DNA from: Blumeriella jaapii
Lineage: Eukaryota > Ascomycota > Leotiomycetes > Helotiales > Drepanopezizaceae
DNA length: 64,000 nt
Reading direction: 5' to 3'
Assembly: GCA_009599575.1 (NCBI GenBank)
Contig: VWND01000034.1
Coordinates: forward strand, 62,001 to 126,000
The translations under genes were made by a program, and so were the position numbers. Under the pieces are notes generated by a model that was given only the letters and a program-made list of their open reading frames with translations, searched no databases and was not told where the DNA came from. Positions 1 to 64,000 of the stretch are shown here, piece by piece (position 1 is the stretch's first letter; each line of letters opens with the position of its first letter).

Positions 1-785
1 AAGCCCTTTTAATAAAGCTGAAAATCAGAGCTGATTGAATGTTATTCGTTTGAAAATAAAAGATACGAAATAGAACGACTGCTTAAAAAACAGGAAAAAT
101 ACGAAAACGATTTTTATTAATAAAAAAAAAAATTTCAAAAGGCGTATTAATTAGAAAGAAAATCTTTATTTTAAGCGTAAATAAAATTTAAATATATAAA
201 TGAAAAACAAATGCATATATTGCTAATGCAATTATCGCATTTGCAAATATTATGGCTGTATAATTAAATTAGCGAATTATAAAAAAGTAAAATGCTTTTG
301 TTTTATTCGCTAAATCAATTAATATAAAAAAAAACGTTAGAATCGAAAAGAAAAAAGATTTTGAAATTCAAAAAAACCGATAAAACTATTAAAAAAACGC
401 TTATAATAAAAAAAATTAACGACGATATAAAAAATATCGATACCGATATTTCGGTTCAAATTATTTAAAAAGTACCAGCTTTTAAACGTTTATTATTAAT
501 ACGAAGCGAAAAATGGATCGACAAATATATTAGCCCCGAAGCCGTCGACGAAACTATTAAAAAAATCATAAAACAAAAAATTAAATTAAAATTCAGCGAT
601 TTATTTAATATAAAAAAAAATTCGACAAAGTTATTAATAAACAAATCCTTACATTAAAAAAAATCGAGAAAGTTAAAATCATTCGAAGAAAAAACGATTT
701 TAAATTAAAAAAAAAACCAAAAAATTTTTATAATATTATAATTAATTTAGCCGATAAAAAGGAATTTTCGGAAAAAATCAGCTTT
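1..785 (+). pseudogene. A1 gag 3' part and gag-protease linker
   Basis: This aligns with A2 about 9744-10523 and A3 39474-39798. Read through its stops it is a very lysine- and isoleucine-rich stretch following the gag nucleocapsid region. No catalytic motif is seen. It probably represents the C-terminal part of Gag or the linker to Pol, inferred only from its position before the protease. A3 is cut in this stretch by insertion of G1. Confidence 0.6.
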
Positions 786-1127
786 TTGGCTTTCGCTATA
801 AAAACCCAAAAGTTAAAACGACGAAATTGTTTTTATACGGCTATAAAAGTATTAAAAATAAAAACAATATTCGAAAAAAATACGACCGCCCTTGTTTTAT
901 TCGATAATAAAGCCGAAATCAATTGCATAAACCAAAAAACGGCCGAAACCAATAGTATTCCGATTATTACCGATAAACGAATAATTTATACGACCGTTAA
1001 TAAAAATATTATTAAATTTAATAAAATTGTACGAAATATAAAAGTCGACGTTGGAAATATTATTATTTATAAAAACTTTTTGATAATAAAAAAATGCTTT
1101 CATTTTATTATTTTTAAAATGCTTTGA
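786..1127 (+). pseudogene. A1 retropepsin-like protease remnant
   Basis: An open stretch of about 113 codons matches the aspartic protease of Ty3/gypsy elements. The active-site region reads LFDNKAEINCI, where the family has D-S/T-G-A; the A2 copy reads LLDSKAEINCI. Both copies have lost the catalytic glycine by G-to-A change, and A1 also lost the serine. The protease would mature Gag-Pol, but this copy must be dead. It lies just upstream of the PR-RT linker that carries a 33-bp palindromic unit. Confidence 0.75.
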
Positions 1128-2770
1128 ATTTTGGAAAGTCTCGTCAATTTTAAATATACCGAAAACGGCCAAATAAAAGCTTTTTTTTAAAACTAAAACC
1201 GATTTTTTTAAAATTAAATCACCGTCGCCGACGATAAGATTTTTTTAATCGACGTTTTATCGGGAAACGAATAGCCGGCTTTAGCTTCAGGATAAACGCT
1301 GAGCTATAACAAAACTTGGAAAATACTTAGCTAAAAGCATTTACGTCGCTAATCGAAATAGTACCGCGAATAAAATTAATTAATATTAATATTTTTGGTT
1401 ATTAACTCGGAAATAAAAGTTCCGAAGATTTCGTTTTCGTATTAAACAAACCCGATTTATATATTTTACTTTTTTATATTAATATTAGCATTTTTTATAA
1501 GCGCAAAGCTAATAAAATACGATTCGTAAATCTTAACGAATTCGGTGGAAATATTTTCGAAAAAATAAACGATTAGTTCGAAAAAAACGAAATAACAAAA
1601 TTATCCCAACTAATTACTGACGAGCTCGAAAAATTTATTACCGGCCGATTTTCCAGCTTATTATTTAACAGCCGATTTACAAAAAAACGATTTAATAATT
1701 TAGTAATCGGAATTTAATTTCTGCCAAAAAAAAAAAATCTTATACGAAATTTTACGCAACCGCGAAAAAGCTATAATTTTCGATTTTACCGAAATGGGCC
1801 AATTTAGCTTTAACGTTACGTTTTATATCGATATTAAAACCGTGCTTTACGAAACTTGGCAAGAAAAAACCTTTTCAGTTTCTAAAGCCTTTTAAAATAA
1901 ATTAGTCGAAATGCTAAAAAAACGAATTAAGCAAAAGATTTTCGAATTTTGCTACGGCCTATATAAAAACAAATAGTTTATCGTTGCGAAAAAAAAAACA
2001 TTTATAAATTTATTATCGTAATCGTCGAAATAAACAAAATAACGATACGAAACGCTAACGTGCTATTTAACGTCGATTAATTTTCGAACGAATTCGCAAA
2101 ACTGACGATCGTTTTTTTTTTCGATTTGTTTTCCGGCTACGACCATTTAATACTTGATTTACGATTTCGAAATATAACAGCAATTCAAATTTTAATCGGT
2201 TTACTGCGTATAACCAGAATATTTATAAAAGCTACGAATTTAATCGCTTAATTCGTAAAAGTCGTATATAAGGTTTTTATAATTTGCATTTTTGATATTG
2301 CCTTTTTTTACGTTAACGACGTCGAAGTAAAAAACTCCAGATTATATTATAATAATAAAAAGATTTTTTTTAAAATTCGACGTTATATAATAAAATATAT
2401 TTAAAATATCGATAAAATTATGGTTTGCTTCGAAAAAGCTAAAGCTATTATTAGCTTTCGATTAAAATTTTGCATATCCGAAATAAATATCGTTGGCTAT
2501 ATAATTAACAGCGCTGGCCGTTATTTTTAACGAAAGAAAATCAAAAAGATTTGCGAATAAAAAAAATATAAAAATATTACCGAAGCCAAAGCTTTTATTA
2601 GCGTTATAATTTATTATCGTAATTAAATTAAAAACTTTTTTTAGAAAGCTGCATTTACTTACGCTACGATAAAAAAAATTCGATTTCGTTTGAAGAAAAA
2701 AACAAAGCAAAATTATAAAAGTTTTTAAAACGACTTTTTATCGGCTTTATCGCTTATGCGGATCGATTAC
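1128..2770 (+). pseudogene. A1 PR-RT linker and reverse transcriptase (truncated by C1)
   Basis: From about 1790 the reading with stops ignored follows the fungal gypsy RT seen also in A2. Motif-like remnants include the K-R-I-K-Q-K-I-F-E-F block, F-S-G-Y-D in mutated form near 2120, and the LLRxT-like segment near 2205. Several frames are needed, so small indels are present besides C-to-T stops. RT would copy element RNA. The palm domain is interrupted downstream by C1, and the RNase H part resumes at 20284. Confidence 0.8.
1339..1371 (+). repeat. 33-bp palindromic unit, copy 1 (A1 PR-RT linker)
   Basis: Arms atttacgtcgct and agtaccgcgaat flank a 9-bp core, aatcgaaat. Two C-to-T or G-to-A changes separate the left arm from the common form ATTCGCG. 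It is at the same place as the A2 copy at 11085 and in the same reading phase, giving F-T-S-L...V-P-R-I. Confidence 0.85.
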
Positions 2771-2974
2771 TGTTGGTATCACAAAAGGTGGGGTGGTGTA
2801 TACACAGGGGTTGAGATATTGCAATAACTGGGGTTGTATTGCGAAAGAGATCTAAGGAGTAAACTAGCTATCGCACGGGTATGTGTAGGTAGGGCTGCAC
2901 GCTTGCAGCCTACCGTGGTCACGTGGGCTGATTATATGATTGTGCGCATGATCAGCCACCACCATATACCCATA
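2771..2974 (-). repeat. C1 3' LTR
   Basis: It begins TGTTGGTA on the plus strand and ends CCCATA, a mutated CCCACA. It matches the LTR at 20080-20283 with mostly C/T and G/A differences. It is much more GC-rich than the coding part of the element and contains a CACGTG box at 2920-2925. Confidence 0.93.
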
Positions 2975-3066
2975 CTAGCAACTCTTTTATAGAAATTAAC
3001 CATAGCTAGCTAGTCTTTTTTTAATTGTATATGTAATCGTCTTTTTTCCTACTGTCCTTTTTTTTC

Positions 3067-3700
3067 CTACTGTCTTTCTACCCAACCTTCTATTCTTACG
3101 TTAATTTCGTTTTTGTTAATAAAGGTGGTGAAAGCTTTATTAAGATTTGCTTTCGTTATAGCATCCGCCGGATTATCTTTTCCGTTAATCCATCTAACCT
3201 TTGATAACTTTCTTTTTTTATAACTCTGGCGGAAAGCTATAATATTAATTATAAAGCGTTTTTTTTTTTTTATTATTTTTAATTTGATCAAATATTTATA
3301 CAAAAAGTATAAATCAATGCAAATTATTACTGGAATATCGGGAAGATTAAGCTTTTAAATAATTATACGTAAAGTTATGGCGATGCAAATAGCGATATTT
3401 ACTCTAAAAACCATTCCGTATATTTCTGAAGCTAATACGCTTCGTATAACTTTCTGACATTTAGTTGAGCTTGCTGCAATTAGAGTTTTTTTTTATTTTA
3501 AATAAATTGTTAAGCTGCATTTTATTAGCTAAAAAAACCTCGTAGCCAATTTGCGAACTGCAGTCTTTGTTATTAGCAAATAAGCCATTAACAAATATAA
3601 ATAGCTTTGCAATAGCAAAATCGACTTATATAAATAAAAGTCCTCGATTTTAATTATTTATTATTTATCGAATTCGCTTATTAATTATATCGATATTTAA
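3067..3700 (-). pseudogene. C1 RNase H remnant
   Basis: The open stretch 3067-3303 carries the copia RNase H end signature W-I-N-G-K-D-N-P-A-D-A-I-T-K, followed by the usual C-terminal tail ending V-E-G-W-V. Upstream (to about 3700 on the minus strand) the domain continues only through stops. RNase H degrades the RNA of the RNA:DNA hybrid. Its place at the end of pol, after RT, agrees with copia order. Confidence 0.85.
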
Positions 3701-4740
3701 CTGAACAAGATTTTCCATTTGTATTTATGCAGCTACTAAAAGGTCGAAAATAGCCTCGGGTTAATACAAACTAGTAATATAAGCTTTTCAAGCGCGTTGG
3801 GCGAGGTAATTGCTCCTATCGTTTTTGATTAGCTCGAGTTTTTTTGCTTGGTTTTTCTGCTTAAAAAAAATAAAACCTCCTGCCTTTTGTAAAGCTTTTT
3901 TATTAAAAGTTAAAACGTTGTTTTTACTCAGTGTGTTTTTGGGTTTCGCATTGAAATCTGCTGCTTGCAGTTCGGCCTTTTCCAAAGCTGAAAAAGCCTT
4001 ATCTGCTAGCTGCAACGTGTCGTTTGTTTGCATTTCTACGATTGCGAAAGCAAAAATAATAAAAATAAATAAGCAAAAGTCGTATATTAACGTAGTTATA
4101 TAAAACTTGTTTTTATAATGCTTATAATACGTATCCCACCAATGCGTGCCTGCCTTTGCTATACCGTACAAAAGCTTATGGATCAGCAGAATCGAGCCTT
4201 TTGGGTAGCTAGATCGTAGCTTTTTAAAAAGGTGCGTTAGAATCTGTTTTTCTAAAAATCTATTAGCGCTTATATAAGCTTGAGTAATATTTTTCAAATG
4301 CAATATAACGTTGCAAATATGTTTAAAAATTAAAGCGAAAGCTATAATTAATTTTTGGCTGTTTCGCTAAATAATGGATAATTAAATAAAAATATCGTAC
4401 TTTTTATCGTCGTTGTAAATTTGAATTATTAATTTAGATTTCTCGAATAATATAGCTGTATTTTTGCCTTTAATTTTATTTATAATTCGTGAATTAAAAA
4501 TTCGGCCGTAGTAAAGAATGGGATTATATTATATAATTTTAAAAACGCTTTTCTCGATCAAACCTTTTATTTCCATTTTTTTAAAAGCTTCGAAAAGCTC
4601 GCCGAGGATTGTGATAACACCTTTTTGGCGTAGCTTGATTAAATATTCAGCGTTTGCCTTTTTTTTGTATGTAAAGTAGCTTGCAATATAATCGTCGAAA
4701 AAGTTGGTTTTGGTAGTTTTTGCAAAAAACAATATGTTAA
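3701..4740 (-). pseudogene. C1 reverse transcriptase remnant
   Basis: A 171-codon open stretch (3788-4303) has the fungal copia RT signature L-L-Y-G-I-A-K-A-G-T-H-W-W, then a Y-K-H-Y-K-N-K-like segment and the acidic F-S-A-L-E-K-A-E-L block. A second piece (4529-4732) holds the N-terminal RT region. The stretch between and the YxDD-type site are broken by stops. The open frame on the opposite strand (3810-4103) is only its shadow. Confidence 0.88.
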
Positions 4741-5150
4741 TATTATTTTTTTTTATATTTTTTTTTTCAAGTTCGTAAAACTCGTTAATTGTGAATAACT
4801 GCTGTTGCTATTGTTTTCTAATTTTTCGAGAAGGAACGCGTATTCTGGTGCTTTGGCGAACTTGTGTAGTCTCTGGAGGTTGAATTAGTAGTGCAATCAG
4901 TTTTGCAACAGGCTGTATAATTGCAGCTGGTGCAATCAGTTCTGCAACAGGCTGTACAATTGCAGCTGGTGCAATAGTCGCAGCTGGTGGTGCAAGTTCT
5001 CCCTTTTTAACAACTGGTTCAAAAGGGGTTTTATCGTCCAATTCGCTATAGTAAAGCTTAATTAACGTAATTCGGAAATCTGAAGTTTTATCGTTGATTT
5101 GAACTTTGCAGGTATTGCTATTTTTTAAAATAAGCTTGTAAGGGCCTAAC
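4741..5150 (-). pseudogene. C1 integrase-RT linker with Pro/Ala tandem repeat
   Basis: An open stretch (4808-5041) reads as a low-complexity Ala/Pro/Ile/Val segment ending R-Q-S-T-R-I-R-V-P-S-R. Such basic (S/T)-R-I-R motifs are common between copia integrase and RT. It contains two near-identical 13-residue repeats, A-P-A-A-I-(V/I)-Q-P-V-A-(E/K)-L-I, that is, a 39-bp tandem duplication around 4904-4980. It probably was a flexible linker with no catalytic role. Confidence 0.7.
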
Positions 5151-6020
5151 CAACCTTTCTTTTTTTTGTATACGCGTACGTCCGATTACAAAAGGAAATT
5201 AAGTGTTTTTAGAATATTCGGGCCGCCGTTTTTAATACGTAAAGCTTTCGAAACTTTGCGTTCGGCCTGAATTCGCCGAATTTTTTATATTGCAAAGCGT
5301 AGTGCATCACGTTTTTTCGTTACAAAAGCAAAAAAAGCGTCTGTTTTTAATAAACGGGGGTATGTATTATATATTAGCAAAATAAATATAATACCGCCTG
5401 GATTTGCAATATCGTTTATAATTTTAAAAGCTATTTTCAGAATTATATGCTTATCGAAGCTTTTATTTTTTAATTGCTTTTTCAGAATATTGTAAATTCG
5501 TTTGAAAAAGTCGTAATAACGTTTTATCTTGCCAATATTATTATAAGCTTCGATTAGAACGATTTTAATATTATATTTTATAAAGCGTGCTTATTAACGA
5601 AACTTTTGAAAAATTAAATTAATTTTTAAATTAACGACAATTATATCGGATAGATTTAAATAAAAATCGATCTAATACAGCCGAAGTATATTTTATACGT
5701 GTTTTGCAATTATATTTTTTAAGAAACCACCAAAGCTGTAAATAGTGGCTGAATCTACGATATGAAAAACTGGATCGCCGTTAATATATATAATATTTAT
5801 AATTACCGAATAATTAAATTTATAATCGTTTTTCAATAAAATCTTAAATCGGCGAAAGGCTTGCTCGTGTAATTGGCACTGAAAACAGTATTTTGCAATT
5901 TTTTTCAAAATAGCAGTTTCGAATTTCTGCCCTGCTCGTTTCAGGATAGCCGCAAAGCGCTATATAAAAAAGTGTGTTTCCAACGTTTATAAATCTGGCG
6001 TAGTTCGAATTTTGTAAAAT
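5151..6020 (-). pseudogene. C1 integrase remnant
   Basis: The open stretch 5693-5908 contains a zinc-binding C-F-Q-C motif followed by R-R-F-K-I-L-L-K and I-I-N-I-I-Y-I-N-G-D-P-V-F-H-I-V-D-S-A-T. This is the start of the catalytic core in fungal copia integrases (first acidic residue in the V-D/N-I-Y strand, second in H-I-V-D). Here the first acidic position reads N, a G-to-A change on the coding strand. The rest down to about 5151 is visible only through stops. The protein would insert the cDNA. Confidence 0.82.
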
Positions 6021-6560
6021 AGTAAAATAAGGTTTTTTAAATGTTAAACAGCATAAATAAGTGTTTTTATTTCCGAATTATTAATACGCCAAAGCTATTT
6101 TTTTGTATAAGCATATTATGCAAATTATCGAAATAAATATAAAAAGCATTTATATTTTTTAGACAAATTAAAAAAAAAGTATTAATATCAACGATATAAA
6201 ATTTAATTTTGCCGATAAATGTTGTAATAAAAACTGTTTTTTTAGATATTTGCAAGAATTATTTTAAAGCTAATCGTATTTTTTTTTCGAAAAAGAATTA
6301 AAAGCAAATTGGGGTAGCAATTTTTTAAGGGTTTTGAACTGAAATATATTATCTGAAAACTTGTTAGTTGCATTTGAATCTGAAAGAAATTTTTGAAACT
6401 TATATAAAAAGTATTTCGAATCTGAAATATACGTTTTTAATAAAGGTTTATCGTTTTTCTGGATGGAAGGATTTATAAAGTCAAGTTTTGTAAAGGCGTG
6501 GTAGGCAGATCGCTTTTGTAAAATAGTTAAAACTTCGACTTTTATTATTTTGCCAGCTTT
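6021..6560 (-). pseudogene. C1 protease region
   Basis: The open stretch 6067-6255 (K-I-K-F-Y-I-V-D-I-N-T-F-F-L-I-C-L-K-N-I) matches the C-terminal half of the copia protease as it occurs just before the integrase zinc finger in this family. The D-T/S-G active site upstream cannot be read with confidence because of stops and frameshifts. Assignment rests on position between gag and integrase and on this motif. Confidence 0.6.
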
Positions 6561-7469
6561 TGTATAAAAAGTTTAAATAAAGAAATTGTCGTTTTGATAT
6601 TTATTCCTATCGTAATAGCCGTTTTCGGCGTTTTATATGTTGTATTAATTAAAAAAAGAAAAAGGAGCGTTTTCCAATTTTTCAACGCTTTCGTATTGCG
6701 CAAAAAAGCTTGTGTATTATTGTATAGTCGAGGGAGCTCCAGTGAAATAAGCTTTATTAGCGTTGTATTCGTCGTATGCTTTTTTTACGTTTTTTTGGGA
6801 AATGTTTTGTTGATCAGCAGTTCATTTTTTTGCATACTTAACACTTTTTAGATTGGGAAAAACTGCTAAAACCGCCTGAATAGCCTTTTCGACCTCGGAA
6901 TCCTTCTTCTCCTCCTCTGAATAAGCCTCTGCCTTGGTAGCTTCTACCGAAACGTTTTTCGCGACTTCTGTCTTTGTAAGTTCGGTCTGTGTAATAGCTT
7001 TTATTTTAATTTGCAAAAGTTTGAAAAAACTAAAAGGTGACAGAAGTATAAAAAAGCTGAGGGGTGATAAAAGTCAATTTTCGCAATTGAATTTTTCGTT
7101 TAATGGTCCTAATTGCATTGCGTAGCTGGGATGCGACGCCTTTATACGTATTTGCAGGGTCCATTAGAACGTGTTTGCATTTTTGTACGCTATTGCAAGC
7201 GCTAATAACTTGATTTCGCAAATAATTATCGGTTTCGTATTTTTCGATAAAAACTTATTAATATAGCGCTAATTTTTCGAATATGGTTTTTAAGCATTTC
7301 AAGCGCGATTTGCCAGGGTTTTTAGTTTGTATTCCTTTGTATATAATTGTACGTTATACTGTCAGGTAAAGCTTGCGGTTTTTAGTCGTTTCGAAATAAA
7401 CTTTTATAAAATTAATTATTACGCTAAACTGATAGTTTTTACGAATTATAATATTATAATAATAAGCGT
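6561..7469 (-). pseudogene. C1 gag, C-terminal part
   Basis: Read on the minus strand, gag enters from the A2 junction at 7469 and continues through the open pieces 7030-7221 (M-D-P-A-N-T-Y-K-G-V-A-S-Q-L-R-N-A-I) and 6822-7016 (a Glu/Lys-rich tail). Gag would form the particle. The first part of the same gene lies at 18755-20079, on the other side of the A2 insertion. No zinc knuckle is recognisable. Confidence 0.75.
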
Positions 7470-7736
7470 TGTAAAACGGTGATACCTTGTATTAATAGGA
7501 ATTGGTAGTTTTAGCTATGGTCGAGGCATAGACCCCTCCGAAACCCTCTGCCACTGACTACCTTCAACAGATATAAGAGCAAAGCACCCCCTTAAATAGT
7601 ACCATAGGCACGCAGTCCAATTCATACCTTTACTTATCTTTCTTTTCCTTTCTTTAATCTTTTCTAGAAATTTCCTAAACTATTTTACTCACCGACATAT
7701 GGCCGCATCAATTTGGTTTTCCTATCTATTTTTACA
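7470..7736 (+). repeat. A2 5' LTR
   Basis: It starts TGTAAAACGGTGATACC and ends TTTTTACA, 267 bp. The same length is found at 18488-18754, 26265-26531 and 37201-37467. It has no CACGTG box, unlike the LTRs of families C, D, F and H. Confidence 0.93.
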
Positions 7737-7768
7737 TTTAATAATTTACGCAAAAAATCAAACTTCGG
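7737..7768 (+). promoter_or_regulatory. A2 primer-binding-site-like segment
   Basis: This stretch directly follows the 5' LTR. In the less mutated A3 copy (37468-37500) it reads tttgatgatttacgcaggg followed by attcaaatttcgg. That looks like the complement of a tRNA 3' end with its T-arm (GATTCAAAT-type). The exact tRNA is not identified, and the A2 copy is too mutated to pair well. Confidence 0.45.
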
Positions 7769-8440
7769 TATTTCGTTTTTATATATTCGCCGATGCATCT
7801 TTTAAATTCATAATCAAAATCGACTTCGATATTTCGCTATTACGGCTTAAAAAACCTTTTATATAATATTATTCGCAGCTATATTATATAAAAAACTTTT
7901 AATAGCTTCTTTTATCTTACGCACAATTATTAGACTACAAAAGTGCAACACATTTTAAAAACGTCTGAAATTACGGTCAGGCAATCCTGAACCGTGCGAA
8001 ATTCAAAGCTCGAAAATCGCTCCTTTATTTAAAAATAACAAATCGAATATTGGTTCGTACGCTTCGACCGCTACGCTCGGCCTTTCTAAACTAAATCTCT
8101 TTTAATCAAACGCCTGGCGAAAACTCAACCTCCTGATTTTACGCTTTATAATTATAGCAATTACAATTTGCGACTTTTTATTAAAAATAATAAAAAAATA
8201 GCTATACGTATATTAGCCTGAGCCACGGAATATCGAAACCGTAAATCATACAATAATATTATATCAATCCAATCAACTTACCAAAAAACAAATTTTTTAA
8301 TACGCTATTCAAATATCTAAACGCAATTTTATTTTATTCAATTCTTTTAAAAAACACAAAAACCTTTTTAATAATTCTCCTATTAAAAACGATTTTTTTT
8401 ATACTAAAAACCCTTAACTCGCAATTCCAAAAAACACTTA
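7769..8440 (+). other. A2 leader or gag N-terminal region
   Basis: This AT-rich stretch between the primer site and the recognisable gag core aligns with A3 37500-38180. Weak reading-frame signal is visible through several stops, so it may be the gag N-terminus. No motif is recognised, and no intact start codon can be chosen. Confidence 0.45.
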
Positions 8441-10523
8441 TTTATTTAATTCAAACCTTATTAACACTTTCGCTAATACTATAAACAACGACGCCCTTCG
8501 TTTTTTTATGCGAAGCCGTATACCCCTTCCTGACTCCCTTGGTGCATCCTCATTCAATAGCGCCAACGTTACCGACTTTATCGAAAAATATAAAAAAACT
8601 TATAAAAATTTCGAAATTTTTAAAACTAAAATATTCGATAAATTTTCTCGCTATTATAACCCAACCACCAAAAATATTATCAAATCGATAAATAAATGAA
8701 AAATTATTAAAGCTCGAAACTGGCGTAAGCTAATTAAAACCTTAAAATCGAAATTCCGAAACTACGATCGCTAGCAAATTCGCGATACTATCGCTTTTCT
8801 CAAACAGTTTGTTATAATAATTCGCTAAGCCAAAAAACTTAAAACCTATTATCGTATTTATACGAAAGTTTTTAACGTTTTCGTTAATAAAAAAGTCTTA
8901 AGCGAAATTAAATAAAAAAAATTACTTTTATTTAGCCTTCCAACTAATATTCGCAACAAAACTATTAAACATTTTAAAATTAATAAACAAAACCTTAAAA
9001 CCTTCGATTAGTATTCCAAATTTATAAAATTCGTTTTTAAACAAAACCAAAGCGAACGTACTATTAAAGCCATAAACTAAAAAAAATCTCCTTTCCTCAT
9101 CTACAAAAAAAACGTAGAAACTTTAGTACAAAAACATGCCCAGCCATTAAAAATTACCGAAATCGCTAAAAAACAACTAATTACTATATTATTCAATCGT
9201 TCTGCAAAACCTACAAGCTTAAAAAAGCTTAATAAAAATATCGAAACTTTCGTATTAAAATTTACCGATATTAAAATTCAAAAACTATAAAGCAAAATCG
9301 AAAATCTTATGCAATAACAAAAAAAATTCCCTTATATTAACTCGGATAATAAAAACGACCAAAATAACTTTTATAATAACTATTTCTTTTAAAATGCGCG
9401 AAGCGATTAGCCTCGCTAAATCACCGTAAAAATAATAGCTGCCCAATAGCAACCTTTTCGTACTAGCAATCAAAATCAACGAAACACTAATTATAATAAC
9501 GATTATTAAAAAAAAAAAAAAAACCAACGCGAAAACCAAAATCGCGGCTATCAAAATAATAAAAATAATTATTAAAACAAATCTCGTAGCCCTAAATATA
9601 AATTCTGTAATAACAAAAAAATTCATTGCGAAAAACCTTATATTCGCTTAAAATGCAAAGCGTTTAATTTTTATATAAACAATAATATTTATTATATTAA
9701 CAAATACGAAGCGATCTGCCTCGGACCAACGAAAGCAGAAATAAGCTTTTTTAACAAAGCTAAAAATCAAAACTAATTAAATATTATTTTCTTAAAAATA
9801 AAAAGCACGAAATAAAACGACTGCTTAAAAAACAGAAAAATGCAAAAACGATTTTCATTAATAAAAAAAAAAATATCCCAAAAAGCGTACTAATCAAAAA
9901 GAAAACCCTTATCCCGAGCGTAAATAAAATTTAAATATATAAATAAAAAACAAATATATATATTACTAATGCAATTATCGCATTTGCAAATATTATAGCT
10001 GCATAATTAAGCCAGCGAACCATAAAAAAGCAAAATGCTTTTGTTCCTTTCGCTAAACTAACAAGCGTAAAAAAAAACGTTAGAATCGAAAAAAAAAAAG
10101 ATTTTGAAATTCGAAAAAAAACCGATAAAATTATCAAAAAAACGCTTATAATAAAAAAAATTAACGACGATATAAAAAATATCGATACCGATATTCCGAT
10201 CCAAATTATTTAAAAAATACCAGCTTTTAAACGCTTACTATTAATACAAAGCGAAAAATAAATCGATAAATATATTAGCTCCGAAGCCGTCGACAAAACT
10301 ATTAAACGAATTATAAAACAAAAGATTAAATTAAAATTTAGCGATTTATTTAATATAAAAAAAAAATTCGACAAAATTATTAATAAACAAATCCTTGCGT
10401 TAAAAAAAAACGAAAAAGTTGAAATTATTCGAAAAAAAAACGATTTTAAATTAAAAAAAAACCAAAAAAAAATTTACAATACCGCAATTAATTTAGCCGA
10501 TAAAAAAAAATCCTCGGAAAAAG
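8441..10523 (+). pseudogene. A2 gag remnant
   Basis: The open stretch 8508-8699 reads F-N-S-A-N-V-T-D-F-I-E-K-Y, the usual start of the capsid-type gag domain in fungal gypsy elements, and the reading continues through stops to about 9760. The following 9760-10523 is Lys/Ile-rich and aligns with A1 1-785. The minus-strand open frame 9285-9626 is a shadow. Gag would form the particle; this copy carries many stops and is non-functional. Confidence 0.72.
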
Positions 10524-10878
10524 TCAGCTTTTTAATTCTCGTTATAAAAACCCAAAAGTCAAAATAACGAAACTGCCCCTATACGGCTATAAAAACCTTA
10601 AAAATAAAAATTATATTTAAAAAAAATACGACCGCTTTCGTTTTACTCGACAGTAAAGCCGAAATCAATTGCATAAATCAGAAAACAGCCGAAGCCAATA
10701 ATATCCCGATTATTATTAATAAGCGAATAATTTATATTATCGTTAATAAAAATACGATTAAATTTAATAAAATTATACGAAATATAAAAATCGACGTTAA
10801 AAATATTATTATTTATAAAAACTTTTTAATAATAAAAAAATGCTTCTACCCTATTATTTTTAAAATGCTTTGAATTTT
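10524..10878 (+). pseudogene. A2 retropepsin-like protease remnant
   Basis: It aligns with A1 786-1127. The active-site strand reads L-L-D-S-K-A-E-I-N-C-I: the Asp-Ser is kept, but the glycine has become lysine through G-to-A changes. This tells that the ancestral site was D-S-G-A. The copy has further stops and cannot act. Confidence 0.75.
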
Positions 10879-12507
10879 AAAAAGTTTCGTTAATTTTAAA
10901 TACACCAAAAACGGCCAAATAAAAGCTTTTTTTTAAAACTGAAACCGGTTTTTCCAAAGTCAAATTACCGTCGCCGGCGATAAAATTTTTTTAATCGACG
11001 TTTTATCGGAAAACGAATAGCCGGCTTTAGTTTCAAAACAAACGCTAAGTTATAACAAAACCTGAAAAATACTCGGCTAAAAGCATTCGCGTTACCAATC
11101 GAAATAGCATCGCGAATAAAATTAACTAATATTAATATTTTTAGCTATTAATTCGGAAATAAAAATTCCGAAAATTTCGTTTTCGTATTAAACAAACCCG
11201 ACCCATATATTTTATTTTTTTATATTAATATTAACACTTTGTATAAACGCAAAACTAATAAAATACGACCCGTAAATCTTAACGAATCCGATAGAAATAT
11301 TTTCGAAAAAATAAACGATTAATTCGAAAAAAATAAAACAACAAAACCATTTTAATTAATTATTAGCGAATTCGAAAAATTTATCACCGGCCGATTTTCC
11401 AGCTTATCACTTGGCAGCCGATTTATAAAAAAACGATTTGATAACCTAGCAATCGGAGCCTAATTTTTGCCAAAAAAAAAAAAAAATCTTATACGAAGTT
11501 TTACGCAACCGAAAAAAAGCTATAGCCTTCGATTTTACCGAAATAAGCCAATTCAACCTTAACGTTACGTTTTATATCGATATCAAAACTGTATTTCACA
11601 AAGCCTGGCAAAAAAAAACCTTTTTAATTCCCAAAGCCCTTTAGGATAAAATAATCGAAATGCTAAAAAAACGAATTAAGCAAAAAATCCTCGAATTCTG
11701 CTACGGCCTATATAAAAACAAATGGTTTATCGTTGCGAAAAAAAAAAAAGCATTTACAAATTTATTATCGCAATCATCGAAATAAACAAAATAATAATAC
11801 GAAACGCTAACGTATTATTTAACGTCGATTAATTTTCAAACGAATTCGCAAAATTAACGATCGCTTTCCTTTTCGACCTGTTTTCTGGCTACGATTATTT
11901 AATATTTAATTTACGATTTCGAAATATAATAGCAATTCAAATTTTAATCGGTTTGCTGCGTATAACCAAAATTTTTATAAAAGCTATTAATTTAATCGCT
12001 CAATTTGTAAAAATCGTATACAAAGTTTTTATAATTTGCATTTCTGATATTACTTTTTTTTACGTTAACGACGTTAAAATAAAAGATTCCAAATTATATT
12101 ATAATAATAAGAAAATTTTTTCTAAAATTCGACGCTATATAATAAAATATATTTAAAACATCGATAAAATTATAATTTGTTTCGAAAAAGCCAAAGCTAT
12201 TATTGGCCCTCGATTAAAATTCTGTATATCCGAAATAAATATCGTTAGCTATATAACTAACAGCGCTGGCCGCCACTCCTAACGAAAGAAAATTGAAAAA
12301 ATATGCGAATAAAAAAAATATAAAAATATTACCGAAGCCAAAGCTTTTATTAGCGTTGTGATTTATTACCGCAATTAAATTAAAAACTTTTTTTAAAAAG
12401 CTGCATTTATTTACGCTACGATAAAAAAAAAATCGATTTCGTTTAAAAAAAAAAGCAAAGCAAAGCTATAAAAATTTTTAAAAACAATTTTTTATCGGCC
12501 CTATCGC
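10879..12507 (+). pseudogene. A2 PR-RT linker and reverse transcriptase
   Basis: After the palindromic unit the linker runs to about 11500. RT follows, with remnants of F-Y-I-D-I-K-T-V, K-R-I-K-Q-K-I-L-E-F, N-K-W-F-I-V-A-K-K, a mutated F-S-G-Y-D, the segment L-R-I-T-K-I in the open stretch 11953-12156, and F-Y-V-N-D-V where the family has the catalytic D-D (now N-D by G-to-A change). The region ends at C-G-S-I/R-I-D-Y, exactly where A1 was broken by C1. Confidence 0.83.
11085..11117 (+). repeat. 33-bp palindromic unit, copy 2 (A2 PR-RT linker)
   Basis: Left arm attcgcgttacc, core aatcgaaat, right arm agcatcgcgaat. It occupies the same site as copy 1 in A1 and is read in the same phase, F-A-L-P...A-S-R-I. 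Confidence 0.88.
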
Positions 12508-12990
12508 TTATGCGGATCGATTACAATCCAGACGCAGAAAAAATTATTTTAATTATCGACGCTAATATTTTCGGTTAAAAAGCTGTATTGCAACAAATCG
12601 ATAAAAACAAAAAACGGCATTTTTTACGATTCGAAAGCGGCTTATAATCCTTCGCGAAAGCACGCTACGATGCTACCAAACGAAAATATCGAAGCGCTTT
12701 TAAAATAATAAAAAAAATAAAAAGCGAATTATACGACGTATATTTTATTTTAAAAACGAACGTAAAAGTTTTTGTCGATCAATTAAATAATAAAACTAAT
12801 AACCTACCAAAAGCGCTTATTATCAATTGAATAGCTTAAGTGCGATTTATAAACTTCGAAATTAAGTATATTAAAAAAACAATTAATACAACGGCAAACG
12901 GCCTTTCCAAACGAAAACGCTTTTATCCGTCTGACTTCGCTAAATAAAACGAACAAAATATCGACGAATAAATCGCTGACGAAATCGGCT
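12508..12990 (+). pseudogene. A2 RNase H remnant
   Basis: Read through its stops it gives I-I-D-A-N, Q-Q-I-D-K-N-K-K-R-H, F-E-S-G-L, A-R-Y-D-A-T-K-R, and near 12893 T-A-N-G-L-S-K-R. These are the order and spacing of gypsy RNase H, ending in the A-D-G-L-S-R motif with D changed to N. Tandem palindromic units follow immediately in the linker to integrase. Confidence 0.8.
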
Positions 12991-13030
12991 GCTTCGTTAT
13001 TTACGTTCTGGATTTCATAAAGCCAAAACT

Positions 13031-13063
13031 ATTCGCGTTGCTATTTCGGCTGGCACCGCGAAT
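13031..13063 (+). repeat. 33-bp palindromic unit, copy 3 (A2 RNase H-integrase linker, first)
   Basis: Left arm attcgcgttgct, core atttcggct, right arm ggcaccgcgaat. This is one of the best preserved copies. It is read F-A-L-L-F-R-L-A-P-R-M in the frame of the flanking pol. A second unit starts exactly 63 bp downstream. Confidence 0.92.
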
Positions 13064-13093
13064 GAAAAACATTAATTCTCGGGCCGAAAAAAC

Positions 13094-13126
13094 ATTCGCG
13101 TCACCATTTCGGCTAACACCGCGAAT
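13094..13126 (+). repeat. 33-bp palindromic unit, copy 4 (A2 RNase H-integrase linker, second)
   Basis: Left arm attcgcgtcacc, core atttcggct, right arm aacaccgcgaat. It has the same core as copy 3, separated by 30 bp, and is read F-A-S-P-F-R-L-T-P-R-I in the same phase. Confidence 0.92.
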
Positions 13127-14674
13127 AGATTTGACCGAAAATAATCGGAATAAGCCGACTAACGGCAAAAAAAATTTTTTAATCGATAATTACGAAACCG
13201 AAAACTTTTATTTAATCGTATATTACTTAGCCATTTTATTTAAATTATTTAGCGTATTAAATTATTAGTTTAAATTATTTAAAAACCAAGCTTTCGATTA
13301 TATTTTAGCCGATAAAAAGCTGTATAAAATAAAAAACAATATATACCGAAAACGCCTAGTAATAAATAATAAAGCTGATAAGTTTTAAATTATAAAAAAA
13401 GCCTACGAAAAAGTGTTTTATAAAAAAGTTAAAACCATTTATTACCGAATTAAAAACGATTTTTAATAAAAAAAATGCTTCGAAAATTGCAAAACCTTCG
13501 TTAAAAGCTATATTTTTGTTAAAAACGAAAGCCTGGCCGAAAAAAAAATTTATTATATCCGACGTAGTTTTTTAAAATTTAAAAAAAAATCAATTTCGAC
13601 GTTATACGCGTACCGATCACCGACCGCGAATATACGTGCTTTGTATTCGTTATTAACGATTTGTTTAAATAGCTTGAAAAGCGACTTTTTCGAAACGCTA
13701 TTTTCGATATTATAACGATTTTTTTTTAAAAAAACGTAATATATCGACACGGTTTGTTTAGCAAATTAAACGTCGATAATAAATCCGAAAATAAAAGCGT
13801 TATCGAAATTTTTATAAAAAAATACGATATTTAGCGTATTTAAATCTTAGTTTATAATTCGAAAAGCAACGAATCCGTTAAACGAAAATATAAAAATATT
13901 TTCGACGGCCTTTTAAAAGTTATTCGAAAAAGTTATAAGCGTTGATCGCGGAAATTCTCGGAAATGCTTTTTATTATACGCATATATAAATACGCTTTTA
14001 TTAAAATAATTTTATTTTTTATTTAATACGGCAAAAACGCTCGACTGCCTCTAAAAACAAAATGGCCTGTATAAAAGCTTTATAACGTAATTAAAATAAA
14101 AACGAAAGCAAACCTGTTAGCAATAAAATTTAAATAGCTAAATTACCGCGATATAAATATAAAAAAAATAATTTTAAAAAAAAAAAAATATAAAAAAGCA
14201 GCTAAAAAAATTTAAAATAAAACCAAAGTTTTAAAAAAAACGCTAATTAAAAAAAAAAATTTGGTTTTAGTTTACGACGTTCAGCGCGTTATTAACAAAT
14301 CGGCCGATATTAAACTTAATTATAAATGGCTCGAATTCTACGAAATATGCGAGGCCGAATTAAATAAAAGCTATTATAAACTTACGGAATTCGATAAAAC
14401 AAAACTAAAAAAAACGTTCGCCGCCAACCGGTTAAAACGATTTTACAAAAAAAACCAACAAATTTATTTTTTAGATTTTGATTTAAACAGCGATTCCGAC
14501 TTCAGCGATTCCGACGACGATTCCGACCAAAGCGATTATATTTCTGAAAAAGAAAAATCTTTTGGAAAAGTCTGGAAACAACCGAACGATAATTTCGTTA
14601 TTAAAAGCATAATTCAAATCGTAATTCCATTTATAACCGAAAAAAAGAAAAGTGCTTACAAAATTGTTTATTAA

Positions 14675-15105
14675 TTATTCTACTGTTTTTTTTTTTATTA
14701 TTTTCCTTTTTATTGCATATTATTTTATTATTTTTGTTTTGCTTTGCTTATATACAACCTAATTATTTTGTTTATTTTTAAGACTTTTTTTTATATTATT
14801 TAAAACATCTACTATACTTTTCTTTGTTTGACTGTACTTTTGTTTATCAAAATAAAAGCTTTGTATATATTTAAGCCGTATATCTAATATATTTATATCG
14901 CTCGCATATTTTACGAAAATTATTTTTTATACATTTTATTATTTGTTACTTTTTGCACTGTTTACTTTTTTCGTTGTTCTGAACGAATGCTTACCTGAAC
15001 AATTATAATTTATTAAAAAAACAGCATGCGGATTCTCGTGACTTTTGGATACAAATACCTTATAATCCCCGTACTTTTTTCAATTATTTTTCAATAAATA
15101 TAACA
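14675..15105 (+). other. A2 spacer between integrase and 3' coding region
   Basis: This very AT-rich stretch starts at the integrase stop and aligns with A1 22437-22880. No frame is favoured. It could hold a promoter, internal ribosome entry or intron for the downstream region, but no signal is readable. Confidence 0.5.
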
Positions 15106-18100
15106 CATTTTTTTAATTAATAAACCTATCGATATTATATCGTTTCTTAAGCAAAGCGTTGCTAAATCTGGCAAGCTTATTTTTAATTTACTTTGGAACG
15201 AAATTATTATACGCAATTTCTTCGAATTTAAACAAATATACAATACCGTTATTTTAAATTAACAAACAGCTTTCGTAAAAATATTTATAAAGCAATTCGA
15301 TATAATAATTAAAAACGTTAACGAATTTTTATTCGATTACGAAAGCTTCGTTAAAGCTGAATTCGTTCGCAAAAGCTTTAATTACGATAAATTTTTGCTA
15401 AATTACGACAACGCCTTAAAAGCTTTCGCCGGAGCAAAAAGCTCGAAATAACAAAAAAAAAATAACAGACCGAATATTACGCTTTTTGCCAAATCAACGA
15501 AAAAAAAATATTCAAAAATACGTTTTTAGCAAAATTACCGGTATTATTTTATTTCGGCATTTCGCTCGCTTTTTCGAAACTATTATTTTTATTAAAAAAA
15601 AAGTTTAAATACTAAACGCTTATATTTTTAAAACGCAAGCTCTGAAAGCTAATAATCTAAAAGCTCGCAAATTCACAAGTCTTTTTATAATTGTTTGCAA
15701 ATTAATCGACGACGCTATACAATCGTTAAAAAAAGTTCTAATTAGCTGCGAAATCCTAAGTTTAACTTTTTTTTAAAACAAAAAACTAAGCGTCGCTAAA
15801 TGCGGCATTTTTATACCGAACGAAAAAAACGACGCCATTCCGACGCTTTAAATTTACGACGATAAAAAAAACGAAAAAGCTAATATTATTTTCGTTTAAT
15901 TCGAAAAAACATACGCGGTAGCAACCAACATTTTCAAAACAGCTAAAATAACTCAGCGACTTTTATTTTTAATTATCGAAAACGAATTCGAGGACGAAAT
16001 CAAAAGCGTAATAATAAACAACCGCTTATTCGAATATAAAAAATCTATTATATTTATAAAAACGATTTCGGAAAAAATAAAAATAAAAAACGTAAAAAAG
16101 CGCGCCGACATTTTCGAAATCTTTTTTATTCGAAAAAAAAAACTATTCGCGTTGCTAGCAAAAAAGGCACCGCGAATAAAAACAGCCGGAAATCGACGCC
16201 GAGCTATAAGCTTTAAGCTAATTAATAAAAAACGCGACGATTTTACAAAATTAAATTTAAAAAATCTTAGCATTTCGAAAATAAAAAATCCAAACGATCC
16301 TGAATTTGACTTTTCGAAACTAAATACGCAAATATTAAAAACGCTTATTATTTTCAAAAACGTCGTAACATAACCGCCAGTATTTTAAACTTTAATAAAA
16401 GCATTTAAAATCTCGATTATTGCACGATTCGACCGAAAAAGCTTAAAAAAAAATATCGAAATTATCGCGAAAAAAATTATATAAAAAGCATAAAATTAAA
16501 TTACTTTGCTTAAAACTTTCGCTTTCGACGACAAAACGATCCAAAAGTTTTACTTCGATACTTTTATATAAAAACCAAGTAAATTCGTTAGCTTTTTTTT
16601 TTTGCTTCGAACGAAAATTAAATCAAACTTTTTTCGGAAAATTGCAAATATAATACGCCGAAACAAATAAAAAAAACTTTTAAAAACGGTAATCCGTTTT
16701 TATTCGAGCTTTTTTTCGTTAAAAAACTTCGATTTTTTAATTTCGTTTTTACGAATAACGTCAACGCTAAAAAAAACGGTAAATTCTGCTATTTTTACGT
16801 ACGCTATTACGCGGCGTATTACGATTTAATTATAAAAAAAATCGACGTTATCGATTTCGCTAATCGATTCGCTGTTATTAAAAATTCGGATTACGACGTA
16901 TTCGAAATTAATTTTAATAATTAATTTATATTTCGACGAAAAACTGCGAGAATTATTTAAGCACGTGCTAAAGCTTATTTAGGCTACGCAAACTTTAAAA
17001 CAAATCCTAAAGTTTTTAGCGCGACCATAAAACTCGACTAAAATATAAAAAAATAAAAGCAATAAATATTTCCAAAAGCCGATTTTTCTGGCTTTTCGAC
17101 CGAAAGTGTATTTTAAAATTTATTTGAATTAAGCTGCGAATTCGTTAATTACGTAAAGTTTTATAACGAAGAAAACAAGCCACTATTACATTTTATAAAA
17201 AAAAAATAACTATATATAAGCACCATTTCCGACTAATTAAAACCCAAAAAGCGCCTACAACTTTTTTCGCTAATATGCTTTACAATTTTATTTAATAAGC
17301 TTTTAAAATGCATCCCGGCTTTTACTTCGCTGCTTTAATTACTCGGAACCCTGGAAACTGCCGCCTCGTAGTATATCCTGACGTTTCGATCGCCCTAAGT
17401 TTCGCTGATCCCGATCGTATTACGATTACAAAATTCGATATCGCCGATTTTTAAAAAAAAAAAAAAATTGAAAACTTTACCGACGCCATTTTCGACTATT
17501 ACGTTCTGCCTGCATTCGCATATAACTCGGAAATAATCGAAGCTTATCTGCAATTACATTATAACGTTAAGCTAACTAAAACCATCCAAAAAAGCCTAGC
17601 TTTTTCGTATTTCAGCGCGTTTAAAACAGTGGCCTCGGCTATTTTATCGGATTACGAAACCGAAAGCTACGAAATAAAAAATAAAATAACCCTTATCAAC
17701 TTTTCGATTAAATAAAAAGTTTTCGTCAGATTTAAAACCCAAAAAACCGACGGCGTAATACTAGTTTATTCGAACAATTATACGACGCAAAAATACAAAA
17801 ACTATTTCGAAAACGACAATCCGATAAGTAATTTGATATTATTTATATTACGGCGAAAACAATCACAGCATTTTCGGTAGTTTCGATTGCAAACGACTAT
17901 TTTCGAACTATTCCGTGGAATAGTTTTTCTTATAAGCTTCGAAGCTTTTTTAAAAACATTCGTCGGTAAATAACCGTAATCCGACCTATTAGTTTGCGCG
18001 AAGTAAAAGCGTTAATCGGTTTTTATTACGACGAATTAATCGATTACTTTTACGATTTTAATACAAAACTTTTCAGCGCTTTCTATAAAACGTAGAATTA

Positions 18101-18440
18101 CGTTCAGGAGCTGAAATCTATTATTTACGGAAAAAAATCGTAAAAAGCATTCGTCGCGGCGATATTTAATAATATCATCGACGAAAAAACTATTAAAACG
18201 TTTATAAATCTAAACGATATTTCGATTAATATTTTATCGAGCTATTTTTCAAAAGAGCAAAGTAAATAAAATGATTTAAACGACAAGCGAAACGCTATTC
18301 TTTCGCAAAAGCCAATAGCAAAAAGGCCAAAAACGGGTTAAAAAACCGAAAAAATATAAAGCTAAAAAATTCGGTTTTTGATTAATTAGTTTTTAAATCA
18401 TATAAAATAAACTAAATTGCATTTATTAAAATTATATTTT
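15106..18440 (+). pseudogene. A2 unidentified 3' coding region
   Basis: About 3.3 kb between integrase and 3' LTR behaves like former coding DNA. Most stops are TAA/TAG at Gln-type positions, and long stretches are open once those are ignored, for example I-S-F-L-K-Q-S-V-A-K-S-G-K-L near 15145, Y-D-V-F-E-I-N-F near 16890, and P-G-F-Y-F-A-A-L-I-T-R near 17310. A1 22881-26190 keeps the same frames. It would encode roughly 1,000 residues. I recognise no enzyme, zinc finger or envelope signature. It carries one palindromic unit (16145). Confidence 0.6.
16145..16177 (+). repeat. 33-bp palindromic unit, copy 5 (A2 3' coding region)
   Basis: Left arm attcgcgttgct, core agcaaaaaa, right arm ggcaccgcgaat. 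The arms match copy 3 while the core is different. It is read F-A-L-L-A-K-K-A-P-R-I in the open stretch 16152-16373. Confidence 0.92.
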
Positions 18441-18487
18441 TTTTTAGTCGTAATTAAAAACGATTACGTATATTATTTAAAACAAAA

Positions 18488-18754
18488 TATAAAACGGTAA
18501 TACTTTGTATTAATAGAAATTAGTAGTTTTAGCTATAGTCGAAGCATAGACTCCTCCGAAACCCTTTGTTATTAACTATTTTCAACAGATATAAAAGCAA
18601 AGCATTCCTTTAAATAATATCATAGGCACGCAATCCAATTTATATCTTCACTCATCTTTCTTTTCCTTTCTTCAGTCTTTTCTAGGGATTCCCTAGATTA
18701 TTTTACCCACCGACATATGGCCGTATCAGTCTGGTTTTCCTACCTACTTTTACA
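18488..18754 (+). repeat. A2 3' LTR
   Basis: It starts TATAAAACGG (mutated TGTAAAACGG) and ends TTTTACA. It is 267 bp, like the 5' LTR. The following GCGT repeats the bases before 7470. Confidence 0.93.
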
Positions 18755-19330
18755 GCGTCAGCTGCTTTTTTAAGCATATGCGAAAAAGCTTTTGCGTATA
18801 GGCTTTCGGAAAGATTGCATAAATCGCACAAATTGTAAAACTTTTTCAGCTTTACGTAAAATATATTTTATATTTCATTTTCGTATTTTATTTTATTTTT
18901 GTAATATATTTTGCTAAGGTTCAGAATTAGCTGTGCAAAGTTATTTTTTTTGTAAGGTCTGACTTTTGCTTTTTCGTCGTCGCTTAAAAGTTTATCGGAA
19001 AAGTCGTTGCTTTTAATTTTGAAAATTTTCGTTTTGTTTTTAAAATTGTATAACGTTTTGCTTCGTATAAAAAATGTATTACGTACGCTATTATCGCTAC
19101 TTTTGATAAGTATTTTGATTGTTCGTAACGCATAAACGTTGGCTAGGCTGTTTTTTGCTTTTTGAAATCCATTTTTATTACTTTCGATATAAGCATTTTT
19201 ATTATTATAATAATTTTCGCTTTCAGCAATTGATTTAGGTAGAAAAGGCAAGGGTGGGTTTTCTTTTTTACTTCTGAAGGCCATTTCGTAGCTAAATCTT
19301 TTAATTTTTATTTATTGTCGTTTTTTATTT
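18755..19330 (-). pseudogene. C1 gag, middle part
   Basis: A 138-codon open stretch on the minus strand (18868-19284) starts M-A-F-R-S-K-K-E and is rich in Lys, Asn and Ser. The frame then runs to the A2 junction and continues at 7469 (A-Y-Y-Y-N-I-I-I-R-K-N-Y). The continuity across the removed A2 shows that both pieces are one gag gene. Confidence 0.75.
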
Positions 19331-20079
19331 GCAAAAGTAAAAGGGGCAGATTTATTTTTTTGGAATACTGCTGCTAGGCAATTTGCATAGCTATTATTTC
19401 GTTTTTTTGTAAATAAGGCTATATTAATTCTATAGGTAAACAAATGGTTGTAAAGGTTGCGTTTTAAAAAAACGTATATAATACTAAATAGATCGGCGTT
19501 TTAATTAACAAAATCTTTTTGAAAAAGTTTTTATAAGCCTTTTTTTTAAACGTATTTATGTTTTATTTTGTATCGGTTTAGAAAAAGGTAGATTTATTTA
19601 TTTACAGCAGGAGCGGTTTGGTAAGCAATTGTTTTTGGTTTGAATTGCTTCAGTCAAAAGTCGGTATCGATTTCGAAATCTAGATCGAATAAAAAGTTTC
19701 GAATAGGGTAGAAAAATATTTTCGATATTTTGGCTGCTTTTACTTGCAATCAGAGAGTTGCAAAGTCGAATTGGATTGAATTGGGTTGAATTGGGTTGTT
19801 GCTGTTTTCGGTGCGCAGGCTGCAGGCTCGGGCTTGGCGCAAATAAATGGGTTTTTATTAATTTCGGTTTTGGTTATTACGCAGGCTAGGCGCGAGCGTA
19901 TAAAACGCGTACAATCAAGGGGTCACCTTTTAATATCTGATTTCAGTTATTCCGAAAAAGTCGTCGATTTTAGCGTAGCTTTAAATACAGGAAGGGGTCG
20001 CTTTTTGCACCGTTTTGCTACCTTTTTTTTAGTAAACCTAGCTGCTCTGTGGTTAACAGTGAAATCAACCACTGATCAG
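19331..20079 (-). pseudogene. C1 leader and gag N-terminal part
   Basis: This lies between the 5' LTR and the middle of gag. The part 19780-20079 is clearly less AT-rich than its surroundings and reads on the minus strand as a Pro/Ala/Lys-rich segment (for example A-K-P-E-P-A-A-C-A-P-K-T-A-T-T). The plus-strand open frame 19786-20136 covers the same bases and runs into the LTR, so I take it as a shadow. The primer-binding site should sit at about 20060-20079. Confidence 0.6.
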
Positions 20080-20283
20080 TGTTGGTATTACAAAAGGGGG
20101 GGTTGTGTATACACAGGGGTTGAGATATTGCAATAACTGGGGTTGTATTGCGAAAAAGATTTAAGAAGTAAACTAGCTATCGCACGGGTATATATAGGTA
20201 GGGCTGCACGCTTGCAGCCTACCGTGGTCACGTGGGCTGATTATGTGATTGTGCGCATGATCAGCCACCACCATATACCCACA
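20080..20283 (-). repeat. C1 5' LTR
   Basis: 204 bp, TGTTGGTATTAC...CCCACA on the plus strand. It pairs with 2771-2974 and is followed by ATTAC, the target duplication. A CACGTG box lies at 20229-20234. Confidence 0.93.
20229..20234. promoter_or_regulatory. CACGTG box in C1 LTR
   Basis: A palindromic bHLH-type (Cbf1-like) site in the context GGTCACGTGGGC, conserved in the other C1 LTR at 2920-2925. A regulatory role is inferred only. Confidence 0.35.
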
Positions 20284-20795
20284 ATTACAGCCCAGACGCA
20301 AGAAAAATTATTCTAACCGTCGACGCTAATATTTTCGATTAAAAAGTTGTATTATAATAAATCGACGAAAACAAAAAACAGCATTTTTTACGATTCGAAA
20401 GCGGCTTATAATCTTTCGCTAAAGCACGCTACGATACTATTAAACGAAAATATCGAAGCGCTTTTAAAATAAAAAAAAAAATAAAAAGCGAATTATACGG
20501 CGTATATTTTATTTTGAAAACGAACGCAAAAGTTTTTATCGATTAATTAAATAAAAAAGCTAATAACTTACTAAAAGCGTTCGTTATTAATTAAATAGCT
20601 TAGATGCGATTTATAAACTTCGAAATCAGGCATATTAAAAAAAACAATTAATACAGCGGCAAACGGCTTTTTCAAACGAAAACGTTTTTATCCGTTTAAT
20701 TTCGCTAAACAAAACGAATAAAATATCGACGAATAAATCGCTAACGAAATCGGCTGTTTCGCTATTTACGCTTTGGGTTTTATAAAGCCGAAACC

Positions 20796-20828
20796 ATTCG
20801 CGTTGTTATTTTAATTGGCATCGCGAAT
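20796..20828 (+). repeat. 33-bp palindromic unit, copy 6 (A1 RNase H-integrase linker, first)
   Basis: Left arm attcgcgttgtt, core attttaatt, right arm ggcatcgcgaat. It is orthologous to copy 3 of A2 and shows C-to-T and G-to-A changes in the core. Confidence 0.88.
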
Positions 20829-20858
20829 AAAAAATATTAATTTTCGGACCGAAAAAGC

Positions 20859-20891
20859 ATTCGCGTTATTATTTCGGCTAACACCGCGAAT
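20859..20891 (+). repeat. 33-bp palindromic unit, copy 7 (A1 RNase H-integrase linker, second)
   Basis: Left arm attcgcgttatt, core atttcggct, right arm aacaccgcgaat. It starts 63 bp after copy 6, the same spacing as in A2. Confidence 0.9.
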
Positions 20892-22436
20892 AGATTTAAC
20901 CGAAAACAATCGGAATAAGCCGATTAACGACGAAAATAAACTTTTAATCGATAATTACGAAATCGAAAACTTTTATTTAATCGTATATTATTTAATTATT
21001 TTGTTTAAATTATTTAGCGTATTAAATTATTAATTTAATTATTTAAAAATCAAATTTTCGATTATATTTTAGCCGGTAAAAAACTATATAAAATGGAAAA
21101 TAATATATATTAAAAACGCTTAATAGTAGATAATAAAGCCGATAAGTTTTAAATTATAAAAAAAGCTTACGAAAAAATGTTTTATAAAAAAGCTAAAGCC
21201 ATTTATTACCGAATTAAAAACGATTTTTAATAAAAAGAATATTTCGAAAATTGCAAAATTTTCGTTAAAAGCTGCATTTTTTGCCAAAAACGAAAATCTG
21301 GCCGAAAAAAAAATTTATTATATCCGACGTGGTTTTTTGGAATTTAAAAAAAAATTAATTTCGATATTATACGCGTACCGATCACCGACCGCGGGCATAC
21401 GTGCTTTATGTTCGCTATCGACGATTTGTTTAAATAATTTAAAAAGCGATTTTTCCGAAACGCTATTTTCGAAATTATAACGATTTTTTTTTTAAAAAAC
21501 GTTGTATATCGATACGGTTTGTTTAGTAAATTAAACGTCGATAATAAATCCGAAAACAAAAGCGTTGTCGAGACTTTTATAAAAAAATACGGTATTTAAC
21601 GCATTCAGATTTTAGCTTATAATTCGAAAAGCAACGGATTCGTAGAACGAAGCTATAAAAATATTTTTAACGGCTTTTTAAAAGCTATTCGAAAAAGCTA
21701 TAAGCGTTGGTCGCGGAAATTCTCGGAAATGCTTTTTGCTATGCGCATATATATATACGTTTTTATTAAAATAATTTTATTTTTTATTTAGTACGGCAAA
21801 AACGCTCGACTGCTTTTAAAAACAAAATGGCTTATATAAAAGTTTTATAACGTGGTTAAAATAAAAACAAAAACAAACTTATTAATAATAAAATTTAAAT
21901 AATTAAATTACCGCGATATAAATATAAAAAAAATAATCTAAAAAAAAAAAATATAAAAGCAGCTAAGAAAGTCTGGGATAAAACTAAAATTTTAAAAAAA
22001 ACGCTAATTAAAAAAGAAAATTTGATTTTGATTTACAACGTTCAGCGCGTTATTAATAAATCGGCCGATACTAAATTTAATTATAAATGGCTCGGATTTT
22101 ACGAAGTATACGAAGCCGAATTAAATAAAAGCTATTATAAGCTTACGAAATTCGATAAAACAAAATTAAAAAAAACGTTCGCCGCCAACCGATTAAAACG
22201 ATTTTATAAAAGAAATTAGCAAATTTATTTTTTAAATTCTGATTTAAATAGCGATTTCGATTTTAGCGAATCCGACGACGATTCCGATTAAAATAATTAT
22301 ATTTCTGAAAAAAAAAAACTTTTTAAAAAAGTCTGGAAATAATCGAACGATAATTCCGCTGCTAAAAGCATAATTTAAATCGTAATTTTATTTATAACCG
22401 AAAAAAAGAAAAATATATATAAGATTGTTTATTAAT

Positions 22437-22880
22437 TGTTTTATTGTTTTTAATTATTTATTATTTTTTTTTATTATATATTATTTTATTGTTTTTGTTC
22501 TGCTTTGCTTATATACAACTTAATTATTTTATTTTATATATATTGTTTATTTTTAAGACTTTTTTTATATTATTTAAAACATTTATTATATTTTTTTTAT
22601 TTGATTATACTTTTGTTTACTAGAATAAAAGCTTTGTATATATTTAAGCCGTATATTTGATATATTTATATTGCTCGTATATTTTACGAAAATTATTTTT
22701 TATGCATTTTATTATTTGCTATTTTCTGTATTATTTATTTTTTTCGTTATTCTGAACGGATGCCTGCTTAAACAGCTATAATTTATTAAAAAAACAGTAT
22801 GCGAATTCCCGTAACTTTTAAATATAAATATTTTACAGTTTTCGTATTTTTTTCTAATTACTTTTTAATAAATATAATAT
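22437..22880 (+). other. A1 spacer between integrase and 3' coding region
   Basis: It aligns with A2 14675-15105. It is highly AT-rich, with no open frame or motif that I can support. Confidence 0.5.
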
Positions 22881-25800
22881 ATTTTTTTAATTAATAAACC
22901 TATCGATATTATATCGTTTCTTAAGCAAAGCGTTGTTAAATTTAGCAAATTTATTTTTAATTTACTTTGAAACGGAATTATTATACGTAATTTTTCCGAG
23001 TTTAAATAAATATATAATATCGTTATTTCAGATTAATAAACAGCTTTCGTAAAAACGTTTATAAAACAATTCGATATAATAATTAAAAACGTTAACGAAT
23101 TTTTATTCGATTACGAAAGTTTCGTTAAAATTAAATTCGTTCGCAAAAGTTTTAATTACGATAAATTCCTGCTGAATTACAATAACGTTTTAAAAGCTTT
23201 CGCCGAAGCAAAAAAAGCTCGAAACAATAAAAAAAAAGTGACAAACCGAATTTTGCGCTTTCTGCTAAATCAACGAAAAAAAAATATTTAAAAATACGTT
23301 TTTAACAAAATTACCGGTATTATTTTACTCCGATATTTCGCTCGCTTTTTCGAAACTATTATTTTTACGAAAAAAAAAGTTTGAATATTAAACGCTTATA
23401 TTTTCAAAACGCAAGCTTTGAAAGCTAACAATTTAAAAACTCGCAGGTTTACAAGCTTTTTTACGGCTGTTTGCAAACTGATCGACGACGTTATATAATC
23501 GTTAAAAAAAGTTTTAGCCGGCTGCGAAATTTTAAATCTAACTTTTTTTTAAAGCCAAAAATTAAGCGTCGCTAAATGCGAGATTTTTATATTAAAAAAA
23601 GAAAACGATTTTATTTCGATATTTTAAAACTACGACGACGAAAAAAACAAAAAAGCTAATATTATTTTCGTTTAATTCGAAAAACATACGCGGTAGCAAT
23701 TAATATTTTTAAAACAGCTAAAATTATTCGGCGATTTTTATTTTTAATTATCGAAAACGAATCCGAAAACGAAATCAAAAACGTAATAGCAGATAACCGC
23801 TTATTCGAATATAAAAAACCTATTATATTTATAAAAACGATTCCGGAAAAAATAAAAACAAAAAACGTAAAAAAACGCGCCGATATTTTCGAAATTTTTT
23901 TTATTCGAAAAAGAAAATCATTCGCGTCGTTAGCAAAAAAAACACCGCGAATAAAAACAGCCGGAAATCGACGCCGAATTATAGCTTTTAAGCTAATTAA
24001 TAAAAAACGCGACGATTTTACAAAATCAGATTTAAAAAACTTCGGCATTTCGAAAAAAAAAAAATTAAACGATTTTAAATCTGACTTTTCGAAACTAAAT
24101 ACGTAAATATTAAAAACGCTTGCTGCGTTTAAAAACGTCGTATTATCACCGCTAATATTTCAGATTTTAATAAAAGCATTTAAAATCTCGATTATTATAC
24201 GATTCGACCGAAAAAATTTAAAAAAAAATATCGAAATTATCGCGGAAAAATTATATAAAAAATACAAAATCAAATTATTTTATTTAAAACTTTCGCTTTC
24301 GACGACGAAACGATTTAAAAGTTTTATTTCGATATTTTTATATAAAAACCAAATAAATCCGTCAGCTTTTTTTTTTTGCTTCGAACGAAAACTAAATCAA
24401 GCTTTTTTCGAAAGATTATAAATATAATACGCCGGAACAAATAAAAAAGATTTTTAAAAACGGTAATCCGTTTTTATTCGAGTTTTTTTTCGTTAAAAAA
24501 CTCCGATTTTTTAATTTCGTTTTTACAAATAACGTTAACGCTAAAAAAAACGGCAAGTTTTGCTATTTTTATATACGCTATTACGCGGCGTATTGCGATT
24601 TAATTATAAAAAAAATCGACGTTATCGGCTTCGCTAATCGATTCGCTGTTATTAAAAATTCGGATTACGACGTATTCGAAATTGATTTTAATAATTAATT
24701 TATATTTCGACGAAAAACTGCGAAAATTATTAAAGCGCGTGCTAAAGCTTATTTAGGCTACGCGAATTTCAAAACAGATTTTAAAATTTTTAATGCGATT
24801 ATAAAATTCGATTAAAACAAAAAAAAATAAAAACAACGAATATTTCCAAAAGCCGATTTTTTTGGCTTTTCGACCGAAAGTGTATTTTAAAATCTATCTG
24901 AATTAAACTGCGAATTCGTTAATTACGTAAAATTTCATAACGGAAAAAACAAACTATTATTGTATTTTATAAAAAAAGAAATAATTATATATAAATATTA
25001 TTTTCGATTGGTTAAAATCCAAAAAGCGCTTATAGCCTTTTTCGTTAATATGTTATATAATTTTATTTAATAAGCTTTTAAAATGCATCCCGGCTTTTAT
25101 TTCGCTGTTTTAATTATTCGGAATTCCGGAAACTGCTGCTTCGTAATATATTTTAACGTTTCGATCGTTTTAAACTTCGCTGATTCCGACCGTATTACAA
25201 TTATAAAATTCGATATCGCCGATTTTTAAAAAAAGAAAAAAAATCGAAAACCTTACCGACGCTATTTTCGATTATTACGTTTTGCTTGCATTCGCATACA
25301 ATTCGGAAATAATCGAAGTTTATTTGCAATTATACCACGACGCCAAGCTGACTAAAACCATTTAGAAAAACCTAGCTTTTTCGTATTTCAGCGCGTCTAA
25401 AACAATGGCCTTAGCTATTTTATCGAATTACGAAACCGAAAACTACGGAATAAAAAATAAAATAATTTTTATTGGTTTTTCGATTAAGCAAAAGGTTTTC
25501 GTCAGATTTAGAATTTGTAAAACCGACGGCGTAATATTAATTTATTCGAATAATTATACGGCATAAAAATATAAAAATTATTTCGAAAACGACGCTTCGA
25601 TAAACAATTTGATACTGTTTGTTTTGCGACGAAAATAATTATAATATTTTCGATAGTTTCGATTATAAACGATTATTTCCGAATTATTTCGTAAAATAGT
25701 TTTTTTTACAAGCTTCGAAGCCTTTTTAAAAGCATTCGTCGGTAAATAACCGTAGTCCGACCTATTAGTTTTACGCGAAGCAAAAGCGTTAATCGGTTTT

Positions 25801-26190
25801 AATTACGATAAATTAATCGATTATTTTTACGATTTTAATACAAAACTTTTCAACGCTTTTTGCAAAGCGTAGAATCACGTATAAAAGCTGGAATTTATTA
25901 TTTACGAAGGAAAGTCGTGAAAAGTTTTCGTCGCCGCGACGTTTAATAATATTATCGACGAAAAAGCTATCAGAACGTTCGTACGTTAAAACGATACTTC
26001 GATTAACGTTTTATTCAGCCATTTTTTAAAAAAGCGGAATAAATAAAATAATTCAAACGATAAGCGAAACGCTATTCTTTCGCAGAAGCTAATAGCAAAA
26101 AGGCCAAGAATAGGTTAAAAAACCGAAAAAACGTAAAACTAAAAAGTTCGGTTTATAATTAATTGGTTTTTAAACTATATAAAATAAATT
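22881..26190 (+). pseudogene. A1 unidentified 3' coding region
   Basis: The second copy of the extra region described for A2 (15106-18440), collinear throughout. Comparable segments include K-K-R-A-D-I-F-E-I-F-F-I-R-K before the palindromic unit, and the Y-D-V-F-E-I-D-F block near 24670. Agreement of two copies in frame, apart from RIP-type stops, supports former coding function. The minus-strand open frame 23662-24048 is a shadow. Product unknown. Confidence 0.6.
23920..23952 (+). repeat. 33-bp palindromic unit, copy 8 (A1 3' coding region)
   Basis: Left arm attcgcgtcgtt, core agcaaaaaa, right arm aacaccgcgaat. It is orthologous to copy 5 of A2 and read F-A-S-L-A-K-K-T-P-R-I. Confidence 0.9.
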
Positions 26191-26264
26191 AAATTATATT
26201 TATTAAAATTAAATTTTTTTTTAATCGTAATTAAAAACGATTACGTATATTATTTAAAACAGAA

Positions 26265-26531
26265 TATAAAACGGTAATATTTTATATTAATAAAAGTTAG
26301 TAATTTTAGCTATGGTCGAGGCATGGACCTTTTCGAAACCTTCTGCCATTAACTATTTTCAACAGGTATGAAAGCAAAACATCCCTTTAAATAGTATTAT
26401 AGGCACGCAGTTCAATTTATACTTTTATTTATTTTTCTTTTCTTTTTTTCAGTCTTTTCTAGGGATTCCCTAGACTATTTTACCCACCGATATATGGCCG
26501 TATCAGTCTGGTTTTCCTACCTACTTTTACA
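26265..26531 (+). repeat. A1 3' LTR
   Basis: 267 bp, starting TATAAAACGG and ending TTTTACA, aligned end to end with the three other A LTRs. Its right border abuts E1 sequence that corresponds to E2 position 49500. Confidence 0.92.
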
Positions 26532-27033
26532 TTATATTATTTTTTCAGGCTGCCGATCTTTTTTTTTATTATTTCTTTTTTTTTTCTTTTTTCGTCAGAA
26601 CAGCTTTTTCGTTTTACGAAAAACAGTTATATTAAAAACCGAAGAAAAGCCTTCGCCGCGATAGCTTTTCAGCTTAATATAATCGATAATTTAAATAAGC
26701 TATTTTCTTGAATTTTTCAAACGATCAGTTCGAAAACGAGTTTCTTAACCTACTGCTTATCTAATTTTTATTTGCCAAATTATTGCATACGTTTTCAAGC
26801 TGATTTCCAGAAAAAAAGCAATTAAAATGTTTTCAACCTTTTTATACGAAATCGACAAAATATTAAACGATTTTACGTCAAACACTTTTTTTAAAATCTA
26901 ATTTCATAATCTTTTCGAACGTTTTAAAACTAATAAAATATCGATTTCGACTTTTTTAATCAGCTTAGCAGAATTAACTTCGAATAAATCTTTTTTCGAA
27001 TTTTTTTCTTCGGAATACAAAAACTTCGAATAC
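26532..27033 (+). other. E1 PR-RT spacer
   Basis: This AT-rich stretch before RT aligns with E2 49020-49500. It contains T-rich runs that match the A-tract at 49436-49461 on the other strand. No motif is seen. A1 is inserted at its left end. Confidence 0.55.
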
Positions 27034-27403
27034 GTGTTTTCTAAAGCCGCCAGTAACGAGCTAGCTTTTTACCGGCCTTACGATTATAAAATCGAGCTTA
27101 TTGTAAATAAAAAAAAGCTGAAATACATTTTTTATATAAAATATCGATTTCAAAACTCGAGATTATCAAAACCTATTTGCAAAATAATTTTGACAAAAGC
27201 TTTATCGAACTTTTTACCGCTCTTTTCGCTGTTTTAATGCTTTTCGCTAAAAAACCCGACGGTTTATTACGTTTTTGTATCGATTATCGAACTTTTAATA
27301 ATATTATTCGTAAAAATCGCTATCTTCTTTTTTTTATCGATAAGATTCTTGCTTGTTTTTCGAAAGCGCGAATTTTTACGAAGCTCGATATTCGTTAAGC
27401 TTT
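27034..27403 (+). pseudogene. E1 reverse transcriptase, first part
   Basis: Two overlapping open stretches (27034-27237 and 27177-27398, in different frames) give F-S-K-A-A-S-N-E-L-A, then L-F-A-K-K-P-D-G-L-L-R-F-C-I-D-Y-R and A-R-I-F-T-K-L-D-I-R. These are RT motifs of fungal chromoviruses. A frameshift lies between them, around the T-run at about 27127. The D of K-L-D is the first catalytic aspartate and is kept. F1 then interrupts the gene. Confidence 0.87.
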
Positions 27404-27705
27404 TGTCGTGCATAGCTGAATAGTCGGTAGGAACCCTCACCGGAGGCTGGGACGGATGAATTGTATGCAGTAAGATGTTACTTGTATTGTTCTAAATCTG
27501 ACTGGCGAGCTCTCCGCAGAAGACGGAAGGTTCGGGCTCGCTTAGTCAGTCGCTCGGAAAAACTAGTCTCCGAGGAGGCTCGCTATCACGTGACTACGAG
27601 CCTTTCCGAGCTCCAGGAACATCTAACTACTGAAAGCGTACAGGAAAAATAAATCTGGAACAAAAGAAATGAAAGAAAATAAAGGAATGTAAATATAGCG
27701 CAACA
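27404..27705 (-). mobile_element. F1, solo LTR of the copia family F
   Basis: 302 bp, TGTCGTGCAT...GCGCAACA, flanked by a perfect target duplication GCTTT (27399-27403 and 27706-27710). It is the reverse complement of the F2 LTR at 33618-33919 and has the same length. It is much more GC-rich than E1 around it. With no internal sequence but intact duplication, it fits LTR-LTR recombination of a complete insertion. The 63-codon open frame inside it is LTR sequence. Confidence 0.93.
27587..27592. promoter_or_regulatory. CACGTG box in F1 LTR
   Basis: Context TATCACGTGACT. The F2 LTR has the same box at 33731-33736. Function as a transcription factor site is inferred. Confidence 0.35.
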
Positions 27706-27710
27706 GCTTT

Positions 27711-28740
27711 TTATAAAATTCGTATGGATTCCGTCAGTAAAAAACTAACGACGTTTCGTATGCGTTACGGCGCTTATAAATACAAAATCCTATCTTTTGA
27801 TTTTATTAATAAACCCTTAATTTATTAACGTTATATAAACGACGTTTTTTTCGATCATTTAAACGATTTCTTTATTGCATATTTAAATAATATTTTTATT
27901 TATTCGTTCGACCTTTTAAAATACGTTATATACGTTCGCAAAATGCTTTAAAGGTTCGCTGACGCTAAATTACAGACCGATATTCGAAAATCTAAATTCA
28001 ACGTTATTCGGATCCGTTACTTAAATTTTATTATTTTTATTAAAAGCCTAAAAATAAACTTAAAAAAAGTTTCCGTAGTCGTTTATTAAAAGCTTTCTAT
28101 TATTATAAAAGATGTACAAAGCTTTTTGGTTTTTGTAATTTTTACCGACGTTTTATTCGAAACTACGGTATAATTGCAAAGCTTTTGATTTATTTAATTA
28201 AAACTAATATTTTTTACAATTTTATTCTTTAATATCAGAAAAGTTTCGACTTTTTTATACTAACTTTTACTATTGCATTAGTTTTACATAAGCAAAACTT
28301 TCCTTGCATATTAAAAATTAACGCTTCCGACGGCGTAGTAGCTTTTATGCTTTCGCAATTTTATAACGACGATTAGCTATCAATCGCTTATTTTAGCAAA
28401 ACTATAGCCTTCGCAAAGCTAAACTACGTCGTATACGACAAAAAAATATTCGTAATCGTAAAATCTCTAAGCAATTTTCGTATTAAATTAGCTAGTTTAG
28501 TTTATTAAATTAAAATTATTATTAATCACAAAGCCTTAGAATATTTTATAATTTCCAAACTTTTAAACGTTCGATAAACACGCTAAGCCGAGCTTTTCGC
28601 CGATTACAACTTTTTTAATACGTATAAATTAAATAAATACAATTTTTTGACTGACGCATTAATACGTCGTATAAGCGAATTCGACCGCCAAAACCTTTTT
28701 AAACGTATTTAGCGTCTACAAACCCTTTTTCGAGCCGATC
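27711..28740 (+). pseudogene. E1 reverse transcriptase (second part) and RNase H
   Basis: It resumes after F1 with a M-D-S/R-Y-G-A-Y-K segment. Near 27880 the catalytic Y-L-D-D reads Y-L-N-N through G-to-A changes, so this RT is inactive. RNase H follows with D-A/G-V-V-A remnants near 28330. It ends near 28630-28680 with the L-A-D-A-L-S-R-like end, also mutated. Confidence 0.8.
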
Positions 28741-29890
28741 AGATTAATTACCGCTTTTTAATTAAAAAACTTTTTACGGCTTTCGAAACAGCTGTTTTTA
28801 TCGTTGAAATAACTGATTTCTTTTTCGCATTCCGTATCGTTAATTAAATTTTTTACGCTAATCGCACAGCTAGCAGCCTAATAGCCTTTCGAAAAAAAGC
28901 TGTACGAAACGTTACAAAAAAAAACGACGATAATAATATTTCGTATATATTTAAACGCGATCTGCTGCTATATTACGATCGCTTAATAATTCTAGACGTC
29001 GATTATTTTCGCTTAGCTTTTATACGAAAAATATACGATTAAATTTTCATCGCTTATCCTAGCGTTCGCAAAACTACGCAATTGCTTTCGGATTAATATT
29101 ATTAGCGAAGTATAATAGCTTTCGTAAAACAATATTATCGCAATTGCTACGCTTATCGAAAAAGTTTTGTTTTAAAAATAAGCGCCCCGGCCTTTTTTAG
29201 CTTTTTTCTGTTTCTAACCATTTTTAAAAGCATATTATAATAAACTTTTGCAGTTTTAATAAAAACAAATACGGTTACGATAACGTATTCGTAATAATAA
29301 ATCGCTTTTCCAAGCAAGCTATTTCGATTCTCTGCTATAAAAATATCGACGCTCGAAACTTCGCTAAATTATATATATTTATATATATAAATATTTAGGC
29401 TTTTTAAAAAATATTATTAACGATTGTGGCTTTTAATATTAATTTATTTTTTGATTTGAATTAAACAAAATACTTCGTACGCAATTAAAGCTTTCGATAG
29501 CCGCTTATTTCGAAACCGATAAACAGACCGAAATTTATAATTAATATTTGCAAAAACGTTTTCGACTCTTCGTGAATTTTTATTAAAACGATTGGAACGA
29601 ATTTCTTTTAATAATAAATTTCGCTTAAATAATTCTTTTTTACGAAAATTTAAATGGCTTTTCACTTTTTGAAATTATATACGATTATACTTTTTATATC
29701 AATTGAAACTGAAAGCTCGATACTTCTCTTTTTTTTAATCTTTTATATAAGCTAAACGCAAACGAAGCTCGTGCGTACGTTCGCCGCTATTACGACGTTT
29801 AAAACCTCGCCAAATCGCATTTTTAATAAATCTATAATAAAATAAAATAAAATACGAATAAATCTCGCCGCGCGATCGATTTTAACGTTA
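28741..29890 (+). pseudogene. E1 integrase
   Basis: When stops are ignored, the stretch after RNase H shows the spaced blocks of a gypsy integrase: zinc-binding region (about 28960-29170), and catalytic core with a T-D-R-G-like segment mutated near 29270-29530. The minus-strand open frame 29444-29665 is a shadow. Assignment rests mainly on order and on collinearity with E2. Confidence 0.72.
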
Positions 29891-30435
29891 GCGATTACGT
29901 GTGGCTCGATATACGTTTATTTCCGATTTTTCGACTTTTTCGCAAGCTCGATAATTTTACAAACGGCTTTTTTAAAATTATAGCCAAAATTTTCGACAAC
30001 GCTTTTAAGCTAAACCTTTTTAGTATTATAAACGTATATTTAGTTTTTCACGCTAATCGATTGCGTAAAACAGCTGACGACGCGCTTTTAAATTAGGCTA
30101 ACCCAGCTTTTAAATTTATTAATATAATTAATAAGCTTAAATACGAAATCGTAAAATTAATCGCTTATTAAATGCAACGGAAAACCTTTTAATATAAAGC
30201 TTTTTAAATAGGCTTAAATAAAAATCTTACGTGGTACTTCGCGTCTGATTTTATATATATTTTTCTGAAAATGCGCGATTTTTATTTAGCGTATAAAAAG
30301 CTTCCCGGTCCTTTTGCAAAACTTATAAATTAACTAAAAGCGTATTCCGAATATTTAAATTCGTACGATTATTTGGATAACGACGTACTAATAAATAAAA
30401 GCTCGAAAGCGCGCTTTTTTCGAACGGAAAAGTAA
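29891..30435 (+). pseudogene. E1 integrase C-terminus with chromodomain
   Basis: The open stretch 29899-30096 starts V-W-L-D-I-R and reads H-A-N-R-L-R-K, the usual GPY/F-type end of integrase. After one stop the reading continues K-Y-E-I-V-K-L-I-A, then L-T-W-Y-F-A-S-D-F near 30225. The pattern Y-E-V-E..W...W-Y..D-F is that of retroelement chromodomains, which steer integration to methylated-histone heterochromatin in known chromoviruses. That role is inferred here. Confidence 0.8.
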
Positions 30436-30703
30436 TACAACGATTCACTTTTTTGCCACCTCTCGTATTATTCTAGCAACTACGTATAGCTGCAAGCTTC
30501 CTGGTTTTTTGATAGGTTTTTCTATCAATTATAAAGATTATTTATATATATAAAGCTTTTTTCTTTTAGCAATTTCTGCCTTTTGCAATTGTTGATTTTA
30601 AATGAATATTTTGTTACAAAACCAAAGGCTCGTTTTTCATACCATATAATCACGGCGACCAGTTGACTGATCTCCCAGCCCTCCGACTGATTAAATCGTC
30701 ACA
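30436..30703 (+). repeat. E1 3' LTR
   Basis: 268 bp from TACAACGATTC to ATCGTCACA. It matches the E LTRs at 31219-31485, 45620-45888 and 51764-52032 (the last two inverted). Confidence 0.9.
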
Positions 30704-31218
30704 AAAGCGTTTAATAAAATTTATCGAACGCGTTTCTGCCAATCGCGAATCTGCTGTTTTTTTCTTTTTTCGCACGTTTTATTTTAATTAATAAACGCTG
30801 CAAATTAATTTTTACGCTTTTCGCGAACTTTTTTTAAATCTTTTTTTAATAGCCAAGATTTTAGCGCGCTTTTTAAACGTTATCGTTTTTATTTATTTGC
30901 TGATTTTCGACTAGCTCGTATAAAACGCGTTCCGAATGTTAAATTTAAATTAAACAATAATAATAATTATAAAATACGCTATTAAAAAATTTAAGTTTTC
31001 GATAATTTCGAATTTTATTACGATTATTTCGCTAGCGATCGATTTCGCAAAAATTATATATTCGATCAGACCGAAAGCGTAGCCAAAAAGTTTTTTGTTT
31101 TGCGAATCTTAAACCGTTTCGATTTTATATTTTCCGAAAAACTAATAAAATAGGTCGCCGATCTTTTAGCCGATTTTTCCGATATTTAAAAAGCGGAAAA
31201 CGAGTTTAAAATGCTCGT
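30704..31218 (+). pseudogene. E4 gag fragment (target of E1 and E3)
   Basis: This 515-bp piece aligns with E3 gag 31916-32420, from the TAAAATTTATCGAACG inverted repeat to AAAATGCTCGT. It has an E 3' LTR on its left and an E 5' LTR on its right, so it is a leftover of an older E element hit twice by its own kind. The parts on either side must lie outside the window. Confidence 0.8.
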
Positions 31219-31485
31219 TGTAACGACTCATTTTTTTGCCACCTTTCGTGTCACCCCAGCAACTGCGTATAGTTGCAAGCTCCCTGGTCTTCTGGTGGGT
31301 CTTCCATTAATTGTGAAAACTATTTATATATATAAAGCATTTCCTTTTTAACACCTCTGCCTTTTGCAGTTGTTGATTTTAAATAAATATCTTTGTTACA
31401 AAACCAAAGGCTCGTTTTTTATATTATATAAACACGGCGACCAATTAACTGATTTTTCAGCTCTTCGATTAATTAAATCGTTATA
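31219..31485 (+). repeat. E3 5' LTR
   Basis: It starts TGTAACGACTC and ends ATCGTTATA, 267 bp. The first bases of the internal region, TTATTAACAAC, are also found after the E2 5' LTR. Confidence 0.9.
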
Positions 31486-33120
31486 TTATTAACAACTTTT
31501 TTTTTACGCTAGCGACGGCGTACAATTTTCTTTTTTTCGAATTTCTTACGAATTATATCAAAATAATCGACCGGTCGTAAAAAAGCTTATTTCCGCATTT
31601 TGCGAAAAATAGCTTTTGTTTAACGATCTTCTTTTTAACAGAACTTTTCAGCCTCTGTTATTATATTTTAGTCTTTTTTTTTTCAATTAGCGAAAAAGCA
31701 ATTTCTTTTAAAAGTTTTTTCTGGAAAACAGTTTTTTCTTCGAGAAAAAAAAACAAAAGAAAAAGTAAAGCATTAACCATTTCGCCTGCCACTTTTTTTT
31801 TGCAGCCTAGCGCTGAAAGCATTTAGTTAAGACTTTTGCAAAATTAATTAAAAAAAGCGCAAAAGCGTAAACGACAATTTTTAAAAATTATACGACTGCG
31901 ACAAACCTTTTAATTAAAGCGTTCGATAAAATTTATCGAACGTGCTTTTGCCAGTCGCGAATTTGCAGCCTTTTTTCTTCGCAACGTTTTTCTTTAATTA
32001 ATAGACGCTACAAACTAATTTTTACGTTTTTCGCGAATTTCTTTTGAATTTCTTTTTAACAGCCAAAACCTTAGCGCGTTTTTTAAACGCTATAATTTTT
32101 ATTTATCTGCTGATTTTCGATTAGCTCGTATAAAACGCGTTCCGAATCTCAAATTTAAGTTAAATAATAATAAAAATTATAAAACACGTTATTAAAAAAC
32201 TAAAATTTTCGATAATTTCGAATTTTATTACGATTATTTCGCTAGCGATCGATTTCGTAAGAATTATATATTCGATTAAACCGAAAGCGTAATAAAAAAG
32301 TTTTTTACTTCGCGTATTTTAAACCGTTCCGATTTTATACTTTTCGAAAAATTAATAAGAAAAATCGCCGATTTCCTAGCCGATTTTTACGACGTTTAAA
32401 AAGCCGAAAAAGAAATTAAAATGCTTGTAATAAATACGTACGACGATCTTTAGCGATTTTATTTGCGATTTTCTATTTTCGCAGCGAACGCTTAAATACG
32501 AATTAACAAATAGCTTCGGGACGCTTTCCGCGATAAAATACTAAAGCGTTTACGAAAAAAGCTGTATTTGAAATAAACGCGTATAACGACTTTTAAAAAT
32601 TGGCTTACCGGCGTCCGATAAAAAAAACAAAATTAATTGGCTGAACGAATTTTATACGCGAGTCGCTTTTTAACTAAATCAATTATTTATTAAAATAATA
32701 GGTTTTTTATTAAAACGTACTACGAATGAAATCGTACGTATAAAAATCGTTTAAGTGTTTTACAGGCTCTTTTCAGCTTTCTGCTGTTTTTTCTTTTTTT
32801 CCACGCCAAAACGCTTTTTTAGCGTTTTTTTTTTCGATCGAACTAACGATAATGCTTATTTTCCATTTTATATTATTAAAAAGTTTAAAAAAGCCAGTTT
32901 GTACGATTTTTTACGGGCCGATTTTCGGTTCTATCCAAAAGCTTTTTTAAGCTGGTAGATGTAAACGAAATCGAATCGGCCGAAAACACGTTTTCCGATA
33001 ATAATAATAAAAATAAAAACCTTTTTTTAAACGATTTTTAAAACGTTTACGAGAAAATTAAAGGTTTTTCCGTTAGTCAGAAAAACGCTCAGGCTTAAGC
33101 AAAACCTTTTTTTTAGGCGT
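31486..33120 (+). pseudogene. E3 leader and gag
   Basis: It aligns with E2 51763-50150. Gag is readable only in short pieces. A perfect inverted repeat, CGTTCGATAAA-A-TTTATCGAACG, lies at 31919-31941 and is partly kept in E4 and E2. The open stretch 32755-32958 belongs to the gag C-terminal area. No zinc knuckle can be read with certainty. Confidence 0.65.
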
Positions 33121-33278
33121 ATTGCGCGATATGCGTTATTTTAACGTTCGAAAGCTTTTTGATAGCGATTTATTAACAATTCCCGTTATACTTATTAAAA
33201 ATGGCTTTTTGTATAAAGGAAAAGCGCTTGTCGATTTTAAAGCGAACGGTTATGCGTTGATCGATTCGGCGCTGATTA

Positions 33279-33318
<40 letters not shown>

Positions 33319-33330
33319 TTAATTTTTTTC
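33121..33330 (+). pseudogene. E3 retropepsin-like protease
   Basis: The open stretch 33122-33322 reads Y-F-N-V-R-K-L, then G-K-A-L-V-D-F-K-A-N-G-Y-A-L-I-D. The active-site D-S-G-A of this family is changed to D-F-K-A, so it is dead. It runs into a homopolymer of 33 T (33281-33313); the E2 copy has only a shorter A-run there. Confidence 0.8.
33281..33313 (+). repeat. 33-bp poly-T tract in E3 protease
   Basis: An uninterrupted run of T inside the former protease frame. The matching place in E2 (about 49957) has around 14 A on the plus strand. This indicates slippage after insertion. Confidence 0.9.
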
Positions 33331-33617
33331 GGCTTTTTTTTTTGTAAAAAAATATAATAAAGCTCGTGGCTATTTAATTATATATTTTACGCTTTTTAAT
33401 TTTATTATGAACAACCGAATATAATCGCTTACTTTTTTTTTGATTATTAATTTCGGAAATTATAATATAGTTTTAAAAAACGCTTGGCTGGCCGAATATT
33501 AAGTTTTATTAAATTGTAATAAACGCAAGTTTTATTGGCCGAAGTTTTATTTTTTTATAGTTTTTTACGTTCGTTATATTTAAGTTTTTTATTTGTATTT
33601 TCGAAAAATTTAATTTC

Positions 33618-33919
33618 TGTTGCGCTATATTTACATTCCTTTATTTCCTTTCATTTCGTTTGTTCCAGATTTATTCTTTCTGTACGCTTTCAGTAGTTAG
33701 ATGTTCCTGAAGCTCGGAAAGGCTCGTAGTCACGTGATAACGAGCCTTCTCGAAGACTAGTTTTTCCGAGCGACTGACTAAGCGAGCCCGAACCTTCCGT
33801 TTTTTGCGAAAAGCTCGCCAGTCAGATTTAAAATAATACAAGTAATATTTTATTGTATACAATTTATTCGTCCCAGCTTTCGGTGAAGGTTTTTACCGAT
33901 TATTTAGTTATATACGACA
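33618..33919 (+). repeat. F2 5' LTR
   Basis: 302 bp, TGTTGCGC...ACGACA, the inverse of F1. It is followed by GTTATAAGCCTCGGAGCC, which may be the primer-binding site. A CACGTG box is at 33731-33736. The minus-strand open frame 33671-33862 encodes the same 63-residue peptide type as F1 and is just LTR. Confidence 0.88.
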
Positions 33920-36120
33920 GTTATAAGCCTCGGAGCCAATTAATAAGCTTTTTTTTGCAATGCATACGTTAAAAGATTCGTTGGGAGCTTTTACCGGTTA
34001 ATTTATTCGAATTATTAAAAGAAATTCGTAAAAGGTTATATTTTGCAAAAAAAAAATTATTTGGCAAAAGGCTACGAATCGATAAAAAGGCTATTAAAAG
34101 TGCGAAAAGCATTAAGTTTTCGATTGTCTTAATTTACAAACCTTATTTTTGTTTTTCTATTTTTTTCAATCTAGTTAATCGACCTTTTATAACGAAAACA
34201 ATATGTCAGCCTTTACGAAAAAAAAAAATTTCTTTCACGACCCAAAATCGTAGATTTTTTGATTAAAAGCGTACAAATTTCACCGATCAGAGATTTTTTC
34301 TTTTGAATATACCGATCCTGACTTTTTATTTCGTTTTTTTATTAATAAACGATTATAAAAACAATTTTTATATCAGTTTATCGATTAAAAAAATAAAAAG
34401 CGCTAAGCAAATTACGATAAAAAGTGCGCCGAATATAATAGCATAATCGATACAAAAAAGTTGCCGTTACGATTAATAACTTTTTCGACAAATCTCGACC
34501 GGCTGATTTGATTTTCGACGATTTAAAAAATAAAATCGATTATCTTTTTAAAAATCATTTAAAAAAGCTTAAAAAATGGCAGAAGTACGTTATTGCCTAT
34601 TAAAAGTTGCTCGACTAAGTTTTTTCAATTGTAAAAACTAATTTGATAAACTTTGCAATTATTTAATCGAAAATTAACGCTATTAATAATAAAAAAACGT
34701 ACGCTATTTTATATATTAATCTGCAAAAAAATTCGTTAATAAATAGAAGTATGCGAAAAGTCAAAGATTTATATTATAAAAGGAAGCAGAAATTATTTTA
34801 GGCATTCGTTCGTATTTTGAAAAAGAATATTGCTTTTGCATATTTTTTCGTAATTAGCTTCGTTAGATTTAATTACAGAAATACTTTTCGTAAAGCGTAC
34901 AGCGGAAAGGTAAATATAACCGAATAAATAAAGAAATGGCAGACCGTTTACAAAGCAGCTGTCGAATACAAAATCTTTGATATAAATAGCTGCCACGCTG
35001 CTATTAATTTTTTCGACGCAGTCGCCGTATATATTAATCTACAATAAGCGAACGGCAAAAAGGCTGAGTATCTAAAAAACGAATTTGCCGTCTTTTTTAT
35101 AAAAAAAACTTATATCGAACTGAGCTTTATAGTTTTTTTTTTAAAAAACAACCGAGAATTCGATAATTCAGGCCGAAAAGTCGGAGTTTTCGCTATTTTC
35201 CTTTTCGATTTTAAAAACAACGATATTTCGAAAAATCGTGGGAAAAAAAAAAAAAAGCAAAAAAAAAAAAAAATTACGATTGCTTATGCGACATTTTTAA
35301 AAAACGCTATTTTTATTTTTTATCCGATTATAAAAAGCTTTTGTACGCAATAAATAATCGTCGTAAAAAAAAGATTTTTTTCTAATTTTCCGGACAGGCA
35401 AAAGATCGTTGAAATGCGAAAAAAAGCTGTTTTCCAATTATAAAAAGGCTTTGAAAGTTTTAAAATAAAAAAAGTATTCAAATGGTCGTAATTAACAAAA
35501 TCATTGAAATTTTATTAATTAAGCCAAAACAGATTTTAAAATCAATTTTCAAAAACGATCAAAAGAAGTTTTTTTACCGTTATTTCTTGTTTTTTTTTTG
35601 CTTTAATACGATTAAAAAGCATTTCGGAATTAACGTTTTGGCTTTAAAACCTGGTTAATATTATTTTTTAAACAAAAGCATTTTTTTTAATAATTGCTAT
35701 AAAATCCATTTAATAAACGATAAAAAACTTTTTTATCGAAAAGTTTTATAAAAAGGTTAATAATTTTATTAACAGCGTTTATACAAGCATACAAAATCTT
35801 TTTAATCGTCGAGAAAAAAAAGTCGTTTAATAAAAAAGGCTTTTCGTAAAAAAAATAAAAAGTTTTAAAATATTGTTTTTAATAAAGTAGCGTTTATTTC
35901 AGATTTTATTATTAATATTATTTCCGCTAGTTTTTTAGCTAAAAAGAATTAATGATTTTAAAGGTCAGATAATATTTTTCGTTTTAAAAGCTATAAAAGT
36001 TTTATTATAAAACATTAATATTAAACGATCGCCGATTTTTGTATATTTAAATATATTAAAATTAATTGCTTTTTTCATTCGCATTTTTTACGTAATAATT
36101 TGAATTTTTTAAAATGTAAT
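33920..36120 (+). pseudogene. F2 gag and protease region
   Basis: An ATG at 34203 starts M-S-A-F-T-K-K-K-N-F-F-H-D-P-K-S, a plausible gag start, and the reading runs on through stops. Near 35275 a Y-D-C-L-C-D-I-F-K segment could be what is left of a zinc knuckle. The protease should lie at about 35400-36100 but shows no readable active site. The minus-strand open frame 34793-34996 is a shadow. Confidence 0.6.
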
Positions 36121-37200
36121 TCGCTCGGCCTGATAATTTATATAATTTCAAAACGTCGTACGCGCTATAAATTTAAAAAAAGCAGCGTATTTACGTACGA
36201 TCGGAATAACGACGCGCGCTTATAGCATTTTCGTTTGGGTTATTTAAGTAAAAGCGCGTTCGAAAAGCTGGTCGAAAACATTCGTAAAATAAAAATTAAA
36301 AGTTTAATTAAAATAAAATGCGAAAAGTATGCTGTTACGCATTTAAAGCAAATAATTTTAAAAGCAATATCAAAAAATAAGTTTTCCAGGCTTTTTTCGT
36401 ATCGGCTGGGATTTTTACGATTATTTTAAAAGTCGTAAAAAAGCTTATAACGGCTCGACGTAAATATTTTTAATAAAAAACGAATATAATAAAAAAATTT
36501 AAGCTTTCGTTATTAAAACAAAAAATATAAAAGTCGTTTTAAACCGTTTCCAAACATTCGACGTATAAATAAAACGCTAATACAACTTTTTCATTTGCAA
36601 AATTCGATAAGATAACGAATTATCGGTAATTCCAAAATAAAAAAACATTATTTCGAAATATTAAAAATAAGCGAAGCGCGAAAGTATCGATTTGGAATTG
36701 ATTTTATTTTACGTGCATTAATCAAACGGCTCGATCGAACGAACAAAAAAGAAAGTAATTAAGCGTTCGATAAAAATAAAAATCGGAGCGGGCCTTTTAA
36801 TTTCCTTTTGGCCCGAAACGATAAAAGCAGCAGCGCATTTGTATAATATATCGCCGTTTGCAAAAAAATAATTTAAGATTTCAAATTAAATTTTACACAG
36901 CTGATTTAGGCAATATTTCCGGTATTACGATCCTGCTATTATAAAAGCGCGTACGGCCGATTTTAAACCAAACTAAATCAAAGTTTATGCGTACGAAACT
37001 CGTAAGTATTTAATAATAAAAAATCGGAAAACTATAAAATACAAAAAAAAAATTAAAGTTTTTCCGAGGAAATATATCGGATATTTAATTAAATATAACG
37101 CTTTTAATATTTACAAAATCTGGATTTTCTAGCTAATACGCGTAATTACGAGGCGAAACGTAATATTAAACGAACTTAAATTTTATTTTTCGGAAAATAA
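36121..37200 (+). pseudogene. F2 integrase, N-terminal and core part
   Basis: The open stretch 36235-36429 reads L-G-Y-L-S-K-S-A-F-E-K-L-V-E-N-I, then K-C-E-K-Y-A-V-T-H-L-K-Q. This is the copia integrase H-C-C zinc region (original form H-L-S..C..C) just upstream of the D-D-E core. The core continues to 37200, where N-V-I-L-N-E-L-K-F-Y-F precedes the A3 LTR. One of the zinc cysteines reads Y (G-to-A change). Confidence 0.82.
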
Positions 37201-37467
37201 TGTAAAACGGTGATATTTTATATTGATAGGATTTGGTAGTTTTAGCTATGGTCGAGGCATAAACCCTTCCGAAACCCTCTGCCATTGACTACTTTCAACA
37301 GGTATAAAAGCAAAGCATTTTCTTAAATAGTATTATAAGCACGCAGTCCAATTCATACTTTTATTCATTTTTTTTTTTCTTTTTTCAATTTTTTTTAAAG
37401 ATTTTCTAGATTATTTTACTTACCGATATATAGCCGTATTAGTCTGGTTTTCCTATCTACTTTTATA
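37201..37467 (+). repeat. A3 5' LTR
   Basis: It starts TGTAAAACGGTGATA and ends TTTTATA (mutated TTTTACA), 267 bp. Confidence 0.92.
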
Positions 37468-39798
37468 TTTGATGATTTACGCAGGGATTCAAATTTCGGT
37501 ATTTCGTTTTTATATATTCGCCGATGTATTTTTTAAATTCACAATTAAAATCGACTTCGATATTTCGCTACTGCGGCTTAAAAGACTTTTCATATAATGT
37601 TGTTCGCAGCTGCATTATATAAAAAATCTTTAATAGCTTTTTTTATTTTTCGTATAATTATTAAACTACAAAAATGCAATACATTTCAAAAACGTTTGAA
37701 ATTACGATTAAGCAATTTTAAATCGTGCGAAGTTTAAAATTCGAAAGTCGCTTATTTATTAAAAAATCACAAATCGAATATTAATTCGCACGCTTCGATC
37801 TCTGCGCTCGGCCCTTTTAAACTAGATTTTTTTTAATTAAACGCCTAGCGAAAACTTAACCTTTTAATTTTACGTTTTATAACTATAGCAATTATAATTT
37901 GCGGCTTTTATTTAAAATAATAAAAAAATGGCTGTACGTATATTGGCCTGAGCCACGGAATATCGAAACCGTAAATTATATAGCAATATTATATTAATTC
38001 AATTAATTTATTAAAAAACAAGTTTCTTAATATACCATCTAAATGTTTAAACGCAATTTTATTTTATTTAATTTTTTCAAAAAAACACAAAGACTTTCTT
38101 AATAGCTTCCTTATTAAAAACGATTTTTTTTATACTGAAAATCTTTAATTTGCAATTCCAAAAAACATTTATTTATTTAATTCAAACCTTACTAACACTT
38201 TCGTTAATATCATAAACAACGACGCTTTTCGTTTTTTTATACGAGGCCGTATGCTTTTCCTTGGCTTTTCTGATACACTTTTATTTAATAGCGCTAACGT
38301 TACCGATTTTATCGAAAAATATAAAAAAACCTATAAAAATTTCGGAATTTCTGAAACTGAAATATTCGATAAACTTTTTCGCTATTATAATTTAACTATT
38401 AAAAATATTATTAAATCGATAAATAAATGAAAGGCTATTAAGGCTCGAGACTGGCGTAAGCTAATTAAAGTTTTAAAATCGGAATTCCGAAATTACGATC
38501 GTTAACAGATCTGTGATACTATCGCTTTTCTTAAATAATTTGTTATAATAATTCGCTAAGCCAAAAAACTTAAGGTTTATTATCGTATTTATACGAAAAT
38601 TTCTAACGTTTTCGTTAATAAAAAAGTCTTAAGCGAAATTAAACAAAAAAGATTGTTTTTATTTAGCCTTCCAATTAGTATTCGTAATAAAACTATTAAA
38701 CATTTTAAAATTGATAAACAAAACTTTAAAATCTTCGATTAATATTTCAAATTTGTAAAGTTCGTTTTTAAACAAAACCAAAACGAGCGTATTATTAAAA
38801 CCGTAAATTAAAAAAAATCTCTTTTTTTTATTTACAAAAAAAACGTAAAAGCTTTAGTGCAGAAATATGCCCAGCTACTAAAAGTTACCGAAATCGTCAA
38901 AAAACAATCAGTTATTATATTATTCAATCGTTTTGCAAAGCTTACTGGCTTGAAAAAGCTTAATAAAAATATCGAAACTTTCGTATTAAAATTTACCGAT
39001 ATTAAGATTTAAAAATTGCAAAGCAAAATCGAAAGTCTTATGCAATAGCAGAAAAAATTTTTTTACGTTAACTCGAATAATAAAAACGATTAAAATAACT
39101 TTTACAACAATTACTTTTTTTAAAATGCGCGAAGCGATTAATTTCGCTAAGCCACCGTAAAAGTAATAGCTGCCTAATAGCAATTTTTTTATGCTAACGA
39201 TCAGAATCAGCGAAACACTAATTATAATAACGATTATTAAAAAAAAAAAAAAAAAATCAGCGCGGAAACCAAAATCGCGGCTATTAAAATAATAAAAGTA
39301 ATTATTAAAACAAACCTCGTAACTTTAAGTATAAGTTTTGTAACAACAGAAAAATTTATTGCGAAAAACTTTATATTCGCTTTGATAGCAAAATATTTAA
39401 TTTTTGTATAAGTAATAGTATCTGTTATATTAATAAATACGGAATAATCTGCTTCGGACCGGTAAAAGCAGAAATGGGCCTTTTTAATAAAACTGAGAAT
39501 CAAAGCTAATTGAATATTATTCGCTTAAAAGTAAAAAGTACGAAATGGAACGATTGCTTGGAAAACAGGAAAAATGCGAAAACGATTTTACTAGTAAAAA
39601 AAAAAACATTTCCGAAAGCGTATTAATCAAGGAAAAAACCTTTATCCTAAGTGTAAATAAAATTCAAATATATAAATAAAAAATAAATATATATATTGCT
39701 AATGCAATTATCGCATTTGCAAATATTATAATTGTATAATTAAATTAGCGAATTATAAAAAAGCAAAGTGTTTCTGTTTTATTCGCCAAACCAACTGA
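37468..39798 (+). pseudogene. A3 leader and gag
   Basis: It follows A2 7737-10070 base for base apart from C/T and G/A changes. The gag segment F-N-S-A-N-V-T-D-F-I-E-K-Y recurs near 38285. The minus-strand open frames at 38986-39183 and 39237-39503 are shadows, also present in A2. It is broken by G1 in the Lys-rich gag-protease linker. Confidence 0.68.
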
Positions 39799-39825
39799 TG
39801 TTACGATCCGTGCCAATGGTATTTT
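39799..39825 (+). mobile_element. G1, first 27 bp (before D1 insertion)
   Basis: TGTTACGATCC followed by TGCCAATGGTATTTT. The same start occurs in G2 at 53007. D1 is inserted after ATTTT, which is repeated at 52235-52239, and G1 goes on at 52240. Confidence 0.85.
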
Positions 39826-40011
39826 TGTTAAGGGGTGCGAACGAGCAGAAGGTTCGTAAATGATTTGTATTAATTACGAGATTTTTAAATTAAAAGTGCC
39901 GCGAATTCTAAGATATAATATATGCGGATAATCACGTGGTTCCGATATCACGTGACAACAACGTAACTCTCGAATCACGTGACCAATGAACTGATGTCCT
40001 ATCCTTTCACA
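39826..40011 (-). repeat. D1 3' LTR
   Basis: 186 bp, TGTTAAGGGG...CTTTCACA on the plus strand, paired with 52049-52234. Confidence 0.93.
39933..39981. promoter_or_regulatory. Three CACGTG boxes in D1 3' LTR
   Basis: CACGTG at 39933-39938, 39949-39954 and 39976-39981, the last two as TCACGTGA. All three are also present in the 5' LTR (52156-52204). Tight clustering suggests binding by a bHLH-type regulator, by inference. Confidence 0.4.
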
Positions 40012-40360
40012 TATAATTCTTTTTCCTATTTTTTTATTTAATTTTTTCGTCGTCGGAATTTATTTTTATAAATCGAGCTTCGTTCGCAAAGCGTATTTGT
40101 AAACGAGTGCGAGATTCGGCTGGAATAGTAGAAAAAGAAGAAGCAGGCTTTTCTAGTTTCGAAAGCAGAACAATTGGTGTTTTTGCAATAGAAAAAGAAT
40201 TGGTAATAATCGTTTTATATTTAATAACAATTGTAAATGCTTTTTTCGGTAGTAAAAGCTTATTTTTGTTATTTATCGATTTAATATGTTTTCTGTTAGC
40301 AATTCTGGCTTTAGCTAATTCTGATTTGATCGAATAAAGTTTTTAAAAAACGAATAGCGA
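40012..40360 (-). pseudogene. D1 pol C-terminal extension
   Basis: On the minus strand 40340-40050 is open for about 95 codons (S-E-L-A-K-A-R-I-A-N-R-K-H ... N-S-D-D-E-K-I-K), rich in Lys, Ala, Ser and Thr. It is less mutated than the rest of D1. It would be the tail after integrase. The plus-strand open frame 40107-40337 covers the same DNA and looks less protein-like. No chromodomain pattern is visible. Confidence 0.55.
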
Positions 40361-41700
40361 ATTCTGCTATAAAACTATATGCGTTAATAACGTTTTTTAA
40401 TAATTCCTAAGATTGGTTTTCGACGTTGTAGCTACGCTATTATATTAAATAAAAAAAGTTGGAATTTCGTTTAAAATTAAAAATGGCGTTTATAACTTAT
40501 AACAAGCTTCCGTTTGCGTCGATAAAAACAGATAAAGAGAAAAGGTTTTTTTGCTCTGAAAAAAAATCGTTATAAACAGATTTAAGCAGATTAATATAAA
40601 AAACAAAATATAATAGTTTTTAATCGAAAGATAATTTCAGCTTGTAATTATAAAAGCCTAAAACTTCGGCGATTTTGTAAAAACCGTAGAATTTGTTATT
40701 TAATTTTTTAATTAATCTGATGAAAATTATATTGCGTTTATTAAAAAACACGGTATCTTTTATTTTATAAGCAGAAGCTGATTAACGTTATTAATTAAAA
40801 TAGTGTTTTTGATCGGCCAACGCTGAAATCAGATTTATACGTAAAAGTAGTTTTAACTTTTTTATTTTATCGGCGAAATCGTTTTCTTTCGTATCTGCTA
40901 TTCGCAAAATGCGTAAAATAAAACCTAAAATAAGCTTATGTAAAAAAAAGCTTATTCGGAAATAAAAGCCTTTGTTGGCGTGGAAAAGGGAAACTCCGGT
41001 AAAAGCGTTTACAGCGTTATTCGCTGCGAATTTAGCTAAAAAAAAGCTAGTTTTTTTAATTTTTTTGAGCGTATTCGACGAATTGTTTTAAATAAAATAA
41101 TAGATAGGCGTTCGCGTTTTCGGTTAGCCGTCTGTTTCGAAATAAAAACTGATAGATAACGTAATATTGATTCCGAAACGGTAATTAATAGCTTTTCAAA
41201 ATTGTGAAACAAACAAAAAACCTTGGATTAAAATTATAAAATCGGATAAATTATATAAACGCCAGATATTCCTGCAAAACAATTTAGCTAAATCTGTCGC
41301 TTTTATAATTATATAGCAAGCTATATAATATCGTTTTTTAATAAAGCTACAAACTATTATTATAATCAGGTTGTTTCGACTTATGCTTTTTTATTAAAAA
41401 AAAGCTTATAAAATCGATTAATATATAGCTTCAACGGCGTAAAAAAATAAGCAAAAGTTTAAAAAGTTTTTAATAGCGTTGACTAATGCTTATATTACGA
41501 AAGCAGCCGTTGCAATTGCGAACAAATTTTTTGCAATTTTCGAAAACCAATAGCTAATAATAATTTTTATTAATAATTTCGTAAAACTTATTTTTGCTAG
41601 AATGGCCTGTTTTTATTAAATTATAGGCTATTTGTAAAAGCTAAATACGAATAAAAACGTTTAAATTCGGTGTATCGAAAACGTAAAATCGGTTTCGAAA
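40361..41700 (-). pseudogene. D1 integrase region
   Basis: This lies between RNase H and the C-terminal tail on the minus strand. The frame is broken by many stops, so motifs are only hinted at. The call rests on gene order and length (about 1.3 kb fits an integrase). Confidence 0.55.
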
Positions 41701-43250
41701 ATACAACTTGTTATTGCGTATAACGTATTTAAAAAGTTGTAACGTTTTAAATTTCGAAATACTTTTTGATTTAAGCATTTTTTTTTTAATAGCGATTTAT
41801 AATTTATTAATAAAATAATATTTATTTAAAAATCGTAAAAGCTTTTCGTCGTTTGCTTCGGATTGTTTTAGCGAAGCTGAAAAAACGGTTAAAACTTCGG
41901 TCAGATAATATTTTTTAAAAAAAGCTTAATTTTAGAACTGAATTTTTTCGTTTGAAAAGTTCTAAGAAAAATCTTAAAAGCGTCGGATTAAAAAATCAGA
42001 TTTGCTATTTTATTTTCCAAATCTGAATATAATTATAAAATCAAAACCAATTAAAAACTCGCTTCAGCGTATTTAACGCTTATTAAATTGCTTAATCGTT
42101 ATAAAATATTTTAAGTTTCGGTGGTTTATAAATATTCGAATTAAATAAACAGCTTTTTGTAATTCGGCTCGCTAATTTTCGAAGCAACATATAATAGCGA
42201 AAAGTTTTTTATTATAAACTTCGTAATTGCATTCGGTTAAATCGAATTTTTTCGATATAAAAGCGATTGGATAAAATACTTTTATATCGTTTTTTTAAAA
42301 AAAAAATTCTAAAAAAACGTAATTAAAAGCGTCAATTTTAATAAATATCTTTTTATTAAAGTTGAAATAAAACAACGTAAATGCAATCGTAAAAGGTGAT
42401 TTGAAAAACTCGAAAGCTTTTATACAATCGTCGTTAAAATTTTATTTAGTATTTTTCTTCGTTAAATTTATTAAAAAAATCACGATTTTAAAAAAAATTT
42501 TAATAAATCGTCGATAAAAATTCGCAAAATCTAAAAACGCTTATACGTTTTTAACGTTAAAAAGAAAATTCCAGCCCATAATTGCTTCGAGCTTTTTAAA
42601 GTTTATTTTGATTTTAATAATAAAAATAATTATTTCAAAATAAACGACTTTTTAAACTTCGAACTCGCACTTTTTTATATTTAATTACAGGCCAGCGTTA
42701 AAAAAAATTTGAAAAACGAAATTAACGTATTTTTAATGTTTTTAAAAATCGTTTAAATAAACTAAAATATCGTTTATATAAATTATGCAAAAAATATTTA
42801 AGTAAAATCGTAATCGTTTATGCGAAAATAAAACGTAGAGAAAGCGTTGTATAATCCGAAAAGCATAACCAAAGATTCGAACAAATTATATTTCGTATTA
42901 AATGCAATAAGCTATTTATAATTTTTTTTTATTCGAATTTTATTAAGGGCGGCGAAAACGTCGAGTTTAATATAAAATTTGATTTTGCTTAATCGTAAAA
43001 GCGTTTTTTAAATTAATAATAAAAAGTATCGGTTTTTAATTATAATAGCGTTAAAAGCTTTGTAATCGACGCAAAATCGTAGTTTTTCTTTTGGATTTTT
43101 CGCAAATAAAACTGGAAAAGCTGCGGAAAAAAAGCTCGTTCGGATTTAATCTTTTTCGAGATTTTCTTTAAAAAATTTGCGTAAAACTTAAAATTCGTCG
43201 ATTAATATATTATACAAAAGGCCGTATAAAAATATTACTTCAAATCGAAA
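41701..43250 (-). pseudogene. D1 reverse transcriptase and RNase H
   Basis: Near 43070-43130 the minus strand reads [17 protein letters not shown], followed by A-F-N-A-I and K-N-R-Y, an unmistakable gypsy RT block. Palm and connection domains continue down to about 42350, then RNase H to about 41700, all with TAA/TAG interruptions. Confidence 0.8.
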
Positions 43251-43884
43251 TTTTATCGTATAATTAACGCTTTTTTTATAAAATGCAAATTTATTAGCTT
43301 CGATAAAGTTAAAAGCGGCTAAATAATAATAATAATAAAAAAAGAATTTTATTCGAAAGTCGATTAGCGATTTGATTTAAAAAGCCAAACGAATATTTTC
43401 CAATAAAGCTTTAGCGAAGTAAAATTCGGCTGAAAATTATTATCGTACAATTTAAAAAAACTTATGTTTTTGCAATTAATCGATTTCAAATAATATAATA
43501 AAAAAAAAATCGTCGGTTAAAACGTTTAATTTGTATAATTATTAATTAATTTCGTACAAAAAAGCTGAAAATACTTCGACTTTTGATTAAAAGGCCAAAA
43601 TAATAAACACAACTGCTTTTATACGACGAGGTGTAGCTGGTAGAACGACGGTTTTGTAAAAGTAGCGTTTTTAAATTAGGCCTGAAACAGCCAATTATGC
43701 GTTAAAATAAACAATTCGTACGGCAAAAATCTAAATTAAAACAAAAGATGTTCGTAGTTCAGTTAATATAAAAGTTGTGTATCCGAAATCAAAGCTTTCT
43801 TAAAATAAAATCGTATTTTCCTAATATTATAATAAAAGCTGTAATTAATTCGGTATGGCCGGCGGTATTAATTTAAAAGGAAAC
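43251..43884 (-). other. D1 PR-RT linker
   Basis: An AT-rich stretch between protease and RT. It includes the place (about 43560) where D2 departs from the normal element: D2 is collinear with D1 up to G-T-A-C-G-A-A-A-T-T-A-A-T and then jumps to an inverted LTR end. Confidence 0.6.
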
Positions 43885-44121
43885 TTAATAAATAACATCG
43901 CCGTAGATAAAAAAGCGTCCGTTAACCACGGTAAATTTACGTAGATTAATAAATAAAACAAAAGTTAATTCGTAATATTGCACGAAAAAATAATTAATAA
44001 AATTATCGGTAGCTCCGGAATCGTTTAAAAAATAAATTTTAATATATATACTATTAATAGTTATAATACAAAGCAATATCAAATATGATTTCGGAACGCC
44101 GTCCAAAGCAAATATTTCCAA
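43885..44121 (-). pseudogene. D1 retropepsin-like protease
   Basis: A 78-codon open stretch reads F-L-N-D-S-G-A-T-D-N-F-I-N, with the catalytic D-S-G intact, followed by L-R-K-F-T-V-V-N-G-R. This is the gypsy protease entry. D2 has the same protein at 62700-63074 with D-S-E-A instead. Stops upstream and downstream still make the gene inactive. Confidence 0.82.
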
Positions 44122-45614
44122 TTTATTTTTTAAAAATTTTTAATAATAATAATTATTAAAAACAATTAGTTTCCCGACTTTTTTGCCTCGGCCTTAGCTT
44201 TTTTAATTTAAAAAAAGTCGGAATAATCAGCAACGCGGTGTTTATCGCTAGCATATCAAAAGCAAAAGTTATTAGCAAAAAGGTAAATTCGGCGAGCTAA
44301 TTTTTCGACATTATTTATTAAGCGTTTGTTTTTGACTATATCGGCTGCGGTTTATATAATTACTTTGGTTTAAATAGCGCTGAAATTCATAAGGTCGTTT
44401 TAAATAATAGTCGTAATAGCAGTTTTAAATATAAAAGCAAAAAAAATAATTCTCGTATTACGGCTTTCGGTTTTGTAATAATTAAAATTTAATTATCGAA
44501 AAACGATATCGGTTTCGCGTATTTAAGCGCAAAAAATTATAAAATCGGTTTTTAAATCGAAAAAATTAATATACGACAAACGAATAATTATATCAAAATA
44601 AAAAGCTTCGCGCAGAATAGCGATAGCGGCTTCGTTATTAAACTTAATATAATTTTTAATTTTCAGTCAAATAAAAAAAAATAAACAGAAATTAAATGCT
44701 TTACTTAAAAAATAATTTTTTTTTGAATATATCTGCCTATTGATTAAAAATACCGAACGATTATTAAAAAATTTAAATTATTTTTGCAATAGTCAAATAA
44801 GAAAAAGTGCCGTTTATACGTAAATTTTTTTGTAAAACGCTTTTGATTATATCGGAAAAACGAAAGAAAAAGTAATTTATACGATTTTATTCGGTCGCAT
44901 ATCAATTCTGATTAAAACGAAATTTTAAAATTATATTTAAAAAAAAAATGGTAAAATGCTTCGTAACGTTGCCGGTGTTACCCGAATTTATAAATTTATC
45001 GGGGTCGAAGAAAACAAATGTTTTTTTTTTTGCGTTTAAAATATTCGATGTATTTTAATTAATAAAAATTTGTTTTCGGAGATTCGCAAATTCGGCTTCG
45101 CGGTTTTAAATCATTTTTTTTTAAAAAGCCTTTTTTTTCTAGTATTATACCGTTTAAATATTTGATTTTTAAGCGAGATTATTTAATTTGGCTTTAAATA
45201 ATATTATTATATCGCTTTGTTTTATCGCGTAAGCGAAAATATCGAAAAAATTTTAAAAGCAAGCTTTCGTATTAGCGATTAAAGCGGCGACGATTTAATC
45301 GGAGTATTTAAAAAGCCTTAAAATAAAGCAATTAAAAGGTTCCGATAATTTAAGAAATTCCGATATTTTCGGTATTAATGCCCGTTAAAAAAAAGCGTGA
45401 AATATGTTTTGTTCCGGAATATAAGCAGAAGCAAAACAAGGTTTTTCGAATATAAGTTTTATATTAAAAAAAGTTGTCGTTTCGTAGTTTCGTATAAAAG
45501 GTCGTAAGGGTCGTAAAATTGTTATCGCGATAAAATTGATTTTTTGTATGCGCAAAAGCAAAACAGAATTAGCAGGCCTTTTCAGCTCGAGGGCTGAAAT
45601 AGAAGTGTTAAAAG
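44122..45614 (-). pseudogene. D1 gag
   Basis: It aligns with the reverse complement of D2 61174-62690. Close to 44230-44300 the frame gives N-F-C-F-x-Y-A-S-D-K-H-R-V-A-D-Y. The better D2 copy shows it to be a C-x2-C-x4-H-x4-C zinc knuckle with both outer cysteines hit. The first codons lie near 45560-45600, next to the E2 insertion. Confidence 0.75.
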
Positions 45615-45619
45615 GGTTT

Positions 45620-45888
45620 TGTAACGATCTAATCAGTCGGAGGGCTGGGAAATCAGTCAACTGGTCGCCGTGTTTATATAATATGAAAAACGAGCCTTTG
45701 GTTTTGTAACAAAAATATTAATTTAGAATTAACAATTGCAAAAAATAGAAATTGCTAAAAAAAAAAAGTTTTATATATATAAATAATTTTTACAATTAAT
45801 AAAAAAATTCACCAGGAGATTAAAAAGCTTGCAGCTACACGTAGTTGCTGGGGTGATACGAGAAATAGCAAAAAAATAAATCGTTATA
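45620..45888 (-). repeat. E2 3' LTR
   Basis: 269 bp, TGTAACGATC...ATCGTTATA on the plus strand. It is more mutated than the partner at 51764-52032 in the middle part. Confidence 0.93.
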
Positions 45889-46430
45889 TTATTCCTCCGT
45901 CCGAAAAAAGCGCGTTTTCGAGCTTTTATTTATTGGTACGTCGCTATTTAAATAATCGTACGAATTTGTACCTTCGGAATACGCTTTCAGCCAGTTTATA
46001 AGTTTTGCAGAAAAACCGAAAAGCTTTTTATGCGTTAAATAAAAATCGCGCATTTTCAAAAAAGCATAAATAAAATCAAACGCGAAGTATTACGTGAGAT
46101 TTTTATTTAAGCTTATTCAAAAAGCTTTATACTAAAAGGTTTTTCGCTGCATTCGACAAGCGAATAATTTTTCGACTTCGTATTCGAGCTTTTTAATTAT
46201 ATTAATAAATTAAAAAGCTAGGTTAACCTGATTTAAAAACGCGTCGTTAGCTATTTTACGCAATCGATTAGCGTAAAAAACTAAATGTACGTTTATAATA
46301 CTAAAAAGGTTTAGCTTAAAAGCGTTATCGAAAATTTTGGCTATAATTTTAAAAAGGCCGTTTATAAGATTGTCGAGTTTGCGAAAGGGCCGGAAAGTCG
46401 AAAATAAACGCATATCGAATTATACGTAAT
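45889..46430 (-). pseudogene. E2 integrase C-terminus and chromodomain
   Basis: It is collinear with E1 29891-30435. The open stretch 46210-46413 gives R-K-L-D-N-L-I-N-G-L-F-K and F-Y-A-N-R-L-R-K. The chromodomain part (about 45990-46190) is legible only with help from E1 because of stops. Confidence 0.75.
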
Positions 46431-47480
46431 CGCTAACGTTAAAATCGATCGCGCGGCGAGATTTATTCGCATTTTTTTTTATTTTGTCGTAAGCTTATTA
46501 AAAATGCGATTTAGCGAAGTTTCAAACGTCGTAATAACGGCGAGCGTACGCACGAGCTTCGTTTGCGTTTAGTTTATATAAAAAATTGAAATAAAAAAAA
46601 TTATCGAGCTTTCAGTTTCAATTGGTATAAGAAATATAATCGTATACAATTTCAAAAAGTGAAAAGCCATCTAGACTTTCGTAAAAAAAGACTATTTAAG
46701 CGAAATCTATTATTAAAAAAAATTCGCTTTAATCGTTTTAATAAAAGTTTACGAAAGGTCGAAAGCGTTTTTGCAGATATTAATTGTAAATTTCGGTCTG
46801 ATCGTCGGTTTTAAAATAAACGGCTATCGAAAGCTTTAATTGCGTATCGAATATTTTATTTAATTCAGACCAAAAAATAAATTAATACTAAAGGCTACGA
46901 TCGCTAATAATACTTTTTGAAAAGTTAAAAAACTTATATACGTGGAATATATACAATTTGGCAAAGCTTCGAACGTCGATATTTTTGTAACAAAAAATTA
47001 AAATAATTTGCTTAAAAAAGCGATTTATTATTACGAACACGTTATCAAAATCGTATTTATTTTTGTTAAAATTGCAAAAGTTTATTATAAGATGCTTTTA
47101 AAAATAATTAAAAACAGGAAAAAGCTGAAAAAAGCCGAAGCGTTTATTTTTTAAAACAAAACTCTTTCGATAAACCTAGCAATTGCGATAATATTATTTT
47201 ACGAAAACTGTTATATTTCGCTAATAATATTAATCCGAAAGCAATTACGTAGTTTTGCGAGCGCTGGAATAAGCGGTAAAAATCTGGTCGTGCATTTTTT
47301 GTACAAAAGCCAAACGAAAATAATCGACGTCTAATATTATTAAGCGACCGTAATATAGCAGCAAATCGCGTTTAAATATATACGAAATATTATTATAATC
47401 GTTTTTTTTCGTAGCGTTTCGTATAGCTTTTTTTCGAAAAGCTATCAGGCTGCTAGCTGTGCGATTAGCGTGAAAAATTT
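46431..47480 (-). pseudogene. E2 integrase
   Basis: It is collinear with E1 28741-29890. Zinc-binding and core regions are present by alignment, with numerous TAA/TAG codons. No intact D-D-E triad can be shown. Confidence 0.72.
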
Positions 47481-48100
47481 AATTAACGATACGAAGTGCG
47501 GAAAAAAAATTAGCTATTTTAACGATAAAAACAATTATTTCGGAAACCGTAAAAAATCGAAGTTTTTTAGTTAAAAAGCGGTAATTAATTTGATTTGCTC
47601 GGAAAAGAATTTGCAGACGCTAAATGCGTTTAAGAAAGTTTTGGCGGTCGAATTCGTTTATACGACGTATTAATGCGTTAGCCAAAAAGTTGTGTTTATT
47701 TGATTTGTACGTAATAAAAAAATTGTAATCGGCGAAAAGCTCGGTTTAGCGTGTTTATCGAGCGTTTAAAAATTTGAAAATTATAAAATATTTTAAAATT
47801 TTATAATTAATAATTATTTTTATTTAATAAACCGAGCCAGCTAGTTTAATACGAAAATTGCTTAAAAATTTTACGATTGCGAGCATTTTTTTATTATATA
47901 CGACGTAGTTTAGCTTTGCGAAAGCTATAGTTTTGCTAAAATAAACGATTGAAAGCTAATCGTTATTATGGAATTGCGAAAGCATAAAAGCTACTACGCC
48001 GTCGGAAGCGTCAGTTTCTAATATATAAGAAAAATCTTGCTTATAATATTATAAAACTGATGCTATAATAAAAGCTAATGTAAAAAGGTCGAAACTTTTC
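47481..48100 (-). pseudogene. E2 RNase H
   Basis: Aligned with E1 about 28120-28740. The minus strand shows S-D-G-V-V-A-F-M-L-S-type sequence near 47990 (family T-D-A-S-D-G-V-V-A-G-V-L-S). Inactive through stops. Confidence 0.72.
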
Positions 48101-49019
48101 TAATATTTAAAAATAAAATTGTAAACGTTAGCTTTGGTTAAATAAATCAAAAGTTTTGCAATTATATCGTAGTTTCGAATAAAACGTCGGTAAAAGTTAC
48201 AAAAACCAAAAAAGTTTTATATACTTTTTATAATAGTAAAAAGCTTTTAATAAGCGATTACGGAAATCTTTTTTCAATTTATTTTTAAGCTTTTAATCGA
48301 AATAATAAAACTTAGATAGCGGATCCGAATAACGTTAAATTTAGATTTTCGAATATCGGCTTATAATTCAGCGTCAGCGAGCTTTTGAAGCATTTTACGA
48401 ACGTATATAACGTATTTTAAAAAATCGGACGAATAAATAATAATATCGTTCAGATATATAATAAAAAAATCGTTTAAATAATCGAAAAAAACGTCGTTTA
48501 TATAGCGTTGATAAATTACGGATTTATTAATAAAGCCAAAAAGTAGCATTTTACATTTATAAACGCCGTAACGCGTACGAAACGTCGTTAGTTCTTTATT
48601 AACGGAAAATACTCGAATTTTATAAAAAGTTTAACAAATATCGAATTTCGTAAAAATTCGCGCTTTCGAAAAACGAACAAAAGTTTTATCGATAAAAAAA
48701 AAGAATAGCGATTTTTACGAATAATATTATTAAAAGCTCGATAATCGATATAAAAACGCAGTAAACCGTCGGGTTTTTTAGCGAAAAGCATTGGAACAAC
48801 GAAAAAAGCGGTAGAAAGTTCGATAAAACTTTTGTCAAAATTATTTTGCAGATAGATTTTAATAATTTCGAGCTTTGAAATCGATATTTTATATAAAAAA
48901 ATGTATTTTAGCTTTTGTTCATTTATAATAAACTCGATTTTATAATCGTAGAACCGGTGAAAAGCTAGCTTATTATTAGCGGCTTTAAAAAACACGTGTT
49001 CGAGGTTTTTGTATTCCGA
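48101..49019 (-). pseudogene. E2 reverse transcriptase
   Basis: The open stretch 48588-48995 covers F-F-K-A-A-N-N-K-L-A to K-K-P-D-G-L-L-R-F-Y-I-D-Y-R and K-N-R-Y, then slips frame at an A/T run near 48690. The next piece (48361-48549) holds Y-Q-R-Y-I-N-D-V-F-F-D and the catalytic box as Y-L-N-D instead of Y-L-D-D, a G-to-A loss. Confidence 0.88.
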
Positions 49020-49959
49020 GAAAAAAAATTCGAAAAAAAATTTATTCGAAATTAGTTTTGCTAAGCTGATTAAAAAGGTCGAAATCGATATTTCGTTGGT
49101 TTTGAAACGTTCGAAAAAATTATAAAATTAAATCTTAAGAAAAGTGTTGTACGTAAAATCGTTTAATATTTTATCGATTTCGTATAAAAAAGTTGAAAAC
49201 ATTTTAATTGTTTTTTTTCTGAAAATCAGCTTAAAAGCGTGTGTAATAATTTGGCAAATGAAAATTGAATAAATAATAAATTAAAAGATTCGTTTTCGAA
49301 CTGGTCGTTTAAGAAATTCAAAAAATGGCTTGTTTGAATTATCGATTATATTAAACTAAAAGGCTATCGCGGCGAAAGCTTTTTTTCGGTTTTTGGTATA
49401 ACTGTTTTTCGTAAAACGAAAAAGCTGTTTTAACGAAAAAAAAAAAAAAAAAAAAAAAAAACAATAAAAAAAGAATCGGCAGTCTGGAAAAATAGTATAA
49501 TTTTTTGTATTATTTTATTAGCGTCGCTATCGAAGTTAGCACCGCGAATAAAATTCGACTTTTTCACGCTTCGCATAACGTCGTAGATCTGCTATAATTA
49601 ATTAAAGTTTTTGTTACGTTTTACAGCGTCGTTTTAATAGCGAAATTAAATTTTTCGGAAATGCAAATAAAAAATTTTAATATAACGAATATAAAAAGTT
49701 GTGAAAAAATAAGATTTCGGTTAATAAAGTTTGCGTTTATTATAGTTTAATAAAATTTAATATTCGGCTAACCAAGCTTTTTTTAAAATTATATTATAAT
49801 TTCCGAGATTAATAATTAAAAAAAAAGTAAACGATTATATTCGGTTATTAATAATAAGATTGAAAAGCGTAAAATATATAATTAAATAGCCACGAGTTTT
49901 ATTATACTTTTTTATAAGAAAAAAAGCCGGGAAAAGTTAAATCAAAGGTTTAAAAAAAA
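49020..49959 (-). other. E2 PR-RT spacer
   Basis: It holds a 26-base A-tract (49436-49461) and the ninth palindromic unit (49517-49549). The reading frame is uncertain. In E1 the same spacer is where A1 inserted, 16 bp from the place of the palindromic unit. Confidence 0.6.
49517..49549 (-). repeat. 33-bp palindromic unit, copy 9 (E2 PR-RT spacer)
   Basis: Plus strand: left arm attagcgtcgct, core atcgaagtt, right arm agcaccgcgaat. Same length and arms as in family A, but in an unrelated element and in the inverse orientation relative to the pol gene. This shows that the unit is not simply a conserved piece of family A. Confidence 0.88.
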
Positions 49960-50149
49960 AAAAAAGAATTTAATCAGCGCCGAATCGATTAACGCATAAC
50001 CGTTCGTTTTAAAATCGGCGAGCGCTTTTATTTTATACGAAAGGCCATTTTTAATAAATATAACGGAAATTGTAAATAAATCGTTATTAAAAAACTTTCG
50101 AACGTTAAAATAACGCATATCGCGTAATACGCTTAAAAAAAAAGCTTTG
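49960..50149 (-). pseudogene. E2 protease
   Basis: The minus strand reads K-A-L-A-D-F-K-T-N-G-Y-A-L-I-D-S-A-L, like E3 (D-F-K-A-N-G-Y). The D-S-G-A site is lost in both copies by the same kind of change. Confidence 0.75.
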
Positions 50150-51763
50150 CTTAAGCCTAAGCGTTTTATCGATTAGCGGAAAAGCTTTTAACTTTTTTAT
50201 ATGCGTTTTGAAAATCGTTTGGAAAAAGATTTTCGTTTTTATTATTATTATCGAAAAGCGAATTTTCGGCCGGTTCGATTTCGTTTATATTTATCAGTTT
50301 AAAAAGGCTTTCAAATAAAACCGAAAGTCGGCTCGTAAAAAATCGTGCAAATTGGCTTTTCTGAATTTTTTAATATAAAATAAAAAACGAGCGTTGTCGT
50401 TGATTCGATCGAAAAAAAAAACGCTAAAAAAAACGTTTTGGCGTAAAAAAAAAGGAAAAATAGCAAAGGGCTGAAAAAGAATTTGTAAAATATTTAAACG
50501 ATTTTCGTACGTACGATTTGATTCGTAATACGCTTTGGTTAAGGATTTATTATTTTAATACATAAGAAATTTAATTAAAAAACGATTCGCGTATAAAATT
50601 CGTTTAGCCAATTAATTTTGTTTTTTTTAACGGACGGCGATAAGCTAATTTTTAAAAATCGTTATACGCGCTTATTCCAAATGCAACTTTTTTCGTAAAC
50701 GCTTTAGTATTTTATCGCGAAGAGCGTTTCGAAGCTGTTTGTCAATTCGTATTTAAGCGTTCGCTGCGAAAGTAAAAAATCGCAGATAAAATCGTTAAAA
50801 ATCGTCGTGCGTATTTATTATAAGCATTTTGAATTCGTTTTTGGCCTTTTGAACGTTTTAAAAATCGGCTAAGAAATCGGTAATTTTTTTTATTAATTTT
50901 TCGGGAAATATAAAATCGGAACGGTTTAAAATACGCGGGATAAGAAATTTTTTTGCTACGCTTTCGGTTTAATCGAATATATAATTTTTGCGAAATCGAT
51001 CGCTAGTGAAATAATCGTAATAAAATTCGAAGTTGTCGAAAATTCTAATTTTTTAATGGCGTGTTTTATAATTTTTATTATTATTTAATTTAAATTTAAG
51101 ATTCGAAACGCGCTTTATACGAATTAATCGAAAATCAGTAGATAAATGGAAATTATAGCGTTTAAAAAGCGCGCTAAAATTTTGGCCGTTATAAGAAAAT
51201 TCAAAAAAAGTTCGCGAAAAGCGTAAAAATTGATTTGCAGCGTTTGTTAATTGAAATAAAACGTTGCGAAAAAATAAAACAGCAAATTCGCGACTGGCAA
51301 AAGCATATTCGATAAATTTTATTAAACGCTTTAATTAAAAAGTTTGTCGCAGTCGTATAATTTCCAAAAGTTGTCGTTTACGCTTTTGCGTTTTTTTAAT
51401 TAATTTTGCAAAAGTTTCAACTAAACGCTTTTAGCGCTAGGCTGCAAAAAAAAATGGCAAGCGAAGTGGTTAGCGCTTTGCTTTTTTTTTGTTTTTTTTT
51501 CTTCGAGAAAAAAACTGTTTTTTAAAAGAAAAAGCTTTTAAAAGAAGCTGCTTTTTCGCTAATTGAAAAAAGGAAGGTTAAAATGTAATAGCAGAAGCTG
51601 GAAAGCTTTGCTAAAGAGGGGATTATTAAATAAAAGTTATTTTTCGCGAAATGCGGAAATAAGCCTTTTTACGACCGGTCGATCATTTTAATATAACTCG
51701 TAAAGAATTCGAAAGGAAAAATAGTTTACACCGTCGCTAGCGTAGAAAAAGAGTTGTTAATAA
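50150..51763 (-). pseudogene. E2 leader and gag
   Basis: It is collinear with E3 31486-33120, with the leader next to the 5' LTR (AACAACTC-type start) and gag downstream. It contains the remains of the inverted repeat seen at 31919. No intact frame over 60 codons. Confidence 0.65.
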
Positions 51764-52032
51764 TATAACGATTTAATTAGTCGAAAGGCTGGAAGATTAG
51801 TCAACTGGTCGCCGTGTTTATATAATATGAAAAACGAGCCTTTGATTTTGTAATAAAAATATTTATTTAAAATTAACAATTGCAAAAAGCAGAAGTTGCT
51901 AAAAGGAAAAAGCCTTATATATATAAATAGTTTTCACAATTGATAGGGAGACCCACCAGAAGACCAGGGAGCTTGCAGCTATACGTAGTTGCTGGGGTGA
52001 CACGAGAGGTGGCAAAAGAGTGAGTCGTCACA
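51764..52032 (-). repeat. E2 5' LTR
   Basis: 269 bp ending GAGTCGTCACA on the plus strand. It is the best preserved E LTR. Comparison with 45620-45888 shows almost only C/T and G/A differences. Confidence 0.93.
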
Positions 52033-52048
52033 GGTTTGATAATTAATA

Positions 52049-52234
52049 TGTCAAAGGGTGCGAACGAACAAAAGGTTCGTAGATGATTTGCATTGATTAC
52101 GAGGTTTCTAAATTAAAGGTGCCGCGAACTCTAAGATACAATATGTGCGGATAATCACGTGGTTCCGATGTCACGTGACAACAACGTGACTCTCGGATCA
52201 CGTGACCAACGAACTGATGTCCCATCCCCTCACA
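52049..52234 (-). repeat. D1 5' LTR
   Basis: 186 bp, TGTCAAAGGG...CCCCTCACA on the plus strand. It is GC-rich and little mutated. The 16 bp up to E2 (52033-52048) are the D1 leader, the same TATTAATTA as after the D2 LTR. The 98-codon and 71-codon open frames here are LTR sequence. Confidence 0.94.
52156..52204. promoter_or_regulatory. Three CACGTG boxes in D1 5' LTR
   Basis: CACGTG at 52156-52161, 52172-52177 and 52199-52204, with an AACGTG between. All are conserved in the 3' LTR, and the first-order spacing is the same. Confidence 0.42.
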
Positions 52235-52329
52235 ATTTTGCCGGTAGTAAGTGCCAGTGGTGTTTTGCCGGTGGTATTGAATTAAGGTTCGGGCACGGGC
52301 CATCTCGGCCATTAGGCCTCGCGCTAAGT

Positions 52330-52335
52330 CACGTG
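52330..52335. promoter_or_regulatory. CACGTG box in G1
   Basis: Context AAGTCACGTGACTC, upstream of a TATA-like stretch. The same box is in G2 at 60527-60532. Confidence 0.38.
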
Positions 52336-52467
52336 ACTCATAAGCGCAACCTATTATATATAAAATTCGCGACCCCGAGCATTTTAGCTCGGTGTTTTTT
52401 TTTTTTTTTTATATACGTACCTTTTGATTTATATTATTTTTTTAATTATTTTTAAGCTAGCTATAAT

Positions 52468-52875
52468 ATGAAAAAAAACCAAACAACTTTCGCTAAAAAG
52501 CTTTGTATTTACGGTTAAAAATTCGATCTGCTTTTGCAATTCGAATTTTTTCCAGGCCGCCCGTACCGACGTTTATTTATCGGTGCTTTAATTAAAACTT
52601 TTTTTTATTAATTTTGTTTTTAAAAAAAGCTGGAATTTTTTTTTTATTAATTCGATCTGCTTTTGCAATTCGAACGATCTTTTAATATATTTTATGCTTT
52701 TTCTTTAATTCGACGCGGCATCCGAAAACGAACGCAATCCGTACGATTCGGCTTCGAATTAGCATTTTTATTTTCTGCTTTTGCTTTTAGCGCTTTCGAA
52801 TTTTTATTCGTTTTAAGTTTTTTCGACGATTCCGGCAGCGAATTTTTATTCTACGATTTTTTTGCTGAATTATAA
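52468..52875 (+). pseudogene. G1 putative first ORF
   Basis: The frame begins at ATG 52468, some 110 bp after a TATA-like sequence, and passes four TAA/TAG codons before its last open piece (52663-52875). It is Phe/Arg-rich and contains two copies of F-D-L-L-L-Q-F-E about 40 residues apart, then R-R-G-I-R-K-R-T-Q-S-V-R. G2 shows the same frame (from about 60663) and extends it beyond 63355. It might be gag. No known domain is recognised. Confidence 0.45.
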
Positions 52876-53006
52876 TTATTTGCAACTAATTTATTTGCTA
52901 AGCCTTTTCGTTTTATTATCGAACTTAAAATCGAATTATACGACGTTGATATTTTAGTATTTTTAAACCGACGAATACTTTTAAACCGATTGCTTAGCAT
53001 ATTTAT

Positions 53007-53074
53007 TGTTACGATCCTGCCAGTGGTATAGTTGCCAGTGGTATAGTTGCCAGTGGTATAGGTGCCAGTGGTAT
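53007..53074 (+). mobile_element. G2, first part (before H insertion)
   Basis: It starts TGTTACGATCC like G1 and runs into a 15-bp tandem repeat. It follows directly on G1 sequence that in G2 would continue (about 63552), so G2 looks inserted into G1. H is inserted after GGTAT and G2 resumes at 60430. Confidence 0.82.
53018..53074 (+). repeat. 15-bp minisatellite of G2, left part
   Basis: Almost four units of TGCCAGTGGTATAGT/G. The array continues at 60425-60477 after the H insertion, giving about seven units in all. G1 has a degenerate array of about four units (39811-39825 and 52240-52279). Confidence 0.9.
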
Positions 53075-53487
53075 TGTCAGGAACCAATATCACGTGTATG
53101 AGTCAGGTGATCCGCCAAAACCTTCTGCCTTTTATTAATCCTCGAATAATATTTTCTGCGGATAGACCGTAGGAGCCGGATAGTATTATAAAAGCTGAAA
53201 ATAATATTTAGATAAAACATTTTATAGGAATAATTGCTAAGAAATCAGTTATTAAGGTTATATTAAAAAGAATTAAAAAAAGGTCGGGATAAAGGCTGGA
53301 AAACATATTAAATAAGATTCGTTTGGTTTTTTGGGAAATATTTTTCTCGAAGGCTCCATCCCTCCTTTTGTACTTATACACGCTTTTTATTAAAAATGTA
53401 AAAAATAAAAATCAGTCTGACTATCGACTTAATTTTATCTGAGTTTTATTATTTGAATTAGTGTTTCCTTGCTTTTTAATTTTTACA
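53075..53487 (+). repeat. H 5' LTR
   Basis: 413 bp, TGTCAGGAACC...TTTTTACA, with a CACGTG box at 53091-53096. Confidence 0.93.
53091..53096. promoter_or_regulatory. CACGTG box in H LTR
   Basis: Context TATCACGTGTAT. It is preserved at 60029-60034 in the 3' LTR although that LTR is strongly mutated. Confidence 0.35.
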
Positions 53488-55130
53488 TTTTGATTTTTTT
53501 ATTTACCGGAACGGCAATTCGATATTATTAAAACAATTTTCTATTATATTATTATATTTATATCGTTATTATCGATATTATAGCTTTTCGCATTCGCAGC
53601 GAACAGGCATTTCCAGCTATTTAAAAAGACTCAGCATTTTCGGCTGCTTAAAAAAATTCCGTACTATCGTTTCTTTTGACGTTACCAGCCTTATCAAAGG
53701 TCGAAAATACTTTATTATTAAAGCGCGACGATTTTTTAATTTTTTTTATCGAAAAAATTATTAAAAAAGGCCACGCTTAAAGCGATTCGAAAGGACTTTT
53801 TACCGAAACTTTGATTTATTTGGCTAATAAACGAATCCGCGCCGAATAAAAAAAAAACGATAAACGTAAAAAAGTAAAAAAAATACGAGCTAAAATAAAG
53901 CAGAAAAAAACTGAAAAAAAGATTTACGAAACAATTAAAAAATTCGAAAAAACTAAAAAACGCCGAAACGAATTTCGAAAAAAAATTAAATAATTTTAAT
54001 AAAAACTTAACGTTTTCGAAAATATCGAAAAAAAAAATTTTATACTTTTTAACACCGTTCTAATTGAAAAAAAACAGAAAATAATTTAAGCCGGCGATTA
54101 TTATAAAGTATTTTCGAAATATTACGATAATAATATTTATTAAAAACGACCTAGCATTTTTTTTGAATATATTATACCTTTTGTAAAAAACACAGCGAAT
54201 TCGAGCCGAAAAACATTAAAAATAAAAGATTTTTTAATATATCGAAGAAAAAATACTAAAAAAGCTTAATTTTTTATTCGGCGTGCAGAACGAAATTTCC
54301 GCCAGAATAAAAAAGTAATATTTTGTATTAATTAAAAAAAAATTAACGCTTATGTTTTAATTTTCGACGATAAAATAAAAAAAAAATAAATCGGATACGA
54401 ACGACGTTTTACGAATATTCGAATTATATAAAACGATTTTAAAAAATGGATATTAGACTTTTTAATAAATACGGAAAATCGAAAAATTGCGGCTTCGAAT
54501 TTATACGATAAAACGAAATAAAAAAAATATAAATCAATTAACGATTTCGTTGCTTATTTAAATAATTTCGAACAACAGTTGTAAATAACAGACGATGCGA
54601 CTAAAAAAAAAATGCTTTTCGTAAAACTCCGATTTATTTTTCGAAAAAAAATTATTAAACGAAGCAATATCGCAGTTATAAATTCGTACGAAAAATTAAT
54701 ATTAATCGCTCGTCGTATCGAAAATGCTAATAAAATTATTAACGACGAAACGAAAAATAATAAACGACGAAACGAGCGTAAAAAAAAAAAAAAAAAAAAG
54801 ATTTATATTTACGATTAAAGCTTAAAAGCTAAAACAAATATATACCGTTTTCGATTCGAAAATACGTTATAAAAAAAAAAACGAAAGCGAAAAAACGATA
54901 ATTTTAATAAAATCTTTTGAAATCCTAGAATTTTTAACGATTTTTTTTATTTTTCGAAATACAGTCGCTGCTAAAAGAAAAAGCATCGTATAACTAATTG
55001 TTTAAAAGTCGAATATTATAAATGCAACAAAAAAAAATATATAATTTTAAACTGCTCCGAAGCTAATAAATTTAAAAATTCGGAAAAAGCTTTCGTTCGA
55101 TTTTAATTTCGTCGCTGCTAATAAAATCGA
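53488..55130 (+). pseudogene. H leader and gag
   Basis: After about 150 bp of leader, a Lys/Glu/Arg-rich protein can be followed through stops. The open stretch 54612-54818 reads L-I-L-I-A-R-R-I-E-N-A-N, typical of late gag, followed by a poly-Lys run. At about 54990-55050 N-C-L-K-V-E-Y-Y-K-C-N-K-K-K-Y-I-I-L-N-C resembles a C-x2-C-x4-H-x4-C knuckle with the His changed to Tyr. Confidence 0.72.
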
Positions 55131-55640
55131 ACGAAAAAAAAAAACAAAAAATAATAATTTCAGTCGAAATTAAAAAAGTTAAAAGCGAAATTCGTACGAA
55201 ACGAGCTTTTATCGATTGCGGCGCGAAAAAAAACTGCGTAATTTAAAAATTATTAATTAAATATAAATAAAAACTAATTTAAAAACGTATTGATTTATTT
55301 ACGGTTGAAAAAAAAGAAATAATTATTTACGACACGCATACGCAATTTATTCGCGCTATTAATAATTATAAAATAATTAAAAAAATATAAAGCGATTTCG
55401 TAGCTTGCGATATAAATATTTTAAAAGTTTTATTTATTTTAAGATTTTTTTGATTACGAAATATCGATCCCGTTATAAGCTTTCGAATTAAATCGTAGCG
55501 ATACTTAATCGAACGCTTATAATTTAATTTCGTTATAATTAAACGTTTTAAAAAGAAATTTAAAAAAAAACAAACGTTTTGTATCGTTTTAAAAAAAGCT
55601 ACTGAAAAACAGCATTAATTATTTTTTAAATACGACGATT
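55131..55640 (+). pseudogene. H retropepsin-like protease
   Basis: Near 55205 the frame reads R-A-F-I-D-C-G-A-K-K-N-C-V, with D-C-G-A at the place of D-S-G-A. D, G and A are kept. The following F-T-V-E-K-K-E strand agrees with gypsy proteases. Stops occur on both sides. Confidence 0.72.
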
Positions 55641-56520
55641 ACGCCGACGTGTTTAACGATACCGCCGCGGTTATTTTAGCTTTTTATTATTTTATAAAAT
55701 ATCGAATAAATTTCGCGAAAATTTTTTTTTTTTTTTAAAAATTAGTTTATTTTTTGTCGGAATCTGAATTTACCGAATTGCGCGAATATTTCGATTCGAG
55801 CTTAAAAAAAAGCTGAATAAAAAAATCTATTAGCCCTGCCGGCGCATCGGTAATATTTATACCGAAAAAAAACGGAAATTTACGATTATGCGTCGATTAT
55901 AAAAATCTAAACGCAGTTACGATTAAAAATCGAATTTTTTTATTTTTTATAAGCGAAACTTTGAATCGTTCAAAAAAAGTTAAAATATTTATTAAACTAG
56001 ATTTTATTTAGGCGTATTACCGTTTTCGAATAAAAAAAGGAAATAAATGGAAAACTGCGTTTCGCATTCGTTACGAACATTTCGAATACTGCGTATTATC
56101 TTTCGGCCTTTCGAACGCATTAGCAATCTTTTAAGCGTATATTAATTAAGCTTTAGTCGATTTAATAAATATTACGTATATAATTTATTTCGACGATATT
56201 TTAATATTTTTCGAAAATTCCGACGATTATATAAACGCGGTAAAAAAAATTCTCGAAAAACTTTGTATTAATAAATTTTACGAAAATCTGAAAAAATATG
56301 CTTTCGATACGAATACGATTGAGTTTCTAAGCTTCGTCGTTACTTTTACGAAAATTAAAATGGACCTAGGAAAAATAAATAATATTCGGAAATTGCTTTT
56401 TTTTATTACGTAGCGAAATATTTAAATATTTTTAAATTTTATTAATTTTTACAAACGTTTTATTAAAAATTACGCTAAGCTTTGCCGATTTATTACAAAT
56501 TTTTTAAAAAGAATACAACG
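55641..56520 (+). pseudogene. H reverse transcriptase
   Basis: With stops ignored it reads [47 protein letters not shown] and, near 56190, Y-F-D-D-I-L-I-F. The catalytic F/Y-x-D-D is intact here, unlike in E. Only a handful of TAA/TAG codons interrupt it, so it is one of the best readable RTs in the window. Confidence 0.9.
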
Positions 56521-57010
56521 AAGAAAAATATCGGACCCTTTTCGTTTTTTATTCGAAGCGAAAATCGTTTTCATTTTTAAAAAAAAAGTTTTGCCGAGCA
56601 CCGATTCTACGCTATTTCGATTTTCGATTAAAAATTCAAATCGAAACAAACGCTTCGAAATTCGTTATAAGCGGAATATTATTTTTATTATTCGAAAAAA
56701 ATACGAAAACACGTTGGCATTTTATCGCATATTATTCGAAAAAACTTTCTTTTATAAAACAAAAATACAAAATTCACGACGCTAAACTAATAGCTATAAT
56801 TTACGCTTTTAAATAATAAAATTAATATTTACGTAGCGCTTCCGACGTTATTATTATGCGTACAAATTATTATAATCTGAAATACTTTTTTACGAAAAAA
56901 CGTTTAAACGAACGCTAAGCGAAATAGGCCGACGAGCTAGCTAAATACGATTTTGCAATCGAATATAAAACAAAAGTTTTTAATCCGGCGAATAGTTTTT
57001 CCCGCCGGCC
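56521..57010 (+). pseudogene. H RNase H
   Basis: Near 56630-56780 the frame gives I-E-T-N-A-S-K-F-V-I (family I-E-T-D-A-S), R-W-H-F-I-A-Y-Y-S-K-K-L-S and Y-K-I-H-D-A-K-L. The first catalytic Asp is changed to Asn. The open frame 56591-56785 is in another frame and is a shadow. Confidence 0.82.
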
Positions 57011-58620
57011 AAATTTAAAAAAAAATTTAAAAAAAAATAACGAACAGCTGCTTACGCTGCATCGTAAGCTGAAATTAGCTTATTTAAGAAATTCTAGAAT
57101 ATTTTTCGTAGTAAAAATACATTTAAAATCGGGGCATAAACTATTTCGCGCCGATAAATATTCGAAGCTATTATTAACAAAATCAAAAAATAAAAAGCAA
57201 ACGGAAAAAAGCCAAATAAAAAACTTTTTCGCCGGATTATTTTTTGCTAATATTATTAATTGCAAACAATATATACTACGAAGCGTAGCCGCTATATTAT
57301 TACAATCCGAAACGGTTAATAACGAGCTAGCAGAACCGATTTACAAAATTATTTTTAAATTGCAAAAATTTAATTTTTTTATATTATAAAAAACGTACGA
57401 ATCGGCTTCGCAAAACAATCGAGCCGGATCCGAAAAATACTGGCGTATAGGCCAAAATAAATTATTACGTTATAAAAAACGTGCGTATATTTCGAATAAA
57501 AGCGTTATTAAAAGCGAAATATTAAAAATTAATTACGACGATCCGACCGCCGGCTATTAAAGCTTTCGGCGAACGCTAAAACTGGTCGAAAAAAAGTATT
57601 TTTGGCCTGGTTTACAAAGCGACGTAAAGCGTTACGTTAATACGTATAAAAAGTATTAAAAAAGCAAATTTAAAAAGCACCGATTTTATAGCGAGTTAGC
57701 CCCTTTTTCGACTTTTACAAGACTTTAGGAAAAAATAACTATAAATTTTATTACGAATTTATTTTTTAGCAAAAAACGAAATCGTATTTACGATTCGATA
57801 TTCGTTATAATAAACCGATATACGAAACTATCGAAATATATACCGATATAAAAAACGATTTTAGCTTCAAATTTAACTAAAATATTTATATAACATATTT
57901 ATAAAAATTTTAACTATTTTAAAAAAATTATTATAAATAAAAAGCCAGTTTTCACTAGTAAATTCTGGTTTTTAATAATGTTTTACTTATAAATACAATA
58001 TCGATTAAACACCGTTTTCCATTTTTAAACAAATAGCCAAACGAAACGTTAAAATTAAATTTTAGAATTCTATTTTCGCACGTACTGCGATTATCGATAA
58101 AACGATTAGGCTACGAAACTTGTTTTAACCGAATTTACATATAACAATTCGATATACGCTTTTACAAATTCTATTTTTTTTCGCATATTATACGATTTTT
58201 ACCCAAAACTTGGCAGCAACGTCGAAAGCGACGTCGTAGAAAAAAAAGGTACCGTTAACAAAAAAGCGAATTAAAATATTGCAAAAAAAAAAAAGAAATA
58301 TTTAATAAAAAGTTAAAAAAAATCAACGCGAATTATAAAAGGTTTTACGACGCTAAATATAAAAAAATTAGATTTTAAATAGGCGACAAAATATTATTGT
58401 CGATTAAAAACCTTCGATAATTACGATTTTTTCGAAAGCTTTTAAATAAATATCTAAGGCTTTTTAAAATTAAGCGAGTTATATACGAGCACGGCCAAGC
58501 TTATTAATTCGAGCTTTTTTTTTAATATCGTATTTACGATACTTTTCACGTTTTATTAAAACTTTGGCAGGATCGGAACGATACCGAACCGAAAAATAAT
58601 ATAATAAAATTTTAAAAATC
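57011..58620 (+). pseudogene. H integrase
   Basis: It shows L-V-E-K-K-Y-F-W-P-G-L near 57580 and V-N-T-Y-K-K-Y from the zinc finger, the core start F-I-T-N-L near 57750, N-R-Y-T-K near 57815, and N-N-S-I-Y near 58150, in gypsy integrase order. The C-terminal part to about 58620 is Lys-rich. Frames switch and stops are frequent. Confidence 0.8.
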
Positions 58621-59725
58621 CGAAAAATACAAGATCAAATTAATACAAATTTATAAAAATACAAAAAAGAGCCGATATTATTTAATGCGATAAAAAAACT
58701 ATTTACCAAGCGAAAATTTCTAAAAGCTAAAAAACTATTTTACGAACGCAAAAAAGATTATAAAAAAATATTTAAAAAATACGATAAATAATAGCAACGG
58801 AGCAGTAACGAATGCGCGCCGTAAAAATAAAAAAAAGAAAACAAAAACATTTAAAAAACCTTAGAACCGTCGCTAAATTAAATTATTTTCATCGTTATTT
58901 TTTTTCTTATTTTTTTCGCCATTTTTTTCAAACTCAAAAGCAGCGGCAGGCTAAAAGAATTAATATTAAACGAATTCGCAAAATATTCGATTTATTTTAA
59001 TTAAAACTTCTACGATAGCCGTAATCGAATTTTAAATTGCAACTACGATATTTTCGTAAAAAACCAGAATTTAATTCAATTAATTAAAATAAATTCGAGC
59101 GACGTTTTCGAAACGTCGGAAAATACGTTTTATATTAGCGTCGTTAAAAAAAAAGGCCGGCGCAGCCAAAGCTTTTAAAACAGCAGCCGCCGCTAAACCG
59201 GCAAAAACGGGCGCAGCAGCAGCGGCGGCAGCCCGAGCCGCGGCGCGATTCGTACGATTTCCGATTATTATAAAAGCCGAAGCGTCACTTTTTTTTAAAC
59301 GATTTATATAAGCGTCGTAAATAATAAAATCGATAAAAATTTTAGCAAAAGCTTTGGCTTCGGCAATAAAAAAAAAAAAAGCGGCAGCGGCGATAGTAAT
59401 ATCGAAACGATTTATAAAATCGTTAAAGCTCGCGAAAAGTATTTGCGCTTCGGTAGCGCGTGCGGCAGAAATTTGTAATTAATTAAAAGCGAATTCGAAT
59501 AAAAGTTTAAAAGATTTATAAAAAAGCATTAAATATGCGAAGCTTTGCAGCGGTTGCATTTTACGCTGAAAAATTCGAAAACGCAAAAAAATAAAAAGGC
59601 CGCTATAATATTTTCGCGTAAAATCAGGCGGGCGTACCGAAAGCAAATAAAAATCAAAAGCATTTTGAAAGTTCGCGGCGAACGCGGCGAAAAGTAATGA
59701 ATTAAAATAAAAGAAAATTAACGAG

Positions 59726-59757
<32 letters not shown>

Positions 59758-60012
59758 AAGCAGGAAAATAACGGCCATTTTAAAAAAAAAAGCTTTTTTA
59801 AACGAAAATGCGAGCGCTACCGAAAACAAAAAAAACAAAACAGCAGAACAGCTATAATTCACGATCAAAAGCGGAAAAAACAGCTATAATTCACGACCGA
59901 AAGCGAAAAAAACCGCATGTTATTTCGAAAGCGTAACGTACGTTATATACGAAAGCATACGCATAAAAAAATTAATCGCTTTTGAAAACCAAAAGCTTAA
60001 AAAAAAAAATAA
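58621..60012 (+). other. H region after integrase, with Ala-rich GC-rich patch
   Basis: An open stretch (58812-59000) is basic. Then 59150-59265 is strikingly GC-rich, reading as Ala runs in the plus frame and in the reverse frame. The reverse frame is open from 59868 through about 59150 except for one stop (59479-59868 then A-A-R-A-T-E-A-Q-I-L-F-A-S-F), while the plus frame has about a dozen stops. An antisense gene or a Pol tail are both possible. A 29-A tract is at 59726-59754. Confidence 0.4.
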
Positions 60013-60424
60013 TATTAAAAACCAATATCACGTGTATAAATTAAATAATCCGCCAAAACCTTTTGCTTTTACTAATCTTCGAATAATACTTTCTGCGAAT
60101 AAGCCGTGGGGGCCGGATAATATTATAAAAGCTGAAAATAATATTTAAATAAAACATTTTATAAAAATAATTATTAAAAAACCAGTTATTAAAGTTATAT
60201 TAAAAAAAATTAAAAAAAGGTCGGGATAGAAGCTGAAAAGCATACTAAATAAGATTCGCCTGGTTTTTTAAGAAATACTTTTTTCGAGGGCTCCACTCCT
60301 TCTTTTGTACTTATACACGCCTTTTACTAGAAATGTAGAAGGTAAAAATCAGTCTGACTATCGACCCAACCTTATCTGAGCTTTATTGTCTGAACTAGTG
60401 TTTCCCTGCCTTTCAATTCTTACA
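60013..60424 (+). repeat. H 3' LTR
   Basis: 412 bp, starting TATTAAAAACC (mutated TGTCAGGAACC) and ending TTCTTACA. Followed by GGTAT. The 93-codon open frame from 60386 is LTR and G2 sequence. Confidence 0.92.
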
Positions 60425-60429
60425 GGTAT

Positions 60430-60988
60430 AGGTGCCAGTGGTATAGGTGCCAGTGGTATGATTGCCGGTGGTGTTGGAATAAGGTTTGGGCACGGACCAC
60501 CTCGGCCATTAGGCCTCGCGCTAAGTCACGTGACCCACAAGCGCAACTTATTATACATAAAGTTTGCGATTCCGAGTATTTTAGCTCGATGTTTTTTTTT
60601 TAATTTATATGCGTACTTTTTGGTTTATATTACCTTTTTAATTATTTTCAAGCTAGCTATAATATAAAAAAAGACCAAACAATTTTCGCTAAAAAGCTTT
60701 GTATCTACGATTAAAAATTCGATCTGTTTTTGCAATTCGAACTTTTTTCAGGCCGCTCGTACCGACGTTTATTTATCGATGCTTTAATCAAAACTTTTTT
60801 CTATTAATTTTGTTTTCAAAAAAAGCTGAAATCTTTTTTTTTATTAATTCGATTTGCTTTTGCAATTCGAATCGCTTTTTTTTAATATTACAATATCTTA
60901 TGCTTTTTTTATAAATCGACGCGGCATCCGAAAACGAACGCAATCCGTACGATTCGGCTTCGATTCAGCATTTTTATTTTTTGCTTTT
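60430..60988 (+). mobile_element. G2, middle part
   Basis: It continues G2 after the duplicated GGTAT: rest of the minisatellite (to 60477), CACGTG at 60527, TATA-like stretch, T-run, and the frame that starts in G1 at ATG 52468 (here ATA, near 60663). It is broken at 60988 by D2 inside GCTTTT. G1 shows the uninterrupted sequence at 52780-52800. Confidence 0.82.
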
Positions 60989-61160
60989 TGTGAAGGGATA
61001 AGACGTCAGTTCGTTGGTCACGTGGTCCGAAGGTCACGTTGTTATCACGTAATATCGGAGCCCGCACACATTGTATCTTAGACTTCGCGACACCTCTAAC
61101 TTAAAACCTCGTAATTAATGCAAATCACTTACGAACCTTCTGCTCGTTCGCCCTTTTACA
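60989..61160 (+). repeat. D2 left LTR
   Basis: 172 bp, TGTGAAGGGA...CCCTTTTACA. It has a 14-bp internal deletion relative to D1, which removes one CACGTG region. The first 55 bp recur inverted at the right end. Confidence 0.9.
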
Positions 61161-62690
61161 TATTAATTACCAAAACTCTTTTAACACTTTTATTTCAGCC
61201 CTCGAGCTGAAAAAGCCTGCCAACTCTGTTCTGCCTTTACGCATACAAAAAATCAACTTTATCGCGACAATAACTTTACGACTTTTATTTTACGATTCCT
61301 ACGACCTTTTATACGAAACTACGAAACGACAACCTTTTCTAACACAAAAAACGACAACCTTTTCTAATATAAAACTTATATTTAAAAAACCTTGTTCTGC
61401 TTTTGCTTATATCCCGGAACAAAATACACTTCACGCTCCTTTCTTAACGGGCATTAATACCGAAAATGTCGGACTTTTCTAAGTTATCGGAACCTTTTAA
61501 TTATTCTATTTTAAAACACTTTAAATACCCCGATCAAATCGTCGCCGCCCTGATCGCTAATACGAAAGCCTGCTCTTAAGAAATCCTCGATATTTTCGCT
61601 TACGCGGTAAAGCAAAACGATATAATAGTATTACTTAAAGCCAAACTGGATAATCTCGCTTAAAAACTAAATATTCAAACGATACAATATTAGGAAAAAA
61701 AAGCCTTTTAAAAGAAAATAATTCAAAACCGCGAAGCCGAATTTGCCAACCTCCGAAAACAAGCTTTTATCAATTAAAATACACCGAACATTTTAAACGC
61801 AAAAAAAAAAACACCTGCCTTTTCCGATTCCGATAAATTCATAAATTCGGGTAGCACCGGCAACGTTACGAAACACCTTACCATTTTTTTTTAAAATATA
61901 ATTCTAAAGCTCCGTTTTAATCAAAACTGATATACGACCGAATAGGATCGCATAAATTACTTTTTTTCCCGCTTTTTCGATACAGCCAAAAGCGCTTTAC
62001 AAAAAGATTTACGTACGAACGGCACTTTTTTTTACCTGACTATTGCAAAAATGATTTAAATCTTTTAATAATCGTTCGGTGTTTTTAACTAATAAACAAA
62101 TACATTTAAAAAAATTCTATCCTTTAAGCAAAGCAATTAATTTCTGTCCATTTTTTTTTTTACCTGGTTAAAAATTAAAAATTATATTAAATTTAATAAC
62201 AAAGCCGCTATCGCTATTCTGCGCGAAACTTTTTATTCTGATATAATCACCCGTTTGTTTTATATCAACCTTTCCGATTTGAAAACCGACTTTATTAGTT
62301 TTTACGCTTAAATACGCGAAACCGATACCGTTTTTCGACAACTGAATCCTAATTATTACAAAACCGAAGGCCGCAATACGGAAATTATTTTTTTTGCTTT
62401 TATATTTAAAACTGCTATTACGATTATTATTCAAAGCGACTTTATAAACTTCAGCGCCACTTAAATCAAAGCAATTATATAAACCGCAGCCGATATAGCC
62501 AAAAACAAACGCCTAATAAATAATGCCGAAAATTAACGCGCCGAACTTATTTTTTTGCTAATAACTTTTGCTTATAATATGCTAGCGATAAACACCGCGC
62601 TGCTGATTGCCCCGACTCTTTTTGAATTAAGAAAGCTAAAGCCGAGGCAAAAAAGTCGGGAAACTGACTGTTTTTAATAATTATTATTAT
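61161..62690 (+). pseudogene. D2 gag
   Basis: It follows the leader TATTAATTACC. It is collinear with D1 gag and somewhat less mutated. A knuckle near 62555-62610 reads N-F-C-L-x-Y-A-S-D-K-H-R-A-A-D-C-P: the second Cys is Tyr, but H and the last C are kept. K-K-A-K-A-E-A-K-K-S-G-N follows it. The minus-strand open frame 62168-62434 is a shadow. Confidence 0.75.
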
Positions 62691-62699
62691 CAAAAACCT

Positions 62700-63074
62700 T
62701 TGAAAAATAAATTAAAATTATCTGCTTTAAACGGCGTTTCGAAACCATATTTAATATTGCTTTGTATTATAACTACTAATAGTATACATATCAAAACCTA
62801 TTTCTTAAACGACTCCGAAGCTACCGATAATTTCATTAACCATTTTTTCGTACAATACTACGAATTAACCCCTGTTTTACTTACCAACCCACGTAAACTT
62901 ACCGTGGTTAACGAACGTTCTTCCACTTACGGCGATATTACTTATCAAATCTTTTTTCAAATTAATACCGCCGGCCATACCGAATTAATTACAGCTTTTA
63001 TTACAACATTAGGAAAATACGATTTTATTTTAAAAAAGCCCTGGCTTCGGATATATAACTCTTATATTAACTGA
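62700..63074 (+). pseudogene. D2 retropepsin-like protease
   Basis: A 124-codon open stretch reads F-L-N-D-S-E-A-T-D-N-F-I-N-H, then L-R/K-L-T-V-V-N and I-T-A-F-I-T-T-L-G-K-Y-D-F-I-L-K-K-P-W-L, the G-x-x-D-x-I-L-G-x-x-W-L type end of gypsy proteases. The catalytic glycine is Glu (one G-to-A change). D1 keeps D-S-G-A. The frame ends near 63074, as the remaining pol is missing. Confidence 0.83.
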
Positions 63075-63294
63075 ACCACGAACACCTTTTGTTTCAATTC
63101 AGACTTCTGCCGTACGAATTGCTTACCTTAACGCATTTATCAATTGGCCGTTTCAGGCCTAGTCCAGAAACGCCATTCTTACAAAACCGTCGTTTTACCA
63201 GCTACACCTCGTCGTACAAAAACAGCTGTGTTTACCACCTTGGCCTCTCAACCAGGAGTCGAGGTATTCTCAGCCTTTTTGTACGAAATTAATC

Positions 63295-63349
63295 AACAAC
63301 GTGACCTTCGGACCACGTGACCAACGAACTGACGTCTTATCCCCTCACA
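63295..63349 (-). repeat. D2 right terminal inverted repeat (55 bp of LTR)
   Basis: Reverse complement of 60989-61043 with one difference (CCCCTCACA against TGTGAAGGG). It contains a CACGTG box at 63314-63319. It is followed by CTTTT, the target duplication. Confidence 0.93.
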
Positions 63350-63354
63350 CTTTT

Positions 63355-64000
63355 GTTTCTGGCGCTTTCGAATTTACATTCGTTTCAGGCTTTTTCGACG
63401 ACTTTGGCAGCGAATTTTTATTTTACGATTTTTTTATTAAACCATAATTATCTGCTAAATCCTTTCGTTTTATTATCGAATTTAAAATCGAATTATACGA
63501 CGCTAATATTTTAATATTTTTAAACCGACGAATATTTTTAAATCGATTATTTAACATATCTGCCAACGCTGAAAAATTCATTGCGGCCCAGCAGCTTTAA
63601 ATCGCTTAAATAATCGCTTAAGCTATCGCCGCCGCTCGCTTTTCAGCTTTCGTTAATATCGCTCGCGACGTTTTTTTTTTATTTCGAGCTTCGCGCGCTT
63701 TTACGACGGATTTTTAATTAATTCCCGAATATTACCTTTTCGTCTTCGACCCAGCTATTTTTCGAATCGAATTATTTAAAATCAAATACTTTCGTTACGT
63801 TTTCAGCGATTATTAAAAAAAATTAAATATAACGCATAAAAAATAAATATAAAACTGTTTATTAAAAAGTATTTAAGGAATTTTATATAAAATATAAACC
63901 AAGCCAAAGCATATTTCAAATATACTATTGAAAAAGCAAAAAATATTATTTTAAAGTATTTGAACCCCGAGTTTTATAACCAAGCCTAATCGGTCCGAAA
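63355..64000 (+). mobile_element. G2, right part, to window edge
   Basis: It resumes after D2 with GGCGCTTTCGAATTT-type sequence, matching G1 52789-53000 to about 63552, then goes beyond the G1 break. Up to about 63830 the frame carries A-E-K-F-I-A-A-Q-Q-L, several Q/A-rich turns and R-A-S-R-A-F-T-T-D-F, a gag-like or helical protein of unknown family, with TAA stops at Gln positions. The last 170 bp are AT-rich with no motif. Confidence 0.6.

Follow-up and report, generated by a model that had tools for sequence, protein, structure and literature searches.

A 33-bp near-palindrome shared at the nucleotide level by two decayed retrotransposon families of Blumeriella jaapii

How does the same short near-palindrome come to lie within the reading frames of two different retrotransposon families? 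In the 64-kb window (the whole stretch of DNA that was analysed), an earlier note had listed nine copies of a 33-bp unit, and nine out of nine are found where it placed them, each 33 bp long. They are copies of only five sites, and are therefore not independent of one another. Four sites belong to family A and lie on the forward strand: A1 (1339-1371, in a partial family A copy, and 11085-11117, downstream of a protease frame), A2a (13031-13063 and, in a second A copy, 20796-20828), A2b (13094-13126, 63 bp past A2a and with an identical core, and 20859-20891 in the second copy), and A3 (16145-16177, within a 3′ open frame at 15900-16373, and 23920-23952 in the second copy). The fifth site belongs to family E, on the reverse strand, where a single unit (49517-49549) occupies the interval between a protease remnant and the reverse transcriptase (RT). 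Both 7-bp arms are exact in seven of the nine units, the exceptions being the unit at 1339, with two mismatches, and the unit at 49517, with one.

The two families appear decayed by C-to-T mutation of a RIP-like kind and have no alignment of 150 bp or more with each other in self-BLAST. The A copy with the A1 unit at 11085 spans 7394-18754 on the forward strand (~11.4 kb, with terminal repeats near 7394-7747 and 18431-18754), and the E repeat region, consisting of protease remnant, unit, and RT, spans 45611-52032 on the reverse strand; all of these limits are approximate ones from self-BLAST. Both families are candidate Ty3/Gypsy elements. Matches of A to Retrotransposon peptidase (E-value 0.0021) and Aspartyl protease (E-value 0.0016) fell below their cut-offs, and E gave weak matches to a Ty3 Gag-Pol chain (E-value 0.03) and an RT/RNase H chain (E-value 0.012), with no Pfam RT match. 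A Pfam search of ten pieces returned nothing at 0.001, Rfam and tRNA scans were both empty, and protein searches with the A3, A2, and E frames found no match at their limits in a collection without fungal relatives. The remaining domain names of A and E are putative and come in part from the map of an earlier reader.

Genome-wide, the unit is abundant in its exact form. The earlier note had proposed counting the pattern ATTCGCG-N19-CGCGAAT against expectation, and 1083 exact sites are present in the 47.4-Mb genome, against none for the reversed control. Other arm spacings are nearly empty, with six sites at spacings of 0-18 (reversed control 1) and five at 20-49 (reversed control 2), and by eye four of the six and one of the five are units whose core has gained or lost bases. 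With three mismatches tolerated, there was no excess over chance in the window alone (11 matches against 8.3 expected, with at least 11 in 20 of 100 shuffles), and the signal resides in the exact form and the genome-wide count, not in a lenient search of the window. Elsewhere, a scan of the genome_contigs collection found only seven loci with the unit pattern, and a scan of the viral_contigs collection found none. Units of the E version, with E cores, occur without mismatch in at least 100 places; allowing up to three mismatches gives 423 + 403 = 826 places, which is only an upper bound for E because A3 units also fit the E pattern (eight of nine A3 copies fall within three mismatches of it, as does one of 14 A2a copies).

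The reading frames differ between the families. At A2a (FALLFRLAPRM, in what is an RNase H-integrase linker by the earlier reader's map only), A2b (FASPFRLTPRI), and A3 (FALLAKKAPRI, and FASLAKKTPRI in the second copy), the unit is read in phase 1 as F-A-x-x...PRI within a frame that is open on both sides, and a natural open frame of 138 aa encloses an A2 unit. The claim that all A units share one codon phase thus stands for these three sites, and downstream for A1; upstream of A1, no one frame stood out in the three copies long enough to be read. The majority codons TTC GCG ... GCA CCG CGA are identical, down to their silent bases, at each of the four A sites, and the core residues differ. 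The unit in E is inverted relative to the coding strand, as had been claimed, and is additionally read in another frame, phase 0, as IRGANFDSDAN and not F-A-x-x...PRI. This phase is carried by natural open frames: one of 336 aa in one E copy passes through the unit into the RT, and another copy has one of 150 aa that crosses the unit from the protease side. In the window copy, a single tblastn match spans the protease through the unit in phase 0. Phase 0 also has the fewest alignment columns with a stop in any of 54 copies (14 upstream and 9 downstream, vs. 16 and 16, and 25 and 17, in the other phases). Fixed stops separate the phases weakly (0 and 0 in phase 0, vs. 1 and 0, and 2 and 1), and raw upstream stop means in unaligned copies (4.54 in phase 0, 3.69 in phase 1) do not settle the frame. 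Within the unit, phases 0 and 1 have no stops except for a mean of 0.07 at A2a, and phase 2 has a mean of at least 1.0. The data support a unit that reading frames on either strand tolerate. The E unit is read antisense and in a different frame, which no conserved peptide could account for; what the families share is therefore DNA or RNA. The different frame of E strengthens the case for sharing of the 33-bp near-palindrome at the nucleotide level, which is supported, and suggests that the unit spread at the level of DNA and not of a protein motif.

Comparison of the five sites shows which parts of the unit are constant. Purine/pyrimidine class agrees in 236 of 240 comparisons across the arms (random background 0.50). 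Low variation within the unit is partly built in, as the copies compared here and in the stop counts all had a unit score of at least 19/24, a selection that omits heavily decayed units. Agreement is 62/90 in the 9-bp cores and 68/120 in the left 12-bp flanks, little above the background. The terminal inverted arms are 12-13 bp long with one or more mismatches, and an arm asymmetry, T8/C26, is common to all five sites. Between A2a and A2b, the unit agrees at 33 of 33 positions and the flanks at 7/12 and 8/12. The right flanks agree in 88/120 comparisons, no lower than the cores, and the right-hand limit of the unit is therefore soft, which takes weight from a copied module and adds it to a duplication. 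We had anticipated a sharp end to the homology at both edges of the unit, and the right edge deviates from this. The alignment of some flank pairs exceeded that of random draws (z up to 2.05 on the left and 2.32 on the right), but the left flank of E resembles the A left flanks no more than random draws do. In one copy, four of four A sites have AAAA at -6 to -3; 7 of 200,000 random sets equalled this, the offset having been chosen post hoc. Target duplications had been suggested as a sign of insertion, and no consistent one was seen at the five sites, where A-tracts adjoin most A units. Predicted RNA folding is modest (z from -1.2 to -3.1, with three of the five sites no better than -1.4), and the outer four base pairs of the hairpin do not form in the E unit.

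Searches for a third carrier were restricted to cores that do not start with A or that have a purine at core position 3. They returned 2, 0, 3, and 19 places, two of the three repeating the first two. Ten distinct places were assigned by their flanks: the first two are A2b, the third of the three is E, and seven of the 19 are A3 (five), E (one), and A2b (one); for the remaining 12, the core alone decided the assignment. Every place that these searches returned was assigned to A or E, units with A- or E-like cores elsewhere falling outside their design. The proposed check for host-gene insertions likewise yielded A or E copies only: the same searches, in which a part of the 1083 places was read, showed no unit in intergenic DNA or in a cellular gene. 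Filled sites had also been proposed for comparison with empty ones, and within this genome none of the three sites covered (E, A1, A3) yielded an empty one. For E, the count was zero with a pattern whose flank parts matched 52 of 54 filled copies, and the unit was present in 30 of 30 loci fetched from 40 scored flank matches. The A1 search gave ten rows, representing eight places, all with the right arm present, and the A3 search gave two matches, both filled once aligned; the right part of the pattern matched seven of eight A1 copies and nine of nine A3 copies, and the left part was AAAA alone. The idea of a small mobile or copy-spread palindrome is supported insofar as two families share the unit at the nucleotide level; spread as a mobile element through the genome at large is not supported by these searches.

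The reading that we favour, at just short of an even chance, is a hairpin module of ~33 bp, resembling the palindromes of Rickettsia, that entered two LTR-retrotransposon families at five places by copying and was then multiplied by them. Such a module would have two arms of 12-13 bp that pair except at one conserved mismatch and enclose a free loop of 7-9 bp, and its copying into five places would have preceded the multiplication of the families and their C-to-T decay. From a master copy in which it was established, each unit would have been multiplied passively by retrotransposition, and its survival in coding DNA may be due to a length of eleven codons and to two of the three phases being open (A sense, E antisense). 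The most likely occasion for the first copying would be reverse transcription, when synthesis would have switched template at the hairpin from one co-packaged RNA to another; such a switch could also have set the palindrome in one orientation or the other. As for the A-tracts next to the A units, insertion may have favoured them, or the module may be slightly longer and include them. This reading is favoured by arms and an asymmetry that are the same at five sites where cores and flanks are much less alike, and by the fixed length, both orientations, and two reading frames. Against it are the lack of demonstrated movement, of empty sites at E, A1, and A3, and of a carrier outside A and E, as well as the soft right limit and the modest folding; constant arms with drifting cores would also fit a binding site. 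More doubtful, although still credible, is that the unit is a free-standing 33-bp selfish palindrome of the nucleus, parasitising retrotransposons and jumping between co-replicating elements at reverse transcription. If so, it would be a parasite of parasites in well over a thousand copies, with no gene of its own, riding in coding sequence with two phases open in the orientations seen.

The main rival to the copied module is a putative functional inverted-repeat site, whose arms would be recognised at a fixed spacing by a dimeric DNA- or RNA-binding protein, such as a host factor, the element's nucleocapsid, or a recombinase-like protein; we rate it as unlikely but a serious contender. Constant half-sites, fixed spacing, and a free core are the pattern that such a site would be predicted to leave, and occurrence in both orientations and in the sampled copies, with no empty ones at three sites, is consistent with it. 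Nevertheless, four sites in the body of A, two of them 63 bp apart, would be unusual, the orientation asymmetry that is kept would be needless for a symmetric site, the reading frame alone would also demand a fixed 33 bp, and no such protein is known. Improbable, on our assessment, is an internal duplication of a stretch of A by reverse-transcription errors, followed by capture of a piece by E through recombination, with the palindromy incidental. The identical, nearly tandem A2a and A2b point this way, as do the weak likeness of some A-site flanks (z up to 2.32), the right flanks (88/120), and the A-tracts common to A sites, but repeated events with nearly the same limits and divergent cores are not expected at random, and the left flank of E is unlike those of A.

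Two further explanations fare worse. Conservation of a peptide, such as one cut by the protease between domains of the polyprotein, would account for F-A-x-x-xxx-A/T-P-R-I at the A sites, which are in linkers by the earlier reader's map. We consider it very improbable: the peptide is not the same at each site, the reading is rejected for E (opposite strand, phase 0, IRGANFDSDAN), and at the four A sites it is the silent bases that are constant while core residues vary. Chance, or the composition of decayed AT-rich DNA, would agree with the window-only search at three mismatches, but has a negligible probability and is ruled out by the 1083 exact sites against none reversed and six plus five at other spacings; the seven loci in genome_contigs and none in viral_contigs also argue against it.

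In-frame palindromes spread as DNA are already known from Rickettsia and organelles. For Rickettsia palindromic elements (RPEs), a criterion is empty orthologous sites in relatives; within this genome, no empty site was seen for the unit at E, A1, or A3. Like the unit, RPEs are not known to have a mobilising enzyme. MITEs are short and non-autonomous with terminal inverted arms, and the unit is like them in these respects (arms of 12-13 bp), but it is shorter, with no target duplication shown and no relation to a transposase. Bacterial MITEs are treated in one of the sources on RPEs (PMC2229807). In the passages cited here, RPEs are palindromic, lie in frame in unrelated coding sequences whose proteins tolerate them, and form stem-loops (PMC2229807, PMC6649704). 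The parallel with them drawn in the earlier note holds for a palindrome in frame in unrelated reading frames (sense in phase 1 at A2a, A2b, and A3; antisense in phase 0 at E), but not for length (33 bp against the 105-146 bp given in PMC2229807), nor for location, since RPEs are described in cellular genes and intergenic DNA and the unit was found only in A and E by the core-excluding searches, in retrotransposons of a eukaryotic nuclear genome. The palindromic insert blocks of Magnusiomyces capitatus mitochondria are also short palindromes in fungal protein genes, but as described in the cited sections they disrupt frames and are skipped by the ribosome (PMC5009743, PMC6649704), whereas our unit is nuclear, eleven codons long, with two phases open, and in natural open frames (336 aa in E, 138 aa in A2). 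Fusarium mitochondrial palindromes, arranged from A and T runs according to the cited passage (PMC7218506), and the GC clusters of yeast mitochondria (PMC4478555) are likewise small, dispersed, fungal, and argued to be mobile, but are organellar. PARCELs, in the part of the source cited, are coding repeats with dyad symmetry, as is the unit, and are linked to mobile elements in some taxa (PMC2996958), but they are tandem repeats of 25 residues defined by protein, and the unit is shared as DNA with different peptides in A and E. Searches of one literature collection found no report of an in-frame palindrome in a nuclear genome or in retrotransposon coding sequence, which is no proof of absence. 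If the unit did spread at reverse transcription, it would offer a concrete, testable example both of a minimal selfish repeat without any enzyme of its own and of the origin of new linker peptides from DNA in either orientation. The new finding here concerns the E unit, which is not only inverted but read in a different frame.

All nine units lie where the earlier note placed them and each is 33 bp long. They represent five sites, four in family A and one in family E, both decayed LTR-retrotransposon families: A1 (1339 and 11085), A2a (13031 and 20796), A2b (13094 and 20859), and A3 (16145 and 23920) in A, and a single site at 49517 in E. One copy of A, at ~7394–18754, measures 11.4 kb between terminal repeats. 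In the window alone, a three-mismatch search gave 11 matches against 8.3 expected, which is not above chance. The genome to which the window belongs (47.4 Mb, 91 contigs; window at G000:C34:62001-126000) has 1083 exact ATTCGCG-N19-CGCGAAT sites against 0 for the reversed control, and it is this exact form, not the window count, that is decisive for the reality of the unit. Other arm spacings in the same genome gave 6 sites at 0–18 (control 1) and 5 at 20–49 (control 2), and by eye 4/6 and 1/5 of these, respectively, are units with a core indel. Scanning for a degenerate version of the unit turned up seven loci in genome_contigs and none in viral_contigs. Chance as the origin of the unit is excluded.

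Self-BLAST aligned no stretch of 150 bp or more between A and E. The E unit is a slightly different version of its own. At least 100 places, among the matches listed, fit the E pattern exactly; the 826 places found with three mismatches include A3 units and are only an upper bound for E, because 8 of the 9 A3 copies examined also fit that pattern. The E unit was present in 30/30 fetched loci, drawn from 40 scored flank matches.

A codon phase common to all units had been suggested, and this holds for A2a, A2b, A3, and the downstream side of A1, and fails for E. At A2a, phase 1 has no fixed stop columns upstream (10 copies) or downstream (11 copies), against 4–7 in the other phases, and A2b lies 63 bp beyond in the same frame. 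At A3, phase 1 has one fixed stop upstream (9 copies) and one downstream (3 copies), the other phases have 1–2 and 6–8, and natural open frames of 148–174 aa cross the unit. Downstream of A1 (8 copies), phase 1 has no fixed stops and the other phases 9 and 3, while upstream (3 copies) the counts of 5, 7, and 4 favor no phase. The E unit is indeed inverted, as described earlier, its phase-0 frame running on the strand opposite to the A orientation of the unit. Across 54 aligned E copies, fixed stop columns (upstream/downstream) number 0/0 in phase 0, 1/0 in phase 1, and 2/1 in phase 2, and columns with a stop in any copy 14/9, 16/16, and 25/17; unaligned raw counts separate the phases less clearly, with an upstream mean of 4.54 in phase 0 and 3.69 in phase 1. 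Natural open frames run through the E unit into RT in one genomic E copy (L035, 336 aa) and from the protease side in another (L033, 150 aa), and one tblastn match of the copy in the window extends from protease across the unit in phase 0. With A read in sense and E in antisense, stops inside the unit are absent from phases 0 and 1, except for a mean of 0.07 at A2a in phase 1, and average at least 1.0 in phase 2. One DNA unit thus yields two peptides, FALLAKKAPRI at A3 and IRGANFDSDAN at E, and a peptide motif fails as an explanation for E, where strand, phase, and peptide all differ.

For the anatomy of the unit, we compared classified copies (A1 8, A2a 14, A2b 12, A3 9, E 54), leaving out units scoring below 19/24 and copies without 40 bases on either side, and merging identical blocks. 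To keep C-to-T decay from counting as difference, majority letters were coded as purine or pyrimidine; they agreed across the five sites at 236/240 comparisons in the arms, 62/90 in the core, 68/120 in the left 12 bp, and 88/120 in the right 12 bp, with a background of 0.50 in random A and E stretches. Agreement in the arms far exceeds that anywhere else; in the left flank it is close to background, and in the right flank it is much the same as in the core. T at position 8 stands opposite C at 26 at 5/5 sites, so that orientation is readable and the sites are related rather than five separate palindromes. A2a and A2b are alike at 33/33 unit positions and at 7/12 and 8/12 flank positions. In gapped comparisons of 14-base flanks, some pairs are weakly alike (z up to 2.05 left and 2.32 right), and the E left flank shows no likeness to A flanks. 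All 4/4 A sites of the 7394–18754 copy carry AAAA at −6 to −3, an offset picked post hoc and matched by 7/200,000 random sets. Within sites, units differ by 143 transitions and 2 transversions, as expected from RIP-like decay; window dinucleotide ratios are 1.06 for TA/AT and 0.72 for (CA+TG)/(AC+GT), and this decay, together with the retrotransposons, suggests a fungal genome. Coding-strand RNA folding z-scores (A1 −1.35, A2a −2.58, A2b −1.23, A3 −3.05, E −1.30) indicate modest hairpins in the decayed copies, and DNA parameters give a similar picture.

A genome search for signs of mobility found no empty E sites. For A1 the search gave 10 rows from 8 places, each of which retains the right arm, and two candidate empty A3 sites proved filled once aligned. 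Among units with cores other than the A and E types, searches found no third carrier and no independent copy outside A and E, with flanks read for both places of one search, the third place of another, and 7 of the 19 places of a further one. With neither an empty site at E, A1, or A3 nor a third carrier, both families probably already carried the unit when they began to multiply.

What remains is a DNA- or RNA-level entity, either a copied module or a kept site. We lean, tentatively, toward a module that was copied. Three features favor this: A2a and A2b stand nearly in tandem and have one and the same core, the arm asymmetry is preserved, and E carries the unit inverted and in another phase. 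Constant arms flanking free cores, and the absence of any other carrier, would instead suit a site retained for a putative binder, a less probable reading that ranks behind copying, although both may be true at once. Internal duplication within A followed by capture by E comes last and appears unlikely. As for known systems, Rickettsia palindromic elements (PMC2229807, PMC6649704) behave likewise but differ in length and occur in cellular genes, where our unit, as far as searched, does not; for these two reasons we do not class it with them. Fungal parallels are mitochondrial (PMC7218506, PMC5009743), and our literature searches found no report of a nuclear case of such a palindrome.

Several further features were also observed. 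In A, ~3.7 kb with open frames (14700–18400) separates the putative integrase-like end from the 3′ terminal repeat; the frames at 15900–16373 and 16622–16924 matched no known Pfam family, and a protein search with 15900–16370 found no relative. In one genomic A3 copy (L001, G000:C1:246293-249325), likeness to other A copies ends upstream of the unit, and the sequence past the break looks undecayed by eye. At 26380–26760, an A copy's 3′ terminal repeat adjoins E sequence ~15 bp from the expected E-unit position, E homology beginning at 26531 (equivalent to 49501). At breaks of the E copy in that part of the window lie two copies of a 303-bp repeat (27404–27706 and 33617–33919), inverted relative to each other and 90% identical. 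Another repeat, of ~186 bp, occurs at 39826–40011, 52049–52234, and 60989–61160 (79–89% identical), two of the three copies containing a CACGTGA inverted repeat. The segment 19780–20136, between two A copies, stays open for 118 codons and is less AT-rich.
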